Origin: Pelagomonas calceolata
Lineage: Eukaryota; Sar; Pelagophyceae; Pelagomonadales; Pelagomonadaceae
NCBI GenBank assembly: GCA_918797485.1
Contig: CAKKNE010000004.1
Span: 1,984,001-2,048,000, forward strand
DNA: 64,000 nt
Direction of reading: 5' to 3'
How positions within the stretch are numbered: position 1 is the stretch's first letter; every line of letters begins with the position of its first letter. The translations under genes and the position numbers were made by a program. Below the pieces are notes generated by a model that had not been told where the DNA came from, did not search any database, and was given only the letters and a program-made list of their open reading frames with translations. This document shows positions 1 to 64,000 of the stretch, piece after piece.

Positions 1-1
1 A

Positions 2-448
2 GTAAGGGCCAAGGAGACGGCGGATCTCATCGCGCCCTGCCTGCCCGCCGACCGATTAGTATATGCGGACCCGAACCCGGACCTCAACGAGGGCCGGCCC
101 GCGCAAGTCATCCCGGGCCGGCCCTATTCGAACGAGGCCGTGCGCGTCGACCAGCAGCGCGTCGAGCGCGCCTTCCGCGATACGTTTCGGCGGGCGGACC
201 CGCGCGACGACGGCGCGCGGCACGAGTACGAGATCGTCGTGTGTCACGGGAACGTCATCCGCTACATGACGTTGCGGGCCTTACAGCTGCCGCCCGAGGC
301 GTGGCTGCGGTTGTGCACCTTCAACTGCTCCGTGACTTACTTGGTCGTGCGGCCGACGGGGAGCGTGTCGCTGCGCGCGCTGGGCGACGTCGGGCACCTG
401 GACCCGCCGCTCGTCACGTTCAGCATGCACCACGGCATCGAGTGGTGA
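2..448 (+). CDS. PGAM5-like histidine-phosphatase-fold Ser/Thr phosphatase, 5' end outside window
   Basis: The frame is open from the window edge, so the N-terminus is missing. The visible 148 residues match the C-terminal half of mitochondrial PGAM5: an RAKETADLI segment after the catalytic RHG (which lies outside), a VERAFRDTF-type helix, then VCHGNVIRYMTLRALQLP with the second catalytic His, and LRALGDVGHL near the end. The family dephosphorylates phosphoproteins on Ser/Thr at the outer mitochondrial membrane, using a phosphohistidine intermediate. The last residues run to a stop 30 bases before the convergent glycosyltransferase stop. A generic phosphoglycerate-mutase-like phosphatase is the alternative, but the HGNVIRY and GD-GH motifs favour PGAM5. 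Confidence 0.8.
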   Translation, partial: VRAKETADLIAPCLPADRLVYADPNPDLNEGRPAQVIPGRPYSNEAVRVDQQRVERAFRDTFRRADPRDDGARHEYEIVVCHGNVIRYMTLRALQLPPEAWLRLCTFNCSVTYLVVRPTGSVSLRALGDVGHLDPPLVTFSMHHGIEW

Positions 449-478
449 GATTAGCTATTAATTACACGTTAAACACAA

Positions 479-1621
479 CTAGAGGAACTTCGACGCCGCG
501 GCCGAGAGGATCCAGGCCTTTTCGGAAGAGAAGCCCGTCTCTGGCGCGGGCGGCGGCATGATTGAAGGCGCCACGGCGACGGGCGCCGCGATCGTGGCGC
601 CTCCTAGCAACTTGGACGGCGCATCGAGACGTCTCAGGACGCCCGCGGCGAGCTGCCTCGCCAACTCGTCAGCGTCGGGCGGCGCGAGGTGCCTCCCATA
701 AAACGCCTCCAAGGCTTCGGCATCCCGCGTGCCCACCACATCTCTCGCGTCGAGGTGGAACGACGGCGCGATCGGTAGGGACCCGCCGAACCAGCTGTCC
801 GCAAAGGCCCCCAAAATCTCGTACTTCGTCCGCAGCCAGAACGTGCCGCAATTCACGTAATGTAAAATGACGGGCATCTTCTCTGGATTTGATGAGCGCT
901 CGCTCAGATCGAGGCGAGCATCACATAACGCCGTCAATTTCTTAAGCGGCGTCCGCCAGGCGTGGACGGACACCGGCTCGATATCATCAACTAATTTCAC
1001 GGCGCTCTTGCCGCAGTCGTAGCACAGCAGGTACTGGCCGTGCTTCGACCGGGACCGCCACCACCGCATGCCGGCCTGGACGCCGCTCGTTAGAGGTAAG
1101 GAGTGGTGGTTCCACCGGAACAGCGTCACCTCGCGAAAATAGTCCCTGACGTCGCTCCGCTCGGCGACGCCTTCGTGGTTCGCGTAGGTGCAGTGGCCTA
1201 TGTCTTTGGCATCGAGGTCGCGGAAGTGAGTCAACAAAGCCTCTTTGCTCTTCACGAAAAAGAGCTCGTCGACGTCCAAATGTAATAACCATGTGCAGCC
1301 GTCGCGCCGCGCTTGGAGAGATGCGTGTTCCGCGTTCAGGGCCTGGCGCGCCTGGACTTCCGTTGCGTAGGGGCCGAAGCGCGCCCAGCACGCGCATTTT
1401 TCTTGTTGCTCTTCGAGTAGCTGCGGGCTGCGTCTTACTCTTACCACTTGCGGGTCGTCGGCCTCGCGCCAGCCCTCGGGCTCGTCGCTGGTGCTATCGT
1501 CGAAATACAGGTACAGCGTGTCGATGCCCAGACTCGTGTGCCACTTGACGAAGCTCGCGAGCACCGAGGACGATCCCTTCGGGAGGAGCAGGGTCGTGAC
1601 GAGCGCGACACGAGTGGCCAT
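479..1621 (-). CDS. Glycosyltransferase with DVDE motif (Glyco_tranf_2_4 / GT92-like)
   Basis: 380 residues. The N-terminus begins directly with the Rossmann-like strand (VALVTTLLLPKG), followed by a region ending in FVKWHTSLGIDTLYLYFDDS, typical of GT-A glycosyltransferases of the 2_4/GT92 type. HLDVDELFF at about residues 114-122 is the metal and sugar-nucleotide binding DxD. An upstream in-frame ATG exists at 1804, but it would place the promoter-type CTAG element (1761-1783) inside the coding region and adds 61 residues of low-complexity sequence, so I chose 1621. No clear signal peptide or membrane anchor. Acceptor and donor cannot be told from sequence. Divergent partner of the enoyl-CoA isomerase gene. 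Confidence 0.7.
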   Translation of the reverse strand: MATRVALVTTLLLPKGSSSVLASFVKWHTSLGIDTLYLYFDDSTSDEPEGWREADDPQVVRVRRSPQLLEEQQEKCACWARFGPYATEVQARQALNAEHASLQARRDGCTWLLHLDVDELFFVKSKEALLTHFRDLDAKDIGHCTYANHEGVAERSDVRDYFREVTLFRWNHHSLPLTSGVQAGMRWWRSRSKHGQYLLCYDCGKSAVKLVDDIEPVSVHAWRTPLKKLTALCDARLDLSERSSNPEKMPVILHYVNCGTFWLRTKYEILGAFADSWFGGSLPIAPSFHLDARDVVGTRDAEALEAFYGRHLAPPDADELARQLAAGVLRRLDAPSKLLGGATIAAPVAVAPSIMPPPAPETGFSSEKAWILSAAASKFL

Positions 1622-1760
1622 CTCTCTGTGTAGTGGAAATTTGCGACGCACGCTGCGCAGCGCGAGGCGGCGGCAAGAGCTAGGCACTTCCGAGCACTCT
1701 TGCGCCCTTTGCCTACCCTTACAGCCGCATGCAAGCCTGGCATGCCTTTTTTGCTGATTG

Positions 1761-1783
1761 CTAGTGTGTTTACAGTCCGCTAG
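1761..1783 (+). promoter_or_regulatory. CTAG inverted-repeat promoter element, copy 1
   Basis: 23 bp starting CTAGTGTG and ending CCGCTAG, preceded by GATTG. It is the only structure I see in the 351-base divergent spacer 1622-1972, about 140 bases from the glycosyltransferase start and 190 from the isomerase start. Confidence 0.65.
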
Positions 1784-1972
1784 CTCGCCTTCGCCTCTTC
1801 TCATTTGCCCGGTCGGCGTTGAGGCACGTTTTAAAGCTCAAACGTCGAAGCGTCTAAGGCAGGTCGCCAGCCCAAGGCCCTCGCGGCATCCGTGTTAACG
1901 CACTTGTCTCCCAAAGGCCCCGAGTCCACACCACAAAAAGAACGCCACCAGACGCGACAAACAACGCTGCCG

Positions 1973-2860
1973 ATGCTCCGCCAGACCTGCTCCGTCCTGC
2001 TGCGGCGCCGCACTTCTGCGCTGCGAGCCTTCGCCACGAAACCGGACCTGACGCTCGTCGAGGATCGGGACGGCATTCGGACGATCACGATGAACAACCC
2101 GGCCAAGTACAACGGCTGGACGGACCCCATGCTCCGGAGCTGGATGGGCCGCTTCGCCGATGCCGCGACCGACGACAGCGTCAAGGCCCTGATCCTGACG
2201 GGCAGCGGCAAGTACTACTGCGCCGGTGTTGATCTAAGTGGCACGATAAAACCCATGTGGCCGAAGCAGCTGCACGACCAGATCTACACCTTCAACAAAC
2301 GGGTGTTTGACACGTTCCTCGAGTTCCCGAAACCCTTGTGTGTTGCGGTAAACGGGCCGGCCATCGGCGCGTCCGTGACGACGGCGACGCTCGCCGACTG
2401 CGTCGTGGCGTCGACGAACGCGACCTTTTCCACGCCCTTCGCGCGGCTCGGGGTCCCGCCGGAAGGCTGCTCCAGCGTCCACTTCGCGCGGCTCATGGGC
2501 CCCGAGAACGCGATGAGGATGTTGGGGATGGACGGCTGGGCGCCCACCGCCAAAGAGGCGGCGGCCGTGGGGCTCATCAACGAATGCGTGTCTTCAGAAG
2601 ATCTGTTGGACGCGGCGCATGCCCAGCTCCGGTCGCGGCTCGCCAACGCGGACTACGTGAAGAACCACCGGGGGTACGCGGACACGGCCGAGTTGATAAA
2701 AGTGAACGACCGCGAGTCGAAGGACCTCGCGGACGCGTTCCTGGCCGTCCCCTTCCTGCGGGCCCAGGCCGACTTCCTCGCGTCGAAGGGCAAGAAGAAG
2801 GAGGCCCTCGTCTTCGAGGCGCTCGTCGCGACGCGGCCCGCGTGGAGCCTGTTGCTGTGA
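1973..2860 (+). CDS. Enoyl-CoA hydratase/isomerase family, probably mitochondrial Δ3,Δ2-enoyl-CoA isomerase
   Basis: 295 residues. The Arg/Ser-rich leader (MLRQTCSVLLRRRTSALRAFATK) looks like a mitochondrial presequence; this ATG was chosen over the in-frame CTG-type start at 1892 for that reason. Crotonase-fold motifs follow: SGKYYCAGVDL (oxyanion hole) and GPAIGASVTTATLADCVVA. GVPPEGCSS holds a Glu where the isomerases of the ECI/PECI branch have their single catalytic acid. The C-terminus (WSLLL) is not a peroxisomal SKL signal. Likely role: shifting double bonds of unsaturated fatty acyl-CoA in β-oxidation. A hydratase function cannot be ruled out. Confidence 0.8.
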   Translation: MLRQTCSVLLRRRTSALRAFATKPDLTLVEDRDGIRTITMNNPAKYNGWTDPMLRSWMGRFADAATDDSVKALILTGSGKYYCAGVDLSGTIKPMWPKQLHDQIYTFNKRVFDTFLEFPKPLCVAVNGPAIGASVTTATLADCVVASTNATFSTPFARLGVPPEGCSSVHFARLMGPENAMRMLGMDGWAPTAKEAAAVGLINECVSSEDLLDAAHAQLRSRLANADYVKNHRGYADTAELIKVNDRESKDLADAFLAVPFLRAQADFLASKGKKKEALVFEALVATRPAWSLLL

Positions 2861-2876
2861 TTTAGAACTGGTCTTT

Positions 2877-3062
2877 TTATTCCTCTAGTTCGTTCGCCTG
2901 CTCGTCCAGCATCTGGAGCATTTCCGCCGCGTCGGCCATACTTTCACCCGACAGGCACTTGAACTTGCAACCGTCTACGACTTTCTGCAGCCAATACAGC
3001 GCCCGGATGGGGTCCTTCGGCAGGCCATGGAAGCCCGAGTAAAATCCCCTGCCGAGTTTCAT
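2877..3062 (-). pseudogene. Sel1/TPR-like C-terminal fragment
   Basis: 61 residues from an ATG, but the same frame reads on upstream through HGFGSDLGA (to about 3089), which continues a Sel1-type repeat (A-LG-FY-G--G--KDP-RAL-WL). Only one repeat and a short acidic tail are present, where Sel1 proteins have several repeats, and there are only about 130 bases before the M16 peptidase stop. I read it as the remnant end of a larger gene. It could instead be a genuine small protein. Confidence 0.35.
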
Positions 3063-3216
3063 CGCGCCGAGGTCCGAACCAAAGCCGTGAAAAAGATAAA
3101 AATTGTAAAACCCGTTTTGATGGGTGAGGGACGCCTGAGCCTGACGCGTAATTCGCCTGTGTGAGCTTGCGACATGCTAGAAATTAGTCCACACACACCC
3201 CTACGACGACGAGAGA

Positions 3217-6200
3217 CTAGTCATGAACGGCCCTTGCCGGCGCGTCGAAGTATCCGGGCACGACCGGCGCGTCGTCGTCGCCGGCGTGGTCGTCGTCGCG
3301 CCCGCGGACGCGGACGTCGACGAGGCGCGGCTTTTCGTGGACGCGCTCCTCGTAGAAGCGCCGCACGTCCGCGAGGCCCAGCGCCTCGACGGCCGCCGCG
3401 ACGCGCTCGGGCCGGTCGAACGACGGCGCGCCGTCAGAATCGGGCGCCAGCAAGCAGCCCCACGCCTGTGCCGCCTCGCTCGCCATCGAGGTCGCGGGCT
3501 CGCGCCACTTCTTGGCGAGCGCGGCCTTCGCCGCCGCGAATTCAACCCCGTCGAAGTCGGGCCGCCACGCGTCCAGGAAGGCCTCGACGCGCGCCGCCGC
3601 GTCGTCCGAGCAGACGCGCTGCGACTGCACCCTCAATAATAGCAGGAGCCGGCCTCGAGCGGAGGAATACGACATCGACACGAGGTAGCCGAGCTGCTCG
3701 CGCGTGCGCAGTTGCGTGAAGAAGGGCTCCTTCGCCACGTGAACTAACAGAGACGCCGTCGCGTGCGTTCGTACGTCCTTCTTCGGGCCGAGGTCGTAGC
3801 ACTTTAAAACTGCAGAGTCCTTGTCGTTCTTCGCGTTCGGCGAGAAGCGCGCGACCCGCAGGGGCTCGTTCACAGCCGGCGCCGCGATGCGGCGCCGCGC
3901 GGGCCACGACCCTCGGACATCATCTACAAAGAACCGCGCCTCGACCACGGCCTCGGCCGCCGCGACATCTGACTCGTCGACGGCGCCGTGGACGTGTAAA
4001 AGCGCGCGGCAGCCCTCCAACGCTCGCGACGCGTGAGACCGGACGTCGTCGAGGGTGACGGCACCCACGGCGTCGCGGACGTCGCCCACCGGCGGCCGGC
4101 CTTCGTCACACAACTCCCGCCGCCAGCGGGACGAGTGCGAGTCGGCCCGCGCTTTGTCGACGTTCCTAAGCGCCCGCACGAGCCGGTCGCGCACGCGTTC
4201 GAACGCGGCCGCGTCCCACGTCGGCGCCGCGATCTCTTCACACACGGCGTCGAGCAAGCGCCACACTGCGCCGCCCGCGAGGCCGCCAACATATAAATCC
4301 ACACCCGACTCGAAGAACGCGTCCGACACGTCGTAGCTCAGGCCGGCGCAGGTCGCATCATACAAAGGTTTTTCGAGGTTCTCGAGCGCGAGGTTGACCC
4401 ACAGCAAAGCACAGGCCCGGCCCCGCGCACCGCCGCGCCCTAGCGCTTCGGAGGCGACGCGGCAGTGCGCGTAGGCCTTAGGCTGCCCGAACGTCGCGTC
4501 TTTCTTCCACCAGCTCACGAGCCGGCCCTGGGTCCGGCGGCGCGGCGGCGCGGACGAGGCGGCGCGCCGCGCCGCGTCCTTGTCTTCACTGTCGCGCCAC
4601 GCCGGCCGCGCCAGGCGGAGCCGCTCGGCGTCGGGCAAATATGCATTTCCAGCCGGCGCGCCGAGGTCCGTCGCTGTTACGCCGCGGCGCACGGCCTCGC
4701 CATACGACTCGATCTCCGCCCGCGTCAGCGGCCGCGATCCGTGCTGGACGCCGTACCAGCGCTCCGTCTCCAATGCCACGGACGGGGCCTTCGTCGCCAC
4801 GTGCACGATGATCTTCGAAGGGTCCGCCAGCGATGCAACCAAGGTGCTCAGCAGCGCCGACCGCTGCGGCGACCAGTCCGCGTCGCCGCACAAGCCCGGC
4901 CGGCCGCCGCACAACACGTGCGCGCCGTCGACGTCGTGGAGCGTCCGCGCCAAACTAGATACGATCGAATAGGCGCTTCGCCTCGAGCTGGCAAAATCGA
5001 AGGTCGCCCGGTCGATCGCCGCGAGCTCGCTCCACAGTCGCGCGCCCGTCTGCGCCTTGTCCAAATCGCGCCGGAGCGCCCCGACGGCCTCGAAGCACGT
5101 CTCTAACACTTCGCCGTACCGCTTCGTCTCGCCGGCCTCCGTGAGCTCGACGCGCATCGATAAACACGCGGCTTCCTTCAGAGACGGCCCGACGCCAAAA
5201 CTTAAAGCGTGAGCGAGACCTCTGCTCTTGAGCTTTGCGAGCAAGGACCGAGGGCCCTCGTGGCCCAGCGCGTGACCTACGATGTGCTCGGCACCATTCC
5301 GATAGTCGTCCCTCAACCCAAACGGCAGCGGCCACATGATCCTCAGCTCCCGCAAGTCGCGCACGGGCTTGCGCTCGTGGACGACGCCCGTCGCCGCGAA
5401 CAATGGTGGAGGCGCCTCTTCGCAGGGCGTCGGGCGCTCTCCGGATGCCCGAGAAGTGCTCCGCTAGCAATAATTCGAGGTCGTCGAGGCTCCGCGACGA
5501 GACGAGGCACACGGTCATGTTTTCCGGGTCGTAGCGGTCGCGCCAGAACGACAGGAGCCGCTCGCGGATCCGGGGCACCTGCAGCGTCTCGAGGCAGCCC
5601 GTGGAGAAGTTCGAGAAGGGGTGGTTTTGATTTGCGGATTTCCTCAAGACCTGGTACGCCCGCCGCCCGTCGTCATTGAGGTTCTTGGAGTGCTCGGCGT
5701 CGACGGCGTGCATCTCCCGATCCACGCACGATTCCAGCAGCAGGGGCTCGCGAAAGAAGCGCGCGAAGCGGTCCAAGGCGCCTCCAAAGGCCTCATCCAC
5801 AACGTCAAATTGAAAACACGTCTGCTCGCCGCTCGTCGACGCGTTCGTCGACCCCGCGTGCCTTGCCACAAATTGCTTGTAAGCGTTGTCTTCCCGGTAC
5901 GTCTCCGTGCCCTGGAACAGCATGTGCTCGAGGAAGTGGGCGAGGCCCGCGATATCGGTATCGGCGTAGGCGCCGACGCCGACGCATAATGCCGCGGCAG
6001 CTTTGTCCGTCGACGTGTCCCGCACCAAGACGCCGCGGATGCCGTTCGCAAGTTTCGCGAGGCGGAACGACCGATCATCACATAATGCTTTGTGCGGCTG
6101 GCCGAGGCGCTCGAGGCCGAGGGGCGGCGGGCCCTTGGGCGCCGTCGTCGGGCACAGGCCGCCGAAGTCGCCCTCGGTCACGTGGATTTCGCCGCAGTCG

Positions 6201-6256
6201 CGGCAGCAGGGCGGCTCGTTGGCCCAGCCGGCGCCGGGGACGAGGAGTGAGGCCAT
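3217..6256 (-). CDS. M16 (insulysin-like) zinc metallopeptidase with one apparent frameshift
   Basis: About 1010 residues, insulysin size. The inverted zinc motif HFLEH lies at residues 107-111, with the downstream third ligand in DAEHSKNLNDD. Four M16 half-domains can be followed: N-terminal catalytic, then LRELRIMWPLPF (substrate-facing strand), and a C-terminal half with REQLGYLVSMSYSSARG, a hallmark of the IDE/nardilysin group. Just before the catalytic domain is a Cys-rich patch (CCRDCGE...C). The frame changes once near 5435-5445: upstream the frame ends in LLLAEHFSGIR, downstream it resumes with PTPCEEAPPPLF, and no GT-AG pair spans the point. Single-base indel (assembly or real) is most likely. 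Start set at ATG 6256. It degrades peptides, probably in cytosol or organelle; no clear targeting signal. Confidence 0.85.
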
Positions 6257-6277
6257 GTATGAGCACTGCTGCTGCAA

Positions 6278-6505
6278 GATTGCTGCACTGCCGGCCAGAA
6301 CTCAAACTGCAGGCAACGCTGAGCAATGATTCGAGATATATTTAGTAAATTAGACAGGTTGCGGTTGCGTAGGTCAGTAGGGAAGAGGCAAAAGGGCCGG
6401 CGCCGCTCCGAGGTATAAGGTACCATACCGATACCTTACCCGGCAGCAAAGCTACTACTCTGCTAGCGTTTGAAGGGCTCTAGAGCCTGGCCAGCGCGGT
6501 GCTTG
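6278..6505. other. Upstream region of the M16 gene with GGTACC-type palindromes
   Basis: Non-coding. Positions 6411-6440 hold overlapping GGTATAAGGTACCATACC-type repeats, resembling a cluster near 51300-51330 upstream of the aldolase gene. Both clusters lie roughly 150-190 bases upstream of a start codon, so they may be promoter elements. Confidence 0.3.
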
Positions 6506-6526
6506 CTAGTTTTACAAGGCCACTAG
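6506..6526 (+). promoter_or_regulatory. CTAG inverted-repeat promoter element, copy 2
   Basis: 21 bp, CTAGTTTTAC…GGCCACTAG, preceded by GCTTG. It lies upstream of the M16 gene (about 250 bases from its ATG) and 7 bases beyond the stop of the next gene. Confidence 0.6.
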
Positions 6527-6533
6527 ACAAAAT

Positions 6534-8351
6534 TCACTTATGCACACTATCAACATCCTCCTCCTCGTCGCTGCTCGCGACATCCGACCACCGATCGGTC
6601 TCATCAGGAACAGGCAGAACTGGAAGGGGCGGCGGCGCGGGCTCCGCCTCGGAGACGCTCGCGCCGTAGACTCCGCCGCCGGCCAGCGCCGCGCCGGCCG
6701 CCGCGCCGACGGGGCCCGCGAGGAGCCCGCCGACGGCCGCCCCGGCGACGGCGCCGCCCGAGCACTTGGCCGTCCAGGCCCACCAGTCGTAGTGCTCCGT
6801 CGCCTGCTCGGTGACCCAGTCCTGGCAGCCGTACTCGCGCCAGAGTTTCTGACTGTTCTCGAACACCGCCGCCGCGTCGTACACGACGTCGCGCGACGCC
6901 GCGTTGCCGCTTCCGAGAAGGAGCCGCGCTTCGCCAGCTAAAGCGACCGTCAGCGACAGCGCCGACGCCGCGCCGCCGTCGCCGCCCGCCGCGTAGGCGG
7001 CAGCGCCGGCCGCGGACAGTCGGGCGACGCCGGTGGCGAGCCGCCGGACCCGCGCCGACGTCTGCAGCGTCCGCAGCGACACGCGGCAGGCGCGCGAGTC
7101 GAGGTACGTCGCGAGCTTCCTGAGGTTGTGCCACGCGGCGATCGCGTCCTCGTCGCCTATGATGAGGTCGAGCCCTTCGTCCCTCTCGAGCAACACCAGC
7201 GCGCAGCGGCACTGGTCGGCCTCGCGCGCCGCGGCCGCCGTGCCGGCCTTCGCGGCGCGGCGCGCAGCCGCGCGCGCGTCGGCGGCGGCGTCCTCGCACG
7301 CGCGCGTTCTCTCTGCGCACTCATCTCGGATGAGCCGCAGCCTCATCAAGTCGCGTGCGACCACCGGCGCCAGCGGCGCCGCGACGGCCAACCCCCGGGT
7401 CCAACCCAGCCACGCGAACGCGAGGAGGCCCGGCGCGGCGCCCAGGCCGCGGCAGAGCACGGCGGGCACGTAGCCCGGCGCCGCCGCGTCGGCGAGCTCC
7501 CACGCACGGGCACTCGCCCACTCCGCCGTCTCGTCGGCGTCGAAGTGCTCGTCGACCAACCTTCTCTCCAGCGCCGCCAGCGCCGCGACGCCCGCGCCCG
7601 CCGCGCCGGCGCCGAGCGCCGCGACGGCCTCCAGCACGACCGCCCAGGCGTCGTTCGCCGTCGCCGCGTCGTTGTCCCAGACTTGCGCCACGCGGCCCAA
7701 GAGCGCCGCCCGGAACAGCTGCTCGCGCGACAGATCCTCGAGCGGCGCCGCGGCGATTCTCGACGCCGCGGCGCGGACGGCCGCGCGGCTTTCGTGGATG
7801 GCCCTGCGGCTGACGGCGCCGCCCGCATGCGGCGAGCTCAGGGCCCACCGGAAGACCGCGAGGCCGAGCGCGAGGAGGCCCCGCCGCGGCGCGCCGCCGT
7901 ATAACGCCCACGCCGCGTACGCCACTGCCGGAAGGTCTTCGGCGCCGGTCAGCGCCGCGCCGCCACAGACCGCTGCGATCAAGACCGCGGCGCCGTCGGC
8001 CCGCACGGCCCCGCCGCCGGCCGCGATCGCCCCGGCCTCGGCGAGCGGCGCGGCGGCGTAGAGCAGGAGCGCGCCGCGCCGCAGCGATGCGGGCCGCGCG
8101 AGCGCGTTGCTCGCGTGCAGCACGACCACGGTCGCTATGAGAATGGACGCGACCGTCGCGAATGGCCGCGGGAACGCCGCGGCGACGGCGCACGCGGCCA
8201 GGACCAGCCCGCGCGCGGCCGTCTTCGTCTCGGGCGCGGCCCAGAGGCTGCGCAGCGTCGCCTCGGCGGTCGACGCGACGATGGCGCCCGGGTCGAGCGC
8301 GGCCGTGGTCCGCGGCAGGACGCGGGCTATGGTCATCTCTCCTCCGTTCAT
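6534..8351 (-). CDS. Alanine-rich multi-pass membrane protein, unknown family
   Basis: 605 residues from ATG 8351. I do not recognise the family. An N-terminal half with several hydrophobic segments (GLVLAACAVAAAFP, VASILIATVVVLHAS, RRGALLLYAAAPLAEAGAIAAGG, AVLIAAVCGGAALTG) is followed by Ala/Arg helices. Near the end is a glycine-zipper-like stretch (GAVAGAAVGGLLAGPVGAA) that could insert in a membrane, then a Pro/acidic tail ending SSDEEEDVDSVHK. Codon third positions are strongly GC, as in its neighbours. Long alanine-rich antisense frames overlap it and are shadows. Confidence 0.6.
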   Translation of the reverse strand: MNGGEMTIARVLPRTTAALDPGAIVASTAEATLRSLWAAPETKTAARGLVLAACAVAAAFPRPFATVASILIATVVVLHASNALARPASLRRGALLLYAAAPLAEAGAIAAGGGAVRADGAAVLIAAVCGGAALTGAEDLPAVAYAAWALYGGAPRRGLLALGLAVFRWALSSPHAGGAVSRRAIHESRAAVRAAASRIAAAPLEDLSREQLFRAALLGRVAQVWDNDAATANDAWAVVLEAVAALGAGAAGAGVAALAALERRLVDEHFDADETAEWASARAWELADAAAPGYVPAVLCRGLGAAPGLLAFAWLGWTRGLAVAAPLAPVVARDLMRLRLIRDECAERTRACEDAAADARAAARRAAKAGTAAAAREADQCRCALVLLERDEGLDLIIGDEDAIAAWHNLRKLATYLDSRACRVSLRTLQTSARVRRLATGVARLSAAGAAAYAAGGDGGAASALSLTVALAGEARLLLGSGNAASRDVVYDAAAVFENSQKLWREYGCQDWVTEQATEHYDWWAWTAKCSGGAVAGAAVGGLLAGPVGAAAGAALAGGGVYGASVSEAEPAPPPLPVLPVPDETDRWSDVASSDEEEDVDSVHK

Positions 8352-8473
8352 GGTGGACAGCACAGCTTGCCAAGCCGGTGCAGCGAACGCAGGAGTGCAG
8401 GCACCCTTCGAGCGACGACGGCTGCGCCTACTTCGACACGTACGCCTGCGTTTTGGCCGGCCGAGGCTGCTTG

Positions 8474-8495
8474 CTAGTGTCTAACACGACGCTAG
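8474..8495 (+). promoter_or_regulatory. CTAG inverted-repeat promoter element, copy 3
   Basis: 22 bp, CTAGTGTCTAAC…GACGCTAG, preceded by GCTTG. Found in the 329-base divergent spacer 8352-8680, about 120 bases from one start and 186 from the other. Nothing else is evident there. Confidence 0.7.
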
Positions 8496-8680
8496 CCGAT
8501 TATAACAAAAATTAGAGTCGGAGGCACTGGCAGCGCTTGCGAGTTGAGTCCTCCGCAAAACACGCGTGCAACGCCAAAATTATAGCTGCACCACTGCGTC
8601 TGCGAGCGACGCGCTGCAACGCCCTGCATAAAACAAAACTGAGCGAGCAGCCAGTGGCGCTGCAGCGCGCGGCCGCAGCG

Positions 8681-9988
8681 ATGCGGAGGCTCATTCTCCT
8701 CCTCGCGGCGACGACGCACGCACTCCTCTTAGACCCGGACACGTCCAACGCGCCCATCGTGTTTTCGTTGGACGCATCGCCGAAGCTCGCCGACCACGCG
8801 TTCTCGGCCATCGCCTCGCTGAGCAGCGTGGCCCACGCGTCGAAGAACGCGTCCAGCCTACGCTTCGCGTTCATCCTGACGGTCCCGCCGAAGACCGTGG
8901 AACCGTTCACGCGCGCGCTCTGCGGGGCGATCATCGCCGTGGCCGGGAAGAAGATGCACGTCGGCCACGAGACACCCTTTTGTGCGCGTCGGTCCTTAGC
9001 TAAATTGTTGGGCGACGACAAGAAGTGCGACGTGGCACCGAAGAAGCTGCCGGCGCGCGTCACGTTCATCCACTTTCCCCAGGAGGACGACGGCTATCCG
9101 CCTCGAGTCCGTCGAGTATTGGAGCTCTTCTGCTGCGCCCAGCGGCGCTGGAAGGGCCAGCGGCCGGAACTCGCGACGTCGCTGGGCAACCACGCGCGCT
9201 TCTTCGCGTACCTAGCACTGCTGCCCCTGGGCGCGCGCCGAGCGGTCTTCCTCGACGCCGATACGTTAGCACATGATGACCTCACGGATCTCATAGAGGC
9301 ACCTTTAACAAATGACAAGTTCGTCGCGGCCGCGAGGCGGTGCGCGCCCGGCAAGGCGGCCTACAAGCCTCGCTTTCGCTTCCGCGACCCGCTGGTCCAG
9401 GAGCTCGGTTTGAGAAATGTAAGACAGCACGTCAACGCCGGCGTGTTGGTGATGGACCTCCAAGCTTACTGTGAGGCGGACATTGTGGAAAAACTAGATA
9501 GAGTGTTGGTCAGACACATCACGGGGTCGCCGCTCTGGCACCAGGGCAACAACCAGCCGCCCTTCACGATCGCCGCGGCGGCGCACACGTTGTTTGTCCA
9601 CCCGTCGTGGAACGTGCGGCCGGGCGACGCGCGCGGCCAGTCCCAAATAAGAAGAAAGCGGGGCCAGAAGTCGCAATCCCTCAGCGCGGAGACGGTGAAG
9701 GAGCAGTGCGCGTCCATGATGCGGACGGCGCCGCGGATCCTCCACGCGCACTTCCGGCCGTGCGACGCGCTGCCTCCCAAAATGTGCATGGAGACGCCCC
9801 GCGAGCGGCGGGACCCCGCGGCCATGGCGCTCAAGCAGGGCGTCCTCAATTTATTGAGGGTGGCGAAGCGCATTAAGCTGCCCTGCTCGTGCAAGGGCAA
9901 GCACTTCGACGACCTCGACGAGAGCAAGGTCGACGCGGCGCTCGAGGCCGTCGAGGCCGTCGCCGACGCCGGGCTGGGCCTCGCCTAG
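8681..9988 (+). CDS. GT8-type glycosyltransferase, secretory pathway
   Basis: 435 residues. The N-terminal signal peptide or anchor MRRLILLLAATTHALLL supports start 8681 over the upstream in-frame TTG. GT8 features: IVFSLDASPKLADHAFSAIASL at the N-terminus, RRAVFLDADTLAHDDL with the DxD at residues 192-194, and a HVNAGVLVMDL motif, followed by SPLWHQGNNQPPF. Such enzymes transfer a sugar from a nucleotide donor with retention of configuration, in the Golgi or ER. It shares the fold with the C-terminal domain of the protein at 21222-24539. A Cys-containing basic C-terminal tail may be involved in folding. Acceptor unknown. Confidence 0.75.
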   Translation: MRRLILLLAATTHALLLDPDTSNAPIVFSLDASPKLADHAFSAIASLSSVAHASKNASSLRFAFILTVPPKTVEPFTRALCGAIIAVAGKKMHVGHETPFCARRSLAKLLGDDKKCDVAPKKLPARVTFIHFPQEDDGYPPRVRRVLELFCCAQRRWKGQRPELATSLGNHARFFAYLALLPLGARRAVFLDADTLAHDDLTDLIEAPLTNDKFVAAARRCAPGKAAYKPRFRFRDPLVQELGLRNVRQHVNAGVLVMDLQAYCEADIVEKLDRVLVRHITGSPLWHQGNNQPPFTIAAAAHTLFVHPSWNVRPGDARGQSQIRRKRGQKSQSLSAETVKEQCASMMRTAPRILHAHFRPCDALPPKMCMETPRERRDPAAMALKQGVLNLLRVAKRIKLPCSCKGKHFDDLDESKVDAALEAVEAVADAGLGLA

Positions 9989-10019
9989 TTATGTGTGACT
10001 AAGTGATACATGTTAATTA

Positions 10020-11501
10020 CTATCCCGTGTGCGTCAGGGGCCCGGCCCGGCCGAGCGCGTGCGGCGGCAGGTCCTTGCGGTGCGCCCCCCGCGGCGACGT
10101 CGCCTCGTTCGCGAGCCCGCGGAAGAGCGCGCCCGCCGGGCGCGGGTCCGGCGTCATCGCGCGGACGAGGCGTACCACGACGCTCGTCGCGCCCACCCGA
10201 AAGCGCGCGGACGGCTCGCCGCGCTCGTCCAGGAGGACCGCGTTCAGCCGGTTCTCGAGGTCGGCGACGGCGCGCGCCGCGGACCGCGCGGCGCGCCGCG
10301 CCACGCGCCAGCCCGCGCGCGCGCCGCCCGCGGCGGAGCCCTTCTTCTTCGTCTTCGGCCGCTTCGGGCCCCGCGGCCGCAGCTCGTGCTCGCGCGCGTT
10401 CGCCGCGGCGAGGCGCGCCCGCGCCGCGTCGAGGACGGACGCGCCGCACTGCGCGCGCCGGAGCGCGTCGCGCAGCGCCGCGTCCGGGTCCTGCGCGCCG
10501 CGGAGGTGCCGGTGCCACTCGAGCGCGTGGAGCACGACGGCACACGTGTGCGCGTCGAAGCGGGGCCCGGACACGCGGCACGCCGAGCCGCCCGGCAGCG
10601 ACACGCAGAGCGTCGGGCCCGCGACTTCCGCGGGCGCCCGCCGCAGCGCCTCCGCGTCGGCGAAGGGCTCCACCAGCACCGCCTGGCGCTCGGCCTCGCG
10701 CGCGAGCCGCTCGATGGTGCCGCGCTCGCGCCGGTAGCCCTCGAGCGCCGCGGCGTCCTCGCAGTCGCGCTGGCGCCGGAACGCGCGCGCGGCCGCCGGC
10801 GTCAGCGGCCGCGCGCGGCGCCAGCTGCGGCTCAGCGGCCGCGGCACGCGGTCCCGATCCAAGTTGCGCTCGCGCACCGTCTCGCAGTACTTGTTCGGGT
10901 GCGGCGACAGGCCCTCGTCGAGCGCCGCGCGGCCCGCCGGCGACATGGGCGGCGACAGCACGACGTTCGGCGACGCGACGGCTTTTCCGAAGGTCACGTT
11001 TAATGAGGGCGGCGGCGGCGGCGCCGCGCCCGACGGGAGGCGCACGCGCAGTTTGGGCCGCGGCGGCGTCGCGGGCGGCTTCTCGTAGGTCGTGGAGATG
11101 GGCTGCGCCGCCGGGATGGCGCACCGCTCGGGCGACGCCTGGTCGCGCCAGCCCTCTCTGACCACGGGCGCCGTCGCGCCCATCTCGGCGGCGTAGAGCT
11201 CCGCGAACGACCTAGTCTCTTCAGGGGCCGCGGCGGGGCGCGTCAGCTGCCGCGGCGTCAGCGTCACCACAGCTCTACGCGTGGCGCCGGCGCTCGGCGG
11301 CCGCCGCGTGGCGCCGGCGGACGGCGGCCGCCGCGTGGCGCCGGCGGACGGCGGCCGCCGCGTCCCCGCGAACGACGCGGCGGCGCCGGCGACGCCGAGG
11401 TTGAGGCCCGGCGTCCGGCCGCGCCGCCGCGCGCTCCGCGGCGTCACGGGCGCCCGCTGCGCCGGCGTCTGGCCGACCTTGGCATTGCGCGTGAGGCGCA
11501 T
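10020..11501 (-). CDS. Arg/Pro-rich protein with in-frame 9-residue repeats, unknown
   Basis: 493 residues from ATG 11501. The N-terminus is disordered and contains a perfect triplicate RRPPSAGAT, encoded by a 27-bp tandem repeat. A basic middle contains helical segments (ERGTIERLAREAERQAVLVEPF), and the C-terminal third carries a lysine cluster (RPKTKKKG), a possible nuclear signal. Sm-like strand CVSLPGGSACRVSGPRF and the segment FAELYAAEMGA are the only ordered-looking parts. I recognise no family. Convergent with the GT8 gene (31 bases between stops). Confidence 0.5.
   Translation of the reverse strand: MRLTRNAKVGQTPAQRAPVTPRSARRRGRTPGLNLGVAGAAASFAGTRRPPSAGATRRPPSAGATRRPPSAGATRRAVVTLTPRQLTRPAAAPEETRSFAELYAAEMGATAPVVREGWRDQASPERCAIPAAQPISTTYEKPPATPPRPKLRVRLPSGAAPPPPPSLNVTFGKAVASPNVVLSPPMSPAGRAALDEGLSPHPNKYCETVRERNLDRDRVPRPLSRSWRRARPLTPAAARAFRRQRDCEDAAALEGYRRERGTIERLAREAERQAVLVEPFADAEALRRAPAEVAGPTLCVSLPGGSACRVSGPRFDAHTCAVVLHALEWHRHLRGAQDPDAALRDALRRAQCGASVLDAARARLAAANAREHELRPRGPKRPKTKKKGSAAGGARAGWRVARRAARSAARAVADLENRLNAVLLDERGEPSARFRVGATSVVVRLVRAMTPDPRPAGALFRGLANEATSPRGAHRKDLPPHALGRAGPLTHTG
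11281..11361. repeat. 27-bp tandem repeat, 3 copies, in frame
   Basis: Three units beginning GTGGCGCCGGCG. The first differs from the others at a few bases, the last two are identical. Length is a multiple of three, so copy-number change keeps the frame. Confidence 0.9.
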
Positions 11502-11522
11502 CGCGTATATGGCTACCGGCAA

Positions 11523-11930
11523 GCCCTACACTGTGCAGTCCTTTGGTCGTTTCTCTCGCCAAGGCTGCCTCAACCAACGGTGCGGGTGCGGGGCAGCCTC
11601 CGACGATCGCTGCGGCGGCGTAGGGCCAAACCTGCAGGTGTTCCGGCCGCCTTATCGTCTACCAAACGACGGTGCGCTGCGGCCGCCGCTGCACGCGAAG
11701 TTATGAGCGCGAGACGTACCGGAAGTCGTCCAGCCTCTCCCTGCAGGTCCGGAACCGTGCGAGAGATATGCGGCCCGCCCAAATTCAAAGCGTGCGGGGT
11801 TTCCGTCAACGCCGCTCTCCCGCATCCTCGCGTCCGGGCTACGCGTGTGCAACATCCGACCCGCTCCCGCGACGCCTGTAAAAAGAGCGAGCGCCCGACA
11901 AAAAGGGCAGCCAAGCGAATAGCCGCCACG
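11523..11930. other. Divergent spacer without CTAG element
   Basis: About 400 bases between the Arg/Pro-rich gene and the coiled-coil gene. An open frame continues upstream of the coiled-coil ATG but shows no protein-like composition. I see no CTAG pair here, one of two divergent spacers lacking any form of it. Confidence 0.4.
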
Positions 11931-12275
11931 ATGACGGGCCTGCGCCAGAAGATGGAGCAGGTCGAGTCGAAGTTCGAGGAGTGCTACACCATGATGGAGA
12001 ACACGGAGGGCACCGTAAAAGAACTGTGGGGCGCCGCAGAGGAAACGAAGGCGCTCGCGACGTCGCTCATCCGCGAGGCCGTCGAGAAGATGCAGGCCGA
12101 ATTCAAGGAGCGCGACGAGGAGATGGACCACAAGTTCTCGCTCCAGGTCGCCGAGAACAAGCGGCTGCAGGGCCACATGGCGGAGATCCGCAAGGAGAAC
12201 AAGCACCTCTACGCCCAGGTCGTCGAACTCCAAAAGCGGTGCAAGCTGCTCGAGGACGAGGTCTGCGGCGAGTAA
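11931..12275 (+). CDS. Small coiled-coil protein
   Basis: 114 residues, nearly all helical and highly charged. Heptad-like spacing runs from about residue 5 to the end (LRQKMEQVESKFEECY, then KMQAEFKERDEEMDHKF and VVELQKRCKLLEDEV). The start at 11931 follows an A-rich leader and begins the helix; an upstream in-frame extension of 117 codons from GTG is not helical. No signal peptide. Function unknown; size and composition fit a structural or adaptor coiled coil (cytoskeleton, SNARE-like or basal body), which I cannot narrow. Confidence 0.6.
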   Translation: MTGLRQKMEQVESKFEECYTMMENTEGTVKELWGAAEETKALATSLIREAVEKMQAEFKERDEEMDHKFSLQVAENKRLQGHMAEIRKENKHLYAQVVELQKRCKLLEDEVCGE

Positions 12276-12380
12276 GGACTTGGTTGGTGGATGTGAGGCT
12301 GAGGCTAGTTACGTCGCAGGGTTCCCCGTACCCCTCCCGCTCCCCCCGGGCCCACCCGTCCGGCTGGACTAGGACGTTCC

Positions 12381-12399
12381 CTAGTAAGTCTGTCGCTAG
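12381..12399 (+). promoter_or_regulatory. CTAG inverted-repeat promoter element, copy 4 (short)
   Basis: 19 bp, CTAGTAAGTCTGTCGCTAG. It lies 144 bases upstream of the Nepro-like start in a tandem (not divergent) spacer. A pyrimidine-rich stretch (12336-12360) precedes it. Confidence 0.5.
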
Positions 12400-12542
12400 C
12401 ATCACTTGATGTCAAGGCCTTTGCCAAGCGCATGCATGGTTTAAACGTGTAAAACGCAGGGATTGGCAACGTCTTCAACAACACGAGTGCCGAGCGCGAA
12501 AGCCACGTGTTGAGAGCCGCTGGGCACAGCACAGCTGCAGTG

Positions 12543-13160
12543 ATGGAGGAGCAAGAGAGCACCACGCCGCTCGCCGTCGAGATCAATTTCCTGAGCGAGC
12601 TCCTCCGGAGCAACCGCCAGCAGCACCGCGCCGCGAAGCACTTCCGGCTGAGTTGCGCGCTCGTCGCGCGTGTCGGCCGCCTCGCGCCGCCGCCGGCCGA
12701 TAACGAGCGCGCCGCGGCGGCCTGCGACGCCGCGGCCGCGGTGGCGCTGGCCGCGGCGCGCGGCGTGCGCGAGGACCTGGCGCGGGGCTTCTTCGCGGCG
12801 CTGAACGCGTGCTGGCTCGCGTGCCTGGCGCGCGTCGTCGAGCTGCTGCGCCGCGACGCCGCGGCCCTCCGCGCGGCGGCGGCGCCCGCGTCCGCGGCGG
12901 CGGCACCACCCGCCGCCGTCGACGACGACGATGACCTCGGCGAGGCCGTCGGCCGCGCGGCCGACGTCGACTACTCGGACAGCGGCTCCGAGGACGCCGG
13001 CGCCGCGGTCCCCGCGTTCGTCGACCGGACGCCGGCGCCCCCGCCGCCGCCCGCGCCGGCGGCGCCGCCGCTGCTTCCGTCGCCCCCGGAAACGTGGACA
13101 CAGAAGAAGCGGCGGAAGCCGACGCTGCCGTCGCACCTCCGCGCGAAGCGGCGCAAGTAA
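12543..13160 (+). CDS. Nepro/Rmp1-like nuclear protein (DUF4477 type), tentative
   Basis: 205 residues. The N-terminal helical domain FLSELLRSNRQQHRAAKHFRLS resembles the Nepro domain signature (L--LLYKN-NQHR----F), found in vertebrate nucleolar NEPRO and related to the RNase MRP subunit Rmp1. A second helix pair follows (FFAALNACWLACLARVVELLRR). The rest is an acidic patch (DDDDDL), a Pro-rich linker and a basic tail (KKRRKPTLPSHLRAKRRK) that fits nucleolar targeting. If correct it acts in pre-rRNA processing, as do RRP9 and MPP10 elsewhere in this window. Identification rests on one motif. Confidence 0.5.
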   Translation: MEEQESTTPLAVEINFLSELLRSNRQQHRAAKHFRLSCALVARVGRLAPPPADNERAAAACDAAAAVALAAARGVREDLARGFFAALNACWLACLARVVELLRRDAAALRAAAAPASAAAAPPAAVDDDDDLGEAVGRAADVDYSDSGSEDAGAAVPAFVDRTPAPPPPPAPAAPPLLPSPPETWTQKKRRKPTLPSHLRAKRRK

Positions 13161-13171
13161 CAAAAATTGTC

Positions 13172-14599
13172 TTAGGCTGCACCCCCGAGGACGTCCTCGG
13201 CGAACGGGTCCAGGTCCGGTGCGAGCGTCGTCACGTAGCGGTTCAGGTAGATCGCCTGCTTCGTCAAAAGGCCGAACTCCGAGGGCAAGACCAGATTGTT
13301 GTTCTCCGAGACGGCGATGACGTCGTTGACGATGGCCGCCGCGTCGTTGGCCTCCGTGGCCTCGATGGCCTTTTTTAAGTCAGAAGCGAAGGCCGCTTCA
13401 TCAAAGACGTCCGCGGCGACGCCCATCTCCCGCAATGCCGACGCGACACCGTTATAATCCCGCGGCTGGGCGTTGAACGCCGCGGCCAGCGCCACGACGC
13501 CGCCGTAGACCTCCGACGGCAGCGTGCCCACGATGCCGAAATCGATGAGGCCCACGCGGCCGTCCTCGAGCAACAACACGTTGCCTCCATGTAAATCGGC
13601 GTGGAAGAAGTCGTGCTCGACGACACTTCGCCCCCAGCACCGGATGACCGTCGCGACGCTCGCCGCAGCTTCGGGCGAGGCCGTCGCGTCCGTCAATCGT
13701 TGACCGTCGAGCCGCGACATCGTGAGGACGTCTTTCGAACATAGCTCGGGGATGGGCGTCGGCACGCAGACTTGCGAGGCGAAGCCCGCCGTCTCGAGGA
13801 AGGCGTCGAAACTCATGAGGGACTCGGCCTCCTTCGTCAGGTCCAACTCCCGTCTCGTCGCGTCGCGCAACTGCGCCGCGACGCTCCTGAGCGAAATTCT
13901 TTTCGTCTCCGGCGCCACGGCCTCGAGCAACCGAGCCGCCCCGTTCAGGAACGCGAGGTCGGCAATCAACGAATCCGCGACGCCGGGTTTAATGACCTTG
14001 ACGACGACGCGCTCCCCGGTACCTCTTAAAGTTGCGGCGTGCACTTGCGCGACGGACGCCGTCGCCAGCGGTTCGCGATCGAAGCTGGCGAAGGTCGTCG
14101 AGAGCCTTCGACCCAGGCTCTGTTCCACGGTCTTCTTGACGACGTGGAAGGGAATCGGCGGCGCGTCGTCCAGACACTTCTCGAACTCGCTCGTCCAGGC
14201 TTCCGGGAACAAAGTAGGCGACGACGCCACGAGCTGGCCGAGCTTCACGAAGGTCGCCCCCAGCTCCTCGAAGAGCTCCCTCGTCAACCGCGGCGCGTCG
14301 GTCGACCCCCGCAAGACCTTGGCCCCGACGTTGCTCAGGGCGCGCGTCGCCTTTAAGCTTCGGCGGAATGCCGCCGTCGGGTCGACATCCGCAGCATCGT
14401 TCTTTATGTCCCTTGCTAAATCCCTCTGCGTCGCGAGCGCGGGCACCTCGAGCGTGGCCGTCGCGCTGCCGGGGATGGGGATCTTCAGCAAAGGCGGTGC
14501 TGTTTCGTCGTCCGTCGTGGCGCGGAGCGGTGCCTGGTTTCGTTGCGTCGGGCCGAGGAATGCGGATGCTATCGGTAGCAGCACGCATGCCAGGCGCAT
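13172..14599 (-). CDS. Plastid ABC1/UbiB (ADCK/ABC1K) atypical kinase
   Basis: 475 residues. The start MRLACVLLPIASAFLGP is a signal peptide with the heterokont ASA-F cleavage motif, followed by a Ser/Thr-rich transit region, so plastid import is expected. UbiB-family marks in order: KLGQLVASSPTLFPEAW (KxGQ), VVVKVIKPG (Lys of the nucleotide site), HADLHGGNVLL (catalytic loop) and LIDFGIVG (metal DFG). The ABC1 kinases of plastids regulate prenyl-lipid (tocopherol, plastoquinone) metabolism in plastoglobules. Starting at 14599 puts the signal peptide at the terminus; a further in-frame ATG at 14620 adds only seven residues. Confidence 0.88.
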   Translation of the reverse strand: MRLACVLLPIASAFLGPTQRNQAPLRATTDDETAPPLLKIPIPGSATATLEVPALATQRDLARDIKNDAADVDPTAAFRRSLKATRALSNVGAKVLRGSTDAPRLTRELFEELGATFVKLGQLVASSPTLFPEAWTSEFEKCLDDAPPIPFHVVKKTVEQSLGRRLSTTFASFDREPLATASVAQVHAATLRGTGERVVVKVIKPGVADSLIADLAFLNGAARLLEAVAPETKRISLRSVAAQLRDATRRELDLTKEAESLMSFDAFLETAGFASQVCVPTPIPELCSKDVLTMSRLDGQRLTDATASPEAAASVATVIRCWGRSVVEHDFFHADLHGGNVLLLEDGRVGLIDFGIVGTLPSEVYGGVVALAAAFNAQPRDYNGVASALREMGVAADVFDEAAFASDLKKAIEATEANDAAAIVNDVIAVSENNNLVLPSEFGLLTKQAIYLNRYVTTLAPDLDPFAEDVLGGAA

Positions 14600-14767
14600 G
14601 ATGCTTTTTAGGCCTTGCACAAGTGCAGCAATCCAAGGCTCTGTGGCCGAGTGATGAGTGATCGCTGCTGCTTTGCGTCGCGTTTCGTGGACAGCTATTG
14701 GCAGCGCGCTGCTGTGGTGCCAGCACGATGAGCTGCACGATGAGCTGGCCTCAAACTACTTTTTGAC

Positions 14768-14790
14768 CTAGTATTTCATTGACATACTAG
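14768..14790 (+). promoter_or_regulatory. CTAG inverted-repeat promoter element, copy 5 (variant)
   Basis: 23 bp, CTAGTATTTC…GACATACTAG. It sits near the middle of the 393-base divergent spacer 14600-14992 between the ABC1 kinase (169 bases) and CSN4 (203 bases). The arms differ from the consensus (TACTAG rather than CGCTAG). Confidence 0.5.
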
Positions 14791-14992
14791 GATTACGAGC
14801 CGAGTCGGCCTGCAGCGGAGCCCTAACAGCCTTCTCCGCGTTCTAGCGGAACGCACGAGTGCAACCCGACAACGACTCGGCAGCGCTGCGCCTTTCCGGG
14901 CCGCAGCGAGGGCGGCCAAGCAGCGAGAGACCCGCGAGACCCGCGAGCGCCAAAGGCAGACAGCGGCGCAGCGACCACAAAAAGAAGCAACC

Positions 14993-16189
14993 ATGGACGC
15001 CCAGCTCCAGCAGATCTCTAGCAAACCAAACTCGGAGCAGCCCGCGGCCTACCAATCATTGATAGACGCCACGGCCTCGAGTCAGGACGCCGCCGGCATG
15101 CGCACGATCCTGGAGCGGCTCCTGTCGGACGCCGTGCCCCAGGCCGCCTCGAGAGCCGCGGCGGCCCACTTCGCCCAGGCCATTCAAGCGAAAATGACCT
15201 CGGACGCGACGACCGACCTGTTGACGTGGTCGCTCGAACAAATAAAACGCCAGGCGCAATCTTTTGAAGCGTGCGACGCAACCCTAAGACAGGCGCTCTT
15301 CTCCCGCCTCGTCGACGCGGGTGATTATAGAGAGGCGGCGTTAGTCTTAGGCGGCACGAACGTCGAGAATAGCGCGAGGCAGTACTCGGCCGCCGAGAAG
15401 GCGACGTTGTACGTCACCGTGGCAGAGACGTTCCTCGAGGAGGACGAGTCCGTGGACGCGGAGGCCTACGTGAGCCGCGCGTCCGGCCTGATGCGGGACG
15501 TGTCTGCATCCGAAAACTGGGCGTTGCATTTGCGGTACCGCGTGACGCTCGCGCGGACCCTGGACGCGCGGCGCAAGTTCCTGGACGCGTCGATGCGCTA
15601 CTACGAATTATCCCGGGCGGACGACGCCAAAATTGATAGAGAGGAGCTCACGACTCTACTGGCCAAGGCCGTCACGTGCGCTTTGTTAGGTAATGCCGGG
15701 CCCCAGCGCTCGAGAATCCTCACTCTCCTCTACAAGGACGAGCGCCTCGACGACTTGGAGAGGAGCGCGGACTTCGCGGGCCACGCGCGCGTGCTCAAGA
15801 GGACGGTCACGGGCCAGCTCGTAAGAACCAGGGACACGTCGCAGTTCATGGCGTCGCTCATGCCGCACCAGACCGCACTACTAAGTGATGGATTGACCAT
15901 CCCGGAAGCGGCGATGATCCAGCACAACTTGGTGGCCGTCGCCCACATCTACTGCAACATCTCCATCGAGCACTGCGCGCAGCTGCTGGACGTGGCGCCG
16001 GGCCGCGTGGAAACGACAGCCGCCAAAATGATCGCCGCGGGGCGCCTCGCCGCGTCATTGGACCAGGTCGACGGCGTCCTCCACTTCCACGCTACTCAAA
16101 ACGCGCTGGACAGCTTCGACGAGTCCATCAAGGCGCTGTGCCTCGGCGTGAACGCGTGCTACGAGCACGCGGAGCAGCTCGCCGCCTAA
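14993..16189 (+). CDS. CSN4: COP9 signalosome subunit 4
   Basis: 398 residues, close to the usual 400 of CSN4. TPR-like helices fill the first half. The segment RRKFLDASMRYYELSR followed by GPQRSRILTLLYKDERL is diagnostic for CSN4, and the PCI/winged-helix domain follows (HQTALLSDGLTIPEAAMIQHNL through YCNISIEHCAQLLDVAPGRVE). The complex removes NEDD8 from cullins and so controls cullin-RING ubiquitin ligases in cytosol and nucleus. The start lies in a good A-rich context (AACCATGG). No intron is needed. Convergent with the PX gene, 18 bases between stops. Confidence 0.92.
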   Translation: MDAQLQQISSKPNSEQPAAYQSLIDATASSQDAAGMRTILERLLSDAVPQAASRAAAAHFAQAIQAKMTSDATTDLLTWSLEQIKRQAQSFEACDATLRQALFSRLVDAGDYREAALVLGGTNVENSARQYSAAEKATLYVTVAETFLEEDESVDAEAYVSRASGLMRDVSASENWALHLRYRVTLARTLDARRKFLDASMRYYELSRADDAKIDREELTTLLAKAVTCALLGNAGPQRSRILTLLYKDERLDDLERSADFAGHARVLKRTVTGQLVRTRDTSQFMASLMPHQTALLSDGLTIPEAAMIQHNLVAVAHIYCNISIEHCAQLLDVAPGRVETTAAKMIAAGRLAASLDQVDGVLHFHATQNALDSFDESIKALCLGVNACYEHAEQLAA

Positions 16190-16207
16190 CGTACGTGTGT
16201 TATCTTA

Positions 16208-17718
16208 CTACGCCTCCTCGGCGTCGGCGACGGTCCCGTAGGCGAAGAGGAAGTCCTCGAGGAACTCCTCGGCGTCGATGCGGCCCGCGCGGGACGCCTC
16301 GCGCGCGACGACGCCCACCGCCCCCCGCAGCCAGGCGTCGACCTGGGGCAGCTTCGACCGCTGCCACTTGCGGTCGCCCTTGCCGGCGCCCGCGAGGTTG
16401 CGCACGGAGCGCTTCAGCGTCGACAGGGGCCGGGCCCGCGGCAGCTTCTTGAGCGACGCCGCCGCGACGGGTGGCAGGCGCTTCGCGAGGCCCTTGCGCA
16501 GCTTGAGCAGGTCGCGCCACGACCGCTTGACGACGATCGTCCGCGACGCGCCGCCGTCGACGGGGATCGCCACGCGGACGCCGTAGAAGCCCCGCTGCAG
16601 GTCGTAGGCGTCGACGCGCACGCGGAGCGTGGCGAGGGACCGGAGCGTGCGCAGCGCGCGGCAGACGGACGCGCGGTGGCCGCGCGGCGCGCCCGGCGCC
16701 GCCGCGAGCTGGAGCTCCCGGCCCCGCGCCTCGGCCGCGGCGGAGGCCATCTCGGCGACGATGGTCAGGGCCTCCTCGTCGAGCTTCGCGGCCTCCTCGA
16801 CCGACACGTCCGCGTCGTCGTGCGCCGCGTCCGTCGCGTTCGCCTCGAGCCTGCGCGCGTGGCGCGTCGACATGGCGTCGCGTCGAGACATGGCGTCGCG
16901 TCGACATGGCGTTGCGTCGACATGGCGTCGCGTCGATGGCGTCGCGTCGACGTGGCGTCTCGCGTCGACATGGCGTCGCGTCGACGTGGCGTCGCGTCGA
17001 GACATGGCGTCGCGTCGACATGGCGTCGCGTCGACATGGCGTCGCGTCGATGGCGCAGGGTCTCGACGCGCGGGACGAGCGGGCGATGGGACCGGGACGC
17101 CGCGGCGCGCCACTCCCAGACCAGCGCGAGGTCGATCATCTTGGCCACGGACTTGAGCCGCGCGCGCCGCTGCGCGACCATGCGGGCGCGCGCCTCGACC
17201 ACAGCCGCCTCGCGCGCGCGCCGCGCGCCGGACTCGCGCTCGCGCGCGCGCCGGGCCGCGCCGCCGTCGGCGAGGATCGCGCTGAGGCGCCGCAGCGCGC
17301 GGCGCTGCGCCGGCGTCGCGTGCTCGAGCGACGCGCGGCGGCCCGTCGAGCCGCGGCGGCCGACGCTCTTGCGCCAGGACGCCGCGCGCCGCGGCGGCGC
17401 GCCGTCCTCGTCGCTCGACGAGCTGTCGGACGAGTCGGGCGAGCCCGCGGGCGGCGGCGGCGGCGGCGCGCGGATCTGGGCCGCGAGCTCCGCCTCCATG
17501 CGCGCGAGCGCCGCGTCGGCGGCCGCGACGTCGGCCGCCGTGGGCTTGCTCGGCGACGCCGTCGGCAGCACCGGCGCCGGCGCCGGCGCCGGGGGCGCGG
17601 CCACCTTCTTCGTCGGCGTGAGCTCCTCGTCCTCGCTGAGGACCGCGAGCGCGTTCAGCTTCGACGCGAGGGGGCGCCGGTGCGGCGAGCGCGAGCGGGG
17701 GGCGGCGTAGGAGGCCAT
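16208..17718 (-). CDS. PX-domain phosphoinositide-binding protein, two exons around a minisatellite
   Basis: The N-terminal frame (17718 downward) and the C-terminal frame (to 16208) differ and are separated by a 16-bp tandem array. Removing a GT-AG intron 16851-17113 joins exons of 605 and 643 bases into a 415-residue frame (…LALVWE / LEANATD…). The N-terminal part is disordered, with a Ser/Asp patch (SSDEDG) and a basic helix. The C-terminal part holds a PX-like domain: YGVRVAIPVDGG, VVKRSWRDLLKLRKGLAKRLPP, and SKLPQVDAWLRGAVG. PX domains bind PtdIns3P on endosomes. If the array is instead coding, the protein would change frame inside it. Confidence 0.65.
16851..17113 (-). other. Predicted intron of the PX gene
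   Basis: On the minus strand it begins GTGGCGCG and ends CGCGCGCAG. It contains the whole minisatellite and restores the reading frame (phase 2). An inverted repeat GTGGCGCG lies at the two ends. Predicted from frame logic only. Confidence 0.5.
16865..17053. repeat. Minisatellite, about 12 copies of a 16-bp unit
   Basis: Plus-strand unit GCGTCGCGTCGACATG with 14- and 18-base variants (…CGATG, …CGAGACATG). The complementary core CGCCATCGACGCGACGCC also occurs in two other introns of this window. Confidence 0.9.
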
Positions 17719-19018
17719 GGTCCGCGGACTAGCGGTCGCCTGCGCGCGAAGACGGGCTGCGTGGCGTCGTCTGCGCGTAACTGGCCCGTTCTCGGTCACG
17801 CTCACACGCCGGGGCGCGACGGCGCGGCGCCGCGGAGGTCCTGCGCGCGCAGTGAAGTGGGATTGCTGTAGCCAGCACGGGTGCGCGCGCTGCGGTATCA
17901 GGTGTATCTACGTCCTCGAGCACAACAATAACGTCGGTCTCTCTCACGAGTAATAGACATACTAGGGGGGTCCGCCGGAGGCAGAGCACCGTTCGGTTCG
18001 CCAGCGGTCCAAAGAGATCCATCCATACGACGAGTAATGGGGCCCGGAAAAAGTAATTTCTTGATTCGCGGTCTGACGGCCGAAGTGGTCGCGCCAGTGG
18101 GGATTTTCCCACGAGACGCGATCTACAGCTGTCTTGCTATCGTTCGGGTCGCTAATGGTCCAAAGAGATCAATGGGACACTTCCTGGGAGCCGAAAAAAA
18201 TAATTTTTTTAATTCGCGATATTGACGGTCCCGCCATGACGGCCGCGCCGGTTGAATCCTGTCAATCCCTGCCAAACAGGTCTCCCTGGGGTCGCCTAGG
18301 GTCGGTACTATACACGTGCAATCGCCTACGCCGCAAGCGCCGCCGCTTCAATCATTTTTTGTCGATTTCTCTCAGCAGCCCACGCATCTTTAGCAACAAT
18401 AGGCCAAGGTTTGCTTTCAGCGCTCTCCGAGAGCACTAGGCTGCCGCATCGATGGCGTCTGCCGTACAGGCGCTTACCCACTACCAGACCTACCCCGAGA
18501 GGCCTCCAGGAGCCGATCTGCCCCCGAAAAAAGTTTGCAATTTGGACCCGATGGCGCCCCGTTCCCGTCAAATACGCAATTACCCAAGGGCCCCCAGTAG
18601 TCGCCATAGCGGCCTCGTTGGACCCCATACTACCCCACCGATAGTCAACTACAAGTATATGACATCTACACCACGAGAAGGGTACTTTGGGCTGCTCACG
18701 CTCGGGACGTGAACATCTTGATCTGGACCTCGCGCAAGTCGGTCGATCATGGAACAAATGATCGCGTCATGATCCATGGTGATGGTACACGGGCTGATGG
18801 TCGCAGGTCCAAGTAACTCGCCCATTTTAAGCAAGATCTTGGGGCTCGAGTCCGACAAGGCGCGGGAGCATTTAAGCGATTGGTGGCTGCACGCCCTTCT
18901 GAAGTACATCGGACTTCTCAGAACCTCCTACCGTCCTTACCAGCCGCTCCCACCTGTCCGGGCATTACGAAAATCGTAGTTCCGCCGGGATGTTAAAATT
19001 GATTAAAAAGTGCGGGTT
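17719..19018. other. 1.3-kb intergenic region, AT-richer, possible decayed repeat
   Basis: The longest gene-free stretch. Base composition from about 17950 to 18960 is visibly less GC-rich than the rest. Several open frames of 60-143 codons exist on both strands, but none resembles a protein or shows the GC-rich third position of real genes here. It contains two diverged direct copies (see 17991-18253) and a single CTAG half-site near 17961. Confidence 0.4.
17991..18253. repeat. Two diverged direct repeats of about 110 bp, offset about 151 bp
   Basis: Copy A 17991-18100 and copy B 18142-18253 share GGTCCAAAGAGATC, then GCC(C)GGAAAAA-TAATTTC/TTT, AATTCGCG-T-TGACGG and GCCGCGCCGGT-like blocks. 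Old tandem duplication or remains of a transposon. Confidence 0.6.
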
Positions 19019-19077
19019 TTATTCTCGTAGACATATATGCATATGTTGTAAGTAAAACAAACAAACAACATCCAACA

Positions 19078-20320
19078 CTACCAGATATCCCCCACCCGGA
19101 ACCCCTCGGGAAACGGGTCGGTCGGTCGACGACGACCTCGGCGCGCGGCGGATCAGGCGCCTCGTGATCGCGGGCACGACGCCCTCGGCCGTCACCCCAA
19201 CGAGCTCCCCGGTAAAAACCGAACCCACGACGGACTCGTGGACGAAGCGCTCGCCTAGATCGAGCTCGCCGCGCGCGTGGAGGAGCGCCATGATCGCACA
19301 CGTGCCGCTCCCGCAGGGGCTCCTATCCAGCATTCCTGAGTAGCCGTTGGACATGACGACCGTGTTCGTCGCGACGGCGCCGCGGCGCCACGGTCCCCGG
19401 AAGGCCATGATATCGGGACCTGGGTAGTCGAAGGTAGGGTGCTGCACGGGGCACTGCGCGCGCGCGGCGGCCTTGACGAGCTCGCCCGCGGCCCGCAGCC
19501 GCGCGCCGTCCCTCGCGTCGATCGCGAGGCCGAGGTCCGCGGCCTGCGGGCACACCTACACCGTCGGCGTACGGCGTCGCGGCGACGGCGTTGAATTCCG
19601 CACCGGTTGGAGCGTCGGCGATGGCGTACCACATGCCTCCGTACGCGACGTCGATGCGCACCTCTGCGGCGGCGAGGCCGATCGCGCGGCACGCGTCCGG
19701 GTCCAGCTGCACGACTTCATCGCGCACGGCGACAAAGGACGGTGGCCCGTCGAAGGTCACGGAGGCACACCGGCCGTCCGCGGCGAGCTCCGTCCGGATC
19801 GGCACCGGCCCGCTCGGCGCCTCCAGGACGAACCGCTCCCGCCGGTCCGCCGGCAACAGGCCGCACTCGACCAGGGCGGTCGCGACGCAGATCGTGTTGT
19901 GGCCCGACATCAGCGGATACACCTTCGCCTGCTCGGCGATGACCTGCGTGGACGACGCCTCACGGGACCGACGGCGCGTCGGACTCGGACGACGACGAAC
20001 GCGGCGTCGGCCTCGTCGAGCGTGGGCGGCACGAGGAAGTCGGCGTTCGCGCACGGGTAGCCCCGCGGCTCGTGGAGCAGCACCTCGCGCCAGCGGTCCA
20101 GCCGCGCCATGACGTCGCGTCGCTTCTCGAACATCGTCGCGCCCCGCACCCGGTCGAAGCCGCCGCCGTCGACGACGACCGTCGCCGGCTCGCCGCCGCA
20201 GTGCAGGTCCACGCATCGCAGGACGTCGCCGCGCCAGAGCCGCTGGGGCAGCGCAAACGCGCTCGCGCGCCGGAGGCCGCGCCGGCGCACTGCCCTCCTA
20301 AGGAATTGCGCGGCTGGCAT
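19078..20320 (-). CDS. Proline racemase / hydroxyproline epimerase-dehydratase family, frame-interrupted
   Basis: Three frames together spell the family: VDLHCGGEPATVV with the N-terminal fold, then MSGHNTICVATALVECG (first catalytic site, Ser in place of Cys), then DRSPCGSGTC (second catalytic Cys), and finally DPFPEGFRVGDIW ending at 19078. Two changes can be explained by tiny GT-AG introns with CGCAG acceptors: 19944-19993 and 19544-19586. A third, near 19110-19150 beside a GACC repeat, cannot. Ser/Cys members include 4-hydroxyproline epimerases and Thr/Cys members are trans-3-hydroxyproline dehydratases, so the reaction is uncertain. Gene with residual assembly indels or a decaying gene. 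Confidence 0.6.
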
Positions 20321-20503
20321 ACAATCGCGTCGATGGCGTAGGCGGTGTGACAGTGCTGCAGCTGGCAGGCTCTCCAGGTCGAGGAGTCGAACACTTTAGG
20401 TCGAGCAGATCGAGCAAGCACTGTCGCTGTTGCAAAATGAACCTATACGAGCAGCACTCGTGCTGTAGAGCTACGAACTACTAGTAGGGCACCGCTGCTT
20501 TTG

Positions 20504-20524
20504 CTAGTGTCTTACGACCGCTAG
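20504..20524 (+). promoter_or_regulatory. CTAG inverted-repeat promoter element, copy 6
   Basis: 21 bp, CTAGTGTCTTACGACCGCTAG-type and closest to consensus, preceded by TTTG. Central in the divergent spacer 20321-20699. Just upstream, 20478-20485 carries a smaller ACTAGT palindrome. Confidence 0.75.
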
Positions 20525-20699
20525 CCGCTGCCGCAACCCGACCCGGGACGGGCTCGCGCTGCGCTGCGCCATAGAAATATCGTGCACATTAATCAAGGAG
20601 CGTCCCTGAGTGCTGCTGAGTGTGCTGCACGCTGCTAGTCAGCTGTACAATTAGGTGGAGCTCGTCGGTGCCCCGCAACACGCCGTCGACCGGAGCCGC

Positions 20700-21140
20700 A
20701 TGAGTAAACTAGAGAAGCTCTCGTTCAACGACGTGCTGAAGTGGCACGCCCTCGCGGCGGGCCCCGCGGGCCTCGTTTTAGTAATGCTGCCGCACCGGCT
20801 CTTCGCGCAACTGAGCGGCGCGCCCTACAGCCCCGCGGCGCACGAGGTCGCGCGCTGCTACGGCGCGCTGACGGCCGCGCAGGCCTGGTTCGCCTGGCGC
20901 ACGCGGCGCATCGCCGACGGCCGCGTGCGGCGCATGCTCGCGGAGGCGTACGCGCTCTGCTACGCGCTGACGGGCCTCGCGCTGGGCCGCGCGATGGCGG
21001 CGGCGCCGGTCGGCGCCCTGGGCGCGCTGGCGTGCCTCGCGAGCTGGGCGCTCGCGTTGCTCTACGCGTACTTCCGCGTCGTGCGGCGGATCAAGTCCTT
21101 CGAGCTGCCCGGGTCCGTGGCGGACGGGCACGACCTTTGA
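20700..21140 (+). CDS. Small four-helix membrane protein, unknown
   Basis: 146 residues from ATG 20700 (an in-frame GTG at 20655 is less likely). Four hydrophobic segments: HALAAGPAGLVLVMLP, YGALTAAQAWFAW, AYALCYALTGLALG and LGALACLASWALALLYAYFRVV, with short basic loops. The termini are polar (MSKLEKLSFNDVLKW; SVADGHDL). There is no signal peptide other than the first helix. It resembles small uncharacterised membrane proteins of algae, but I cannot name a family. Confidence 0.65.
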   Translation: MSKLEKLSFNDVLKWHALAAGPAGLVLVMLPHRLFAQLSGAPYSPAAHEVARCYGALTAAQAWFAWRTRRIADGRVRRMLAEAYALCYALTGLALGRAMAAAPVGALGALACLASWALALLYAYFRVVRRIKSFELPGSVADGHDL

Positions 21141-21221
21141 TCATCGAGGGGCTCTAAGGTTTTGTTGTTGTTGAGCAAACCCGTCTTATGGACAGACAGT
21201 CAAATCACACGACACACAAAC

Positions 21222-24200
21222 TTAGGAGGCAGTAGGGAACCAGCCGCGCGCCGCGTCGGAGGCGACGGCCGCGACCTCGGCGCAGCGCGGCGCGGCGGCC
21301 GCGCGCCGCGAGAGCAGCGCGCCGTAGGCCCCGAGCGCGTCGGCGCGCGCGGCTTCGCGGTCGCGGCCCCGGACCACCTCCCGCACAAACTCGGACAGGA
21401 TCCGGAACGCCGGCGTCGCGTAGATCGAGTCCAGGTGGAGCGCGCCGCGCGGCGCGTGCAATAAACGCGGCGCCGCGGCGCACCGCTCCGCATCCAAAAA
21501 ATCGTGGTGGCAGAAGTCCGTCCGGAAGTTGAGCGGGCAGGGCAGCCGCCCCGCCTCCGGCAGGTAGAGGGCCGCGCCCCCGAGGAGCGCGTTGAGCCAG
21601 CCCTGGTCCCCGAAGTCCACGCTAATGTCTGAATCGTCCAGGGCCTTCCGGGCGTCCACCAACCACATTGACAAATTCGTCGCCCGCGCTCTATCTAAAT
21701 CCAAGGCTAAAATGCCCGTATTGGCGCCGTCGTCGAGCCACGCGCGCGGCAAATGGGAACCGGACGCGTTGTAGTACGCGTCGGCGGATGATGTTACAAC
21801 ATCGCCGTGCTCCGCCGCCGCCGCGACAAATGTGTTATTCAAACTTTGTACGGCGTCCGCGTAGATCTGTAAGGGGTCCGCGACGAACAGCACGTCCGTG
21901 TCTATATACAGAATCTTCCCCGCATTCCAATCCGACGGAAGCAGCTCCCCCAAAAACAACCGCACGCAGGCGCAGGGCTTGAAGTGCGACGCGGCCTCCT
22001 CCTCCAACCAAGGGGGCCACGCAATTTCTCCAACAGTGACCCGTAGAACGACGCGGCGCTCGTCGGCCAACGCCAGGACGCGCGGGATGCGCCTCGTCAG
22101 TTCGTCGGCGGCGCCGCCGTTCGCCAAGACATAAAAACTCAGGTCCGCTTCGGGTGGAGCGCTCGCGACGGCCGACGCCACGGCCACCAAGGCCTCCGTC
22201 GCGCGGCGCGGGTCGCTTTCATGGTCGCAGGCCACCAGCACGAAGCGCGCCGTATTTACGGACGGCGAAGCTGGGGGTTGAGGTGTTTGTTTTTTCAGAG
22301 GCTCCACGGCCTTTTTTCCAGTATACACGTACGCGTCGAGCCCGCCCCGTAGCCAGCTCGGCGCCGCCACCGAGGCGCAGGCGCCCGCCCGGCCCGCATG
22401 CGGGTAGAGGACGCCGTTTCTAAGCTCGGCGTAGTTTATACAATTCGCCTCGCGGCCGGCGCGCGGTTCCAACTTGGCCCAGTCGATACCCGGCCGCACG
22501 GCGACGCGCCGCGGCAGCCAGAGCTGCGACGCGTTGTTTCTGAATAAATTCGCGGCCTTGGCGAAGTAGCGCGCCGTCTTGCTCGACGTGTGGTCGTACT
22601 CCGAACTCAAATCCACGTAGACGACGTCGCAGGCCACCTGCGACGCCGCACGTACGACGGCCTCGGGCGCGTTCAAGGAGTAGGCGCGGACGCTTCTGTG
22701 GGGGTGGAGCCTCCGCAACAGTTCGAGCTCGCCGAGTTCTCCAAAGTCCGCGCAAAGGCCCGGCGCCGGCGCCGCCAGCGCGACGACGGTCCAGGCCATG
22801 TCGTGGTGGAGCCAGGCGGCCACGGACGGCGCCACGCCGAACCCGACGTGGCAGAGCGTATCAATTTCGGGCTCGTCGTCGTCGTCGTCGTGGACGTCGT
22901 CTCCGACATACGCCACGTGCCGGCCGGCGCACGTCGTGAGTGAGGTTTGAGTTGTTGTGTGCGCGACGCAGGCCACGGCGCGCGCCGGGCCGTAGCCGCC
23001 CCGCAGCCCGTAGCACGCGTCGAACGCGACGCCATTTCCGTATAACGCCGGCGAGGCGCAGAGCGCGTCCCAGGCTCGACAGGCGCGCGCGTGGGTCTCT
23101 TGGACATTCTCAATAAAACCCGTGAAGCGCTCCAATGCAGTCTCCGAGGTCCAACCGGCCCAACCCATGACCTCCTGGTGCGGGCAGGGCGCCGTCAATC
23201 TTATATGATGCTCCACGAAGTACCCGACGGCGCCGAAGAGCCCCTCGTTGACTCTCCCCTCCTTCCAGACGACCTCCCGCTGGCCATAGATGCGAGAAGC
23301 GCACTCGACCGCCGCGCGGATATGGGACAAAGGAGCCCCTCTCGGCGTCGCGTGGGCGCAGGTCCGGGCCTCGGCCGCGCGCTTGAGTTGATCCGGAACG
23401 CCGCGCTCGCCCACCAACCAGACCTGCTCCGCGTCTACGTGAGTTAAGAGCTCTTCGCCGAGGCCCGCGTCGCCGTGGACCGCGAGGAGGACCGGATCCT
23501 CGATACCAAGCAAAGCCTCCAGCGCCTCTTCCACCGACGAGACGCAGACCGCGTCGTCCAGCTCCGCGCACGCGAGCGCCGCCGCCGTCGGCCGCGCGAC
23601 TACGATACGTCGCACGGCCTCCTCCAGGACCGCCGCGAGCCGCGGCGCGTGTGCACCGACGGCCTCGACCACCACGACCCGCGTTGGTATTGAATGGACG
23701 CGGCGCACAAACTCGACCAGGGCCGTCGCGTTCGCGTCGTCGATCGAACGCCGCGTGCCGTTCCGCAGCGCGCGCCACAGGTCCCGATCGTCCTCGTGCG
23801 GGGGCCCGTCCGCCTCGAGCAGCCCCAACAAGCGCCCGAGCGGCGTCGCGCCGCACGGCTCCTCGGCGCAACCGTCGGCGTCGCCTTCCCTGACCACGAC
23901 GCAAACCAGCGTCCGCGTCTGTGCAGCGGCGCGGTGCGCGCGCCGCCGGCGCCAGACCTCGGGCCTTAGAACCAGCACGTCGCCCGCGCGCTGCGGGATC
24001 GTTTTGGCGGCGAGGCGCTTGACGTGGTCCTCGAGGGTCGCGTCGAGGCGCTCGTCGTCGATGTCGACGGGGTCCTCTTCACCTAGAGACGCGTTGGCGG
24101 CCGCGAGCCGCAGGGCCCGCCGGTCTCGCTCGAGGAACGTGCCCGGCCAGACCTCGAGCGCCGCTCTTTCAGGAGTGACGTCGTCGAGCGGCGTCCTTAT

Positions 24201-24539
24201 CACTTCCACGAGCCGCCTCTCCCCATCAACGAGCGGCTCGTCCCAGCGCACGGGCCCCCGCGCGTCGCCCTCCATGGATCTATCCAACCGCGCGGCTAGG
24301 ATGATCCGCTGGCCCGGGTCCCTCGCGGCCGTCGTCCGCGCGACGGCCTCCACACAACCCTCTTCGAGCACGTCGCTCTGCACCACCGTCTCGTTCGCCT
24401 CGACGGCGTCCCAGGCCCGTCGTAATTTATCCAGGGCGTCCTCATCAAACACGCGTCGGAAGAGCTCGACGCCGTCTCGACCGAAGGAGAGCTCCTTGGC
24501 CCGCGTAGCGGCCGCGAGCAGGAGCAGGAGCCGCATCAT
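21222..24539 (-). CDS. Large secretory fusion: PhyH-like N-domain and C-terminal GT8 glycosyltransferase
   Basis: 1105 residues. Signal peptide MMRLLLLLAAATRAKEL. Residues about 17-215 look like a phytanoyl-CoA dioxygenase fold (FGRDGVELFRRVFDEDALDKLRRAWD, later QRAGDVLVLRPEVWRRRRAH), though the iron-binding HxD is not obvious, so catalysis may be lost. The middle (about 250-740) is unassigned and includes a Rossmann-like block (DVVYVDLSSEYDHTSSK) and a run of Asp near residue 545. Residues about 750-1045 are GT8: KILYIDTDVLFVADPL (DxD near 878), DDGANTGILALDL and GDQGWLNALLGG. Several NxS/T sites fit a lumenal protein. Likely glycosylates a secreted glycan or protein; it is a relative of the 8681 gene. 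Confidence 0.72.
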   Translation of the reverse strand: MMRLLLLLAAATRAKELSFGRDGVELFRRVFDEDALDKLRRAWDAVEANETVVQSDVLEEGCVEAVARTTAARDPGQRIILAARLDRSMEGDARGPVRWDEPLVDGERRLVEVIRTPLDDVTPERAALEVWPGTFLERDRRALRLAAANASLGEEDPVDIDDERLDATLEDHVKRLAAKTIPQRAGDVLVLRPEVWRRRRAHRAAAQTRTLVCVVVREGDADGCAEEPCGATPLGRLLGLLEADGPPHEDDRDLWRALRNGTRRSIDDANATALVEFVRRVHSIPTRVVVVEAVGAHAPRLAAVLEEAVRRIVVARPTAAALACAELDDAVCVSSVEEALEALLGIEDPVLLAVHGDAGLGEELLTHVDAEQVWLVGERGVPDQLKRAAEARTCAHATPRGAPLSHIRAAVECASRIYGQREVVWKEGRVNEGLFGAVGYFVEHHIRLTAPCPHQEVMGWAGWTSETALERFTGFIENVQETHARACRAWDALCASPALYGNGVAFDACYGLRGGYGPARAVACVAHTTTQTSLTTCAGRHVAYVGDDVHDDDDDEPEIDTLCHVGFGVAPSVAAWLHHDMAWTVVALAAPAPGLCADFGELGELELLRRLHPHRSVRAYSLNAPEAVVRAASQVACDVVYVDLSSEYDHTSSKTARYFAKAANLFRNNASQLWLPRRVAVRPGIDWAKLEPRAGREANCINYAELRNGVLYPHAGRAGACASVAAPSWLRGGLDAYVYTGKKAVEPLKKQTPQPPASPSVNTARFVLVACDHESDPRRATEALVAVASAVASAPPEADLSFYVLANGGAADELTRRIPRVLALADERRVVLRVTVGEIAWPPWLEEEAASHFKPCACVRLFLGELLPSDWNAGKILYIDTDVLFVADPLQIYADAVQSLNNTFVAAAAEHGDVVTSSADAYYNASGSHLPRAWLDDGANTGILALDLDRARATNLSMWLVDARKALDDSDISVDFGDQGWLNALLGGAALYLPEAGRLPCPLNFRTDFCHHDFLDAERCAAAPRLLHAPRGALHLDSIYATPAFRILSEFVREVVRGRDREAARADALGAYGALLSRRAAAAPRCAEVAAVASDAARGWFPTAS

Positions 24540-24620
24540 ATCTCTAAGTTCGATTCATTGGGCTGCCCCCGGTTCAGTACGGCGCTGTGCGGCCATTTTA
24601 CGTCCATCATCGAGCGCTTG

Positions 24621-24642
24621 CTAGTGCCTTACCGGCCGCTAG
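24621..24642 (+). promoter_or_regulatory. CTAG inverted-repeat promoter element, copy 7
   Basis: 22 bp, CTAGTGCCTTAC…GCCGCTAG, preceded by GCTTG. It sits almost exactly midway in a 187-base divergent spacer: 82 bases to one start codon and 84 to the other. Confidence 0.75.
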
Positions 24643-24726
24643 GTCCGCGGCAGGATTTTGTGGACAGCCATTGTGGACCGCATTGCTGCGTATACGCTGC
24701 CCCAGCCCCCGATATAGGGTCGTGCC

Positions 24727-25218
24727 ATGCTGTTCCTGCGGCTGGGCCTGCGAGTGGTCAGTGCCCGGGCCGCGTGCCGTCCCAGAAGCTATGCGACGAG
24801 CAGCGTCACCATCAACCGCGTCGCGCCGGAGGCGACTGTAGGCGTCCGAGAGGCCGTACTATGGCCCGGACGCCCGGACATGTGTCGGCTGGCCGAGGAC
24901 GCTCAGGGACTGCACCTCGCGGCGAATGTTAACAATGACGTAGTCGGCGTCGTGTCTCTGTTCGTCGACGGCGCCGAGGCGAGGTTTCGCAAGTTCGCCG
25001 TGCTCGAGGCGCATCGCGGCGCCGGCCTCGGGAGCCGGCTGTTGCAGGCGGCGGAGTCTGAGGCCACGCGCCTGGGCGCGAAGACGATCGACTGCGACGC
25101 CCGCGCCGAAATGGCCGCGTACTACGAAAAACGCGGCTACGCCGCCGCAGGACCGCCCTTCGCGAAATACGAGGGCTCCGAGCAGCTCTACGCGACGATG
25201 CGCAAGCCGCTCGCCTAA
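24727..25218 (+). CDS. GNAT-family N-acetyltransferase, probably organellar
   Basis: 163 residues. An N-terminal Arg-rich hydrophobic leader (MLFLRLGLRVVSARAACRPRSYATS) fits a mitochondrial presequence. The GNAT fold follows: GVVSLFVDGAEARFRKFAVLEAHRGAGLGSRLL, with R/Q-x-x-G-x-G/A acetyl-CoA loop (HRGAGLG) at about residues 98-104, and a YYEKRGYAAAGPPF C-terminal strand typical of YjdJ/ElaA-like members. Substrate unknown. Single exon, 44 bases from the convergent borealin stop. Confidence 0.8.
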   Translation: MLFLRLGLRVVSARAACRPRSYATSSVTINRVAPEATVGVREAVLWPGRPDMCRLAEDAQGLHLAANVNNDVVGVVSLFVDGAEARFRKFAVLEAHRGAGLGSRLLQAAESEATRLGAKTIDCDARAEMAAYYEKRGYAAAGPPFAKYEGSEQLYATMRKPLA

Positions 25219-25262
25219 TCTGTATGTGTCGTGTCGTAATCTTAGTGGGCAGAAGAGGGGCC

Positions 25263-25991
25263 CTACTTGGCGGTCTGGAGCGTCTTCATGACCTTGGATA
25301 TCTCGCCCTGGAGCGCGGTGAGGTGCGCCATGGCGTCGGCCGTCATCGTCGGGTCGCTCCGGAGCGACGCGAGCGTCTCGCTGTCGTTGAGCGCGACGCA
25401 GCCGTCCGCCGAGGGCAGCTCGACGAGCAGCGCCGGCCGGTCCGCGCCGGCGCCGGGCAGCTTGGACTTGGGGCCCTTGACCTTGATCGTCGCCGCGAGC
25501 TTGGCCGTCGACATGGGCACGGCGGCGAGCGGCGAGCCGTTGACGGACATGATCGTCTCGCCCGCGCGCGGCGCGCGCAGGTGCGCCGGCGTCGCGGCGA
25601 CGCGCGCGAGCGCCGAGTGGCCGCCGCGCGGCGTCGCGGCGACGGCGCCGCGGGGCCGCGGCGTCGGCGCGACCTTCTCGACCTCCCACTGCGCGGCCTT
25701 CTTGAGCGCCTCCTCCATGCTCCCGCCGTACTCGCTCGAGAAGTGCTCGACCTTCATCTCGCGGATCTTCCGCGGGATCTTCAGCAGCTCGACCTGGAAG
25801 TGGTTCAGGAACTCCTGGCGCATGTCGCCCATCTGGCGCTTGAGCTTCTTCACGCGCCGCTCCGACTCGTGCTCGAGCTCCGCGACGACGGCCTCGACGT
25901 ACTCGGGCGATACGGCCGCGTCGCCGGGCGCGTCCGTCGCGACGGCGGCGACGAGCTCCTTGCCGCGGCGTTTCCGGCCGCGGGGGGGCAT
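25263..25991 (-). CDS. Borealin-like chromosomal passenger complex subunit
   Basis: 242 residues. The N-terminal helix with EFLNHFQVELLKIPRKIREM matches the borealin/Nbl1 N-terminal region (L---N----E-L-LP--LR-M) that forms the three-helix bundle with survivin and INCENP. After a basic linker, the motif PAHLRAPRAGETIMSVNGSPLA matches the borealin C-terminal domain (TP--R-P--GE-I-S--GSPL), followed by strands and a final helix that form the dimerisation domain. The complex targets Aurora kinase to centromeres and midzone. The N-terminus is basic (PPRGRKRRGK). I found no frame interruption. Confidence 0.75.
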   Translation of the reverse strand: MPPRGRKRRGKELVAAVATDAPGDAAVSPEYVEAVVAELEHESERRVKKLKRQMGDMRQEFLNHFQVELLKIPRKIREMKVEHFSSEYGGSMEEALKKAAQWEVEKVAPTPRPRGAVAATPRGGHSALARVAATPAHLRAPRAGETIMSVNGSPLAAVPMSTAKLAATIKVKGPKSKLPGAGADRPALLVELPSADGCVALNDSETLASLRSDPTMTADAMAHLTALQGEISKVMKTLQTAK

Positions 25992-26204
25992 GTTTGTCGC
26001 GCTTCCGGGGCGGTCGCGGGGCGACTAAAAGCGGCCGAACGCTAACAAGCGTAACTGTCCCGCTGCGTGCTGGAACAGCGAATTTGACCCGCCGCGGCAG
26101 GTGCGCGCGGTGTCAGGGGTCCGGCAACGGTCCACAGTGGCTCGCGCGTGTACAGCGGTCCTGTACAGGGACCGCCAAGTTCACAACAGCCCCTCGATAA
26201 TTAG

Positions 26205-26225
26205 CTAGCGGCGTAAGGACACTAG
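26205..26225 (-). promoter_or_regulatory. CTAG inverted-repeat promoter element, copy 8 (reversed)
   Basis: 21 bp; on the minus strand CTAGTGTCCTTACGCCGCTAG-type, preceded by GCTTG. 214 bases upstream of borealin. Confidence 0.75.
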
Positions 26226-26627
26226 CAAGCAATTAGCAGGCATCCGTCCACTATGGCACGTTCGGCTGACTGTGGCCCACCGCAAGACTGCCGCGGCGGC
26301 ACACAACACCGCTAGCCTGTCGAGTACGCATCTCAGCAAGCAGCCCAAGTGGCAAGGCCCCAAATCCCCCCTCCGCGCCACTCGTGCCGGCGTAGCTGTC
26401 TCGCAGACGAGCCATCGACTCTCCGGAGGACTACAACGGCGAATCAGTTGATGAGCCGCTCGAGACAAACACGCAGCGTCGACGACATCGCCGGATAACA
26501 AGCAGTTACCAGTGCGAAGCAGTGCCAACAACGCAAGAGGGTCGATCGCACACGTGCGAGCAATGCAACTTTGATTGCGGAAGCTGCACGCGTCTCGTTG
26601 TTTCCTCGGCGAGCTCACGCCCTAGCC

Positions 26628-26706
26628 CACAGCAGCCTGGATAGCCGCGCGACGCGCCACCCACCGCACAGCAGCCCGGATAGCCGCGCGACGCTATACC
26701 CACCGC
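26628..26706. repeat. 37-40 bp direct duplication upstream of ATP sulfurylase
   Basis: Two adjacent copies share CACAGCAGCC-GGATAGCCG and GCGACGC, then differ before CCCACCGCA. It lies within 100 bases of the start codon and could be transcribed leader. Confidence 0.7.
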
Positions 26707-26724
26707 AGGCGTTCGGAAGACACC

Positions 26725-27951
26725 ATGGTCGCCTGCAGCAAGATCGTCCTCCTCGCGACCGGCGCCGCGGCGCTCGTCGCGCCGCCCGCGTCTCACATGA
26801 GACAGGCGACGGCGCTCGCCGCGTCGAAGCAGGAGCCCCACGGCGGCAAGCTCGTGAATTTGTTCGGCGACGGCTTGAAGGCCGCGGACTGCGACACGAC
26901 GCTCCAGATGACGGAGCGGCAGTCGTGCGACGTCGAGCTCCTCTGCAACGGCGGCTTCTCGCCGCTCGACGGCTTCATGGACGAGGAGACCTACAAGTCG
27001 GTGGTGGGCGGCATGAAGCTGCCGTCGGGCCTCATGTTCTCGCTGCCCGTCGTCTTCGATACCAATGATGAGAAGCTCGGCCCCGGCTCGAAGATCCTGC
27101 TCAAGCAGGGCGACCTCGACGTCGCGACGTTCGAGGTCTCGGACAAGTACGTGCCGGACAAGCCCCTCGAGTGCCTCAAGTGCTACGGCACGTCGTCGCT
27201 CGAGCACCCGGGCACGCAGATGGTCGCCATGGAGCGCGGCAAGTACTACCTCGGCGGTAAATTGACCGGCCTGAACAAGCCGGTCCGCGAGTTCCCGTGC
27301 GAGACGCCGGAAGAGGTGCGCGCGCGTTTACCGGATGACGTCGACATCGTCGCCTTCCAGTGCCGCAACCCCGTGCACCGCGCGCACTACGAGCTCTTCA
27401 CGCGGGCCCTCGACGCGCCGAACGTCGGCGCCGACGGCGTGGTGCTCGTCCACCCGACCTGCGGCCCGACGCAGCCGGGCGACATCCCCGGCACGGTGCG
27501 CTACAAGACCTACGAGGTGCTCAAGGAGGAGACGGCGAACCCGCGGACCTTCTGGGCCTACCTGCCCTACTCGATGCACATGGCCGGCCCGCGCGAGGCC
27601 ATCCACCACATGATGATCCGCAAGAACTTCGGCTGCACGCACTTTATTATTGGGCGCGACATGGCCGGCTGCAAGTCCAGCATCGACGAGGAGGACTTCT
27701 ACGGCGCCTACGACGCGCAGGACTTCGCGCTCGAGAACGGCCCGAAGATGGGCATGCAGGCCGTGCCCTCGCTGAACCTCGTCTACACCGACGAGGAGGG
27801 CTACGTCACGGCCGAGGAGGCCAAGGAGAAGGAGCTCTCGGCCCTTAAATTGTCGGGCACGAAGTTCCGCAAGATGCTCCGCGGCGGCGAGGACATCCCG
27901 GAATGGTTCGCCTTCAAGTCCGTCGTGGAGGTGCTCCGCCAGAACGCCTAG
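26725..27951 (+). CDS. ATP sulfurylase (sulfate adenylyltransferase), plastid-targeted
   Basis: 408 residues. The leader MVACSKIVLLATGAAALVAPP is a signal peptide with an A-L junction before a Ser/Ala-rich stretch, compatible with heterokont plastid import. Catalytic motifs: FQCRNPVHRAHYE (HxxH-type loop binding ATP), HPTCGPTQPGDIP, and IIGRDMAGCKSS. It makes adenosine 5'-phosphosulfate from ATP and sulfate, the entry to sulfate assimilation. No APS kinase domain follows, so this is the stand-alone form. Very strong GC3 and no intron suggest high expression. The start ATG has a CACC context. Confidence 0.95.
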   Translation: MVACSKIVLLATGAAALVAPPASHMRQATALAASKQEPHGGKLVNLFGDGLKAADCDTTLQMTERQSCDVELLCNGGFSPLDGFMDEETYKSVVGGMKLPSGLMFSLPVVFDTNDEKLGPGSKILLKQGDLDVATFEVSDKYVPDKPLECLKCYGTSSLEHPGTQMVAMERGKYYLGGKLTGLNKPVREFPCETPEEVRARLPDDVDIVAFQCRNPVHRAHYELFTRALDAPNVGADGVVLVHPTCGPTQPGDIPGTVRYKTYEVLKEETANPRTFWAYLPYSMHMAGPREAIHHMMIRKNFGCTHFIIGRDMAGCKSSIDEEDFYGAYDAQDFALENGPKMGMQAVPSLNLVYTDEEGYVTAEEAKEKELSALKLSGTKFRKMLRGGEDIPEWFAFKSVVEVLRQNA

Positions 27952-28035
27952 GCGTGTTTTACCCCTCGTGTATAATCTCGTCCAAGTACTACTTCGTAAT
28001 GTTCGAACGCAACGCACATGACACAAAACCAGATG

Positions 28036-29382
28036 TTAGCGAAGCACGGCGGCGGCGGCCGCAAGACTCGCGGCGAGCGCGGCGGCGGCGAGGGACGCCG
28101 TCGCGAGCGCCGTCCGTTGCGGCGGCGGCGGTTTAGGCGGTGGCGCCCGAGGTTTTCGCCGCCGCGCCGCCGTCGCGTCCGCCACGCTCGTCGACGCGAC
28201 CGCCGGCTCGGGCGCGGGCGGCGCCGGCGCCAGGTCCTCTATATCTTTCGTCGCGAGCGCGAGCTGGCCGCACGCGGCGTTGATGTCCTGGCCGAACTCC
28301 TCGCGCAGGCGCACGCGGAGGCCGCCCTCTATAACAATTTTGCCGAAGGCCCGACAGCTTTCGATGGAGGGCGCCTCGAAGCCGTGTAAGGTGGCTGTGA
28401 CGTTCGGGTTGTACGGAATGAGGTTGAGCATGACGGGCTTGCCTCTTAATAGCGCTATGAGCTCGTCGGCGTCCTCCCGCCGATCGTTCACGCCCTTCAG
28501 GAGGACGTACTCGACCATGAGGCCGTCGTGGCTTCCCGAGTGCCGCGACACGCTATTCAAATGGTCGTCCAGCGCCTCGATCAGTTCGTGCAGCGGCCAC
28601 TGCTTGGCCGCAGGGACGATTCTCGCCCTCAATTCCTGGGACGGGGCGTGTAAAGACAGCGCCACGCGCACCTCGGGGTGCTCCCTTGTTAATTTTTTGA
28701 GGGCCGGCGCCACCCCCACAGTAGACACGGTCACGCCCTTCTTCCTTAACGCAAAATGGAAGGGGTCGCACAACGACGTGACCGCAGCTGACACGCTCTG
28801 GTAGTTCGCGAGGGGCTCGCCCATGCCCATGAAGACGACGTTTCTCGGCGCCGGTCGTGATCTCGCACACTCGTGCCGCGTGATGAGCGCCACCTGCTCG
28901 AGGATTTCCGACGTATCTAGATCTCCAATCAGGTTCATCGTACCAGTCGCACAGAACTGGCAGCCCATGGCACAGCCGATCTGCGAGGACACGCAGACCG
29001 TCGTCCGCGATTTGTGGCGCATGGCTACACTTTCAACCCGGTGGCCGTCCCGCAGTTCAATGACGAGTTTCGTCGTCTGCGTGTCTTTTGATTCCGCGAC
29101 GTGGGCCAGTTTGGACGAGAAGAGTCTAAAATTCTGCGACGCGAGCTCGACGGCTACCTTCGGCAGTTTCTGGCGGCCGTCGATGCAGTACTTTGACGCT
29201 CGTTCCCATACTTCATCGTCGGACTCGCCGCCACCGTCGCGTAGCGCTCGTATCACGACGCGCCACAGCCGCTGCGCGACGACGGCGTCGAAGCCGCGTT
29301 GTACCACGAACCTCTCTAATTCTTGCGCGTTGAAGAAGGCCGGCTTGCCCGTGGCCGGGGCGCGGCCGCGGCGCGGCGGCAT
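28036..29382 (-). CDS. RlmN/Cfr-type radical SAM methyltransferase with C-terminal hydrophobic tail
   Basis: 448 residues from ATG 29382. Radical SAM CxxxCxxC at C137, C141, C144 (IGCAMGCQFCATG), FMGMGEPLANY (SAM-binding), and the methyl-carrying Cys in DINAACGQL. These make it an RlmN relative that methylates C2 of an adenosine in rRNA or tRNA by a 5'-deoxyadenosyl radical. Unusually, after the catalytic end it has an Ala/Pro/Lys linker (RRRKPRAPPPKPPPPQ) and a final hydrophobic run (TASLAAAALAASLAAAAAVLR) that looks like a tail anchor. No clear N-terminal targeting peptide. The enzyme is of bacterial origin and widespread in algae. Frame intact. Confidence 0.85.
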   Translation of the reverse strand: MPPRRGRAPATGKPAFFNAQELERFVVQRGFDAVVAQRLWRVVIRALRDGGGESDDEVWERASKYCIDGRQKLPKVAVELASQNFRLFSSKLAHVAESKDTQTTKLVIELRDGHRVESVAMRHKSRTTVCVSSQIGCAMGCQFCATGTMNLIGDLDTSEILEQVALITRHECARSRPAPRNVVFMGMGEPLANYQSVSAAVTSLCDPFHFALRKKGVTVSTVGVAPALKKLTREHPEVRVALSLHAPSQELRARIVPAAKQWPLHELIEALDDHLNSVSRHSGSHDGLMVEYVLLKGVNDRREDADELIALLRGKPVMLNLIPYNPNVTATLHGFEAPSIESCRAFGKIVIEGGLRVRLREEFGQDINAACGQLALATKDIEDLAPAPPAPEPAVASTSVADATAARRRKPRAPPPKPPPPQRTALATASLAAAALAASLAAAAAVLR

Positions 29383-29581
29383 CACTGTTGCGCACGACTG
29401 CGACGCGAGCGATGCTCTCCACAGGCTGCAATTAGCTCTCCACCAGCTTGGCTAAAAGAGTGTGCGCTGTGCAAGACCGCGAAGCTGCGCAATAGCAGCG
29501 ATATCAGAACAAGCTAGCTACGGTCCCGATGCCGACACAGGCTCGCTCTCGGCTCAACTTAGCAAAGGCAAGAGGGAGGGA

Positions 29582-29602
29582 CTAGCGTGACATACATACT
29601 AG
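29582..29602 (-). promoter_or_regulatory. CTAG inverted-repeat promoter element, copy 9 (variant, reversed)
   Basis: 21 bp; minus strand CTAGTATGTATG…CACGCTAG. In the 384-base divergent spacer 29383-29766, 200 and 165 bases from the two starts. Nothing else notable there. Confidence 0.6.
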
Positions 29603-29766
29603 CTCTTTTTGCCCGCAGGCGCTGCAGCACGCAACTGGCGCGTGGCTGCCCCATTGGGCGGCGAAGTGGTCAAGCGCTGCTTCGCGCTCGGTGAGGCCCG
29701 GCACGCACCGCCGGGGACCGCTGGTGCCCGTGGCGTAGCTGCCCAGGAGCTCAACCCTAAGGCAGC

Positions 29767-31020
29767 ATGGCTAACACCGACCTCAGCTCCGTCATACTGG
29801 GCACCTACGGAGTCATCAAGCCCCCGCCCCCACCACCGGTGCAAGATGGCTGGTGGTGGCAGCGTGTACATCACCGGAAGACCGGCAAACACGAAAAGAA
29901 GTTCTGGTGGCAGCAGTCGACGTTGAACCGGCGGTGGCTCAACGGCCTCGAGCCGCCGTGGCGCACGAAGGGCCACCGGAGTTACCACAAGAAGCACCAC
30001 GCCCTCGACACGGGCTGGTGGTTCGAGGGTCCGTCGCTCAAGGAGTACCACACGCACGTGCCCATCCAACCTCAAACAAGAAGGTTGCTCCAGGTCCTCA
30101 GGAGGAAAGATGGAGGCGAGGAGCGGCCGCAGCGAAGCCTGGCGGGCTTGTTCGCCGGCGTCGGGTTGCGGCGCGAGGCGGCGCGCGGGAGCATCGTCCA
30201 CGAGGAGCTCTGCGAGCACGCTTCTGAGAGGGCATTAAGGCGGGACACGCGCGGCCGCGTGCCCATCGACGCGAAGTACGCGCACTCCCAGGCCTGGCAC
30301 GTCCACGACGTGGAAGCCTCGTCCAGAAGATTACGCGCGGGCCGGCCGCGGACAAAGGATGTGGAGGACCCGGCCCGCGTCGAGCGCGCGCCGCCTAAAG
30401 TCCCCGACGCGGACGAGCGGCTCCATTCGCGACTCAGGCGCGTCTTCGACGATTTGCGCCGTCGCGACGAACCGGACCGCGCGACGCATCCCGCGCACAA
30501 AGACGCGCGGAGCCACCTCCTACGAGCGCGCGGCATCGCGGACTACTACGCGAGCGCGGCGGAGGACAAGGCGCCGCCGCCGCGAAACGGCCTCTGCGCG
30601 GCGGATCTCGTGGCGGCCCTTGCAGAGAAAGGTTTGTGTATGGAGGCAAGCGAGGTCGAGGCGGCGCTTGCTTTAGTTCTACGGGACCCCGACGCCATCG
30701 CCTTCGCCGACTTCTACGCGTGGCAGGTCCAGCACCACCCCCAGCTTCTGGACGACCGCGCGCGGGCGCTGCTCGTCGACGTCCTGGACGGAGACGCCTT
30801 CGCGGCGGAGTTTGCCTGGTGGGAGCCGCTGCTCGACGGCGTCGTGGCGACGCTGGACGAGGACGAGCGGCGCGTGCTCGGGGGCGGCGAGCAGCTTGTC
30901 GTGAAGGACGCGGCCGTCGCGTGCGGCTGCGAGGCGCCGGGCGGGTCGGCCGTGGTGGCCGAGCGGCGGCGCGCGGCGGCGCGGGGCCGGTCGCTGGCGT
31001 GCTGCGCCGCGGCGCCCTGA
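29767..31020 (+). CDS. Tryptophan-rich N-terminus protein with degenerate EF-hand-like region, unknown
   Basis: 417 residues. The first 100 residues are rich in Trp and His (DGWWWQRVHHRKTGKHEKKFWWQQ, TGWWFEGPSLKEYHTHVP), an unusual composition I cannot assign. A basic middle follows, then LCAADLVAALAEKGLCMEASEVEAALAL and FADFYAWQVQHHP, which resemble paired EF-hand helices but lack the Asp-rich calcium loop. The C-terminus ends in a Cys cluster (CGCEAP, SLACCAAAP). No signal peptide. Possibly a cilia- or cytoskeleton-linked protein, but this is a guess. Frame is open with no intron required. Confidence 0.55.
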   Translation: MANTDLSSVILGTYGVIKPPPPPPVQDGWWWQRVHHRKTGKHEKKFWWQQSTLNRRWLNGLEPPWRTKGHRSYHKKHHALDTGWWFEGPSLKEYHTHVPIQPQTRRLLQVLRRKDGGEERPQRSLAGLFAGVGLRREAARGSIVHEELCEHASERALRRDTRGRVPIDAKYAHSQAWHVHDVEASSRRLRAGRPRTKDVEDPARVERAPPKVPDADERLHSRLRRVFDDLRRRDEPDRATHPAHKDARSHLLRARGIADYYASAAEDKAPPPRNGLCAADLVAALAEKGLCMEASEVEAALALVLRDPDAIAFADFYAWQVQHHPQLLDDRARALLVDVLDGDAFAAEFAWWEPLLDGVVATLDEDERRVLGGGEQLVVKDAAVACGCEAPGGSAVVAERRRAAARGRSLACCAAAP

Positions 31021-31091
31021 GTAAGTGTGAGTGTATTTATACGAACTTACAACTGCGTTTACAAGAGTATCACACACGCGCGCCGCGCGTC

Positions 31092-32090
31092 CTACGCGGG
31101 CAGGGCCGCGAGCATCGCGTCCAGCGCCGCCGCGAGCACGTCCGGTGGTCCGGGCATGCAGTAATGTTGGCAGTCGCCGCCCGCCAGGCCCGCGCCGACC
31201 TTCGCGTCGCCCTGGTCTTCGAGTCCCGCCAGGTCGATGACGCCCCACAGGGCGTCGAGCGCCCGCGCGTCCCCCCGGAGGGCGCGCCACTCCTCGCTGG
31301 ACCGCGCCGGCGCGACCGACTTCACGCACCCCCCTCGATGGGACCGAAGGTACTTTGGCTCGAACCGGCCGTCGCCCGACCTCGAGGGAAACGCGTCCTG
31401 GGGCGTGACGACCCAGATCACGCGGACCGACCGGGCGAACAGGGGCCGCGCCGCCGCGAGCACGCGCTGCGCGTTCGCGAACGGAGAGCCCCCGTGGACG
31501 CCCGCCTCGACGACGACGACGTCCCGGTCCGGCTGCACGTCGTGGAAGAAGGCGACCGCGCCCCCGGGCGCGTCGGTGGAGACGGTGCGCAGCTCCGCGC
31601 CCGTCGCCAGCGTCACGGTGGCGCCGAAGAAGCCGGAGCCCGGGCCGCAGCGGACGCAGCGCGCGGCGCCGTGGCAGGGCCACTCGGCCGCGCCGCAGGG
31701 CGGCCAGTCGGCGGCCGCGTCGACGACGCGCCCCGCCGCGTGCAGGCCGCACGCCATCGCGATGAACACCTGCCGCAGCAGCGAGTCGCCCCAGAAGAAG
31801 ACGCGCGTGCCGTTGCCCCGCGGCCGCCAGGCGCCGCCCAGCGCGCACCCGGCGGGCGCGAAGCCCCGGCCCGCGGCGGCCGCCGCCCGCGCGGCCTGGC
31901 CCTGGTGGACGCAGCTGTACTTGGACCACTCGAGGGGGCACGACAGGTTCCGGTAGCTCGACTGCCGTTCCACGCGCGCGACCCAGGCGCCCCGCACGGG
32001 TGCGACGCGGGCCTCGCGGGTGGCGTAGCAGGGCGGCTCCGCGGCCACGAGCGCCAGCAGCGTGGCGCACCAGCGGAGGGCATGACGCAT
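31092..32090 (-). CDS. TBL/PC-esterase family (PMR5-like), probable glycan O-acetyltransferase, secreted
   Basis: 332 residues. Signal peptide MRHALRWCATLLALVAAEPP. The GDS motif is in VFFWGDSLLRQVF at about residue 101, and the DxxH motif in DCQHYCMPGPPDVL near the C-terminus; together they form the Ser-His-Asp site of trichome-birefringence-like and PC-esterase proteins. Several Cys pairs (CPLEWSKYSC, CVRCGPG) fit lumenal disulfides. Plant members O-acetylate cell-wall polysaccharides in the Golgi; here it may modify algal polysaccharides. It faces the same secretory pathway as the GT8 genes. Confidence 0.8.
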   Translation of the reverse strand: MRHALRWCATLLALVAAEPPCYATREARVAPVRGAWVARVERQSSYRNLSCPLEWSKYSCVHQGQAARAAAAAGRGFAPAGCALGGAWRPRGNGTRVFFWGDSLLRQVFIAMACGLHAAGRVVDAAADWPPCGAAEWPCHGAARCVRCGPGSGFFGATVTLATGAELRTVSTDAPGGAVAFFHDVQPDRDVVVVEAGVHGGSPFANAQRVLAAARPLFARSVRVIWVVTPQDAFPSRSGDGRFEPKYLRSHRGGCVKSVAPARSSEEWRALRGDARALDALWGVIDLAGLEDQGDAKVGAGLAGGDCQHYCMPGPPDVLAAALDAMLAALPA

Positions 32091-32146
32091 GGGGCTGTGG
32101 GGCAGCGTTCAAGTGCAGTAGTAATGCGTGCCCTGAGGCCCGATAG

Positions 32147-32168
32147 CTAGCGTTTCGAGACACACTAG
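32147..32168 (-). promoter_or_regulatory. CTAG inverted-repeat promoter element, copy 10 (reversed)
   Basis: 22 bp; minus strand CTAGTGTGTCTC…AACGCTAG. It lies 57 bases from the esterase start and 258 from the next gene, in the 335-base spacer 32091-32425. Confidence 0.7.
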
Positions 32169-32425
32169 CTCGAGTCCCGAAGCGGCCTTAGACTAGAGTT
32201 ACACGTCTCCGTGGCGGTGCGCGAGAAGTGGTAGGCAGCGAGTCTCATCCAGTAGACCTGCGGGCCAGAGCTCACAGCTCGCTCTCGACCACACAGATCT
32301 CACACAGTGCTAGCTCTCTGGAAGGTGTCGAGAGCGCGCGCGGGCGCGGACCGTAACGTTGCGCCTGTGTGGTGTACGACTGCCTCGCTGTTCCGCAGCG
32401 GTACAAGTAGACTCCGCGACGAACG

Positions 32426-32788
32426 ATGCCCTGGGAGGTCGGCATCGACCTGAGCGACGGCGACCGGTCGGTCCTCGCGGTCGCGGCACTGGCCCTCGGC
32501 GCGACGACCGTCGTCCTCCTCTTTTTGTGCTGCCGGCGGCTCTGCTGCTGCTGCGGGTCCCGGCGGTCCGCGAGCGGCGTCGGCTACGAGAGCGTGCCGC
32601 ACCAGCTCGACGGCGAGGAGCTCGATTTCAAGCGCGCCATGGAGGGCGACGGCGTCGAGGGCGGCGCCTTCACGGGGACGGAACTCGAGCAGATCGAGAT
32701 GATCGAGCAGTACCGGTCGAAGCTCGTCGAGGGCGCCGCCGAGGACTCCGCCGCCGAGCGGGGGAAGGACCTGTCCAAGGTCGCGTGA
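32426..32788 (+). CDS. Small single-pass membrane protein with Cys cluster
   Basis: 120 residues. One transmembrane helix (VLAVAALALGATTVVLLFL, residues about 17-35) is followed immediately by CCRRLCCCCGSRR, a cluster typical of palmitoylated juxtamembrane segments. The remaining 70 residues are acidic and helical (GTELEQIEMIEQYRSKLVEG). N-terminus short and likely lumenal. No family recognised. Gene is intact and has strong GC3. Confidence 0.65.
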   Translation: MPWEVGIDLSDGDRSVLAVAALALGATTVVLLFLCCRRLCCCCGSRRSASGVGYESVPHQLDGEELDFKRAMEGDGVEGGAFTGTELEQIEMIEQYRSKLVEGAAEDSAAERGKDLSKVA

Positions 32789-32810
32789 CTAAGTATACAT
32801 AAATAACAAA

Positions 32811-34466
32811 CTACATGGCCTCGTCGTCGCCGAGCGGGTTCCGGACCTCGTCCTCGTCGGCCGTGCGGACTTGCCCGTAGGAGCGCGCGCGAAAGAGGTC
32901 CTCGATCTCCTCGAGGGACCGGCCGGCCGTCTCCGGCAGGGCCCCGTGCAGCCAGGCGGCGCCCGCGAGCGATATGCAACTCAAAAGCGCGAAGGTCGAC
33001 GCCTGGCCGAGCGCCTTGCACAGCGACAGGAACGTCGCCGCGACCTGTGTGGAAATCAAAATGTTACGGCGCGTTTGTGCTGGATCGCCGTGCCGTCCTC
33101 CACGCCATCGATGCGACGCCTGCTCGATGGCGTGGCGATGCCGGTTCCTAGCCGCTCGACCGAGCCAGGTCGGCCGCGTCTTCGCCAAGAAATGACTTAG
33201 TGAAGAATACACCCGACGCACTGGTTTGATTTCCACACAGGCCGCCACGACGTAGTTCGCGGCCCAGTTCGCCGTGCACGCGGACGCCTGGCCGAGGCCC
33301 CGCAGGCGCGTCGGGTAGATCTCCGCGTTGACGACCCACGGGCCGCTCGACAGCCCGAGGCCGAAGCCTACGAGGTAGGTGACGACGCCGAGGAGGCCGA
33401 CGTACTTGTACGTGTCTATACCTGCCCAAAAAGCCAGGGCGACGCACGCCATCGCCGCCGCCGCCGCCAGGGCCGACGGGATGAGGAGCCGGCGGCGCCC
33501 GCACCTCTCCCAGAGCGGCAGCGAGACGACGATGCCCAGCCCCTGCGCGAGCGCCAGCACGGCGGTCAGCGCGACCGAGTCCTTCTCCTCGAAGCCGCAC
33601 ATGATTAAAATGGCCGCACCGTAGTACATGATCGTGTTGACCCCCGAGAACTGCTGCAGCGCCATGAGGCCCAAGCCGAGGCCGAACGTCGCTCGTAGGT
33701 GCGGCGTCCGTCGCACTTCGCTGAGGCCCTGGGCGCAGTCGCCGACGTCCTCCGGCTCCATCGCCCGCAGCTGCTGCAGGTCCCGCTCGATAGTTTCGGA
33801 GGAGGCCGCGCGCCCGCGCAGCGTCTCCAGGACGCGCGCCGCGCCGTCCACGTCTCCGGTCTGCGCGAGCCAACGCGGCGACTCCGGGAGGTAGAAGAAG
33901 CCTACAAGTTGGAGAAACGCCGGGGCCGCGGCGACGCCCATGCTCACGCGCCACCTCGATGATGTTCCTAGATACGTCCCGCAGACAATATTGACGCCGC
34001 ACGCCGCCGCCTGGCCGAGCACGATGAACAAATTGTAGCACGACACGAGGCGCCCGCGGAGCTCGGCCGGCGACGCCTCGGCCACATACACCGGAATCGC
34101 CATCGACGACAGCCCAACTCCTAACCCCAGCACGACGCGGCCCGCCACCAATTCGCCGAAGCCGCGCGCGGCCGCGACCGTCAGCGACCCGACACAATAA
34201 AAACACGACGCAACCATGATCACGGGCTTCCGGCCGCGCGCCTGCAGCGGCGCGCCCGCGAGCGCGCTGCCGACGGCGGCGAAGAGCACGGTCACGCTGA
34301 CCACGACCTGGATCTTCGCGTCGCTCAGGCCTAGGTCGTTCTGGACGAAGACCTCGGCGCCGGAGACGACGCCCGTGTCGTAGCCAAACAAGAAACCGCC
34401 GAGCACGGCGAAGACCGTCAGCAGGACTAACGCGCCGCTCAGCGGCGGTCGTTCCTCGGCCTCCAT
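32811..34466 (-). CDS. Sugar transporter, MFS (SLC2/GLUT) family, two exons
   Basis: Start MEAEERPPLSGALVLL at 34466. Twelve-helix MFS: FGYDTGVVSGAEVF after helix 1, GRKPVIMV, RVVLGLGVGLSSMAIPVYVAEASPAELRG (PESP-type region), YLPESPRWLAQTG, LQQFSGVNTIMYYG (QQxSG, sugar site), ERCGRRRLL, and WVVNAEIYPTRLRGLG. The 204-base intron 33045-33248 must be removed to give NYVV/AATFLSLCKALG, the conserved helix 11. Retaining it would keep the frame open (68 codons, no stop). C-terminus PETAGRSLEEIEDLF is canonical. It probably moves hexose or polyol by proton symport across the plasma membrane. Confidence 0.9.
   Translation of the reverse strand: MEAEERPPLSGALVLLTVFAVLGGFLFGYDTGVVSGAEVFVQNDLGLSDAKIQVVVSVTVLFAAVGSALAGAPLQARGRKPVIMVASCFYCVGSLTVAAARGFGELVAGRVVLGLGVGLSSMAIPVYVAEASPAELRGRLVSCYNLFIVLGQAAACGVNIVCGTYLGTSSRWRVSMGVAAAPAFLQLVGFFYLPESPRWLAQTGDVDGAARVLETLRGRAASSETIERDLQQLRAMEPEDVGDCAQGLSEVRRTPHLRATFGLGLGLMALQQFSGVNTIMYYGAAILIMCGFEEKDSVALTAVLALAQGLGIVVSLPLWERCGRRRLLIPSALAAAAAMACVALAFWAGIDTYKYVGLLGVVTYLVGFGLGLSSGPWVVNAEIYPTRLRGLGQASACTANWAANYVVAACVEIKPVRRVYSSLSHFLAKTRPTWLGRAARNRHRHAIEQASHRWRGGRHGDPAQTRRNILISTQVAATFLSLCKALGQASTFALLSCISLAGAAWLHGALPETAGRSLEEIEDLFRARSYGQVRTADEDEVRNPLGDDEAM
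33045..33248 (-). mobile_element. Introner element: intron made by a MITE-like DNA transposon
   Basis: The element itself is 33045-33240 (196 bp) with a perfect 16-bp terminal inverted repeat CTGTGTGGAAATCAAA. It is flanked by an 8-bp target duplication with one mismatch (33037-33044 GCCGCGAC and 33241-33248 GCCGCCAC on plus). Spliced on the minus strand, the donor GT comes from the duplicated target and the acceptor AG from the TIR, and splicing restores the coding sequence exactly. Inside is a 12-bp inverted pair (33100-33111 / 33124-33135, CCACGCCATCGA). Confidence 0.9.
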
Positions 34467-34652
34467 GAGTCGCGTGCGCTCGGTCGGCGCCAGGCTGCTT
34501 GTGGCTGCTTGTGGCCACAGCGGTGCTCGGTCGCGGCGGAGCTGGGTTCTCTGGCCGGGCAACGATTAATGCGAGACGCGAATGACACTTCCGACTTCTG
34601 ATGGCCCTTAATTGGAGGGCTTGGCCGCTTGCTAATTAGGCTTGCTGCTTTG

Positions 34653-34672
34653 CTAGTGTCTCAAGCCACTAG
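34653..34672 (+). promoter_or_regulatory. CTAG inverted-repeat promoter element, copy 11
   Basis: 20 bp, CTAGTGTCTCAAGCCACTAG, preceded by GCTTTG. Central in the 471-base divergent spacer 34467-34937; arms are perfectly complementary (CTAGTG/CACTAG). A second GCTTGCT lies at 34640. Confidence 0.75.
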
Positions 34673-34937
34673 CTCAGGCTAAAAACGGATGTGCTTTGCG
34701 CATAATCTACGCCCTGCGAGACGCCTGGAGAGAATTCCTTCGGGGTCCAACAATTCGACAAAAAAGTATTTGCAGCACTGTCAGCCATATTAATTGGGTC
34801 TGGTCTTCGCCTGCTACACGTCGGCTGGAGACGAACACCGTCCGCGCGGACCGTCCATAGCCTGCACGCGAACGTGCAATTGCAGCTTCGCTCTAAAAAC
34901 CGCTCTCCACACAAGCTGGTGGACTGCCACAGCAAAC

Positions 34938-36485
34938 ATGACCGCCGCAAGGCTGATTTGCACGCTGCTCGTCAGTGCAGCGGCGCTGCAGCTCCCCTCT
35001 TTCACCACGAAAAAAGCAACAACGCTTCGCTCGTCCGTCGACGACGCCGCGTGGCCGCGCCCCAAAGCGCCGCCGCTATTACAAACCCTCGGCATCTCGC
35101 GGGACCGCGCGCTGAAATCGCTCGCGACGTTGGACAGGGGCGAGTTCCGTTGGGAATTCCTGACGCCCTGGGTGGATCGCGACCTCACGCGCACGGACAA
35201 AGTGATCGTCTGCAGCACATTCATCGGGCTGGCCATCGTCTCGCAAGAGCTGATCGAGCCGTCGACGGCGCTCGCCCAACATTTGAGTTACGTCGCCACC
35301 TTCTTCTCCTACGCGGCGGGCGATCAGGTTGTGTACAGGGCGATCGCCATCCTCGCGTCTCTCCTGGAGATCTTCGCCTACGGCGTGGAAGACGGCGCCT
35401 TTTTGCTGCGGGAGGACGCGATCCCCGAGGGGTACAACATCATTTTCATCATCGTCAATTCGTATTATGTGTTGCGGTGGGCGCTGAATCGGAGCGACAT
35501 GGTCGGTCTTGGGCTGCTGGACGCGACGGAGACCGAATTATATAAAAGATGCTTCGAGCCGCTCGGCGTCGGAGCGTATCAATATGTGAAGCTACTAAGG
35601 GACGCGGTCTGGTGCGCACCCACCGAAGAGACGCCATTAACCGTAGAAGGCGAGCCCGTCACGCAGTTGTTTGTCTCCGTGAGCGGCGACTTCGACGTCG
35701 TGTCCGGTGGCCGGCGGGTCGCCACCCTGCCCGAGTATCAAGTGATTGGGGAAGTAGCACTGCTGGAGAACCTCCAGTCTAAGGACGGCGCGTTCCACCA
35801 GGCCGCACGCGCGACCGTGCTGGCAGAGCCCGGTTCGAGATACGTGGCCTTTTCCCAGAAAGCGCTCTACGAGCTCCAGCTCGCCGACGAGGCCTTCGCC
35901 GCGGCGATGCGCCTCGCGATTGCTCGAACCTTGTCGCACAAGCTCGGCGCAGCTAGAGCGTCGACGGGCGCTTTACTGGCGCAGCGCAACAACGAAGAGG
36001 ATGCGAGTGCGGTGGTCGTGCGCAAAATCATGAAGCCGGACGACGAACGCCTCTTCCAATCGACGTTCGCGAAGCTCGGCGTCGGCAGCGACGCCTTCGC
36101 GGCGCTCTGCGAGGCGGCGGCGCCCGTGGCGACGGATGGCGATGCGCTCGCGAGGACGGTGATCCGCGAGGATAGCGACGCCGAGGACCTGGTCGTCCTC
36201 GAGTCCGGCGGCGCGGCGGCGTTCGTCGACGGCGTGAGGGTCCAGGCCTTCGAAGGCCCGGCGCTGCTCAACGCGGAGCAGGTCCTCGAGGGGGCCATCG
36301 TCGGCGGCTCGTCGCCGCCCCTCGCGCGCGCGACGGTGGTCCTGGACGAGGGCTCCGTAGCGCGGGCGTGGACGTTGCGGGATCTCCGGCGCCTCGTGCG
36401 ACGAGACGCCGCCGTCGCGCCGGCGCTCCGGGCGTGCTACGACTCGCTCCTCCGCGAGCGGGGCGTGGAATTTGACCTCTTGTAA
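34938..36485 (+). CDS. Popeye-like cyclic-nucleotide-binding-fold membrane protein
   Basis: 515 residues. Leader MTAARLICTLLVSAAALQLPSF resembles a signal peptide, possibly a plastid bipartite one. Three or four membrane segments follow (VIVCSTFIGLAIVSQELI, VVYRAIAILASLLEIFAYG, YNIIFIIVNSYYVLRWAL), then a domain LYKRCFEPLGVGAYQYVKLLRDAVW…VSGDFDVVSGGRRVATLPEYQVIGEVALL that has the layout of a cyclic-nucleotide-binding β-barrel as in POPDC proteins. The phosphate-binding residues are not canonical. A second, degenerate copy seems to run from about residue 355. Start chosen for the leader. Confidence 0.6.
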   Translation: MTAARLICTLLVSAAALQLPSFTTKKATTLRSSVDDAAWPRPKAPPLLQTLGISRDRALKSLATLDRGEFRWEFLTPWVDRDLTRTDKVIVCSTFIGLAIVSQELIEPSTALAQHLSYVATFFSYAAGDQVVYRAIAILASLLEIFAYGVEDGAFLLREDAIPEGYNIIFIIVNSYYVLRWALNRSDMVGLGLLDATETELYKRCFEPLGVGAYQYVKLLRDAVWCAPTEETPLTVEGEPVTQLFVSVSGDFDVVSGGRRVATLPEYQVIGEVALLENLQSKDGAFHQAARATVLAEPGSRYVAFSQKALYELQLADEAFAAAMRLAIARTLSHKLGAARASTGALLAQRNNEEDASAVVVRKIMKPDDERLFQSTFAKLGVGSDAFAALCEAAAPVATDGDALARTVIREDSDAEDLVVLESGGAAAFVDGVRVQAFEGPALLNAEQVLEGAIVGGSSPPLARATVVLDEGSVARAWTLRDLRRLVRRDAAVAPALRACYDSLLRERGVEFDLL

Positions 36486-36492
36486 ATTTGTA

Positions 36493-36543
36493 AATGAAGT
36501 ACACGACAGAATGAAGTACACGACAGAATGAAGTACACGACAG
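36493..36543. repeat. 17-bp tandem repeat, three perfect copies
   Basis: AATGAAGTACACGACAG ×3, starting 8 bases after the stop of the Popeye-like gene and ending within 3 bases of the RRP9 stop, so it is likely part of both 3' UTRs. Confidence 0.9.
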
Positions 36544-36545
36544 TA

Positions 36546-38042
36546 TTAAGAAGACCCGGAGAGGGGCAGGAGCACGACGGCGTTCGGCGCCTTGGAGACC
36601 TTCTCCCAGCGCCCGAGCCGCGGCTCCTTGCCGACGGCCGCGGCGACGAACGCGCCGGACGCCGGACATGCCAAATCGTTGACGAAGCCGAGCTGCGGAA
36701 TGGCGCCCCGCGCGTCCAAACTCTGCGCCGCGTCGTCGCGCGCGCCGACGGTCCAGAGCCGCACGACGCCGTCGCAGGATCCAGACACAACCAAGTCCGA
36801 GCGCCGCGCGGAGCCAACAGAAGACACCCAGCGCGGGATCGGCCCCGGGACGTCCTCGCCGAGCTTCTGGACCGCCGCGCCACAACCGTGGGCCCGTTTG
36901 ATCGTCACGACGGGCTTCTTGCGCCGCGTCGACCACAGGCTCAACCCGCCGTCGTCGCCGCCGGACACGAACCGGTCCCTATCAATAACGCGGACGGCGT
37001 CGACGGAGCCGCCCAATCCAGAATCGTGCGGCGCCCGAAAGACCAAGTGCGTCTCGTCCCGGATCTTCCAGACGCGCGCGCACCGGTCGCGGCCGCCCGA
37101 TAACGGTCGTTCGTCGAAACCGCAATCTAACGAAGACACGGCGGCGCTGTGGCCGAACAACGTCTCGACATAGGAGCCAGCTTCCGCCTGCCAGTGCTTC
37201 ACGTTCCGGTCGGAGGAGGCCGAGAAGAGCTGCTGCTCCCTATCGTTATCCTCTTCGTCGTCGTCGTCCTCCTCTTGGAACCCGAGCGCGTCGCGAAACG
37301 CCAGCGCCAGCACGTCGCCGCCGTGGCCCTGCAGCGAGTGGACCAAGGTGCCCTGCCTCGTGTCCCAGACGTGGATGAGGCGGTCGCTGCCCCCCGACGC
37401 CAACAACCGTCCATCCGACGACGCCGCCACACATAGGACCTCCGCTTCTCTTGCCTGGCGCGCCGCGATATCATCACCTCCCGAAGATCGTTCGCCGCGT
37501 CTCCTCGACCGCGCCTCCTCGACGGCCGCGTTGGCCGGCTTCGGCCAGCGCGGCAGGAGCGTCCTTACTTTTTGGCCCGTCTCGGTGTCGTGCTGCAGCA
37601 GGCCATTGTCCTTGCTCCCCGAGAAGCACCAGTTCCGCGCCTCGCAGAGGCAGACCGACGTCACGGGGCCCCGGTGCCCCTTCAGCACTACAGCGCGCCG
37701 CGCGCAGGCCTCGCCGTCAAAGTCGTCGAGGTCGATCCGCGTGAAGGCCCGTTGCGACCGCGCCTCCCGCTGCTCGCGCAGCCTCTCATTTAAATCATCC
37801 TCATCCGAATCCGACGCCGCCGCGCGCTGCTCGGCCACGTAGGCCCGCGCGCGCCGCAGCCGCGCCTCCTCGACCGTCTCTTCCCTCTCGTCCGTCACGG
37901 GCGGCTGCTGGAGCTCGTCGTCCTCGGAAGCGCTCGAGATGGATTCGTCGTCTTCGAACGTCGCTTTAGCTGCGGCGGCCTCGCGCTGCGCCCGTTTGCT
38001 CGGTTGCTTCGGCTGGCGTTGCTGCGGTCTCTTCTTGGCCAT
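36546..38042 (-). CDS. RRP9: U3 snoRNP WD-repeat protein RRP9 (U3-55K)
   Basis: 498 residues. A basic/acidic N-terminus (MAKKRPQQRQPKQPSKRAQREAA, then acidic SASEDDELQ) precedes a seven-bladed WD40 propeller. Rrp9-specific marks: AVVLKGHRGPVTSVCL, VLCVAASSDGRLLASGGSDRLIHVWD, WQAEAGSYVETLFGHSAAV, VDAVRVIDRDRFVSGGDDGGLSLWS and the C-terminal GFVNDLACPASGAFVAAAVGKEPRLGRWE. It binds the U3 snoRNA box B/C and is needed for 18S pre-rRNA processing in the nucleolus. MPP10, in the same U3 particle, lies at 48618. Start ATG 38042 gives the lysine-rich N-terminus. Confidence 0.9.
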   Translation of the reverse strand: MAKKRPQQRQPKQPSKRAQREAAAAKATFEDDESISSASEDDELQQPPVTDEREETVEEARLRRARAYVAEQRAAASDSDEDDLNERLREQREARSQRAFTRIDLDDFDGEACARRAVVLKGHRGPVTSVCLCEARNWCFSGSKDNGLLQHDTETGQKVRTLLPRWPKPANAAVEEARSRRRGERSSGGDDIAARQAREAEVLCVAASSDGRLLASGGSDRLIHVWDTRQGTLVHSLQGHGGDVLALAFRDALGFQEEDDDDEEDNDREQQLFSASSDRNVKHWQAEAGSYVETLFGHSAAVSSLDCGFDERPLSGGRDRCARVWKIRDETHLVFRAPHDSGLGGSVDAVRVIDRDRFVSGGDDGGLSLWSTRRKKPVVTIKRAHGCGAAVQKLGEDVPGPIPRWVSSVGSARRSDLVVSGSCDGVVRLWTVGARDDAAQSLDARGAIPQLGFVNDLACPASGAFVAAAVGKEPRLGRWEKVSKAPNAVVLLPLSGSS

Positions 38043-38203
38043 TGTGCTGTCGCTGCCTTGCAGTGCTGCGCGCTGTTGCACTCTTCGTCAAGTCGCGTCG
38101 GCGTAGCGAGCTGCAGCGATGCCAAGTACTTTTAGCTCAGCACGCACGAGTTGGCTCGGTTGCGAGCGAGTGCATGGGGCTCACTTATCGCGGTGAAGTT
38201 TAG

Positions 38204-38223
38204 CTAGCATGTAAGACCACTAG
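38204..38223 (-). promoter_or_regulatory. CTAG inverted-repeat promoter element, copy 12 (reversed)
   Basis: 20 bp; minus strand CTAGTGGTCTTACATGCTAG. It lies 162 bases upstream of RRP9 in the tandem spacer 38043-38369; nothing else seen in that spacer. Confidence 0.65.
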
Positions 38224-38369
38224 AAATCTTTTCAGCGCGCAACTAGTCCTAGCACCGTCACGCCGTCGCGGCAACCGCCGGAACAGCTCTGCGGCAAGGC
38301 CGACGAGGACGCGCAAAGCTGCTTCATGGGAACTCGTGGTGTTACGGGGGGAGGGGAACCTACGAGCGC

Positions 38370-40103
38370 TCAGTCCGTCGACTCCTGGGAGGCCTCGTGC
38401 TTCAGGTGGACCAATGAAAGCGCCGCGCCGTCCGCCGCCGCGCGCGCCGTGTCGGCGCGCGACGCCTCGCCGCGCACGAACGCGTCGTAGGCCTGGAGCT
38501 GGAGGTCGTCCCACGTCGCCTTGAGCTTGAGCGCGTCGGCCCGCAGCCGCGCGTCCGCCGCGTCGAACTGCTCCGCGAGGTCTCGCACCAATTTTTCCGC
38601 GTTTTCCACGGACTCCTCGTCGGCCTGCAGCCGCGCCGAGCCCGTCGCGGCGACGGACGCCACGCGCAGACCCAACGACGCCACGATGGTAGCGCCCTTC
38701 TGCGCCATGGCGATGACCCTTTGCCGCTCAGGAACCTGGTCCGGCAATCTTTCGCGGACGTACTCGGCGCCCGTCGACGCGTAGGTCACGACCTTCTCCC
38801 GCAAACTCCCATACAACTGCAGGGCCTTCTGCTTGTAGTCCTCCTCCTGGACGACCTCGTCCTCGGGCGCGCCCTGGGCCAGGCGCACCTCCGCGGCGGC
38901 CTCGGCGAGCGTCGGCGCCGGCGGCGGTTCTGTAGAAGGTGGCGGCGCGGACGTGTCGATCTCGGCCGCTTTCGCAGCTAACGACTCGGCGCTTTCGGCG
39001 GTCGTCTCGGACACCGTGCCTAACCGATCTCTTGCGGTCCTAGAAGCCTTGTTGAGCTGTAAGGCGTTCCTCGCGCACACGTACTGCAATCTAACCCGAT
39101 CGCGGGATTCCACGGCCTCGGCTAAAGCCTTCGCCAGCCCGACCATCTCGCGCAGCGCGGCGAGCGACGTCGCCGGCCCGGAGACGCCGCTCGCCGGCTC
39201 CTCCGCCTTCGGCGTCACCTCACCCACCCTCGTCTCCTTGCCCTGCTTGAAGCGGGCAGCTAAAGCCGCTTTGGTTCTTCCAGCGGCCTCCTCGAACTGG
39301 CGCAGGGCGTCGGCTCCCCGCGTCGCTTCCCTTTCGGCGCGACCTATTTCATAAGCTTGGGCCCGCGCCCACGTGTAGAGCTCCCTCACATCGGCTTCTC
39401 GGCGTTTCGCCGTGGCTAGGGCCGCAGGGTCGTCCTCGATGAGTTCTTGGCCTACTGCGGTATCATTACCGACGACATCCAGCACGACGGCGCCCCATCT
39501 CACATGGAGCGGCGACTGCTCTCTCGCCGCAGCAAAGGCCGACCGGGCATCATTTAACTCGGTAGCGTCGGCGGCACACAGGCAAGCTAATTCAGGAGCC
39601 TTACCTAACTCGGGATGGGCCAGGCACTGCGCTAAGAATCTCTCGAGAGCGTCCGCGGCCGTCGGCGCGTTCGCGTAGACGTCCGACGCGATGGGCGGCA
39701 CGACGCATCCCGGGTACTCGTCCCGCAGACAGCCCCGTAGCCATTCAAAGTCCCTAGGTGTCCTCGATAGCGAGCTACCCGCAATGGTCAGGTCCACGGC
39801 GCAGCCCTCGAAGCGCGCTCTCGTTTTCAGCGAGAAGGTACCAGTCGTAGCGCCGTTCTCCACCGTCACGTCCAAGACGTCGACCTGGGCATAATCTCTA
39901 CCTAAAGCAGGAGCAGCAAACAACCCGCGGGCCCGCCCGGCGGCCGACGACAGCCGCGCCGTGAGAGCTTTGGCTCGCTCGAGGACCTCGGCGTTGTTCC
40001 TCAGGAAAGTGTTCAAACCTTCGCAGGGGTTCGCGCGCGGCGGCGCCTCGTCGTCGTCGCCCAGCTCCACCGTCGCGAGGTCGTCCTTCTTCTCGCTCGC
40101 CAT
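38370..40103 (-). CDS. Sorting nexin, PX-BAR type
   Basis: 577 residues. An acidic N-terminus is followed by a PX domain: VDVLDVTVENGATTGTFSLKTRARFEG, RTPRDFEWLRGCLRDEYPGCVVPPIA, and DALERFLAQCLAHPELGKAPEL. The PPI loop and following segment are the PtdIns3P site. The C-terminal 350 residues are predicted long helices (AREQ…, READVRELYTWARAQAYEIG, GVSGPATSLAALREMVGLAKAL) of a BAR domain that dimerises and bends membranes. The usual role is endosome-to-Golgi retrieval. An Ala/Pro linker interrupts the helices around residue 400 (APPPSTEPPPAPTLAE). Confidence 0.82.
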   Translation of the reverse strand: MASEKKDDLATVELGDDDEAPPRANPCEGLNTFLRNNAEVLERAKALTARLSSAAGRARGLFAAPALGRDYAQVDVLDVTVENGATTGTFSLKTRARFEGCAVDLTIAGSSLSRTPRDFEWLRGCLRDEYPGCVVPPIASDVYANAPTAADALERFLAQCLAHPELGKAPELACLCAADATELNDARSAFAAAREQSPLHVRWGAVVLDVVGNDTAVGQELIEDDPAALATAKRREADVRELYTWARAQAYEIGRAEREATRGADALRQFEEAAGRTKAALAARFKQGKETRVGEVTPKAEEPASGVSGPATSLAALREMVGLAKALAEAVESRDRVRLQYVCARNALQLNKASRTARDRLGTVSETTAESAESLAAKAAEIDTSAPPPSTEPPPAPTLAEAAAEVRLAQGAPEDEVVQEEDYKQKALQLYGSLREKVVTYASTGAEYVRERLPDQVPERQRVIAMAQKGATIVASLGLRVASVAATGSARLQADEESVENAEKLVRDLAEQFDAADARLRADALKLKATWDDLQLQAYDAFVRGEASRADTARAAADGAALSLVHLKHEASQESTD

Positions 40104-40392
40104 CGTTATCGGCGGCTCCCGAGGCTGTTACACCACTGGTGCTCGGCCCTGCGCGGCGAGATGCGTTTCGCCGCTGGGCGCTGCTCCTGGCCTATTTGTT
40201 GGCTACCGGGCGAGCGTACCAGGGCGCACGAGGCCTCCGAGGCTTGCAATAATTGGCCCTGCCCCACCTTTATGCCAGCACGGCTTTGCGGCCTCCATGC
40301 CACCAAGGTACCGCCCCTGACGCCTCGCTCGGACGGTTCAAGGAGGCCAGTACGTCTCCTCTCCACATTTCCAACTGCTTTGCGTTTTTCAG

Positions 40393-40412
40393 CTAGCGTC
40401 GATGCCTACTAG
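40393..40412 (-). promoter_or_regulatory. CTAG inverted-repeat promoter element, copy 13 (variant, reversed)
   Basis: 20 bp; minus strand CTAGTAGGCATCGACGCTAG. In the 417-base divergent spacer 40104-40520, 290 bases from the sorting nexin start and about 110 from the proposed Rab2 start. Confidence 0.6.
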
Positions 40413-40520
40413 TAATTTTATGCGGCCGCGCGGCTTCGTCGTCTGAGCCGACGTACGGCACCCTCGAGTCAAGACGTTTGTTTTCATCAGCAGCGATCAC
40501 TCAGTCTAGCGGAACCGAGT

Positions 40521-41323
<803 letters not shown>

Positions 41324-41551
41324 GAATTCTGTGTTACTCGTACTCATCCCGTCGCGGCTCCCCGCACGAGTGGCTCTGCGAGCTGCCGGGAGGCTGCCAA
41401 TCCACACCTGCGGACGCGGGGGCTGCCTACAATTATAACCCGCGGCGCCGCGTCGTCAGGCGTTTTAGTGGATTGGACGTGGGCTTGACGAGGCTAAAAG
41501 TTGCTTTGCAGTTCTTTGCTGCGCTTCTAAGGCTGCCATTTGCAGGAATCA

Positions 41552-42493
41552 ATGCTGCCCTCGTGGATGAGACCTGAGGGAGGCAAAACGGCTGACGACC
41601 ATCGGGATATACCGCGGGGCTGCTCGGACCCCTCGGCCGGGGCCGTGTTCCTCACGAAGCTGCTGAGATTGGACACGAGGCGCGCGCTCGCGGCCGTCCG
41701 CGACGACCCGGCCGTGTCTATCGAGGCCGGCTCGTTCATCCTGCCGCCGCTCGTGGGCCTCGCGGCGGGCACGGTGCTCTTTCGAAGGCAGCGTGCTGGG
41801 TGGCGCGCCAGGGACTTCTCCGGCTCGGTCAATTTTGCGTTGTTCGCCGTCCGCGGGAATCGGATGGTGCTACGCACGCTGTCGGAGAAGCGGCTCGGGG
41901 CGCTCGTGACGAACGAACACGGCCGCGCGGAGCTGCTGCGGAATGCCAAGCGGGACATCTGCACGGCCAAGTCGGTGCAGCTTACCCACATGGACCGGGA
42001 CTCCTCGCTCGTGAGCAACGTGCTTTTCAACGCGGTCGCCGAACAATTCGCAACAGGTTTCGTCCAACGCGAGCTCGGCGTGCCATGGGTTAAGTGCGGC
42101 CGCTTCGGCCTCGGCCTCGCATACGGCCCCGAGGATGCAAACTGGCGGCGCGGCGGCACAAAAATGAGAGCAATACTCGCCAGTGAGACGACCTTGAAGC
42201 AGATTGTGACGTTGGCAGCAGTCGGGGATGCCGCGAAAATCCCATCCGGCACCCCTGGTTCATTCAATATGCTGCTCCGGCTGGCCGAGGCGCTGAACGT
42301 CAAGCCAGAGGCCGCGCCGGAAACGGAGCCAGAGCCCGGCAAATTCGGGGCCACTCGTTACCGGTTGAAGGGAGAGCCCGTTCCTGGCGTGGCCGTGGGG
42401 TCGCCCATCGCAACATGGATGGAGCTGTGCGTGCCGGGCGGGGGACCTGCCGGCGGCCACGATCGAGGCGGACCTGACGAGCGCCACTTCTGA
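41552..42493 (+). CDS. Single-pass membrane protein, unknown
   Basis: 313 residues from ATG 41552. One hydrophobic segment FILPPLVGLAAGTVLF (about residues 68-83) follows an acidic stretch, and the rest is soluble-looking. Segments such as NFALFAVRGNRMVLRTLSEKR and FVQRELGVPWVKCGRFGLGLAYG look folded but match no family I know. The tail is Pro/Glu-rich, then Gly-rich (GGGPAGGHDRGGPDERHF). Third-position GC is a little lower than in its neighbours. It follows Rab2 on the same strand with a 228-base spacer and no CTAG element. Confidence 0.5.
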   Translation: MLPSWMRPEGGKTADDHRDIPRGCSDPSAGAVFLTKLLRLDTRRALAAVRDDPAVSIEAGSFILPPLVGLAAGTVLFRRQRAGWRARDFSGSVNFALFAVRGNRMVLRTLSEKRLGALVTNEHGRAELLRNAKRDICTAKSVQLTHMDRDSSLVSNVLFNAVAEQFATGFVQRELGVPWVKCGRFGLGLAYGPEDANWRRGGTKMRAILASETTLKQIVTLAAVGDAAKIPSGTPGSFNMLLRLAEALNVKPEAAPETEPEPGKFGATRYRLKGEPVPGVAVGSPIATWMELCVPGGGPAGGHDRGGPDERHF

Positions 42494-42686
42494 CAAAACT
42501 ACGAAGGCTCTTTATGGGGGATGTTATTGAGCTTATCGTGACAGATATCGTGACCCAGGACCACTGGCATTGCTGAAAGGGTTCATGCAGGACGGGATTA
42601 AGTTAAACCTTTGTACTAGTATTAGACTGTAGACGCGCCCCCGACGCCGTCGACGCGAGCCGCCCGTGTGACGGCGAAGCGATACT

Positions 42687-43376
42687 TCACAGGAACCCGA
42701 GCGCCTCCGCGTGCCTCGGGCAGAACCGCCTTAAATAAGTCTCGAGCTTGCCGCCCGTTTCGCCGAGCTTCTCGCAGCCCAGGTCGACCGCCGCCGCCGC
42801 GATGAGCCCTCTCGCGCGCTCGATGTCGCCCTCTGTGCCGTCGGTCATCACCTCGAGTTCCATGATCGAGTGGCCGTACGACGCCGCGTCGACGTCGACC
42901 GAGACCTCATTCAGTGCATACTTGTCCCGGCGCGTCCCGAACGCCGCGAAGGGCTTTAGGGTGGTGTCGTCGGGAAAGCCCGCGACACCCAACGACGCGA
43001 GCTCCGCCGCAATCGCGGGGACGTCCTCGATCTCCCGGAACGCCGTCGTCTCGCCGCCCGTCGCCTGTCGCCGCGCCTCGGCAGGTATTTTCAGCTCCCA
43101 GGCGCCGTCCCGCCGGCGCAGCCACGTGTCGCGCGTCGTCAGCTTTAAATCATCAGTGTCGAAGTATTCGTCGTAGAATTCCACGGTCCTTAGAACTTCG
43201 CCGCCGAGCTCCCTGACTCGTTTCTCGAGGGCCTCCGGTTCGATGCTCGCCGCGAACTTTTCCTCGACCTCGACGGCGGCCTTGAGCGGTTTCGCGGCCA
43301 TGCGTCTTCGCACCGGCGGTCGTTGCAGCGCCGCGGCGCGCCTCGCGACGACGAGGATTGCTGCGATCCTGCGCAT
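42687..43376 (-). CDS. Thiamine-triphosphatase-like CYTH phosphohydrolase
   Basis: 229 residues. An N-terminal leader MRRIAAILVVARRAAALQ suggests organelle import. The CYTH/TTM signature is VEVEEKF (ExExK), then FYDEYFDTDDLKLTTRDTWLRRRDGAWELKIP, matching mammalian ThTPase (D-YYDTPEL-L---D-WLRRR---WELK-P) closely, and later VDVDAASYGHSIMELEVM with the metal-binding acids. It hydrolyses thiamine triphosphate, or in some members inorganic tripolyphosphate. The tunnel Arg/Lys residues (WLRRR, ELK) are present. Single exon, no interruption. Confidence 0.85.
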   Translation of the reverse strand: MRRIAAILVVARRAAALQRPPVRRRMAAKPLKAAVEVEEKFAASIEPEALEKRVRELGGEVLRTVEFYDEYFDTDDLKLTTRDTWLRRRDGAWELKIPAEARRQATGGETTAFREIEDVPAIAAELASLGVAGFPDDTTLKPFAAFGTRRDKYALNEVSVDVDAASYGHSIMELEVMTDGTEGDIERARGLIAAAAVDLGCEKLGETGGKLETYLRRFCPRHAEALGFL

Positions 43377-43587
43377 CCGTAGAGTGGAGTGGGAGAGTCA
43401 AGCCACGTCGCCGGCAGCTCCGCTTGCTCTCAGGCTGCTCGGAGAGCAGGTTACTCAAACACGAGTCAAGCCACGTCTTCGACCACTGGTCGTCGGCGGC
43501 ACAGCGTCAGAGGTGCCAGAAATGTGTGCCAGGGCAGGTGACGAGCAACGGTACGCCTACGCTGTGAAAAAAATTGTGAGCCTGCTC

Positions 43588-43608
43588 CTAGTGTCTTACT
43601 GACGCTAG
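43588..43608 (+). promoter_or_regulatory. CTAG inverted-repeat promoter element, copy 14
   Basis: 21 bp, CTAGTGTCTTACTGACGCTAG-type. In the divergent spacer 43377-43750, 212 bases from the ThTPase start and 143 from the DUSP start. Confidence 0.75.
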
Positions 43609-43750
43609 TTAACGCGCGGCAGCTTTTGCACGCTCAGCCTCCTTGTGACACCTACTGGCGCTGACTGCGGCCGCACGGTTCCTACAGCTAACCGTCGCTA
43701 GCGTTTTGGCGCAGCCGAACGCCAAAGCAGCTCGCAAAAGGGCCGTAAAA

Positions 43751-44698
43751 ATGAGAGCCGCCGACGCCTACCGCGCCCGCCGCCGCGAGGAGGAGGACTG
43801 CCTCCTCGTCGCGGAGCTGGAGCACCCATTGATCGCGCAGCTCAAGCTGAAGCGCAGCGCGCGCCTCGACGCGACGACCTGGCGCGCGACGGAGAAGGCG
43901 ACCGGCGGGTCTATATCACTCGCAAAACTACGAGAGAGCCCCGGCGACGACACTACTTACATTTCAATCCACCAGCAAAAAGACGGCCGTCACGACTTCG
44001 TGTGTCTTGCCCACGTGTTACGGGGCCAGACGCCGCTCCGCGTCTTCGACGAGGTCGAAGTGAAAAGCAGAGGCCGCCTCTTCTACGCGCGGCCCCGCAA
44101 AACGCAAAGCCTAGCTCACATCGACGCGACGCCCACAACACTCTGGGACTATCCGGAGCTCGCCCCCCACGGCACGTGGACGAACTATAGCGTCGTGCCC
44201 TGGTTGTGTCTCGGGAGGACGGCGGCGGTCATCCTGAGCGATGAAGAAACGCTGTGCCGAGAGCTCCCGGACGAGCGCATCTTCGAGCACTTGCGGCTGG
44301 TCATCAACTGCCACCAGGACCGGCCCGGTCGAGCGTATCGGGCGGGCGCGCCCTGGGTCTCCAATAAGAGTCCGGACGTCGTCGCGCACGCGGTGCACAC
44401 GTGGTACTCGACGGATCGCGAACGGACGAATCAGAAGATCGATAGGATCAACGAGCGCATGTGGGCCACGCTGCAACAGGGCGGCACCGTCGCGATCCAC
44501 TGCCTCGCGGGCATCCATCGGGCCGCGATGATCACGGCGTGCCACTTTTTGTACAGACACCACGTGCTCGGTCACACAAATATACCGTGCGACGAGGCGG
44601 AGATCTATAGGAAGCTCATCTCCGTGCGGCCCCACGTATCTCCCGCCTACCAGGACATTTTGCGAGGCTACAAGGCGCACGTTCTAGGTAACAAGTAA
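43751..44698 (+). CDS. Dual-specificity protein phosphatase-like protein
   Basis: 315 residues from the ATG at 43751 (upstream frame has only a TTG). A basic coiled N-terminus is followed by a region with VVPWLCLGRTAAVILSDEE and LVINCHQDRPGR (where DUSPs have the general-acid loop), then the P-loop AIHCLAGIHRAAMIT, a CX5R site (Cys, then Arg five residues on) typical of dual-specificity and atypical phosphatases, and ends VRPHVSPAYQDIL. The family dephosphorylates Ser/Thr/Tyr or RNA/lipids. Codon use is normal. 10 bases from the convergent ATAD3 stop. Confidence 0.75.
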   Translation: MRAADAYRARRREEEDCLLVAELEHPLIAQLKLKRSARLDATTWRATEKATGGSISLAKLRESPGDDTTYISIHQQKDGRHDFVCLAHVLRGQTPLRVFDEVEVKSRGRLFYARPRKTQSLAHIDATPTTLWDYPELAPHGTWTNYSVVPWLCLGRTAAVILSDEETLCRELPDERIFEHLRLVINCHQDRPGRAYRAGAPWVSNKSPDVVAHAVHTWYSTDRERTNQKIDRINERMWATLQQGGTVAIHCLAGIHRAAMITACHFLYRHHVLGHTNIPCDEAEIYRKLISVRPHVSPAYQDILRGYKAHVLGNK

Positions 44699-44708
44699 AC
44701 TATGTTAG

Positions 44709-47700
44709 CTACCTCCGCCGCGGCGACCGCTGCTTCCCGTCCCTGGAATTGGCGCGCGGCGAGTTCATCGCCGCGTCGACGGCCGACGAGCGCAGCGTAC
44801 TGTCGGCCGCGTTCATGGCGTTCTTGCGGTCGTGCTCGCCCCGCTTCACGGCGACGGCCGTGGTGATCGTGTTCGCGTCGAGGCGGCCGTCGCGACCGTA
44901 CGCCGCGGACTGTACGGCGACAAACAGCTTCTCGATCTCGCGCCCCGAGAAGTCGTCCGTGTCGCGGGCGACCTCCCCGAGCAGGGCGGGCGTCACATCT
45001 TTTGTTACTTTTAGCGACGCCGGGGCGCGGCGCACCGCGTCCCAGATCTTTTTTAAGAAGTGGCGCTTCCGCTCGATGAGTGACGCGCAGTAGACGTCGT
45101 AGTACAGCCTTACCAACTTATCTCGCGCCGCGAACGCCGGCAGCCCAAAATATAAAGTTTCATCGACGCGATCCAGTACGGCTTCATCTAAATCCTCGGC
45201 CCGATTCGTCGCTAAGACTAGCACGAAGGACGTCGTCGGGCTGCCGGTCTGGTACAGGAACGCGTTCAGCGCGTTGCGCATGTGCTCCGTGAGTTTCGCT
45301 CTGCTTCTCGAGGCTAAAAAAGCCTCGGCCTCGTCGATAAAAACGAGCACGCCCGTTTCCGACGTCCGAGCCCACCTAAATAACGTGTGGAGGGCCGTGA
45401 CGCCGTCGGAACCGAGCGGCCCGACGTCGCCGCCACTCATCAGCGCATATTCCAAACCCGACGCCTTCGCCAGTCGTTTCGCGACTAACGTCTTACCGGT
45501 GCCCGGCGGGCCGTGCAAGAGCATGTGCCGGAAGGGCGCTCTATTGGCTTTGGCATTTCTAGTTGCGATGGCGAGTTGCAAGACTCTCTGTCGTAATTCG
45601 TCCGGTAAGACGACACCGTCGAGGAAAGCCGCCTCCTTGCGGCGCTCCCGCTGTAAGGCTTCTCGCTCCATCGCTAGGTTCTTCTGATGAATCTCATTTC
45701 TAGATGCCTGGACGGCCCGCCGCTCGTCGTCATGGGTCTTTGCCCGCGCTCGGCACGCCTTGGCGTATTCATCAGAACGCATCTTCTTCACATCTCGAAA
45801 AAACTCGGCGTCCTCCCTAGTAAGTTGGCGGCGCGTCTTCTTGGCGAGCTTCCTTCTCTCAATCAGCAACGCCAGCTTCTTGCCCTGGTGCTTTATTGAT
45901 TGATACATTTCGCCCAGCATGAAACAGATAGAGTAGTACGCCACGATACATCCATAGACGAGCCACAGTTTCAGATCGACCATGCGATGCCTCAGGAAAA
46001 TCATATGGGAAGGCATTCGACCCACCCAGAAGACTGGATAAAACAACAACCGCAACACGACCTTCAGCGCGGTCGTACTCTTGCCGAAATAGCGCCGCGA
46101 CGTCTCCCTGACTAATCTAGGTCGTCCTAAATAAGCCTCCGCTAATGAACGAGTCAATATGGCCGCTTCCCGCGCGAAGTGCCCCCCACCCACCAGCGCG
46201 ACGATCGCACCGACTAAAGTCATGAGCAGCTTCGGATCGTCCAATAAAGTCGCCGCGCCCCTCCCGGCGTATTGGGCGACGAGCTGCACGGCCTCTAACA
46301 CCTTCTTCCGGTCTTCCGCAGCCTTCGCCCGCATCGCCCGCAGATGTATATCCTCGTTTGCTCTTTTAGCGGCCGCTCGCGCCTCCTCCTCGGCCTTGAC
46401 CCGTGCTAACTCCGCCTCCTTCCGCAGCGCTTCTATTTTGACCTCGTCCTCGAGCCGTTGTTTCAGGAGGGCCTCGTCGGTCTTTCTACGAACTTCTTCT
46501 TGGTCTCGGACGGACTGCTCCTGCAGTCTCAGTTTCTCGGCGTGGCGGTCGCGAGCCGCGAGGTCTTCCGCTTTACTGCGATCCCTAGCAGCGGCGTCTT
46601 CTACTCGCAGAGTCGCGTTCTCGAGCTTCTGTCTCTGTAGCGAAGCTTTCTTCTCATTGACAGCCTCTTTATCAAGCAACTCCTCGTTCTCGCGGAACTT
46701 CTCGTGGTCTTTTCTAGCTTCGATCAAGCGCTCCTCGTCCAATTCTCGCGGCTCCAAGTGCAACCTATCATCCAACGCAGCGAAGCGAGAAGCCGTCTCG
46801 TTCGCTCTGTGGGATAGAAATCTAGTAGTATCGCGCAAATGCTCCTGCTTCTCCCATAACCGCTGCACGGCGCCGACACCATGCATAAATAGCACGGGAT
46901 CGTCGACAATGGCCACGTCGTCGACGAACACGGGCGGTTTTTTGGGCCCCTGCGAGAAGGCCCTCCTTCCTACGCGAACAGCGTCGGGCACGAGCTGTTC
47001 TACTTCTTCTCCAATCACTCCGAACCTTCGACGCCCTTCCATCGTATCTTTTTCCAATTCATACACTCGCAGCGGAATCTTGGAAATGACATCAAGTAGT
47101 TCTGAAGTGTCCACGTCTTCGACATCCTTGTAGATGTCCGGCGGGGCCTTGCCGCCCTGCTTGTCCGTCGCTTGTTCTCTTGCTCTAGCGCGAGCCGCTT
47201 CCTCCCGCTCCAGACGCATCTGAGCCTGTTCAGCCTCGAGCAGTGCTTCTCGTCGTTTGACCTCCTCTAATTCCGCTAAGCGCGCGGCCTCCTCCGCGAG
47301 GGCGGCCTCGCGCATTTCTCGCTTCGCAGCAGCAGCAGCAGCGTCTCTCTCGGAAGCTTCCCGCCTCGACGCGGCGGCGGCCTCGGCAGCTTTTTGCCGT
47401 TCGATGGCGTCCGCCTCCCTCCGTTCCGCCGCGCGTTTCTCGTCCTCCAGCAGCTGAACCTTAGCCTGCTCCAATCTTCGAGCCTCGGCCTCGACCAGCG
47501 CGTTCGCCTCGCGCTCGATCTGCACCCTCAGCGCCTCCTCCCGCGCCCGCTCCTCCTCCTCCAGGCGTAAACGCGTCGCTTCCGCTTGCTCAATGGCCCG
47601 GTCCGCGGCCTCTTGCGCGGCCTCCTGGGCCTGTTGGGCCTCCTTGGCTCGGATCGCCGCGGCCTTGGCCTCGCGTTCCTTCAGCGCCTCCTGGGCCTTG

Positions 47701-48293
47701 GCCTTCGCGTCGTCCTCCAATTGTAGCTGGGCCCGTTGGAGCTCCGCTTCGCGCAGCGCGGCGGCCTCGCCCGCCGCCGTCTGGGCCGCGGCCTGGGCCT
47801 CCGCTTCCCGCGCAGATTGAGTATCAGCCTCTGCAGCTTCGTGCGCTCGGGCCGCGGCGTCGGCTTCCGCGGCCGCGCGGTCCGCCGCGGCCTTTTGCGT
47901 GGCGATGCGGTCCGCTTCGGCCGCTGCTGCCGCGTCCGCTGCTGCCTGCTGCTGTGCGGCAGCCTCGGCGGCCGCGCGGTCCGCTGCTGCCGCCTCCGCT
48001 GCTCTGGCGGCTTGGTCCCGCTCGGCTTGCTCCGCCGCAAGGCGCGCCGATTCGTCAGGCTCCGCAGGGGCAGGCTCGGCCTCCGGCTTGGCGGCCTCCG
48101 GCGTGGCGGGTGCCGCGGCGGCGGGCTTCCGGAGCGCCTCGAGGCGCGCGCGGGCGGCCGCGGCCCGCGCCGCCGTCGACGAGGCGCCGCCGCCCGCCCG
48201 GTTCCGGGCCCGCTCGGCCGCGGCGCGGGCGGCGTCGAGGTCGGCCCCCACGGCCTGAAGGGCTGCCAGGAATAGCAGCAGGCGCCGCGCCAT
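44709..48293 (-). CDS. ATAD3-type AAA+ ATPase with an extra N-terminal coiled coil and S74/ICA-like domain
   Basis: 1194 residues, about twice the usual ATAD3 length. Signal-like start MARRLLLFLAALQAVGADL. Residues about 20-380 are an Ala/Glu/Arg coiled coil. Residues about 386-481 resemble the S74/intramolecular-chaperone (ICA) domain of phage tail spikes and MYRF: LLDVISKIPLRVYELE, GVIGEEVEQLVPDAV, and VLFMHGVGAVQRLWEKQEHL (the MYRF counterpart is FMENVGAVKELC). The catalytic Ser-Lys motif is not visible, so self-cleavage is doubtful. A second coiled coil and hydrophobic helices (about 680-800) lead to AAA+: GPPGTGKT near 921, VLVFIDEAEAF, LATNRAEDLDEAV. ATAD3 organises mitochondrial nucleoids and inner-membrane contacts. 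Confidence 0.85.
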   Translation of the reverse strand: MARRLLLFLAALQAVGADLDAARAAAERARNRAGGGASSTAARAAAARARLEALRKPAAAAPATPEAAKPEAEPAPAEPDESARLAAEQAERDQAARAAEAAAADRAAAEAAAQQQAAADAAAAAEADRIATQKAAADRAAAEADAAARAHEAAEADTQSAREAEAQAAAQTAAGEAAALREAELQRAQLQLEDDAKAKAQEALKEREAKAAAIRAKEAQQAQEAAQEAADRAIEQAEATRLRLEEEERAREEALRVQIEREANALVEAEARRLEQAKVQLLEDEKRAAERREADAIERQKAAEAAAASRREASERDAAAAAAKREMREAALAEEAARLAELEEVKRREALLEAEQAQMRLEREEAARARAREQATDKQGGKAPPDIYKDVEDVDTSELLDVISKIPLRVYELEKDTMEGRRRFGVIGEEVEQLVPDAVRVGRRAFSQGPKKPPVFVDDVAIVDDPVLFMHGVGAVQRLWEKQEHLRDTTRFLSHRANETASRFAALDDRLHLEPRELDEERLIEARKDHEKFRENEELLDKEAVNEKKASLQRQKLENATLRVEDAAARDRSKAEDLAARDRHAEKLRLQEQSVRDQEEVRRKTDEALLKQRLEDEVKIEALRKEAELARVKAEEEARAAAKRANEDIHLRAMRAKAAEDRKKVLEAVQLVAQYAGRGAATLLDDPKLLMTLVGAIVALVGGGHFAREAAILTRSLAEAYLGRPRLVRETSRRYFGKSTTALKVVLRLLFYPVFWVGRMPSHMIFLRHRMVDLKLWLVYGCIVAYYSICFMLGEMYQSIKHQGKKLALLIERRKLAKKTRRQLTREDAEFFRDVKKMRSDEYAKACRARAKTHDDERRAVQASRNEIHQKNLAMEREALQRERRKEAAFLDGVVLPDELRQRVLQLAIATRNAKANRAPFRHMLLHGPPGTGKTLVAKRLAKASGLEYALMSGGDVGPLGSDGVTALHTLFRWARTSETGVLVFIDEAEAFLASRSRAKLTEHMRNALNAFLYQTGSPTTSFVLVLATNRAEDLDEAVLDRVDETLYFGLPAFAARDKLVRLYYDVYCASLIERKRHFLKKIWDAVRRAPASLKVTKDVTPALLGEVARDTDDFSGREIEKLFVAVQSAAYGRDGRLDANTITTAVAVKRGEHDRKNAMNAADSTLRSSAVDAAMNSPRANSRDGKQRSPRRR

Positions 48294-48392
48294 CGCGTCA
48301 GGGGTTGGGTCGCATCATCGGTCCGCGTATTACGCACCGCACTGGGCCACGAAGCGAAATGGGCAGCCTGCCGTAACTTTTACCATGGCTTG

Positions 48393-48413
48393 CTAGTGTC
48401 TTTACGCCGCTAG
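48393..48413 (+). promoter_or_regulatory. CTAG inverted-repeat promoter element, copy 15
   Basis: 21 bp, CTAGTGTCTTTACGCCGCTAG-type, preceded by GGCTTG. In the divergent spacer 48294-48617, 100 bases from the ATAD3 start and 205 from MPP10. Confidence 0.75.
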
Positions 48414-48617
48414 TTGTAGAGCAAGGCTGCGGTGCCGCAGACGCCGTCGCTCCCCTATTCCTGCGCATTTGTGCCAGCAGTCGTGTCACTTCTACTGCTA
48501 CTGGTGCTCCGTGCAAGCAGCCGGGCCGCGGGACGCCTCGTCGGGCTGCACACAAGTGCCATCGCTGGGCTGCAGCAGCGCACTCACGCCTGCAGCAGCG
48601 CTAAAAGAGCGCTAAAG

Positions 48618-50354
48618 ATGGCCGACGCCGACGCTACCGCAGCAACCGACCTCGCGGCACTCATAGCAAATGCACCGGACGGCGACGGCGCCGCGCCCGA
48701 CGCCGAGAGAGCGAAGCAATTACGAGAAGCGCTCAAGCGCGCGCACGATCGCGCCCTCGCGCGGAGCCGCGCGGCCGCGGCCTCGGCGGCGCTGCTCGGC
48801 GACCATAGAAGGGGCGCCCAGGTGTCGGAGCTCGTGTTAGGCGACGCCGAGACCGTTTGGCAGCAGCTGCGGTTGCGGGGCCGCGACGGCGACCGCCACG
48901 CCGTCGCCGCGGAGCACTATTTACAGAGGCAGGCGGAGGCCGCTGATGATGATGACGAGGCGAGCGACGGCGAGGAGGAGGCCGAGGCCGACGACGAGGC
49001 CGCCGCCGACGATGCGGAGAGCGAGTCCGCGTCGTCGTCCGCGTCCTCGTCCTCGGAGGAGGAGAATGACGCGGAAGAGGAGGAGGACGAGGACGAGTGG
49101 GCGGACGATGTCGATGAGGACGACGACGACGACGACGAACACGAAGGCGCGGGCATCGAGGAGGACCGCTTCTTCAGCCTGGCGGGCATGGAGGAGTTCG
49201 TCGCCGAGGACGAGGCTATTATTGCGGCGGGGCCGTCGCCCCAGAACTCGGACTCGGACTCAGATGAAGACGAGTCCGACGAGAGCGACGACGGCTGGGC
49301 GGGTTCAGAGGACGAAGAATGGGGGAGGACGGCGAAGTACTCCGACTTCTTCGACGACGAACCGAAGAAGAAGAAGAAATCAATCAACGAGAAACATCGG
49401 AAGGACATCGAAGCGCTGGAGCAAGATCATATAGTTGATCCGTCCGAGCGGCCGTGGGAACTAAGGGGCGAGGTCCAGGGCAAGGATCGACCTCGCAATT
49501 CATTATTAGGCTTGGATGCGACGTGGGACGGCGTGTCGAAGGACCCGCCGCCGCTAGACGCGGCCTTTGGGTTGCGGATCGAGGAGGTCATCAAGGAACG
49601 AGTTCTCGCACAAAATTTTGATGATATCGTGCCCCAGACCGTGGTCGAGCAGGCTTATCGTGAGCGGCGGTCGGGTAAGGTCGAGGATCAGGACGATGGT
49701 GCGCTCGGCCAGAAGTCAAAGCTAGGGTTGTCTGAGGAATATGAGAGGGACTACGTGGAAAGGCAAGAAAATGGGGAGAAATCTGATAAACCTGTGCGAG
49801 ATGAAGCACTCGACGAGAAGTGGCGGAAGCTCGCGTCTCGGTTGGACGCGTTGTCTCATTTTGCTTCACCTTTGGAGCGACCGGCTCTCGACGAGGAAGT
49901 CGTCGCGGCTCGAACCAAGGCCTCGGCCGTGCAGCTCGAGGAGGCGACGCCGGCGGCCCACACTTCGGAGGAAGGCTTAGCGCCGGAGGAGGTGCGCGCG
50001 AAGAAGCGGGGTAGAGAGGAGTTGCAGCGGTCCCAGGAGGAGGCGACGCGCGACGAGAGAAAGGCTCAAAGATTAGCGAAGAAGAAGGCGCGGAACGCGA
50101 AGCGCAAGAAGTTGCGGGCCGACGCGCGTATTGTGGCCAAGGTCGCGCCGGACCTCAAGAACCCCTACGAGGCGAAGCGAGTTGTTAGAAGGGTGCAGCA
50201 GGCTTCAGAAAGTTCGGACCAGGGGAAGTACGGCCGGTCGGGCAAGTTCTTCGAGCAGCTCCAGGAGGAGGTTAGGAGGGAGGTGCGCGGCGACGCCGCG
50301 CCGGCGCCCAAGAAGAAACGGCCGGCGAGGGCGTCGGCGGCGAAACTTGGGTAA
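48618..50354 (+). CDS. MPP10: U3 small nucleolar ribonucleoprotein MPP10
   Basis: 578 residues from ATG 48618. The middle is a long acidic run (Asp/Glu/Ser), typical of Mpp10. After it come conserved segments: GRTAKYSDFFD, SERPWELRGEVQGKDRP.NSLL (PW-L-GEV--K-RP-NSLL), EVIKERVLAQNFDDIVP, KSKLGLSEEYERDY, DEKWRKLASRLDALSHF and a basic tail of Lys/Arg helices. MPP10 links U3 snoRNA with IMP3/IMP4 in the small-subunit processome. A GTG-initiated frame from 48432 includes hydrophobic sequence over the CTAG region and is rejected. Intact; pairs functionally with RRP9 at 36546. Confidence 0.88.
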   Translation: MADADATAATDLAALIANAPDGDGAAPDAERAKQLREALKRAHDRALARSRAAAASAALLGDHRRGAQVSELVLGDAETVWQQLRLRGRDGDRHAVAAEHYLQRQAEAADDDDEASDGEEEAEADDEAAADDAESESASSSASSSSEEENDAEEEEDEDEWADDVDEDDDDDDEHEGAGIEEDRFFSLAGMEEFVAEDEAIIAAGPSPQNSDSDSDEDESDESDDGWAGSEDEEWGRTAKYSDFFDDEPKKKKKSINEKHRKDIEALEQDHIVDPSERPWELRGEVQGKDRPRNSLLGLDATWDGVSKDPPPLDAAFGLRIEEVIKERVLAQNFDDIVPQTVVEQAYRERRSGKVEDQDDGALGQKSKLGLSEEYERDYVERQENGEKSDKPVRDEALDEKWRKLASRLDALSHFASPLERPALDEEVVAARTKASAVQLEEATPAAHTSEEGLAPEEVRAKKRGREELQRSQEEATRDERKAQRLAKKKARNAKRKKLRADARIVAKVAPDLKNPYEAKRVVRRVQQASESSDQGKYGRSGKFFEQLQEEVRREVRGDAAPAPKKKRPARASAAKLG

Positions 50355-50678
50355 GTTGTTTAGTCCAGACAGGATCGTTGTTTAGACGGACTGGTAGCTC
50401 GTGCGGGTCACTGGAGAGCGGATCGAGACCGCTCTCCCTGCTGTCCGCGCGCGCGCAGACTAGCTCACGGACAGCCAATCGACAGCATTCAGCGCGCGCC
50501 CAAGTCGACCTCGTGGCGCGCGTGAAACGCCAGTCGCCGTCGATCCACGGATCACAAATTTCACAAATTTCACTGTCAAAGCACAGGAGACCTCTGCGTT
50601 CAGAGCGACGCGCGAGCAAGATCAAAGCCGCGCTTAATCGAGACTCAACAAAGCGCGAAGGCTCCTAAAATCCAAAGC
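50355..50678. other. Spacer between MPP10 and the small ORF
   Basis: 324 bases, plus-strand tandem arrangement. Contains ACAAATTTCACAAATTTCACTG at 50563-50577 region as short AAATTTCAC direct repeats; no gene, no CTAG element. Confidence 0.35.
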
Positions 50679-50989
50679 ATGGGCGCCCGCGAATCCGTGC
50701 CGGAAAAGGCCGCGGACGCAGGAAAAGTTGTGCTCAGGGTGCGCCTGCACTCGCTCGGGCATGGTTGGATGGAGGAGAGGTTCATCGATGTCACCTGCCC
50801 TGCCGATATGAGAGCTGGCGTAATTCTCTCGAAGATGCGGGCGCAGTTTTTACCGCGGCGGCGGCGACGGCTGTGCAGCACGGCGATCTAACAATCCTTC
50901 TGAATCAATCGATCGTGACGAGCGCTCGGCGCGGCGGCCCTCTCGAGGGGTCGACTACCGCGGTGGGGTCCTGTGGCTCCCACGCGTGA
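50679..50989 (+). CDS. Small protein with a possible N-myristoylation site, apparent frameshift
   Basis: MGARESVPEKAADAGKVVLR starts at ATG 50679; Gly2 and Ser6 fit an N-myristoylation signal. The frame stops at 50891, but a frame one base back continues from about 50840 (through a run of five T) to a stop at 50989 with QHGDLTILLNQSIVTSARRGG, which reads like a β-grasp or ubiquitin-like end. Together they would give about 100 residues. Either a sequencing indel in the T-run, or two unrelated chance frames. No family recognised. Confidence 0.35.
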
Positions 50990-51496
50990 AGAGGGCGCGT
51001 GGCGTCCGCCGCGGCGCCCGGCGCTGGCACTTGGGCCGATAGGAACCACTGGAGTAACTTTTTTTGCTACAGGAAATCTGAGCGCTGAGTGAGCGCCGAC
51101 GTTAGGGTCGTCGCGGCGGCGTTTTCTGAGGTCTTGGCTGGCCGACCACTGCGCCTAATCCGCGGCGCGAGCGCACAAAATAACACCCTGAAAAACCCGT
51201 TTTGATGCCTCCCGAGAGATATTCGCATCGAAAGAAGATGTCTCGCGAGGCTGATCAATGGCATTTGGGCCCTTGGAAACGCTTGTTTTGGAAACCCCCA
51301 TACAAGTACCTACGGTACCATAAAGTACCATACCTCATGCCTACGTAGACATTGTGCCGCCGTGCGAGAGCTTGCCAAGCGGCTCTGGCTAAGACATCGC
51401 TGTCACCCAGCAGCTCCGAACAGTGCGCCGCTCCAGCAAAGCGCTGCATTGCATCCGAGCATCACTGTGAAGCACTCAACGCAGCAAGCAGCCACC
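50990..51496. other. Spacer upstream of the class II aldolase gene
   Basis: About 500 bases. AAAACCCGTTTTGATG at 51192-51207 is identical to 3107-3122. A palindrome cluster with GGTACCATA and AAGTACCATACC at about 51305-51335 lies 160-190 bases upstream of the aldolase start. Relatively AT-rich. No gene and no CTAG element seen. Confidence 0.4.
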
Positions 51497-52369
51497 ATGA
51501 GCAACACGGCAACGGAAGTAGTGGCCACGACGGCCTACGGCGGCAACGAGAAGAAGCGGAAGGCTGGAGAAATCGAACCCGTCGAGGTCGTCGGGCCCTA
51601 CGGCCTCATTACCTCAACCGCACACGGCTGCGCGCCGGACGTCTTGAGGCAAGCTAGAGTAGATCTGGCGGCGTGCTATCGAATTTTAGATAGGATGAAT
51701 TTAAACGAAGGTATTGATAATCATCTAACGGTCATGGTCCCGGGCACGCAACCGCTGAGATTTTTGTGCATCGCGTACGGATTAGCGTGGTCCGAGGTCA
51801 CAGCCTCCAACCTGCTCTTGCTGGATGAGACGGGCAAGGTCCTGGAAGGTAGTGGAGCCCCGGACCCGACGGCCTTCTTCATCCACTCTCGGATACATAA
51901 GAAACACCCGCATGCGGTCTGTGTGCTCCATACGCACATGCCACACGCGACGGCGCTGTGTTGCCTCGAGGACATGGAACTGAAGATGATCAACCAGAAC
52001 TGTTTGCGGTTCTACGACGAAGTGGCATACGACACGGACTACAAAGGTTTAGTGCTGGGGACGGTCGAAGGCGATCGAATGGCACAAGCGATGGGTTCGA
52101 ACAGGGTGCTGATGCACCGGAACCACGGCGTCATCACCTGCGGTGATTCGGTGGCCGAGGCTTTCGATGAATTGTACTATTTGGAGCGGTGCGCGCACGT
52201 CCAATGTCTAGCGTACGCTACGAACAGGCCTCTAGCGACCGTATCAGACGAGATCTGCGTGGAGTACAAGAAGGACGTTGTCAAATTTAGAGGGTGCTGG
52301 GCCGAGAAGCACTTCGCCGCGCGGAAGCGGGAACTGCTCAAGGGCGGCGCCGCGGACTTCGCGGCATAG
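51497..52369 (+). CDS. Class II aldolase/adducin-domain protein
   Basis: 290 residues from ATG 51497. After a short Lys-rich leader come RVDLAACYRILDRMNLNEGIDNHLTVMVPG (the N-terminal phosphate-binding part), SRIHKKHPHAVCVLHTHMPHATALCC with the HTH zinc ligands, VLMHRNHGVITCG with the third His, and AFDELYYLERCAHVQCLA (tetramer interface). This matches the aldolase II head shared by fuculose-phosphate aldolases and adducins; no C-terminal adducin tail is present, so a metal-dependent aldolase or an adducin-like scaffold are both possible. AT content of codons is higher than in neighbours. Confidence 0.85.
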   Translation: MSNTATEVVATTAYGGNEKKRKAGEIEPVEVVGPYGLITSTAHGCAPDVLRQARVDLAACYRILDRMNLNEGIDNHLTVMVPGTQPLRFLCIAYGLAWSEVTASNLLLLDETGKVLEGSGAPDPTAFFIHSRIHKKHPHAVCVLHTHMPHATALCCLEDMELKMINQNCLRFYDEVAYDTDYKGLVLGTVEGDRMAQAMGSNRVLMHRNHGVITCGDSVAEAFDELYYLERCAHVQCLAYATNRPLATVSDEICVEYKKDVVKFRGCWAEKHFAARKRELLKGGAADFAA

Positions 52370-52459
52370 TCCTCCCGTCAGTCGTCGTGTCAATATTTGT
52401 AAGCTCGTTTCCCGTCGTGTGTGTTTTCGGGGGGTTGACGCACACACAACTTAAGCTAG

Positions 52460-54509
52460 CTACCAATCAAATCGTTCGACGGCGACGGGGGCGTCGATTT
52501 GCCGACCGATGGCGCGGAGGTCCCGCTCGACGCGGACGACGTTTCCGCAGTACATGAGGCCCCAGTTCGCACACAGCTTTCGAGGCGCGCGCTTCGGACG
52601 CGGGGGCTCCTCGGACGCCACGACGCTCATCAGGAGCTCGAACTCGTCCTGCGTTCCGCGGCACACCCTTTCGCAGTGGGAGACGAGCGCGGAATACGTG
52701 AGCGCGCGCTTGCCTGCGGCTATATGCCGCAAGATGTCGCCGAGGTCGTCGTCTTCGACGAGCATCTGCGACGTGCTCAAGAGATCGATGCCACTTGCGA
52801 TATCTTCCTCGGAAACGAGATCGCCGTCGTCGTCGCTCTCGTCGCCGCCGTCAACAGTTCCAAAGTTGGCCCATGGGCCCATGGTTCGTCGTAAGCGCCC
52901 GTCGGCCCTTCCGGGTCGGGGCCTATCAGCCAGGCTGCGGGACCGCGCCCTGTGCAGCGTTTCGGTGCGAAACGAGGCCGAAATCTCGCTAGCGCCCATG
53001 CCGCGCGCGGCGCAACGCCGGAGGAGCGCGTCGAACCGTGCCGGCGCGCCGTTCTCGGGGCCACCGCCGTAGCCCCCGAGGAGCTCCGTGGGCCGGAAAC
53101 GGCACTCCGGCAGCGCCTGGTGCGTCTCGACGGCCTCGACGACGTCGAGAACGACTTCACCGAGATCGCCTGGGCGGCCGTCCACGAGGTAGACGCTGCT
53201 CCGCCCCCGGAGGTCCGCCTCGAGATGCGAAAGCGGCGTCTTGCCCGTGTAAAAGACGAGCGCGATGTCCACGGCGTCGAGCAAGCCCTCGCGCAGATAG
53301 AACGTGACGAGGGCCGCATCGCGGACCATCCAAAGTAACGACATACTCCGGGTCTCGGCGTGCCGTTGGATCGTCGCGAGCGCCGGCGTGATGCCTATGC
53401 CCGTCGCGACGAGGAGCAAATTATCGCGGTCGGCGGCGTACGCGGCGTAGGGGGACGGGAACGGGCCCTGGACCCAGATTGGGCGCGTCGTCGGCCGCTC
53501 GATCGCGTCGTGGAGCGCCCGCGTCCAGTCCCCGGCGGCCGTGATGCAGAGGCTGACCCGTTTCTTGCCGGCCGCGGCGCCGTACGCCGAGAAGGGGTGC
53601 CACTGCGTCCTCGAGAGCCACGGGATCAGCACGTACACGTAGCCCTCCACGCTGTCGTGCCACCACTCTGGTTTCTGAAACGAGACCTGGACGCTGGCAC
53701 CGAGCCGCTCGAAGACGGCGTCCTCGACGCGCAACGCGCGGTAGCAGAGCGCGTAGAGCGCGTCGGCGCCGTAGATGGCGAGCGCTGCGCCCGCGACGGC
53801 CGCGCACACGCGAGTGTGGCACACGACGGCCACGGTGCCGGAGATGCCGAGCAGCACGTGCACGGCCTTCCGAATCTCAAACGACACGAGGGCGCAGCGC
53901 CCGAGCTGTCACGAGCACGAGGACGGGCGCGCAGCAGCACATCGCGGCGAGGCCACTTCGCCCGGCACCGCCGCCCAGCTTGGCCCGCAGCTCCCGTCGT
54001 ATTAGCCACCTCGCGAAATGAGCGATCGTGTGCAACACGGCAAATCCAGCGACGCGCCAGCCGCAGGCCTCGTGCGTCTCGTGCAGGTTGTCCGCCGCGA
54101 CGAGGATGGACCCGACGTTCTCCTCCCAGCGCGCCGCTGACACGCGCGCCTTCGTCAAGAAGAGCGCCACGAGGTACGGGAGCGCCGCGTAGGCCGTCGT
54201 GCGAGCGACCGCAAGCAGCAGGACCTCGATCCAACCCTCGGCGCAGATCGACGGCCGCGGGCAGACCGTGACCGTGCGCCGCCAGCGCGCGGCGCCGATG
54301 CGCGTCCAGGCCGGAAGGAAGACACACAGGCTATACGCGACCGCCGCGGCGCTGGCAGCAGCCACGAACGAACTCAGCGACGCGATGGAGCTGTCCGCCG
54401 ACGTCGTCTTTGCGCGGCGGCGCGCCTCCCGCCTCCTCAGCGTCGGTGACGGAGGCGCTTCGACGTCGTCTTTGGTTGGTGAGACTTTGGTTGGTGAGGC
54501 GCGCCACAT
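52460..54509 (-). CDS. Ferric reductase / NADPH oxidase (FRE/NOX) family with apparent frameshift and an insertion
   Basis: Upstream frame from ATG 54509: a cytosolic N-terminus, membrane helices and HETHEACGWRVAGFAVLHTIAHF (heme His pair). The frame changes near 53885 (…TARAL | VSFEIRKAVHVLL); the second frame has the other His pair (AVHVLLG…VVCHTRV), the FAD site QWHPFSAY, WVQGPFPSPY, LLLVATGIGITPAL (NADPH) and the ending WGLMYCGN…VERFDW. So heme, FAD and NADPH domains are all present, and a single-base indel is the simplest explanation. About 150 acidic residues are inserted between the NADPH domain and the terminal WG-YCG motif. It reduces ferric iron or oxygen across the plasma membrane. 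Confidence 0.85.
54466..54497. repeat. Short tandem duplication in the ferric reductase N-terminus
   Basis: CTTTGGTTGGTGAG repeated, encoding SPTK-SPTK on the minus strand. Confidence 0.7.
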
Positions 54510-54933
54510 CTACGCCGGCTGCCCGAGGAGTGAAACCTCGTGCTAGTGCTGCTAGGACCCCATGTTAGGCGCTTAGGAGTTGCGAGGCAGCCTGAAAACG
54601 CGGTCTCAAGCGTTCTGAGATCGTCCCTGGTTTGTACTCTTGGCATCAACTCTGAATTGCTCCTCACACGCACATTTCATCCCGGCACGTAGCTGGGTTC
54701 GCTCACAGTTGTCCGGAGGTCTGTAATGGTCGTTTGAATCGTCTCGCAAGGCTCGCGTCCGGGAACCTACTAGGCGGCTGCCGCAAACGGTGCGCGCGGC
54801 CGGACGTTGTCGGCAGCCCCACCATCAGCGGCAAACGCGTTGCGGACTGCAAACGCGCCGGGAGGCCTCACAAAGACGCAGCTGAACAGCGCGTCACACC
54901 GTAGCGACAGCCGTTAACGACCGGGGCAGCACG
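54510..54933. other. Divergent spacer with a short CTAG variant
   Basis: 424 bases between the ferric reductase and BTB genes. CTAGTGCTGCTAG at 54543-54555 looks like the CTAG element with its loop shortened. Nothing else apparent. Confidence 0.45.
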
Positions 54934-55827
54934 ATGGCCTACGGCGCGCGCGGCGGCGGCGCCATGACGCAAGATCTAGGTGGACTCGAACGGGAACTCT
55001 CGAGCCGGTTGGAGTTGGAGCACACCGTGCTCGAGGCGCGCGCGCAGGAGTTAAGGCGAGAGGCGCGGAAGCAAGCCCGGCAACGGGCGTTCCTGCGCGA
55101 GGAGAGAAAACGAGCGCGCGACGAAAAGGAGGCTATCATTCGAGATGCAGCCAAATTGGAACACCGCGACAAGGACGACTGGTTTCCCCGCGATTACCTC
55201 GACGCGACGCCCCAGAAACGACTTCGACTGAATGTCGGAGGCCAGATCTTCGAGATCAACGTCGCGAAGCTAGACAACGACCCCGACAGTTTGTTGGCAG
55301 CCTTGGCGGCCGAGGACTGCCCGTTGTTCGGAGATGATCGGGGGAAACGCGTCGCTTATGTCGACCGGGACTGGTGGACCTTCCGGCACGTCCTCGCGTT
55401 TCTGAGGGACGGCGTCTTGCCGGCTTCTCCGTCCCTGGCTCTACCTTTGTATCGCGAGGCGGCCTTCTGGAGATTGGGTTCGTTGCAACGAGCCGTCGAG
55501 GAGACGCATTTACATTTGACAAGGACGAAGATCGACGTCGACGCCAAGGGCGAAGTCACGGAAGAAAAGCAGACCAAGGAGTCAAAATTCTGGCTCAGCA
55601 AGCCGAACTGGTGGGAGGCCCAGGCGCCCTCCTCCTCAAAAAAGAAGGAGGGCGAGAAGGGCGAGGACGACAAGGACCCCGACTGGTGGAAGGACCGCGA
55701 CGACTATCGAGGGGCGCGCTTCGCGCTGTCGACGGACCCGGAGAAGGTCGTGGCCACCTCCGAGGACGTCGAGGAGAAGAAGGACGTCTACCCGATGCTC
55801 TCGTCGACGTGGGGCTACTACCACTGA
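54934..55827 (+). CDS. BTB/POZ (K+-channel T1-type) domain protein
   Basis: 297 residues. The first 75 are a charged coiled coil (LEREL…, RREARKQARQRAFLREERKRAR). Residues about 93-195 are the T1/BTB fold: LRLNVGGQIFEINVAKLDNDPDSLLAAL, VAYVDRDWWTFRHVLAFLRDG (F-yD-RD--F--IL-FLR-G), and LYREAAFWRL. The C-terminal tail has Trp repeats (PNWW, PDWW) and Lys runs. No membrane segments, so it is not the channel itself but a KCTD-like adaptor; KCTD proteins often recruit cullin-3. Start ATG is close to the coiled coil. The stop is 17 bases from the convergent endonuclease stop. Confidence 0.8.
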   Translation: MAYGARGGGAMTQDLGGLERELSSRLELEHTVLEARAQELRREARKQARQRAFLREERKRARDEKEAIIRDAAKLEHRDKDDWFPRDYLDATPQKRLRLNVGGQIFEINVAKLDNDPDSLLAALAAEDCPLFGDDRGKRVAYVDRDWWTFRHVLAFLRDGVLPASPSLALPLYREAAFWRLGSLQRAVEETHLHLTRTKIDVDAKGEVTEEKQTKESKFWLSKPNWWEAQAPSSSKKKEGEKGEDDKDPDWWKDRDDYRGARFALSTDPEKVVATSEDVEEKKDVYPMLSSTWGYYH

Positions 55828-55844
55828 GTTGTCGGGGGAGTAAC

Positions 55845-56702
55845 TTACAATCCTACTAGTGGGCACGCGTCGACGGCGCACTCCTTCTTCTGGAGCTTGC
55901 CGTTCTTCGCGCACTTCGCGCAGCACTTGCCGTGCTCGACGAGGAGGATGTGCAGGTCGAGCTTGCACTCGTTGGGCACGCGCCGGTTCAGGTGCTCGTA
56001 GGCCTGCTCGCGCGACGCGTCCGCCGGGAGCCAGTTCAGCTTCTTCGCTATATGCAAAACGTGCGTGTCGACGGGGAACTCGGCGCGGCCCATCGTGAAC
56101 ATCATGACGCATGCGACCGTCTTCGGCCCGACGCCCTTGAACGACGTCAGCACGCGCTTGACCTCGTCGTCGTCGCGCTCGTGGAGCCACTCGAGGGACG
56201 GCTCGCCGTCCGTGCGGACGCGGTCGTCGCGCAGGATGGCGCGCACGCGCTCCATCTTGACTTCCGCGAGGCCGCCGCACCTCACGAGGTCCTCGGCGAC
56301 GCCCTCCGGCGCATCCAGCACCTGCGACCACGTTGGCAGGCCCTCCTTCAGCCGCGCGAAGGCGACGGCGCTCGTCTTGTCCGTCGTGTTCTGCGACAGG
56401 ATCGTTCGTACCAGCGAATCTAGGATGGACTTGCGCTCCGGCGGCGACGGCAGGCCGTGGACCGTCGCGAGGCGCGCGACGGCCTCGACGGCCGCGGCCG
56501 GCGTGGGCGCGGCCCACGTCGGGTAGGGCTCTTCGGCCTCGGTCTTGCCGCGCGGCTTCTTCTTGCTCGAGTCCTTCTTGCTCGTCGTCGCCTTGCGCGC
56601 CGTGCTCGCCTGCTTTGTTTTGGCAGTGGTCGAGTGCGATGCTTTGGCGGGCGTTTTCTTGCCAGAAATTGGCACACGCGTGGTCGGAGCTGATTTTGCC
56701 AT
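55845..56702 (-). CDS. HhH-GPD DNA glycosylase/lyase, endonuclease III-like
   Basis: 285 residues from ATG 56702. A Lys-rich N-terminus (KKTPAKASHSTTAKTKQ…) may be nuclear. The catalytic fold: ILDSLVRTILSQNTTDK, then SFKGVGPKTVACVMMF with the helix-hairpin-helix and catalytic Lys (GPK), and EFPVDTHVLHI with the essential Asp. The last part has several Cys (CCAKCAKNGKLQKKECAVDACPL), where Nth enzymes hold a 4Fe-4S cluster; spacing here is not the usual C-x6-C-x2-C-x5-C exactly. It removes oxidised pyrimidines in base excision repair, in nucleus or organelles. Confidence 0.85.
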   Translation of the reverse strand: MAKSAPTTRVPISGKKTPAKASHSTTAKTKQASTARKATTSKKDSSKKKPRGKTEAEEPYPTWAAPTPAAAVEAVARLATVHGLPSPPERKSILDSLVRTILSQNTTDKTSAVAFARLKEGLPTWSQVLDAPEGVAEDLVRCGGLAEVKMERVRAILRDDRVRTDGEPSLEWLHERDDDEVKRVLTSFKGVGPKTVACVMMFTMGRAEFPVDTHVLHIAKKLNWLPADASREQAYEHLNRRVPNECKLDLHILLVEHGKCCAKCAKNGKLQKKECAVDACPLVGL

Positions 56703-57130
56703 TGCGTGCAAGTATTTTCCTAGCGTGAATGCAATCAATGTGGACAATGTGGACGTATGGCGCAGAGCGCGCGGCCAGGGTGGCGCGAAACCTGTTTTGA
56801 TTGCGGATTTAAAGGACGCTTCTCTGCCCTGGTAAACCACAATTCCGAAGGCTACAAAACGCCGTACCAGCACGAATCCGCGGGGGCGCCGGCTCACAAG
56901 AATTCACAACCTTTCAGCAAACTGGCAGCATTGACACTCGTGGCGCGTGCGAATCCGCGGCGCACGGGCAGCCATTCTCATACGCCGCCGACGCGCCCCA
57001 GGACCGCAAGCGCGCGTTCGTGCGACAGACCCAGCGAACGACTGGACCGAGAGGGCAGCCAACACACGGCAGCCCCTGAAAACGTCGCCGCCGCGCCCCA
57101 GAATTGCGAAGGGCCAGCGACACGACTACC
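56703..57130. other. Divergent spacer, no full CTAG element
   Basis: 428 bases between the endonuclease and the K+ channel genes. A half-site CTAGCGTG at 56715-56722 is present; AAACCTGTTTTGATT at 56788-56802 resembles the AAAACCCGTTTTGATG word. Confidence 0.4.
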
Positions 57131-59056
57131 ATGAGGGGCGAATTCAGTGGGGCAGCCACACCCAATGTGAAAGCGGACGGCGTCGAGATGGAGTCAATCT
57201 GCGTCGGCGCCTTCGCGAGCCCGACGCCCAAAGGAGGCGATGATATGCCGTTCTCGCCGCGGTCCGAGATCGAGTGCGCCACCGAGGCCGCGAAATCGAT
57301 GGCGCATACGGAAGCGGGAAACTACACGATCGCGCCGGACAGGAGCCGCGCCGTGCAGAATTGGGACGTGGCGATATGTGTAGCGTTAATTTACACGGCT
57401 CTAGTGACGCCGGCGGAGGTCGGCTTCATCCACGACCGGAACAAAAAGACAATCCAGTACTACTGGGCCTTCTTCGCCTGCACGCAGATTGTCAACTTAG
57501 TTTTCATCTTTGACGTGGGGCTGCAGTTCTTCTTACATTATCAAGACGCGCAGGGGACCTGGATCCGGAATCATAGGAGGATCATCAAGCACTATCTGTA
57601 CGGGTCGTTCTGTATTGATTTCGTGTCCTCCATCCCGTATGGGGCATTGACGCTGGCCTTCCCGGCGGTGGGCAACGCCCAGGCTTTACGATTGTTGCGA
57701 TTATTACGACTCGCGAAATTGCTCAGAATTATCCGCTCCTCAAGATTGGTCAACAGGTATAGAGCGGACATGTCCGTGTCGTACGGCGTCGTGCAGTTGG
57801 TAGGATTCGTACTACTCGCGGTGCTCTTTTGCCACTGGATGGCTTGTGTCTGGGGCTTCGTCGGGCACTTCCAAGTGTCGAACAGTGAAGATTTCCCCCA
57901 CAATTCTTGGATGGGCGCTTTCGAAGGCAATGACGTCGAGGGGAACCCCTGGTACAAGTGGAACATTCGGAACCCGAAGCACCAGTACGTCATCGCGTTG
58001 TATTTCAGTATTATGACCCTGACTACTGTTGGGTATGGAGATGTCCTCGCGACGACCATACCCGAATACGCTTTAATGGTTATTATCATGTTCGTCGGGG
58101 GCTTCATGTGGGCTTATATTATTGGGGCGGTCTGCGCCGTGACCGCGACGCTCGACATAAAAAAGATAGAACACCAGCAGTTGTACGACCAGATCAATAG
58201 CATGCTCGTGGACATGTCCATCGACCGCTCGACGGCCGCGCGCGTGCGGAGCTTCATGTTCCAATCCGAGGAGATGGAACGAAGGGACGCGTACTCCGAA
58301 TTAGTTGAGTTCCTGTCTCCCGAGTTACAAGGTCTTATGTGTGATGAAATTAGTGCGAGAACCTTGGGCAAGGTCAACTATTTCGTGAGCAGGACTAATA
58401 GATTTCGCTTCGCCATATATAAAGCGCTTACGAGACGTTTGTACGTGCCGCAGGAGCTGATTCATGAAGACAGATTATTGATCATCGCGAACCAGGGTGT
58501 GGTAGGTAGTGACGGGCGCATCTACACGCGGGGCATGGCCCTCAACACGGATTTTTTTCTGCAGTGCGATGAAATCAGGGAGGCGGGCACGCTGATCACG
58601 AGGGCTTTAAATTATGTGGAACTCGAGCTTTTGAGCAGGAGGGACTTCGCGCTCATCGTGAGGCAGTTCCCTGCCGAAAGACCGTATATCACGGCCTTCC
58701 GCGTCTTCTACGCGCTGCGGCGCCGCGTCGCGCGGGGCGATCTCCTGGAGGCGCCTTCTACTGGTTCTGGTGAGACGGACTTCGGCGCGTGCTTCGACGC
58801 CGTGCGGCGGGACCCGCTGGCCATTGTGGGGTGTCCTGAGGACTTCCGCGACAACGCGGCGTTGGTGCACGAGGCTCTGAAACGCGACGCGTCGCTCATC
58901 CGCTACGCCTCGGCGCGCCTGCGGGGCGACGCGCGCTTCGTGCGGCGGGCCATTACCGCGGCGGGCGCGGGCTGGCCCGAGAGCGTCCTGCCCCACGTCA
59001 GCGAGGACCTCCGCGGGCTGCTGACGACGGTCTGCGGAGACGACTCGCTGCTTTGA
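57131..59056 (+). CDS. Voltage-gated/CNG-type potassium channel with C-terminal DUF4116-like repeats
   Basis: 641 residues. Six transmembrane helices; S4 is the basic run ALRLLRLLRLAKLLRIIRSSR; pore LYFSIMTLTTVGYGDVLA with the TVGYGD potassium filter. The region after S6 (QQLYDQINSMLVDMSIDRSTAARVR) is a CNG/KCNH-like linker, then a cyclic-nucleotide-binding-like fold. The final 100 residues (GACFDAVRRDPLAIVGCPEDFRDNAALVHEALKRDASLIRYASARLRGDARFVRRAI) match DUF4116, a repeat usual in stand-alone protist proteins, here fused to a channel. Likely plasma-membrane or endomembrane K+ conductance. No intron needed; strong GC3 at the C-terminal end. Confidence 0.85.
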   Translation: MRGEFSGAATPNVKADGVEMESICVGAFASPTPKGGDDMPFSPRSEIECATEAAKSMAHTEAGNYTIAPDRSRAVQNWDVAICVALIYTALVTPAEVGFIHDRNKKTIQYYWAFFACTQIVNLVFIFDVGLQFFLHYQDAQGTWIRNHRRIIKHYLYGSFCIDFVSSIPYGALTLAFPAVGNAQALRLLRLLRLAKLLRIIRSSRLVNRYRADMSVSYGVVQLVGFVLLAVLFCHWMACVWGFVGHFQVSNSEDFPHNSWMGAFEGNDVEGNPWYKWNIRNPKHQYVIALYFSIMTLTTVGYGDVLATTIPEYALMVIIMFVGGFMWAYIIGAVCAVTATLDIKKIEHQQLYDQINSMLVDMSIDRSTAARVRSFMFQSEEMERRDAYSELVEFLSPELQGLMCDEISARTLGKVNYFVSRTNRFRFAIYKALTRRLYVPQELIHEDRLLIIANQGVVGSDGRIYTRGMALNTDFFLQCDEIREAGTLITRALNYVELELLSRRDFALIVRQFPAERPYITAFRVFYALRRRVARGDLLEAPSTGSGETDFGACFDAVRRDPLAIVGCPEDFRDNAALVHEALKRDASLIRYASARLRGDARFVRRAITAAGAGWPESVLPHVSEDLRGLLTTVCGDDSLL

Positions 59057-59108
59057 CTAAGGTGCTTAGTCCTAGTAAGACCGGAAACGAACGATTAAAA
59101 AAAGGGCC

Positions 59109-60122
59109 CTACATCTCGTCGTCATCCGAGTCGTCGAGCTCGTTCGGGAAGTCTCCACATTGGACGTTCGTCGGCTTCGCGAAGGTGCCGTGGTTCTCGG
59201 CGCACGTGAAGTACCGCACCGTACCGGCGGACCCGTCGTTCTTGCCCAGCGGGTCGTCGAGCTCGACGCCGACCCAGACGCCTTCTTTACCTTCGAGCGC
59301 CCCACAAAACTTGACGCAGCCTCGCCGGCCACCGGGCTGCACCTCGCACCGCGACCCGACGACAATGTGCGCGGCGTCCGCCGCCGTGCAGGGCAGGGCC
59401 TTGGTCTTCGCGTTCGCCATCTGCGCGCCGGGCATCTGCGGCGGCTTCCAGTCCGGGTCCTTGGCCCGCTGTTCCCGGATCCATTCGCGCACCGTGCCCT
59501 TGCGCTTGTCGTAGGTCTCCTCGTCCATGCGGTACCTCTCTACGAGGTTCACGTTCTCGAGGGCTCCGCCCTTTGAAATGGAATGCGGATCCACGTCCGT
59601 CACGTGGATGAACATGCCGCTCGTGACGGAGTAGAACCCGAGCATCTTCGAATCGTCATCGAGCTGGGCGATATCCACACCACCATCTCGCAACGTGAGT
59701 CGTTGCGATTGCGACGGCGTGCCGTGGTGGAGGTGCAATCGCGCTTTCACTTCCCCGATGGTCTGATGCAAGTCAAAGCGCAACTCGAGCATCTTCTGGT
59801 TCAGGTTTGAGTGTGTGACGTTGATGCACACCACGCCTTCCGGCAACAGAGTCCAGTTTTCGTCGTCGCGGGCCGTGACCCAGTCCTGCACGCCGCGCAT
59901 CTCGTGGTTGTTGATGCCCATGGCCTTGACCTTGTCCGCGGCGCCCATCATGTCGGGAGACGAGTTCTCCTTCTCTTCCCGGCCTTTGCCCTTGGAGACG
60001 GTGCCGCGAATATCATCTAATTTTTGGGTGCCGGCGTTGGCGCCCTGGAAGCGGCGCTGCCTTCCTAAATCTTCATCTAAATTCTCGAGGTCGTCGAGGT
60101 CGTCGCCCATGAGCGCGGCCAT
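59109..60122 (-). CDS. TBCB: Tubulin-folding cofactor B-like protein
   Basis: 337 residues. N-terminus acidic, then an α-helical region, a ubiquitin-like domain (VCINVTHSNLNQKMLELRFDLHQTIGEVKARL…LTLRDGGVDIAQL), and a C-terminal CAP-Gly domain (VGSRCEVQPGGRRGCVKFCGALEG..WVGVELDDPLGKNDGS). The glycine-rich CAP-Gly loop GKNDGS is present. The end DDSDDDEM resembles the tubulin-like tail used for TBCE contact. TBCB binds and helps fold α-tubulin with TBCE in the cytosol. UBL-CAPGly order and spacing are those of TBCB. Confidence 0.9.
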   Translation of the reverse strand: MAALMGDDLDDLENLDEDLGRQRRFQGANAGTQKLDDIRGTVSKGKGREEKENSSPDMMGAADKVKAMGINNHEMRGVQDWVTARDDENWTLLPEGVVCINVTHSNLNQKMLELRFDLHQTIGEVKARLHLHHGTPSQSQRLTLRDGGVDIAQLDDDSKMLGFYSVTSGMFIHVTDVDPHSISKGGALENVNLVERYRMDEETYDKRKGTVREWIREQRAKDPDWKPPQMPGAQMANAKTKALPCTAADAAHIVVGSRCEVQPGGRRGCVKFCGALEGKEGVWVGVELDDPLGKNDGSAGTVRYFTCAENHGTFAKPTNVQCGDFPNELDDSDDDEM

Positions 60123-60342
60123 CGTGGCGTTCGCAAGCAGGCAGCCTCCTTTTGCAGCAGGCGCGTTGACGGCGTGCCGGTTGCAAGTGTGCAGCTGCGC
60201 TCCACTGGGTTGTTAACGAGTTTTATCTATACGTCCAATTGCTCGACGAGTGGGGTGTTTGCGTGCTTTTGCGCGGCGGAGTTCGTTTTGCGGCCAAGTT
60301 CGGGTTTTTCCGGGCTTTTCGCGAAAAGTCCTGTCGCGGATG

Positions 60343-60352
60343 CTAGCGCTAG
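60343..60352. promoter_or_regulatory. Compact CTAG palindrome, possible element variant
   Basis: CTAGCGCTAG, a perfect 10-bp palindrome with the loop missing, in the 318-base divergent spacer 60123-60440 between TBCB and the dsRBD gene. It could be a minimal form of the CTAG element or coincidence. Confidence 0.35.
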
Positions 60353-60440
60353 ATTCAGACTTCCGCGCAATCCAAGTGGCGCTTGCGGCCCGCGCCGTGC
60401 GCCGCTTCTAGATGATCTCGATGCCCATGCCGCAGACAGG

Positions 60441-61304
60441 ATGTCGGCAGCCGTGACGGCCGCTGACCGCGCGACGAGTGGAAAGCATTGTGCGCAATGC
60501 GGCACCTGGCTGCCCCGCGACGAGTACTCGAAAAACCAGCGGAAAAAGCCGGGGAATTGGTCATGCACCCCCTGCGTGGAGAATGGGCTGCGCGCTGAAC
60601 GGGAAATGGATAGGATGCTGGCCGCGGCCGACGACAACGGAGACGCGAGGCAGGAGGCGAGGCGCAAGGCGCGGCGGGAGTTCCGGGCCGCGGCCGCGGC
60701 GCCGGCGCCCGCGCCCGCGCCCGCCCCTGGCCCAACGCCCGGGCCCCCGGGCCTAGAGCGCCGAGGCGTGATGGCGGCGCCGTCGTCGCTCACCGAGGCG
60801 ACGACGCCGTCGACGCATTCGACGGCGTCCGCGCCCCGCGTCGACCCGTCGGCCGCGACCTTCGCGATCGGGCGGGCCGCGGCCGAGGACCAGAACGCCA
60901 AGCAGCAGCTCAAGATACTCTGCGACAAATTCAGCGCGAGTCTAACCGTCGCCGCGGTCACCGACGCGGTGCCCCGGGGCTCCTACGCCTTCGAGTGCGT
61001 CGTCGACGGGTCGCGGTGCGGCGTGGGGACCGCGCGGAGCAAGAAGGACGCCAAGGAGCGTGCGGCGGCGCTCGCGCTCCGGACCCTCGCGCGGGCGCCG
61101 CCCAGGGCGGCGCCGGCAGTCGCATATACCGACCGGACGCGGGCGCCCGGGCGCCGAGGAGCCGCGGATTTGAAGGGCGCGCGCGGATCCGGCGTCCTGG
61201 GCGGCGCCGCCAACGCGGCCGTCGAACCCGTGGCAGCCGCTGCCGCTCGTCCTCCCTGGCAACGAGCACCCGGGCCGCAAGTCGGGCCGCCCGGCTTTTT
61301 GTAA
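60441..61304 (+). CDS. dsRNA-binding domain protein with an N-terminal zinc-ribbon-like motif
   Basis: 287 residues from ATG 60441. Residues about 17-45 hold CAQCGTWLPRDEY…NWSCTPC, two CxxC pairs that can bind zinc. A Pro/Ala linker follows. Residues about 160-215 resemble a dsRBD: KQQLKILCDKFSA, RGSYAFECVVDGSRCGVGTARSKKDAKERAAALALRTL, with the conserved Lys-Lys-Ala helix 2 that contacts RNA. The C-terminus is disordered and Arg-rich (AYTDRTRAPGRRG). A small RNA-binding protein; role unknown (RNAi cofactor, RNA editing or ribosomal). Confidence 0.7.
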   Translation: MSAAVTAADRATSGKHCAQCGTWLPRDEYSKNQRKKPGNWSCTPCVENGLRAEREMDRMLAAADDNGDARQEARRKARREFRAAAAAPAPAPAPAPGPTPGPPGLERRGVMAAPSSLTEATTPSTHSTASAPRVDPSAATFAIGRAAAEDQNAKQQLKILCDKFSASLTVAAVTDAVPRGSYAFECVVDGSRCGVGTARSKKDAKERAAALALRTLARAPPRAAPAVAYTDRTRAPGRRGAADLKGARGSGVLGGAANAAVEPVAAAAARPPWQRAPGPQVGPPGFL

Positions 61305-61375
61305 CTTTCTGTATGAGTATCCTGAGAGGGTAGTAATGGGGAAAGGCGGACCAACGCAGATACATATGAAGATCA

Positions 61376-61699
61376 TTACTGCGGCCGCGGGCCCATGTAG
61401 TAGGTGTTGATGGGGATCGGGTCGATTGATTGCGACGAGCCGCCGCGGGACTCGCGCGGCGGCTCGTCGCGGGACTCGCGCGGCGCCGGAGCCCCCGTCG
61501 TCGGCATCGCGTTGTGGACGGTGGTCGGGTGAGGCATGCTCGCGCCCCACCCCGTCGCCTGCCACCCAGGGTGCCGGTAGCCGCTCTCGGCCGGTGACGC
61601 TCTCGGAGTTGTCTGACTCTGCGCGGCCGCGGCGTGGCCGGCGAGCAGGATCACGGCGGCCGTCAGCGCGCGTCCGAGCGGGCGTCGTCGGATCGGCAT
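61376..61699 (-). CDS. Small secreted Pro/Ser-rich protein
   Basis: 107 residues from ATG 61699. Signal peptide MPIRRRPLGRALTAAVILLAGHAAAA; the mature part is low in complexity (repeats of PRESR, DEPPRESR), ends YYMGPRPQ. No cysteines, so probably disordered. An alternative is that this is a 5' part of a larger gene, but the stop is clear and the next gene starts 280 bases away in the same strand direction. Confidence 0.45.
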   Translation of the reverse strand: MPIRRRPLGRALTAAVILLAGHAAAAQSQTTPRASPAESGYRHPGWQATGWGASMPHPTTVHNAMPTTGAPAPRESRDEPPRESRGGSSQSIDPIPINTYYMGPRPQ

Positions 61700-61975
61700 T
61701 GCTGCTCCGCGTCTCCGACAGAGTTGTGAGAGCAAAGTTGCCACAGAGCGATATCTACGCGTTATTCGGATGCGTCGCGTCAGTGCGGTCCAGTGCGGTC
61801 AAATGGACACGCGCACAAAGCTCTAACGTTCAGCGGCGACGTAAAAGCTCGACGAGATATGACATGAACCTCCAAGCCCGAGCCACGATAAAAAAAGGCT
61901 AAGCTGAGCTGACGGACCGCTCCAAAACGCCACAATGCGACGTCCAGCACCACCTTAAGGACTACTAACAAAACC

Positions 61976-62966
61976 TTAGGACGAAGCCTCCGCCGCTCGA
62001 ACCGAAACGAACGGCGCGTCCGCGGCGGCCGACCGTAACGCAGCGAGGATGCGCTGCTGCTGCGCCAGTAGAGCCTTGGAAGCGGGCTCGATCCTCAAGG
62101 CGCGCATGACGTCCTGGGCCGCGGCGCGGTGCTTCCCGAGCGCGTGCCGCGCCGTCGCGCGGCGCTGCAAACTCTTAAAGTGGTCCGGCTCATAAGACAG
62201 GGCCGTGTCGCAGTCCGCCTCGGCGTTGTTGTACTGGTTCTGCTTCAGGTAGGCCATCGCGCGATTCGATAACGCGACGTGGTTCCTTGCTTTCAGTCCC
62301 AGACACAACGAGTAGCTCCGCACGGCGCCCTCGTAGTCGCCTTTGGAAAATTTCTCGTTGCCCAACCGGCGCTGGGCCTCCTCGGGGTTCTCCGGTTCCG
62401 CCAGAGGGCGCGCGTCGGCGGGGACCTGTGTTTGGTTCATTCCAGTCGCGTCCCGAGGCCGCGTCGCGGCGATGGCGTCCGAGGCTGTGTCGCGTCGATG
62501 GCGTCTGGCGCCCCCGTACGCCCTCGCCGCTAACCGACGCGCACTCTCGTCGCGTCGCGTCGATGCCACCTCGACGCGGTCGTCACACAATGATCTTCGG
62601 ACGCCGCATTTGTACCTCCTCGACGACGGTCGTCGCCTCCTCATCAATATCATAGTTGTCCGCGTCGAACTGCTCCCACTTTTTGTAGCCCTTGTCATAC
62701 ACATGGGCGCCCGGCGCTTTTGCTGATTGTTTTCGATGCTGCGCGGCACCCGCATCACTCTTAGCCGCCGAGTTCCGCACGCCCACCCTCATACCGCCGC
62801 GCACGGGCGGCAGGTCCGTGGGCGCCGCGCGGCGCTCCTTGTCTTTTTTCGCGATGTCCCGATTCCAGTCGGCGAACTCGCCCAGGTAGTGCTGTTGTTG
62901 CTGGGCGTCGTTTCTTATTTTGTGCTGCATCTCGAGCATCCTTCGCTGCTGGTCGGCGGGATTCAT
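61976..62966 (-). CDS. RPAP3/SPAG1-like TPR co-chaperone, two exons
   Basis: Exon 1 (62966-62616) gives an N-terminal coiled region matching RPAP3 (QQHYLGEFADWNRDIAKKDKE) and an aromatic acidic end (WEQFDADNYDIDEEATTVVEE). Exon 2 (62425-61976) gives a TPR triplet: AQRRLGNEKFSKGDYEGAVRSYSLCLGLK, ALSNRAMAYLKQNQYNNAEADCDTAL, SLQRRATARHALGKHRAAAQDVMRAL. Joined through intron 62426-62615 (GTACAA … AACACAG, phase 0) they form 266 residues. RPAP3-type TPRs bind the Hsp90/Hsp70 C-terminus in the R2TP complex, which assembles RNA polymerase II and snoRNPs. Exon 2 alone would start at MNQTQ, but exon 1 fits the family better. Confidence 0.72.
62426..62615 (-). other. Predicted intron of the RPAP3-like gene
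   Basis: 190 bases, phase 0, donor GTACAA, acceptor CAAACACAG. On the minus strand it carries ACGCCATCGACGCGACAC and a second, imperfect ACGCCATCGCCGCGAC, the same core as in the PX minisatellite and the introner. Confidence 0.6.
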
Positions 62967-63148
62967 GGCTGCGAGGTCCTGCGAGGTCTTGCGAGGTCTT
63001 TGAGCAGCTAGTGGTTGGCAGGTACGGCGCTGCACGAGGGCTTGGAAGCAGGCCCGTCGAGACGGATGGTGTCCCGATTCACTGCTCTCGCACCAATTCG
63101 ATGCCTTTTGGTCCGTTTTACCGCTTTGCTGAGCAACCCTAGGCATCC

Positions 63149-63170
63149 CTAGTGTGTCACACGACGCTAG
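63149..63170 (+). promoter_or_regulatory. CTAG inverted-repeat promoter element, copy 16
   Basis: 22 bp, CTAGTGTGTCAC…GACGCTAG. Midway in the divergent spacer 62967-63355: 183 bases from the RPAP3-like start and 185 from the Mpv17 start. Confidence 0.75.
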
Positions 63171-63355
63171 CTCCAGGCGGAGCAACTTGCCGTGCGGAAC
63201 CGCTGGGAGCGGGCGCATCGAGCCGCTCTGCCGGGTCTCAACGCGCTGTGTGCTGTATTTTTTCATCGCTGCGTCGGTCGCGCGCAAAGCCTGCGCCGTC
63301 CGCGAAAATTTAAGCCGCAAACAGCGGTTGACTCGCGCTTAGACGCCCCGCAGCC

Positions 63356-64000
63356 ATGATTTTCAAATTACTGGTCGGCGCAGCCGCCGCCAGGCAGTTC
63401 AGTCCGCCCCTGACGCGCCGCGACCCGGGCACAACTGCCAAGCCACCGACCGTCGAGCGCCGCGAACCGACGGAGCTCTGTCCGGCCGCCACGCAGCTCG
63501 AGCGGACGCGGCGCTGGCGCGGCGGCGGCGAGAACCTCTGGCAGAGCTACTCGCGGACCCTTGAAACCAAGCCGGTCATTGGCAACATGGTGACGGGCGG
63601 CCTGCTGGCCTTCACGGGCGACTTCGTCATGCAAGCCGCCGAGAAGAACCCCGCCTACGACCACCTGCGGGCGTTACGATTTGTGGGGTTCAGAATATGC
63701 GTCGTACGTTGTTATACGGTCTGGGTTCGCGAGCTCGAGAATTGGGTGAATCAACACGTCGACGGCGACCGGCGGCGCCTGCTGACGAAGACGTTCCTGG
63801 ACCTGGCCATTTGGCTGCCGGCGAAGGACTTCGTGTATTTCGTGTGGATGGCGCTGCTGGAGGGATTAGGTTTGACCGAGGGCATACAACGGAGCCTTAC
63901 GATGCTTCCAAGGACGTGCCCCGTCTCGTGGCTCGTCTGGGCCCCGGCGCAGCTGCTCACGTTCGGAGCCGTGCCGCCGCACCTGCGCGTCGTCTGGGTC
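63356..64000 (+). CDS. Mpv17/PMP22-family membrane protein, 3' end outside window
   Basis: The frame is open from ATG 63356 to the window edge (215 codons visible). Family marks: WQSYSRTLETKPVIGNMVTGGLLAFTGDFVMQ (L---P--T----G-L---GD---Q), then a helical middle that is unusually divergent, and SWLVWAPAQLLTFGAVPPHLRVVWV, the canonical W-VWP--Q--NF--VP---R signature. The N-terminal 40 residues are Arg/Pro-rich and could be an organelle transit peptide. Mpv17 proteins form inner mitochondrial or peroxisomal channels. The last residues before the edge are the fourth helix, so only the terminal few are missing. Confidence 0.8.
   Translation, partial: MIFKLLVGAAAARQFSPPLTRRDPGTTAKPPTVERREPTELCPAATQLERTRRWRGGGENLWQSYSRTLETKPVIGNMVTGGLLAFTGDFVMQAAEKNPAYDHLRALRFVGFRICVVRCYTVWVRELENWVNQHVDGDRRRLLTKTFLDLAIWLPAKDFVYFVWMALLEGLGLTEGIQRSLTMLPRTCPVSWLVWAPAQLLTFGAVPPHLRVVWV

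Follow-up and report, generated by a model that had tools for sequence, protein, structure and literature searches.

A two-armed CTAG element at gene 5′ ends in Pelagomonas calceolata, a putative site for a promoter-organising protein

Introduction

The closest described systems are the sites of the yeast general regulatory factors Reb1, Abf1 and Rap1, which are promoter sites at many unrelated genes, as is the element described here. Published work describes these factors as contributing to nucleosome-depleted regions (PMC11069190), yeast paired promoters as having a common nucleosome-depleted region, with the remodeller RSC binding A-tract motifs (PMC9481977), and Abf1 and Reb1 as proposed to organise nucleosomes that insulate paired initiation complexes (PMC7618759). 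A point of difference is that yeast factors of this class are reported to restrict divergent noncoding transcription rather than to promote two-way initiation (PMC9481977). The likeness drawn here concerns placement. The Pelagomonas element is longer (about 28 bp and about 37 bits, as a motif from 61 copies), two-armed and asymmetric, and roughly one half to two-thirds of the sampled 5′ spacers contain it.

The vertebrate ZNF143-type motif is likewise a promoter motif, and is long. Its sequence differs from that of the Pelagomonas element, which has inverted CTAG arms. One study describes the vertebrate motif as enriched at bidirectional promoters, with the bound factor facilitating initiation (PMC11118474). 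Introner elements are known from the same lineage, the pelagophytes. According to the genome paper, intron lengths in P. calceolata peak near 210 bp, as those of Aureococcus introners do (PMC9481584). The CTAG element differs from these in being 19–23 bp long and in lying in intergenic-looking spacers, while only 2 of 21 intron-like gaps of at least 150 bp hold one.

P. calceolata is a very common ocean alga. A first-pass annotation of a 64-kb stretch of its DNA (here called the window) described 16 copies of the element and knew of no report of it; the literature searches made here also found no published description.

Copies of the element in the window

A position matrix was trained blind to location, and its cut-off of 16 was set after the hit counts had been seen. 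At this score or above it finds exactly 16 copies in the window. They lie at all 16 of the coordinates listed previously, every one of which holds the element:

1761..1783, plus strand, promoter element in divergent spacer 1609-1872; matrix score 37.0
6506..6526, plus strand, promoter element in tandem spacer 6247-6544, which separates two minus-strand genes, and upstream of the one that ends at 6246; score 19.6
8474..8495, plus strand, promoter element in divergent spacer 8357-8637; score 36.9
12381..12399, plus strand, promoter element in tandem spacer 12273-12539, upstream of the plus-strand gene at 12540; score 16.3
14768..14790, minus strand, promoter element in divergent spacer 14530-15031; score 25.1
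20504..20524, plus strand, promoter element in divergent spacer 20283-20681; score 37.6
24621..24642, plus strand, promoter element in divergent spacer 24546-24785; score 34.3
26205..26225, minus strand, promoter element in divergent spacer 25966-26712; score 35.4
29582..29602, minus strand, promoter element in divergent spacer 29386-29777; score 18.6
32147..32168, minus strand, promoter element in divergent spacer 32071-32430; score 30.2
34653..34672, plus strand, promoter element in divergent spacer 34493-35032; score 34.2
38204..38223, minus strand, promoter element in tandem spacer 37993-38372, upstream of the minus-strand gene 36561-37992; score 22.3
40393..40412, minus strand, promoter element in divergent spacer 40119-40718; score 21.4
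43588..43608, plus strand, promoter element in divergent spacer 43357-43758; score 31.2
48393..48413, plus strand, promoter element in divergent spacer 48255-48616, between ATAD3-like and Mpp10 genes (Pfam); score 37.5
63149..63170, plus strand, promoter element in divergent spacer 62992-63395; score 30.9

Additional matches in the window with scores of 9–16 are weak and near noise. Our own gene map of the window has 17 divergent spacers, 13 of them with a copy, and places three copies upstream of single genes, in agreement with the earlier counts. The commonest form of the element is 21–22 bp long (gcTTG-CTAGTG-TCTTAC-agGc-CGCTAG-Ct). It replaces the 20-bp consensus proposed at first, from which only one window copy, that at 34653, is within 3 mismatches. 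Pfam families of unrelated kinds were identified in 28 of the 37 window reading frames scanned, and a search of the window against Rfam at the gathering threshold gave no match.

Distribution among spacers

Genome-wide counts refer to the P. calceolata RCC100 genome (32.4 Mb, 8 contigs), and counts by spacer class to a 334-kb sample (261 kb coding, 73 kb noncoding) with our own gene map. The strict form CTAGTG-N7-11-CGCTAG occurs 3,922 times genome-wide, against 25 for the reversed pattern. In the sample the matrix gives 96 raw hits at scores of at least 16, or 72 copies once overlapping hits are merged; the reversed sequence gives 4. Divergent spacers hold 42 of the 72 copies and tandem spacers 29, while one is in the 261 kb of coding sequence and none in the 57 convergent spacers. 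Although the matrix cut-off is post hoc, a count made without any matrix shows the same picture: of 43 strict copies in the sample, 26 are divergent, 17 tandem, 0 convergent and 0 coding. Outside the window (270 kb), a copy is present in 28 of 42 divergent and 0 of 40 convergent spacers, and 1 of 56 copies is coding.

CTAG contains a stop codon in one frame, and some of the avoidance of coding sequence is therefore trivial. We judge this effect to be worth a factor of a few, to be weighed against a contrast of 1 copy in 261 kb coding to 71 in 73 kb noncoding; the convergent contrast is unaffected. A 41-kb copy-free stretch in C2 is a long coding region.

The tandem gaps that hold a copy look intergenic rather than intronic, since the upstream reading frame stops at the gap edge in 26 of 28 of them, and an introner is disfavoured as the source of the element on this evidence. 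Of the 59 divergent spacers 41 have a copy, and tandem intergenic spacers have one almost as frequently (26 of 51; Fisher p = 0.053), leaving 18 and 25, respectively, without one at the cut-off of 16. The element marks promoters, not divergence specifically, and the view that it is particular to divergent promoters, fixing bidirectional transcription, is not supported by these numbers.

Divergent spacers have one copy in 40 cases, two in one case (the second copy without CTAG) and none in 18. Independent promoters with copies at the tandem rate would be expected to give about 15 divergent spacers with two copies, against the one observed (P ~4e-7). One tandem gap has two copies, one of these without the left CTAG. 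The presence of almost one copy per spacer could suggest an architectural or insulator-type site, which separates neighbouring transcription units without a direct role in initiation, and the long and highly specified motif and the median distance of 106 bp from tandem copies to the upstream coding end would agree with this. Such a site should however lie at the borders of all gene arrangements. None of the 57 convergent spacers contains a copy, including the 18 that are at least 150 bp long, and the element therefore tracks 5′ ends and not gene borders generally. We consider an insulator role improbable.

Orientation, distance and A/T context

The orientation of the element is mixed: there are 23 plus and 19 minus copies in divergent spacers, and in tandem spacers 19 along the gene and 10 against it (p = 0.14, not significant). 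With mapped coding starts as a stand-in for transcription starts, the median distances from copy to start are 230 and 205 bp in divergent spacers (range 66 to 1,012 bp) and 215 bp in tandem spacers (range 72 to 642 bp). Directional core promoter elements normally hold a fixed distance and direction.

These measurements bear on the idea that the element is itself a core promoter element, which in the manner of TATA or an initiator places the transcription machinery directly and starts transcription both ways. On our gene map all but one of the 72 copies lie in 5′ spacers (71 of 72), the 7-letter word most enriched in divergent spacers derives from the element, and TATAA is scarcer in divergent than in convergent spacers (0.41 vs 1.32 per kb), all of which would speak for such an element. 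However, relative to the mapped coding starts neither the distance nor the direction is fixed, one orthologous copy is inverted (see below), and T on the gene's strand declines gradually from about −160 toward the coding start, which would fit, if weakly, with transcription starts downstream of the element. A core promoter role is thus unlikely in our view.

A/T runs of at least 5 are frequent close to the element, with 36 within 40 bp of copies compared to 10.7 ± 3.1 for positions drawn at random from these spacers. When the control is confined inside spacers (70 of 72 copies usable) it gives 11.6 ± 3.2, and none of 2,000 draws reaches 36. The runs are found on both sides, 16 on the left-arm side and 20 on the right-arm side.

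Sequence constraints

The arms are asymmetric, with TG in the left arm and CG in the right in 44 of 61 copies, and the pair TA..CG comes next in frequency (8 of 61). Symmetric forms are much rarer than the strict form genome-wide, about 30-fold for TG..CA (127 places, control 7) and about 100-fold for CG..CG (36 places, control 31). A symmetric site read by paired subunits, as the first-pass annotation proposed, is therefore too simple. Arm spacing is limited to 7–11 bases genome-wide and other spacings are rare: CTAGTG-N0-5-CGCTAG occurs 15 times against 23 in the reversed control, and spacings longer than normal occur 101 times against 86. Among the long-spacing matches listed, some are a normal copy plus an extra arm, or a recurrent 28-bp variant.

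Short forms at 54543 and 60343 had been taken as the same mark in divergent spacers. The sample has 6 CTAG pairs with a gap of 6 bp and 4 with a gap of 9 bp, where the background is about 2 per spacing, and just one pair of each kind is in a divergent spacer. There is at most a slight excess of these short spacings, and not in divergent spacers in particular, and the view that the short forms are the same mark is not supported. Read backwards, CTAG becomes GATC, a word about twice as frequent here (1,176 vs 529), so that reversed controls run high. Further CTAG words sit mainly on the left-arm side of copies.

On one strand the arms pair as a 6-bp stem including one G-U, and the mean folding energy of 61 copies is −8.65 on that strand and −6.23 on the other, against −2.58 for shuffled sequence. 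This is what an RNA hairpin in the transcript, acting as a 5′ leader, terminator or processing signal, would be expected to show. The arm variants, however, do not preserve the stem through compensatory changes. The forms that would keep or improve it are the rare symmetric ones, while the pair-breaking TA..CG is the second commonest. In addition, both strands relative to the gene occur, and an orthologous copy is inverted. A hairpin is most improbable, and the earlier preference for a DNA site is upheld.

Thousands of similar copies with inverted ends could also point to a transposon of very small size, or to the end of one, that spread by copying, and at some loci a separate dispersed repeat of about 156 bp, or its end word, adjoins the element. 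However, conservation around 46 strict copies stops about 5 bp to the left and 2 bp to the right of the element, and the 144 flanks of the 72 copies give only 13 cross matches, of which six join neighbours within one spacer. Inspection by eye gave no evident target duplication, and the confinement of all but one copy to 5′ spacers also argues against this origin. We regard it as very unlikely. The flanks share little, and the element is not the end of a longer repeat.

Proposed function

The explanation that we favour, and think reasonably likely, is that the CTAG element is the putative site of one sequence-specific DNA-binding protein or fixed complex, which resembles a general regulatory factor and organises promoters. 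The element, as a rule single in its 5′ spacer, faces either way and has A/T tracts beside it; when bound, it would keep the region nucleosome-free and separate or launch transcription to its left and right. A single copy in a divergent spacer would serve both genes, and the copy in a tandem spacer lies between the end of the upstream gene and the start of the next. Protein binding, nucleosome depletion and the effect on transcription are what we infer from a recurrent, sequence-specific site at the promoters of many unrelated genes, accompanied by A/T tracts. The positions of the copies would fit independence of orientation, although the 19 to 10 gene-strand bias in tandem spacers leaves room for some polarity.

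Several observations count against a factor site of this kind. By our estimate about 13 bits would be needed to find about 6,000 places (a number scaled from the sample), and the ~37 bits of the motif exceed what a simple factor site would need. An arm spacing that is flexible over 7–11 bases is unusual for a rigid dimer, and many divergent and tandem spacers are without the element at the threshold used. The A/T contrast is also smaller when copies are compared with the centres of the 18 element-less divergent spacers (0.51 vs 0.22 runs per site). Possible, but in our view somewhat doubtful, is that a lineage-specific protein reads the ~28-bp two-armed site at its ~6,000 copies as a master organiser of Pelagomonas promoters, once per promoter region and shared by divergent genes, and that a second word, GGGCAGCC, may mark an alternative class of promoter.

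A single-factor promoter system at this scale would, if true, define promoters across a genome in a new way. A single dominant promoter mark would aid the finding of promoters from sequence and give a handle for genetic tools, and a pull-down on it would lead to its factor. Such a mark would also be a separate example of how gene beginnings are set in a compact genome whose 3′ ends nearly abut, and would make testable the evolutionary question of how the promoters of about half the genes in a genome have come to rely on one site.

Occurrence in a relative and in other collections

The relative MED672 is 82–94% identical to RCC100 across long stretches, and five loci were compared using a matrix scan and local BLAST. 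A copy is retained at four of these. Two are in the aligned place, one is displaced relative to the aligned coding stretch, and one is inverted, at 214 bp from the conserved left flank compared to 192 bp in RCC100; at the fifth locus no counterpart was found within the 450 bp covered. At L039:4291 the element is identical at 19 of 20 bases, but the surrounding stretch is already 86% identical, so that this locus alone is weak evidence of selection.

A search of viral_contigs gave no exact match to the strong form, and a search of genome_contigs matched seven stretches. Five of these (L036, L037, L039, L040 and L041) match Pelagomonas DNA over their full or partial length. L038 is from the same bin as L036, and the match in L042, a Candidatus Palibaumannia record, may be due to chance.

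Form and abundance of the element

The window corresponds to G000:C4:1984001–2048000, that is, contig C4 of the analysed RCC100 genome, which has 32,445,274 bases in 8 contigs. According to the publication on the RCC100 assembly (PMC9481584), the nuclear genome of 32.4 Mb lies on six contigs, and plastid and mitochondrion add one contig each. The window was joined with further stretches into a 334-kb sample of four arbitrarily placed blocks (84, 100, 100 and 50 kb, on C4, C1, C2 and C3), and its coding regions were mapped from sequence with a self-trained Markov model. The scan used a two-part matrix with a variable gap, trained on strict matches regardless of location and then iterated. At a score of at least 16, a cut-off picked with the counts already known, it gave 96 raw matches in the sample against 4 in reversed sequence, or 72 copies once overlaps were merged; the first, stricter matrix gave 59 against 1. 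The reversed-pattern controls overestimate the background, because CTAG reversed is GATC, which the sample contains about twice as often.

The first-pass annotation listed 16 copies in the window. Each reads as described there, and at cut-off 16 the scan returns precisely these and no others. Genome-wide, the strict pattern CTAGTG-N7–11-CGCTAG occurs 3,922 times, and the same pattern read backwards 25 times. Arm spacings of 0–5 give 15 matches (control 23) and spacings of 13–30 give 101 (control 86), both near control, so that over the spacings scanned the length is practically limited to 19–23 bp. Symmetric versions of the arms are rarer: the TG..CA form occurs in 127 places (control 7), some of which are a recurring different sequence, and the CG..CG form in 36 (control 31). 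The site is therefore asymmetric, and its ends are inverted CTAG words. Scaling the 3,922 by 72/46 gives a rough total of about 6,100 copies (the 46 take in spacings 4–14); scaling by the 43 strict sample copies gives, again roughly, 6,600.

Where both CTAGs are intact (61 copies), the element is most often 22 bp long (27 copies), followed by 21 (18), 20 (8) and 23 (5). TTG is favoured to the left and CT to the right, and the shared sequence fades beyond about 5 bp and 2 bp, respectively. The motif carries about 37 bits in total, a slight overestimate given the small number of copies. Runs of at least five A/T within 40 bp of copies number 36 (16 on the left-arm side, 20 on the right), against 11.6 ± 3.2 at random positions in the same spacers. 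Extra CTAG words within 120 bp are some four times as frequent on the left-arm side (42 against 11 in the sample).

Location relative to genes

Occurrence differs between kinds of region: divergent spacers contain 42 of the 72 copies and tandem spacers 29, convergent spacers none, and one copy is in coding sequence. The 43 strict copies, which do not depend on the matrix, are distributed as 26, 17, 0 and 0. With a looser cut-off of 9 there are 100 matches (49, 34, 1 and 16), the additions being near noise. No copy was found in the 57 convergent spacers of the sample at score 16, including the 18 of at least 150 bp. Convergent genes nearly abut, with a median of 96 bp between mapped coding ends (57 spacers).

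The first-pass annotation took the element to mark divergent promoters. This holds in that 41 of the 59 divergent spacers have a copy, and 28 of 42 (with 0 of 40 convergent) when the window is left out of the sample. The element is not confined to these: among tandem gaps of at least 150 bp, 26 of the 51 bounded by a stop codon (intergenic-like) contain a copy, as do 2 of the 21 that are not (intron-like). The preference for divergent over tandem intergenic-like spacers is only marginal (p = 0.053), and the element is therefore read as a promoter mark. Forty divergent spacers have one copy and a single one has two, the second lacking CTAG, where independent promoters would predict about 15 two-copy spacers. 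One tandem gap also has two copies.

Pfam matches were obtained for 28 of the 37 reading frames in the window (threshold 1e-3 in one scan, 1e-5 in the others). The families are ordinary and unrelated, and include enoyl-CoA hydratase, ATP-sulfurylase, an ATAD3-like ATPase, Mpp10, Ras-like, WD40 and a sugar transporter. ARAGORN predicts a 93-base tRNA-Gly at 47773–47865 (plus strand), antisense to the minus-strand ATAD3-like frame, which is probably a false positive. Within G000:C2:1500001–1541336, the map assigns more than 41 kb of the minus strand to coding sequence. A single open frame running to the block edge makes up 30.5 kb of this, perhaps a giant gene.

Comparison with a Pelagomonas-like relative

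The other holders of the element were contigs in prokaryotic genome bins, seven in all, of which five match Pelagomonas DNA over their whole length or part of it. The Pelagomonas-like contigs (L036–L041), some matching only in part, lie in the Spirochaeta MED672 bin and in bins labelled ERR599032 and ERR599052. MED672 contigs are 82–94% identical to RCC100 over long aligned stretches, and may represent another species. This bin holds nine strict copies, five of which, at candidate promoter loci, were compared with the matching RCC100 stretch.

Copies compared between MED672 and RCC100
L039:4291: in place, 19 of 20 bases; alignment 86% identical, stopping 3 bases beyond the element
L039:2199: in place, one base inserted and one changed; left stretch 73% identical; MED672 has about 160 bp extra directly after the element, and the alignment then continues
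L036:7907: present in both genomes, 21 of 22 bases; distance to the aligned coding stretch about 17 against 74 bp
L039:5353: RCC100 copy inverted and of another subtype; flanks 79% and 80% identical, the left 192 bp away in RCC100 (214 bp in MED672) and the right 517 bp (174 bp)
L039:462: no copy within the 450 bp examined of the RCC100 counterpart

At the loci compared, the element is mostly retained in the relative. As the contigs were picked through their elements, the comparison speaks for retention and does not give an unbiased rate.

Possible function

The element occurs roughly once per 5' spacer and in both orientations, has A/T tracts beside it, is absent from convergent spacers (in this sample and at this threshold) and is mostly retained in the relative. 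On this basis it most likely behaves as a putative general-regulatory-factor site. The yeast factors are reported to help to form nucleosome-depleted regions (PMC11069190) and to limit divergent noncoding transcription (PMC9481977), and have been proposed to insulate paired initiation complexes through the nucleosomes that they organise (PMC7618759). By analogy, a factor bound at the element would contribute to a nucleosome-depleted promoter region; both protein binding and a chromatin role are here inferred from sequence. A directional core promoter element, an insulator, an RNA hairpin and a small transposon have less support.

No earlier report of such a promoter element was found in the literature searched, which took in few subscription papers, so that this does not prove absence. 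The main text of PMC9481584, on the P. calceolata genome, contains neither the words motif, intergenic or promoter nor any beginning with palindrom-, and PMC13284251 contains none of six terms of this kind. The sole match to the letters of the left arm was a paper on diphthamide.

Neighbouring words and repeats

Divergent spacers of the sample, window included, are also enriched in a second word, GGCAGCC / GGGCAGCC. It is present in 14 of the 18 divergent spacers that lack the element and in 20 of the 41 that have it (p = 0.048), and its density is higher in the former (p = 0.0008, assuming independent occurrences). It is a possible second promoter class.

A dispersed repeat of about 156 bp, with terminal CACTAGTCCTAGCACCGTAACA, is found at L039:299–455 and elsewhere, and is common to RCC100 and MED672. 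Across the genome there are 201 occurrences of a 19-base end word of this repeat, and a degenerate version of its end word lies at 38243–38262 in the window. At two MED672 loci the matched part of the repeat starts 7 and 27 bp from the right end of the element.
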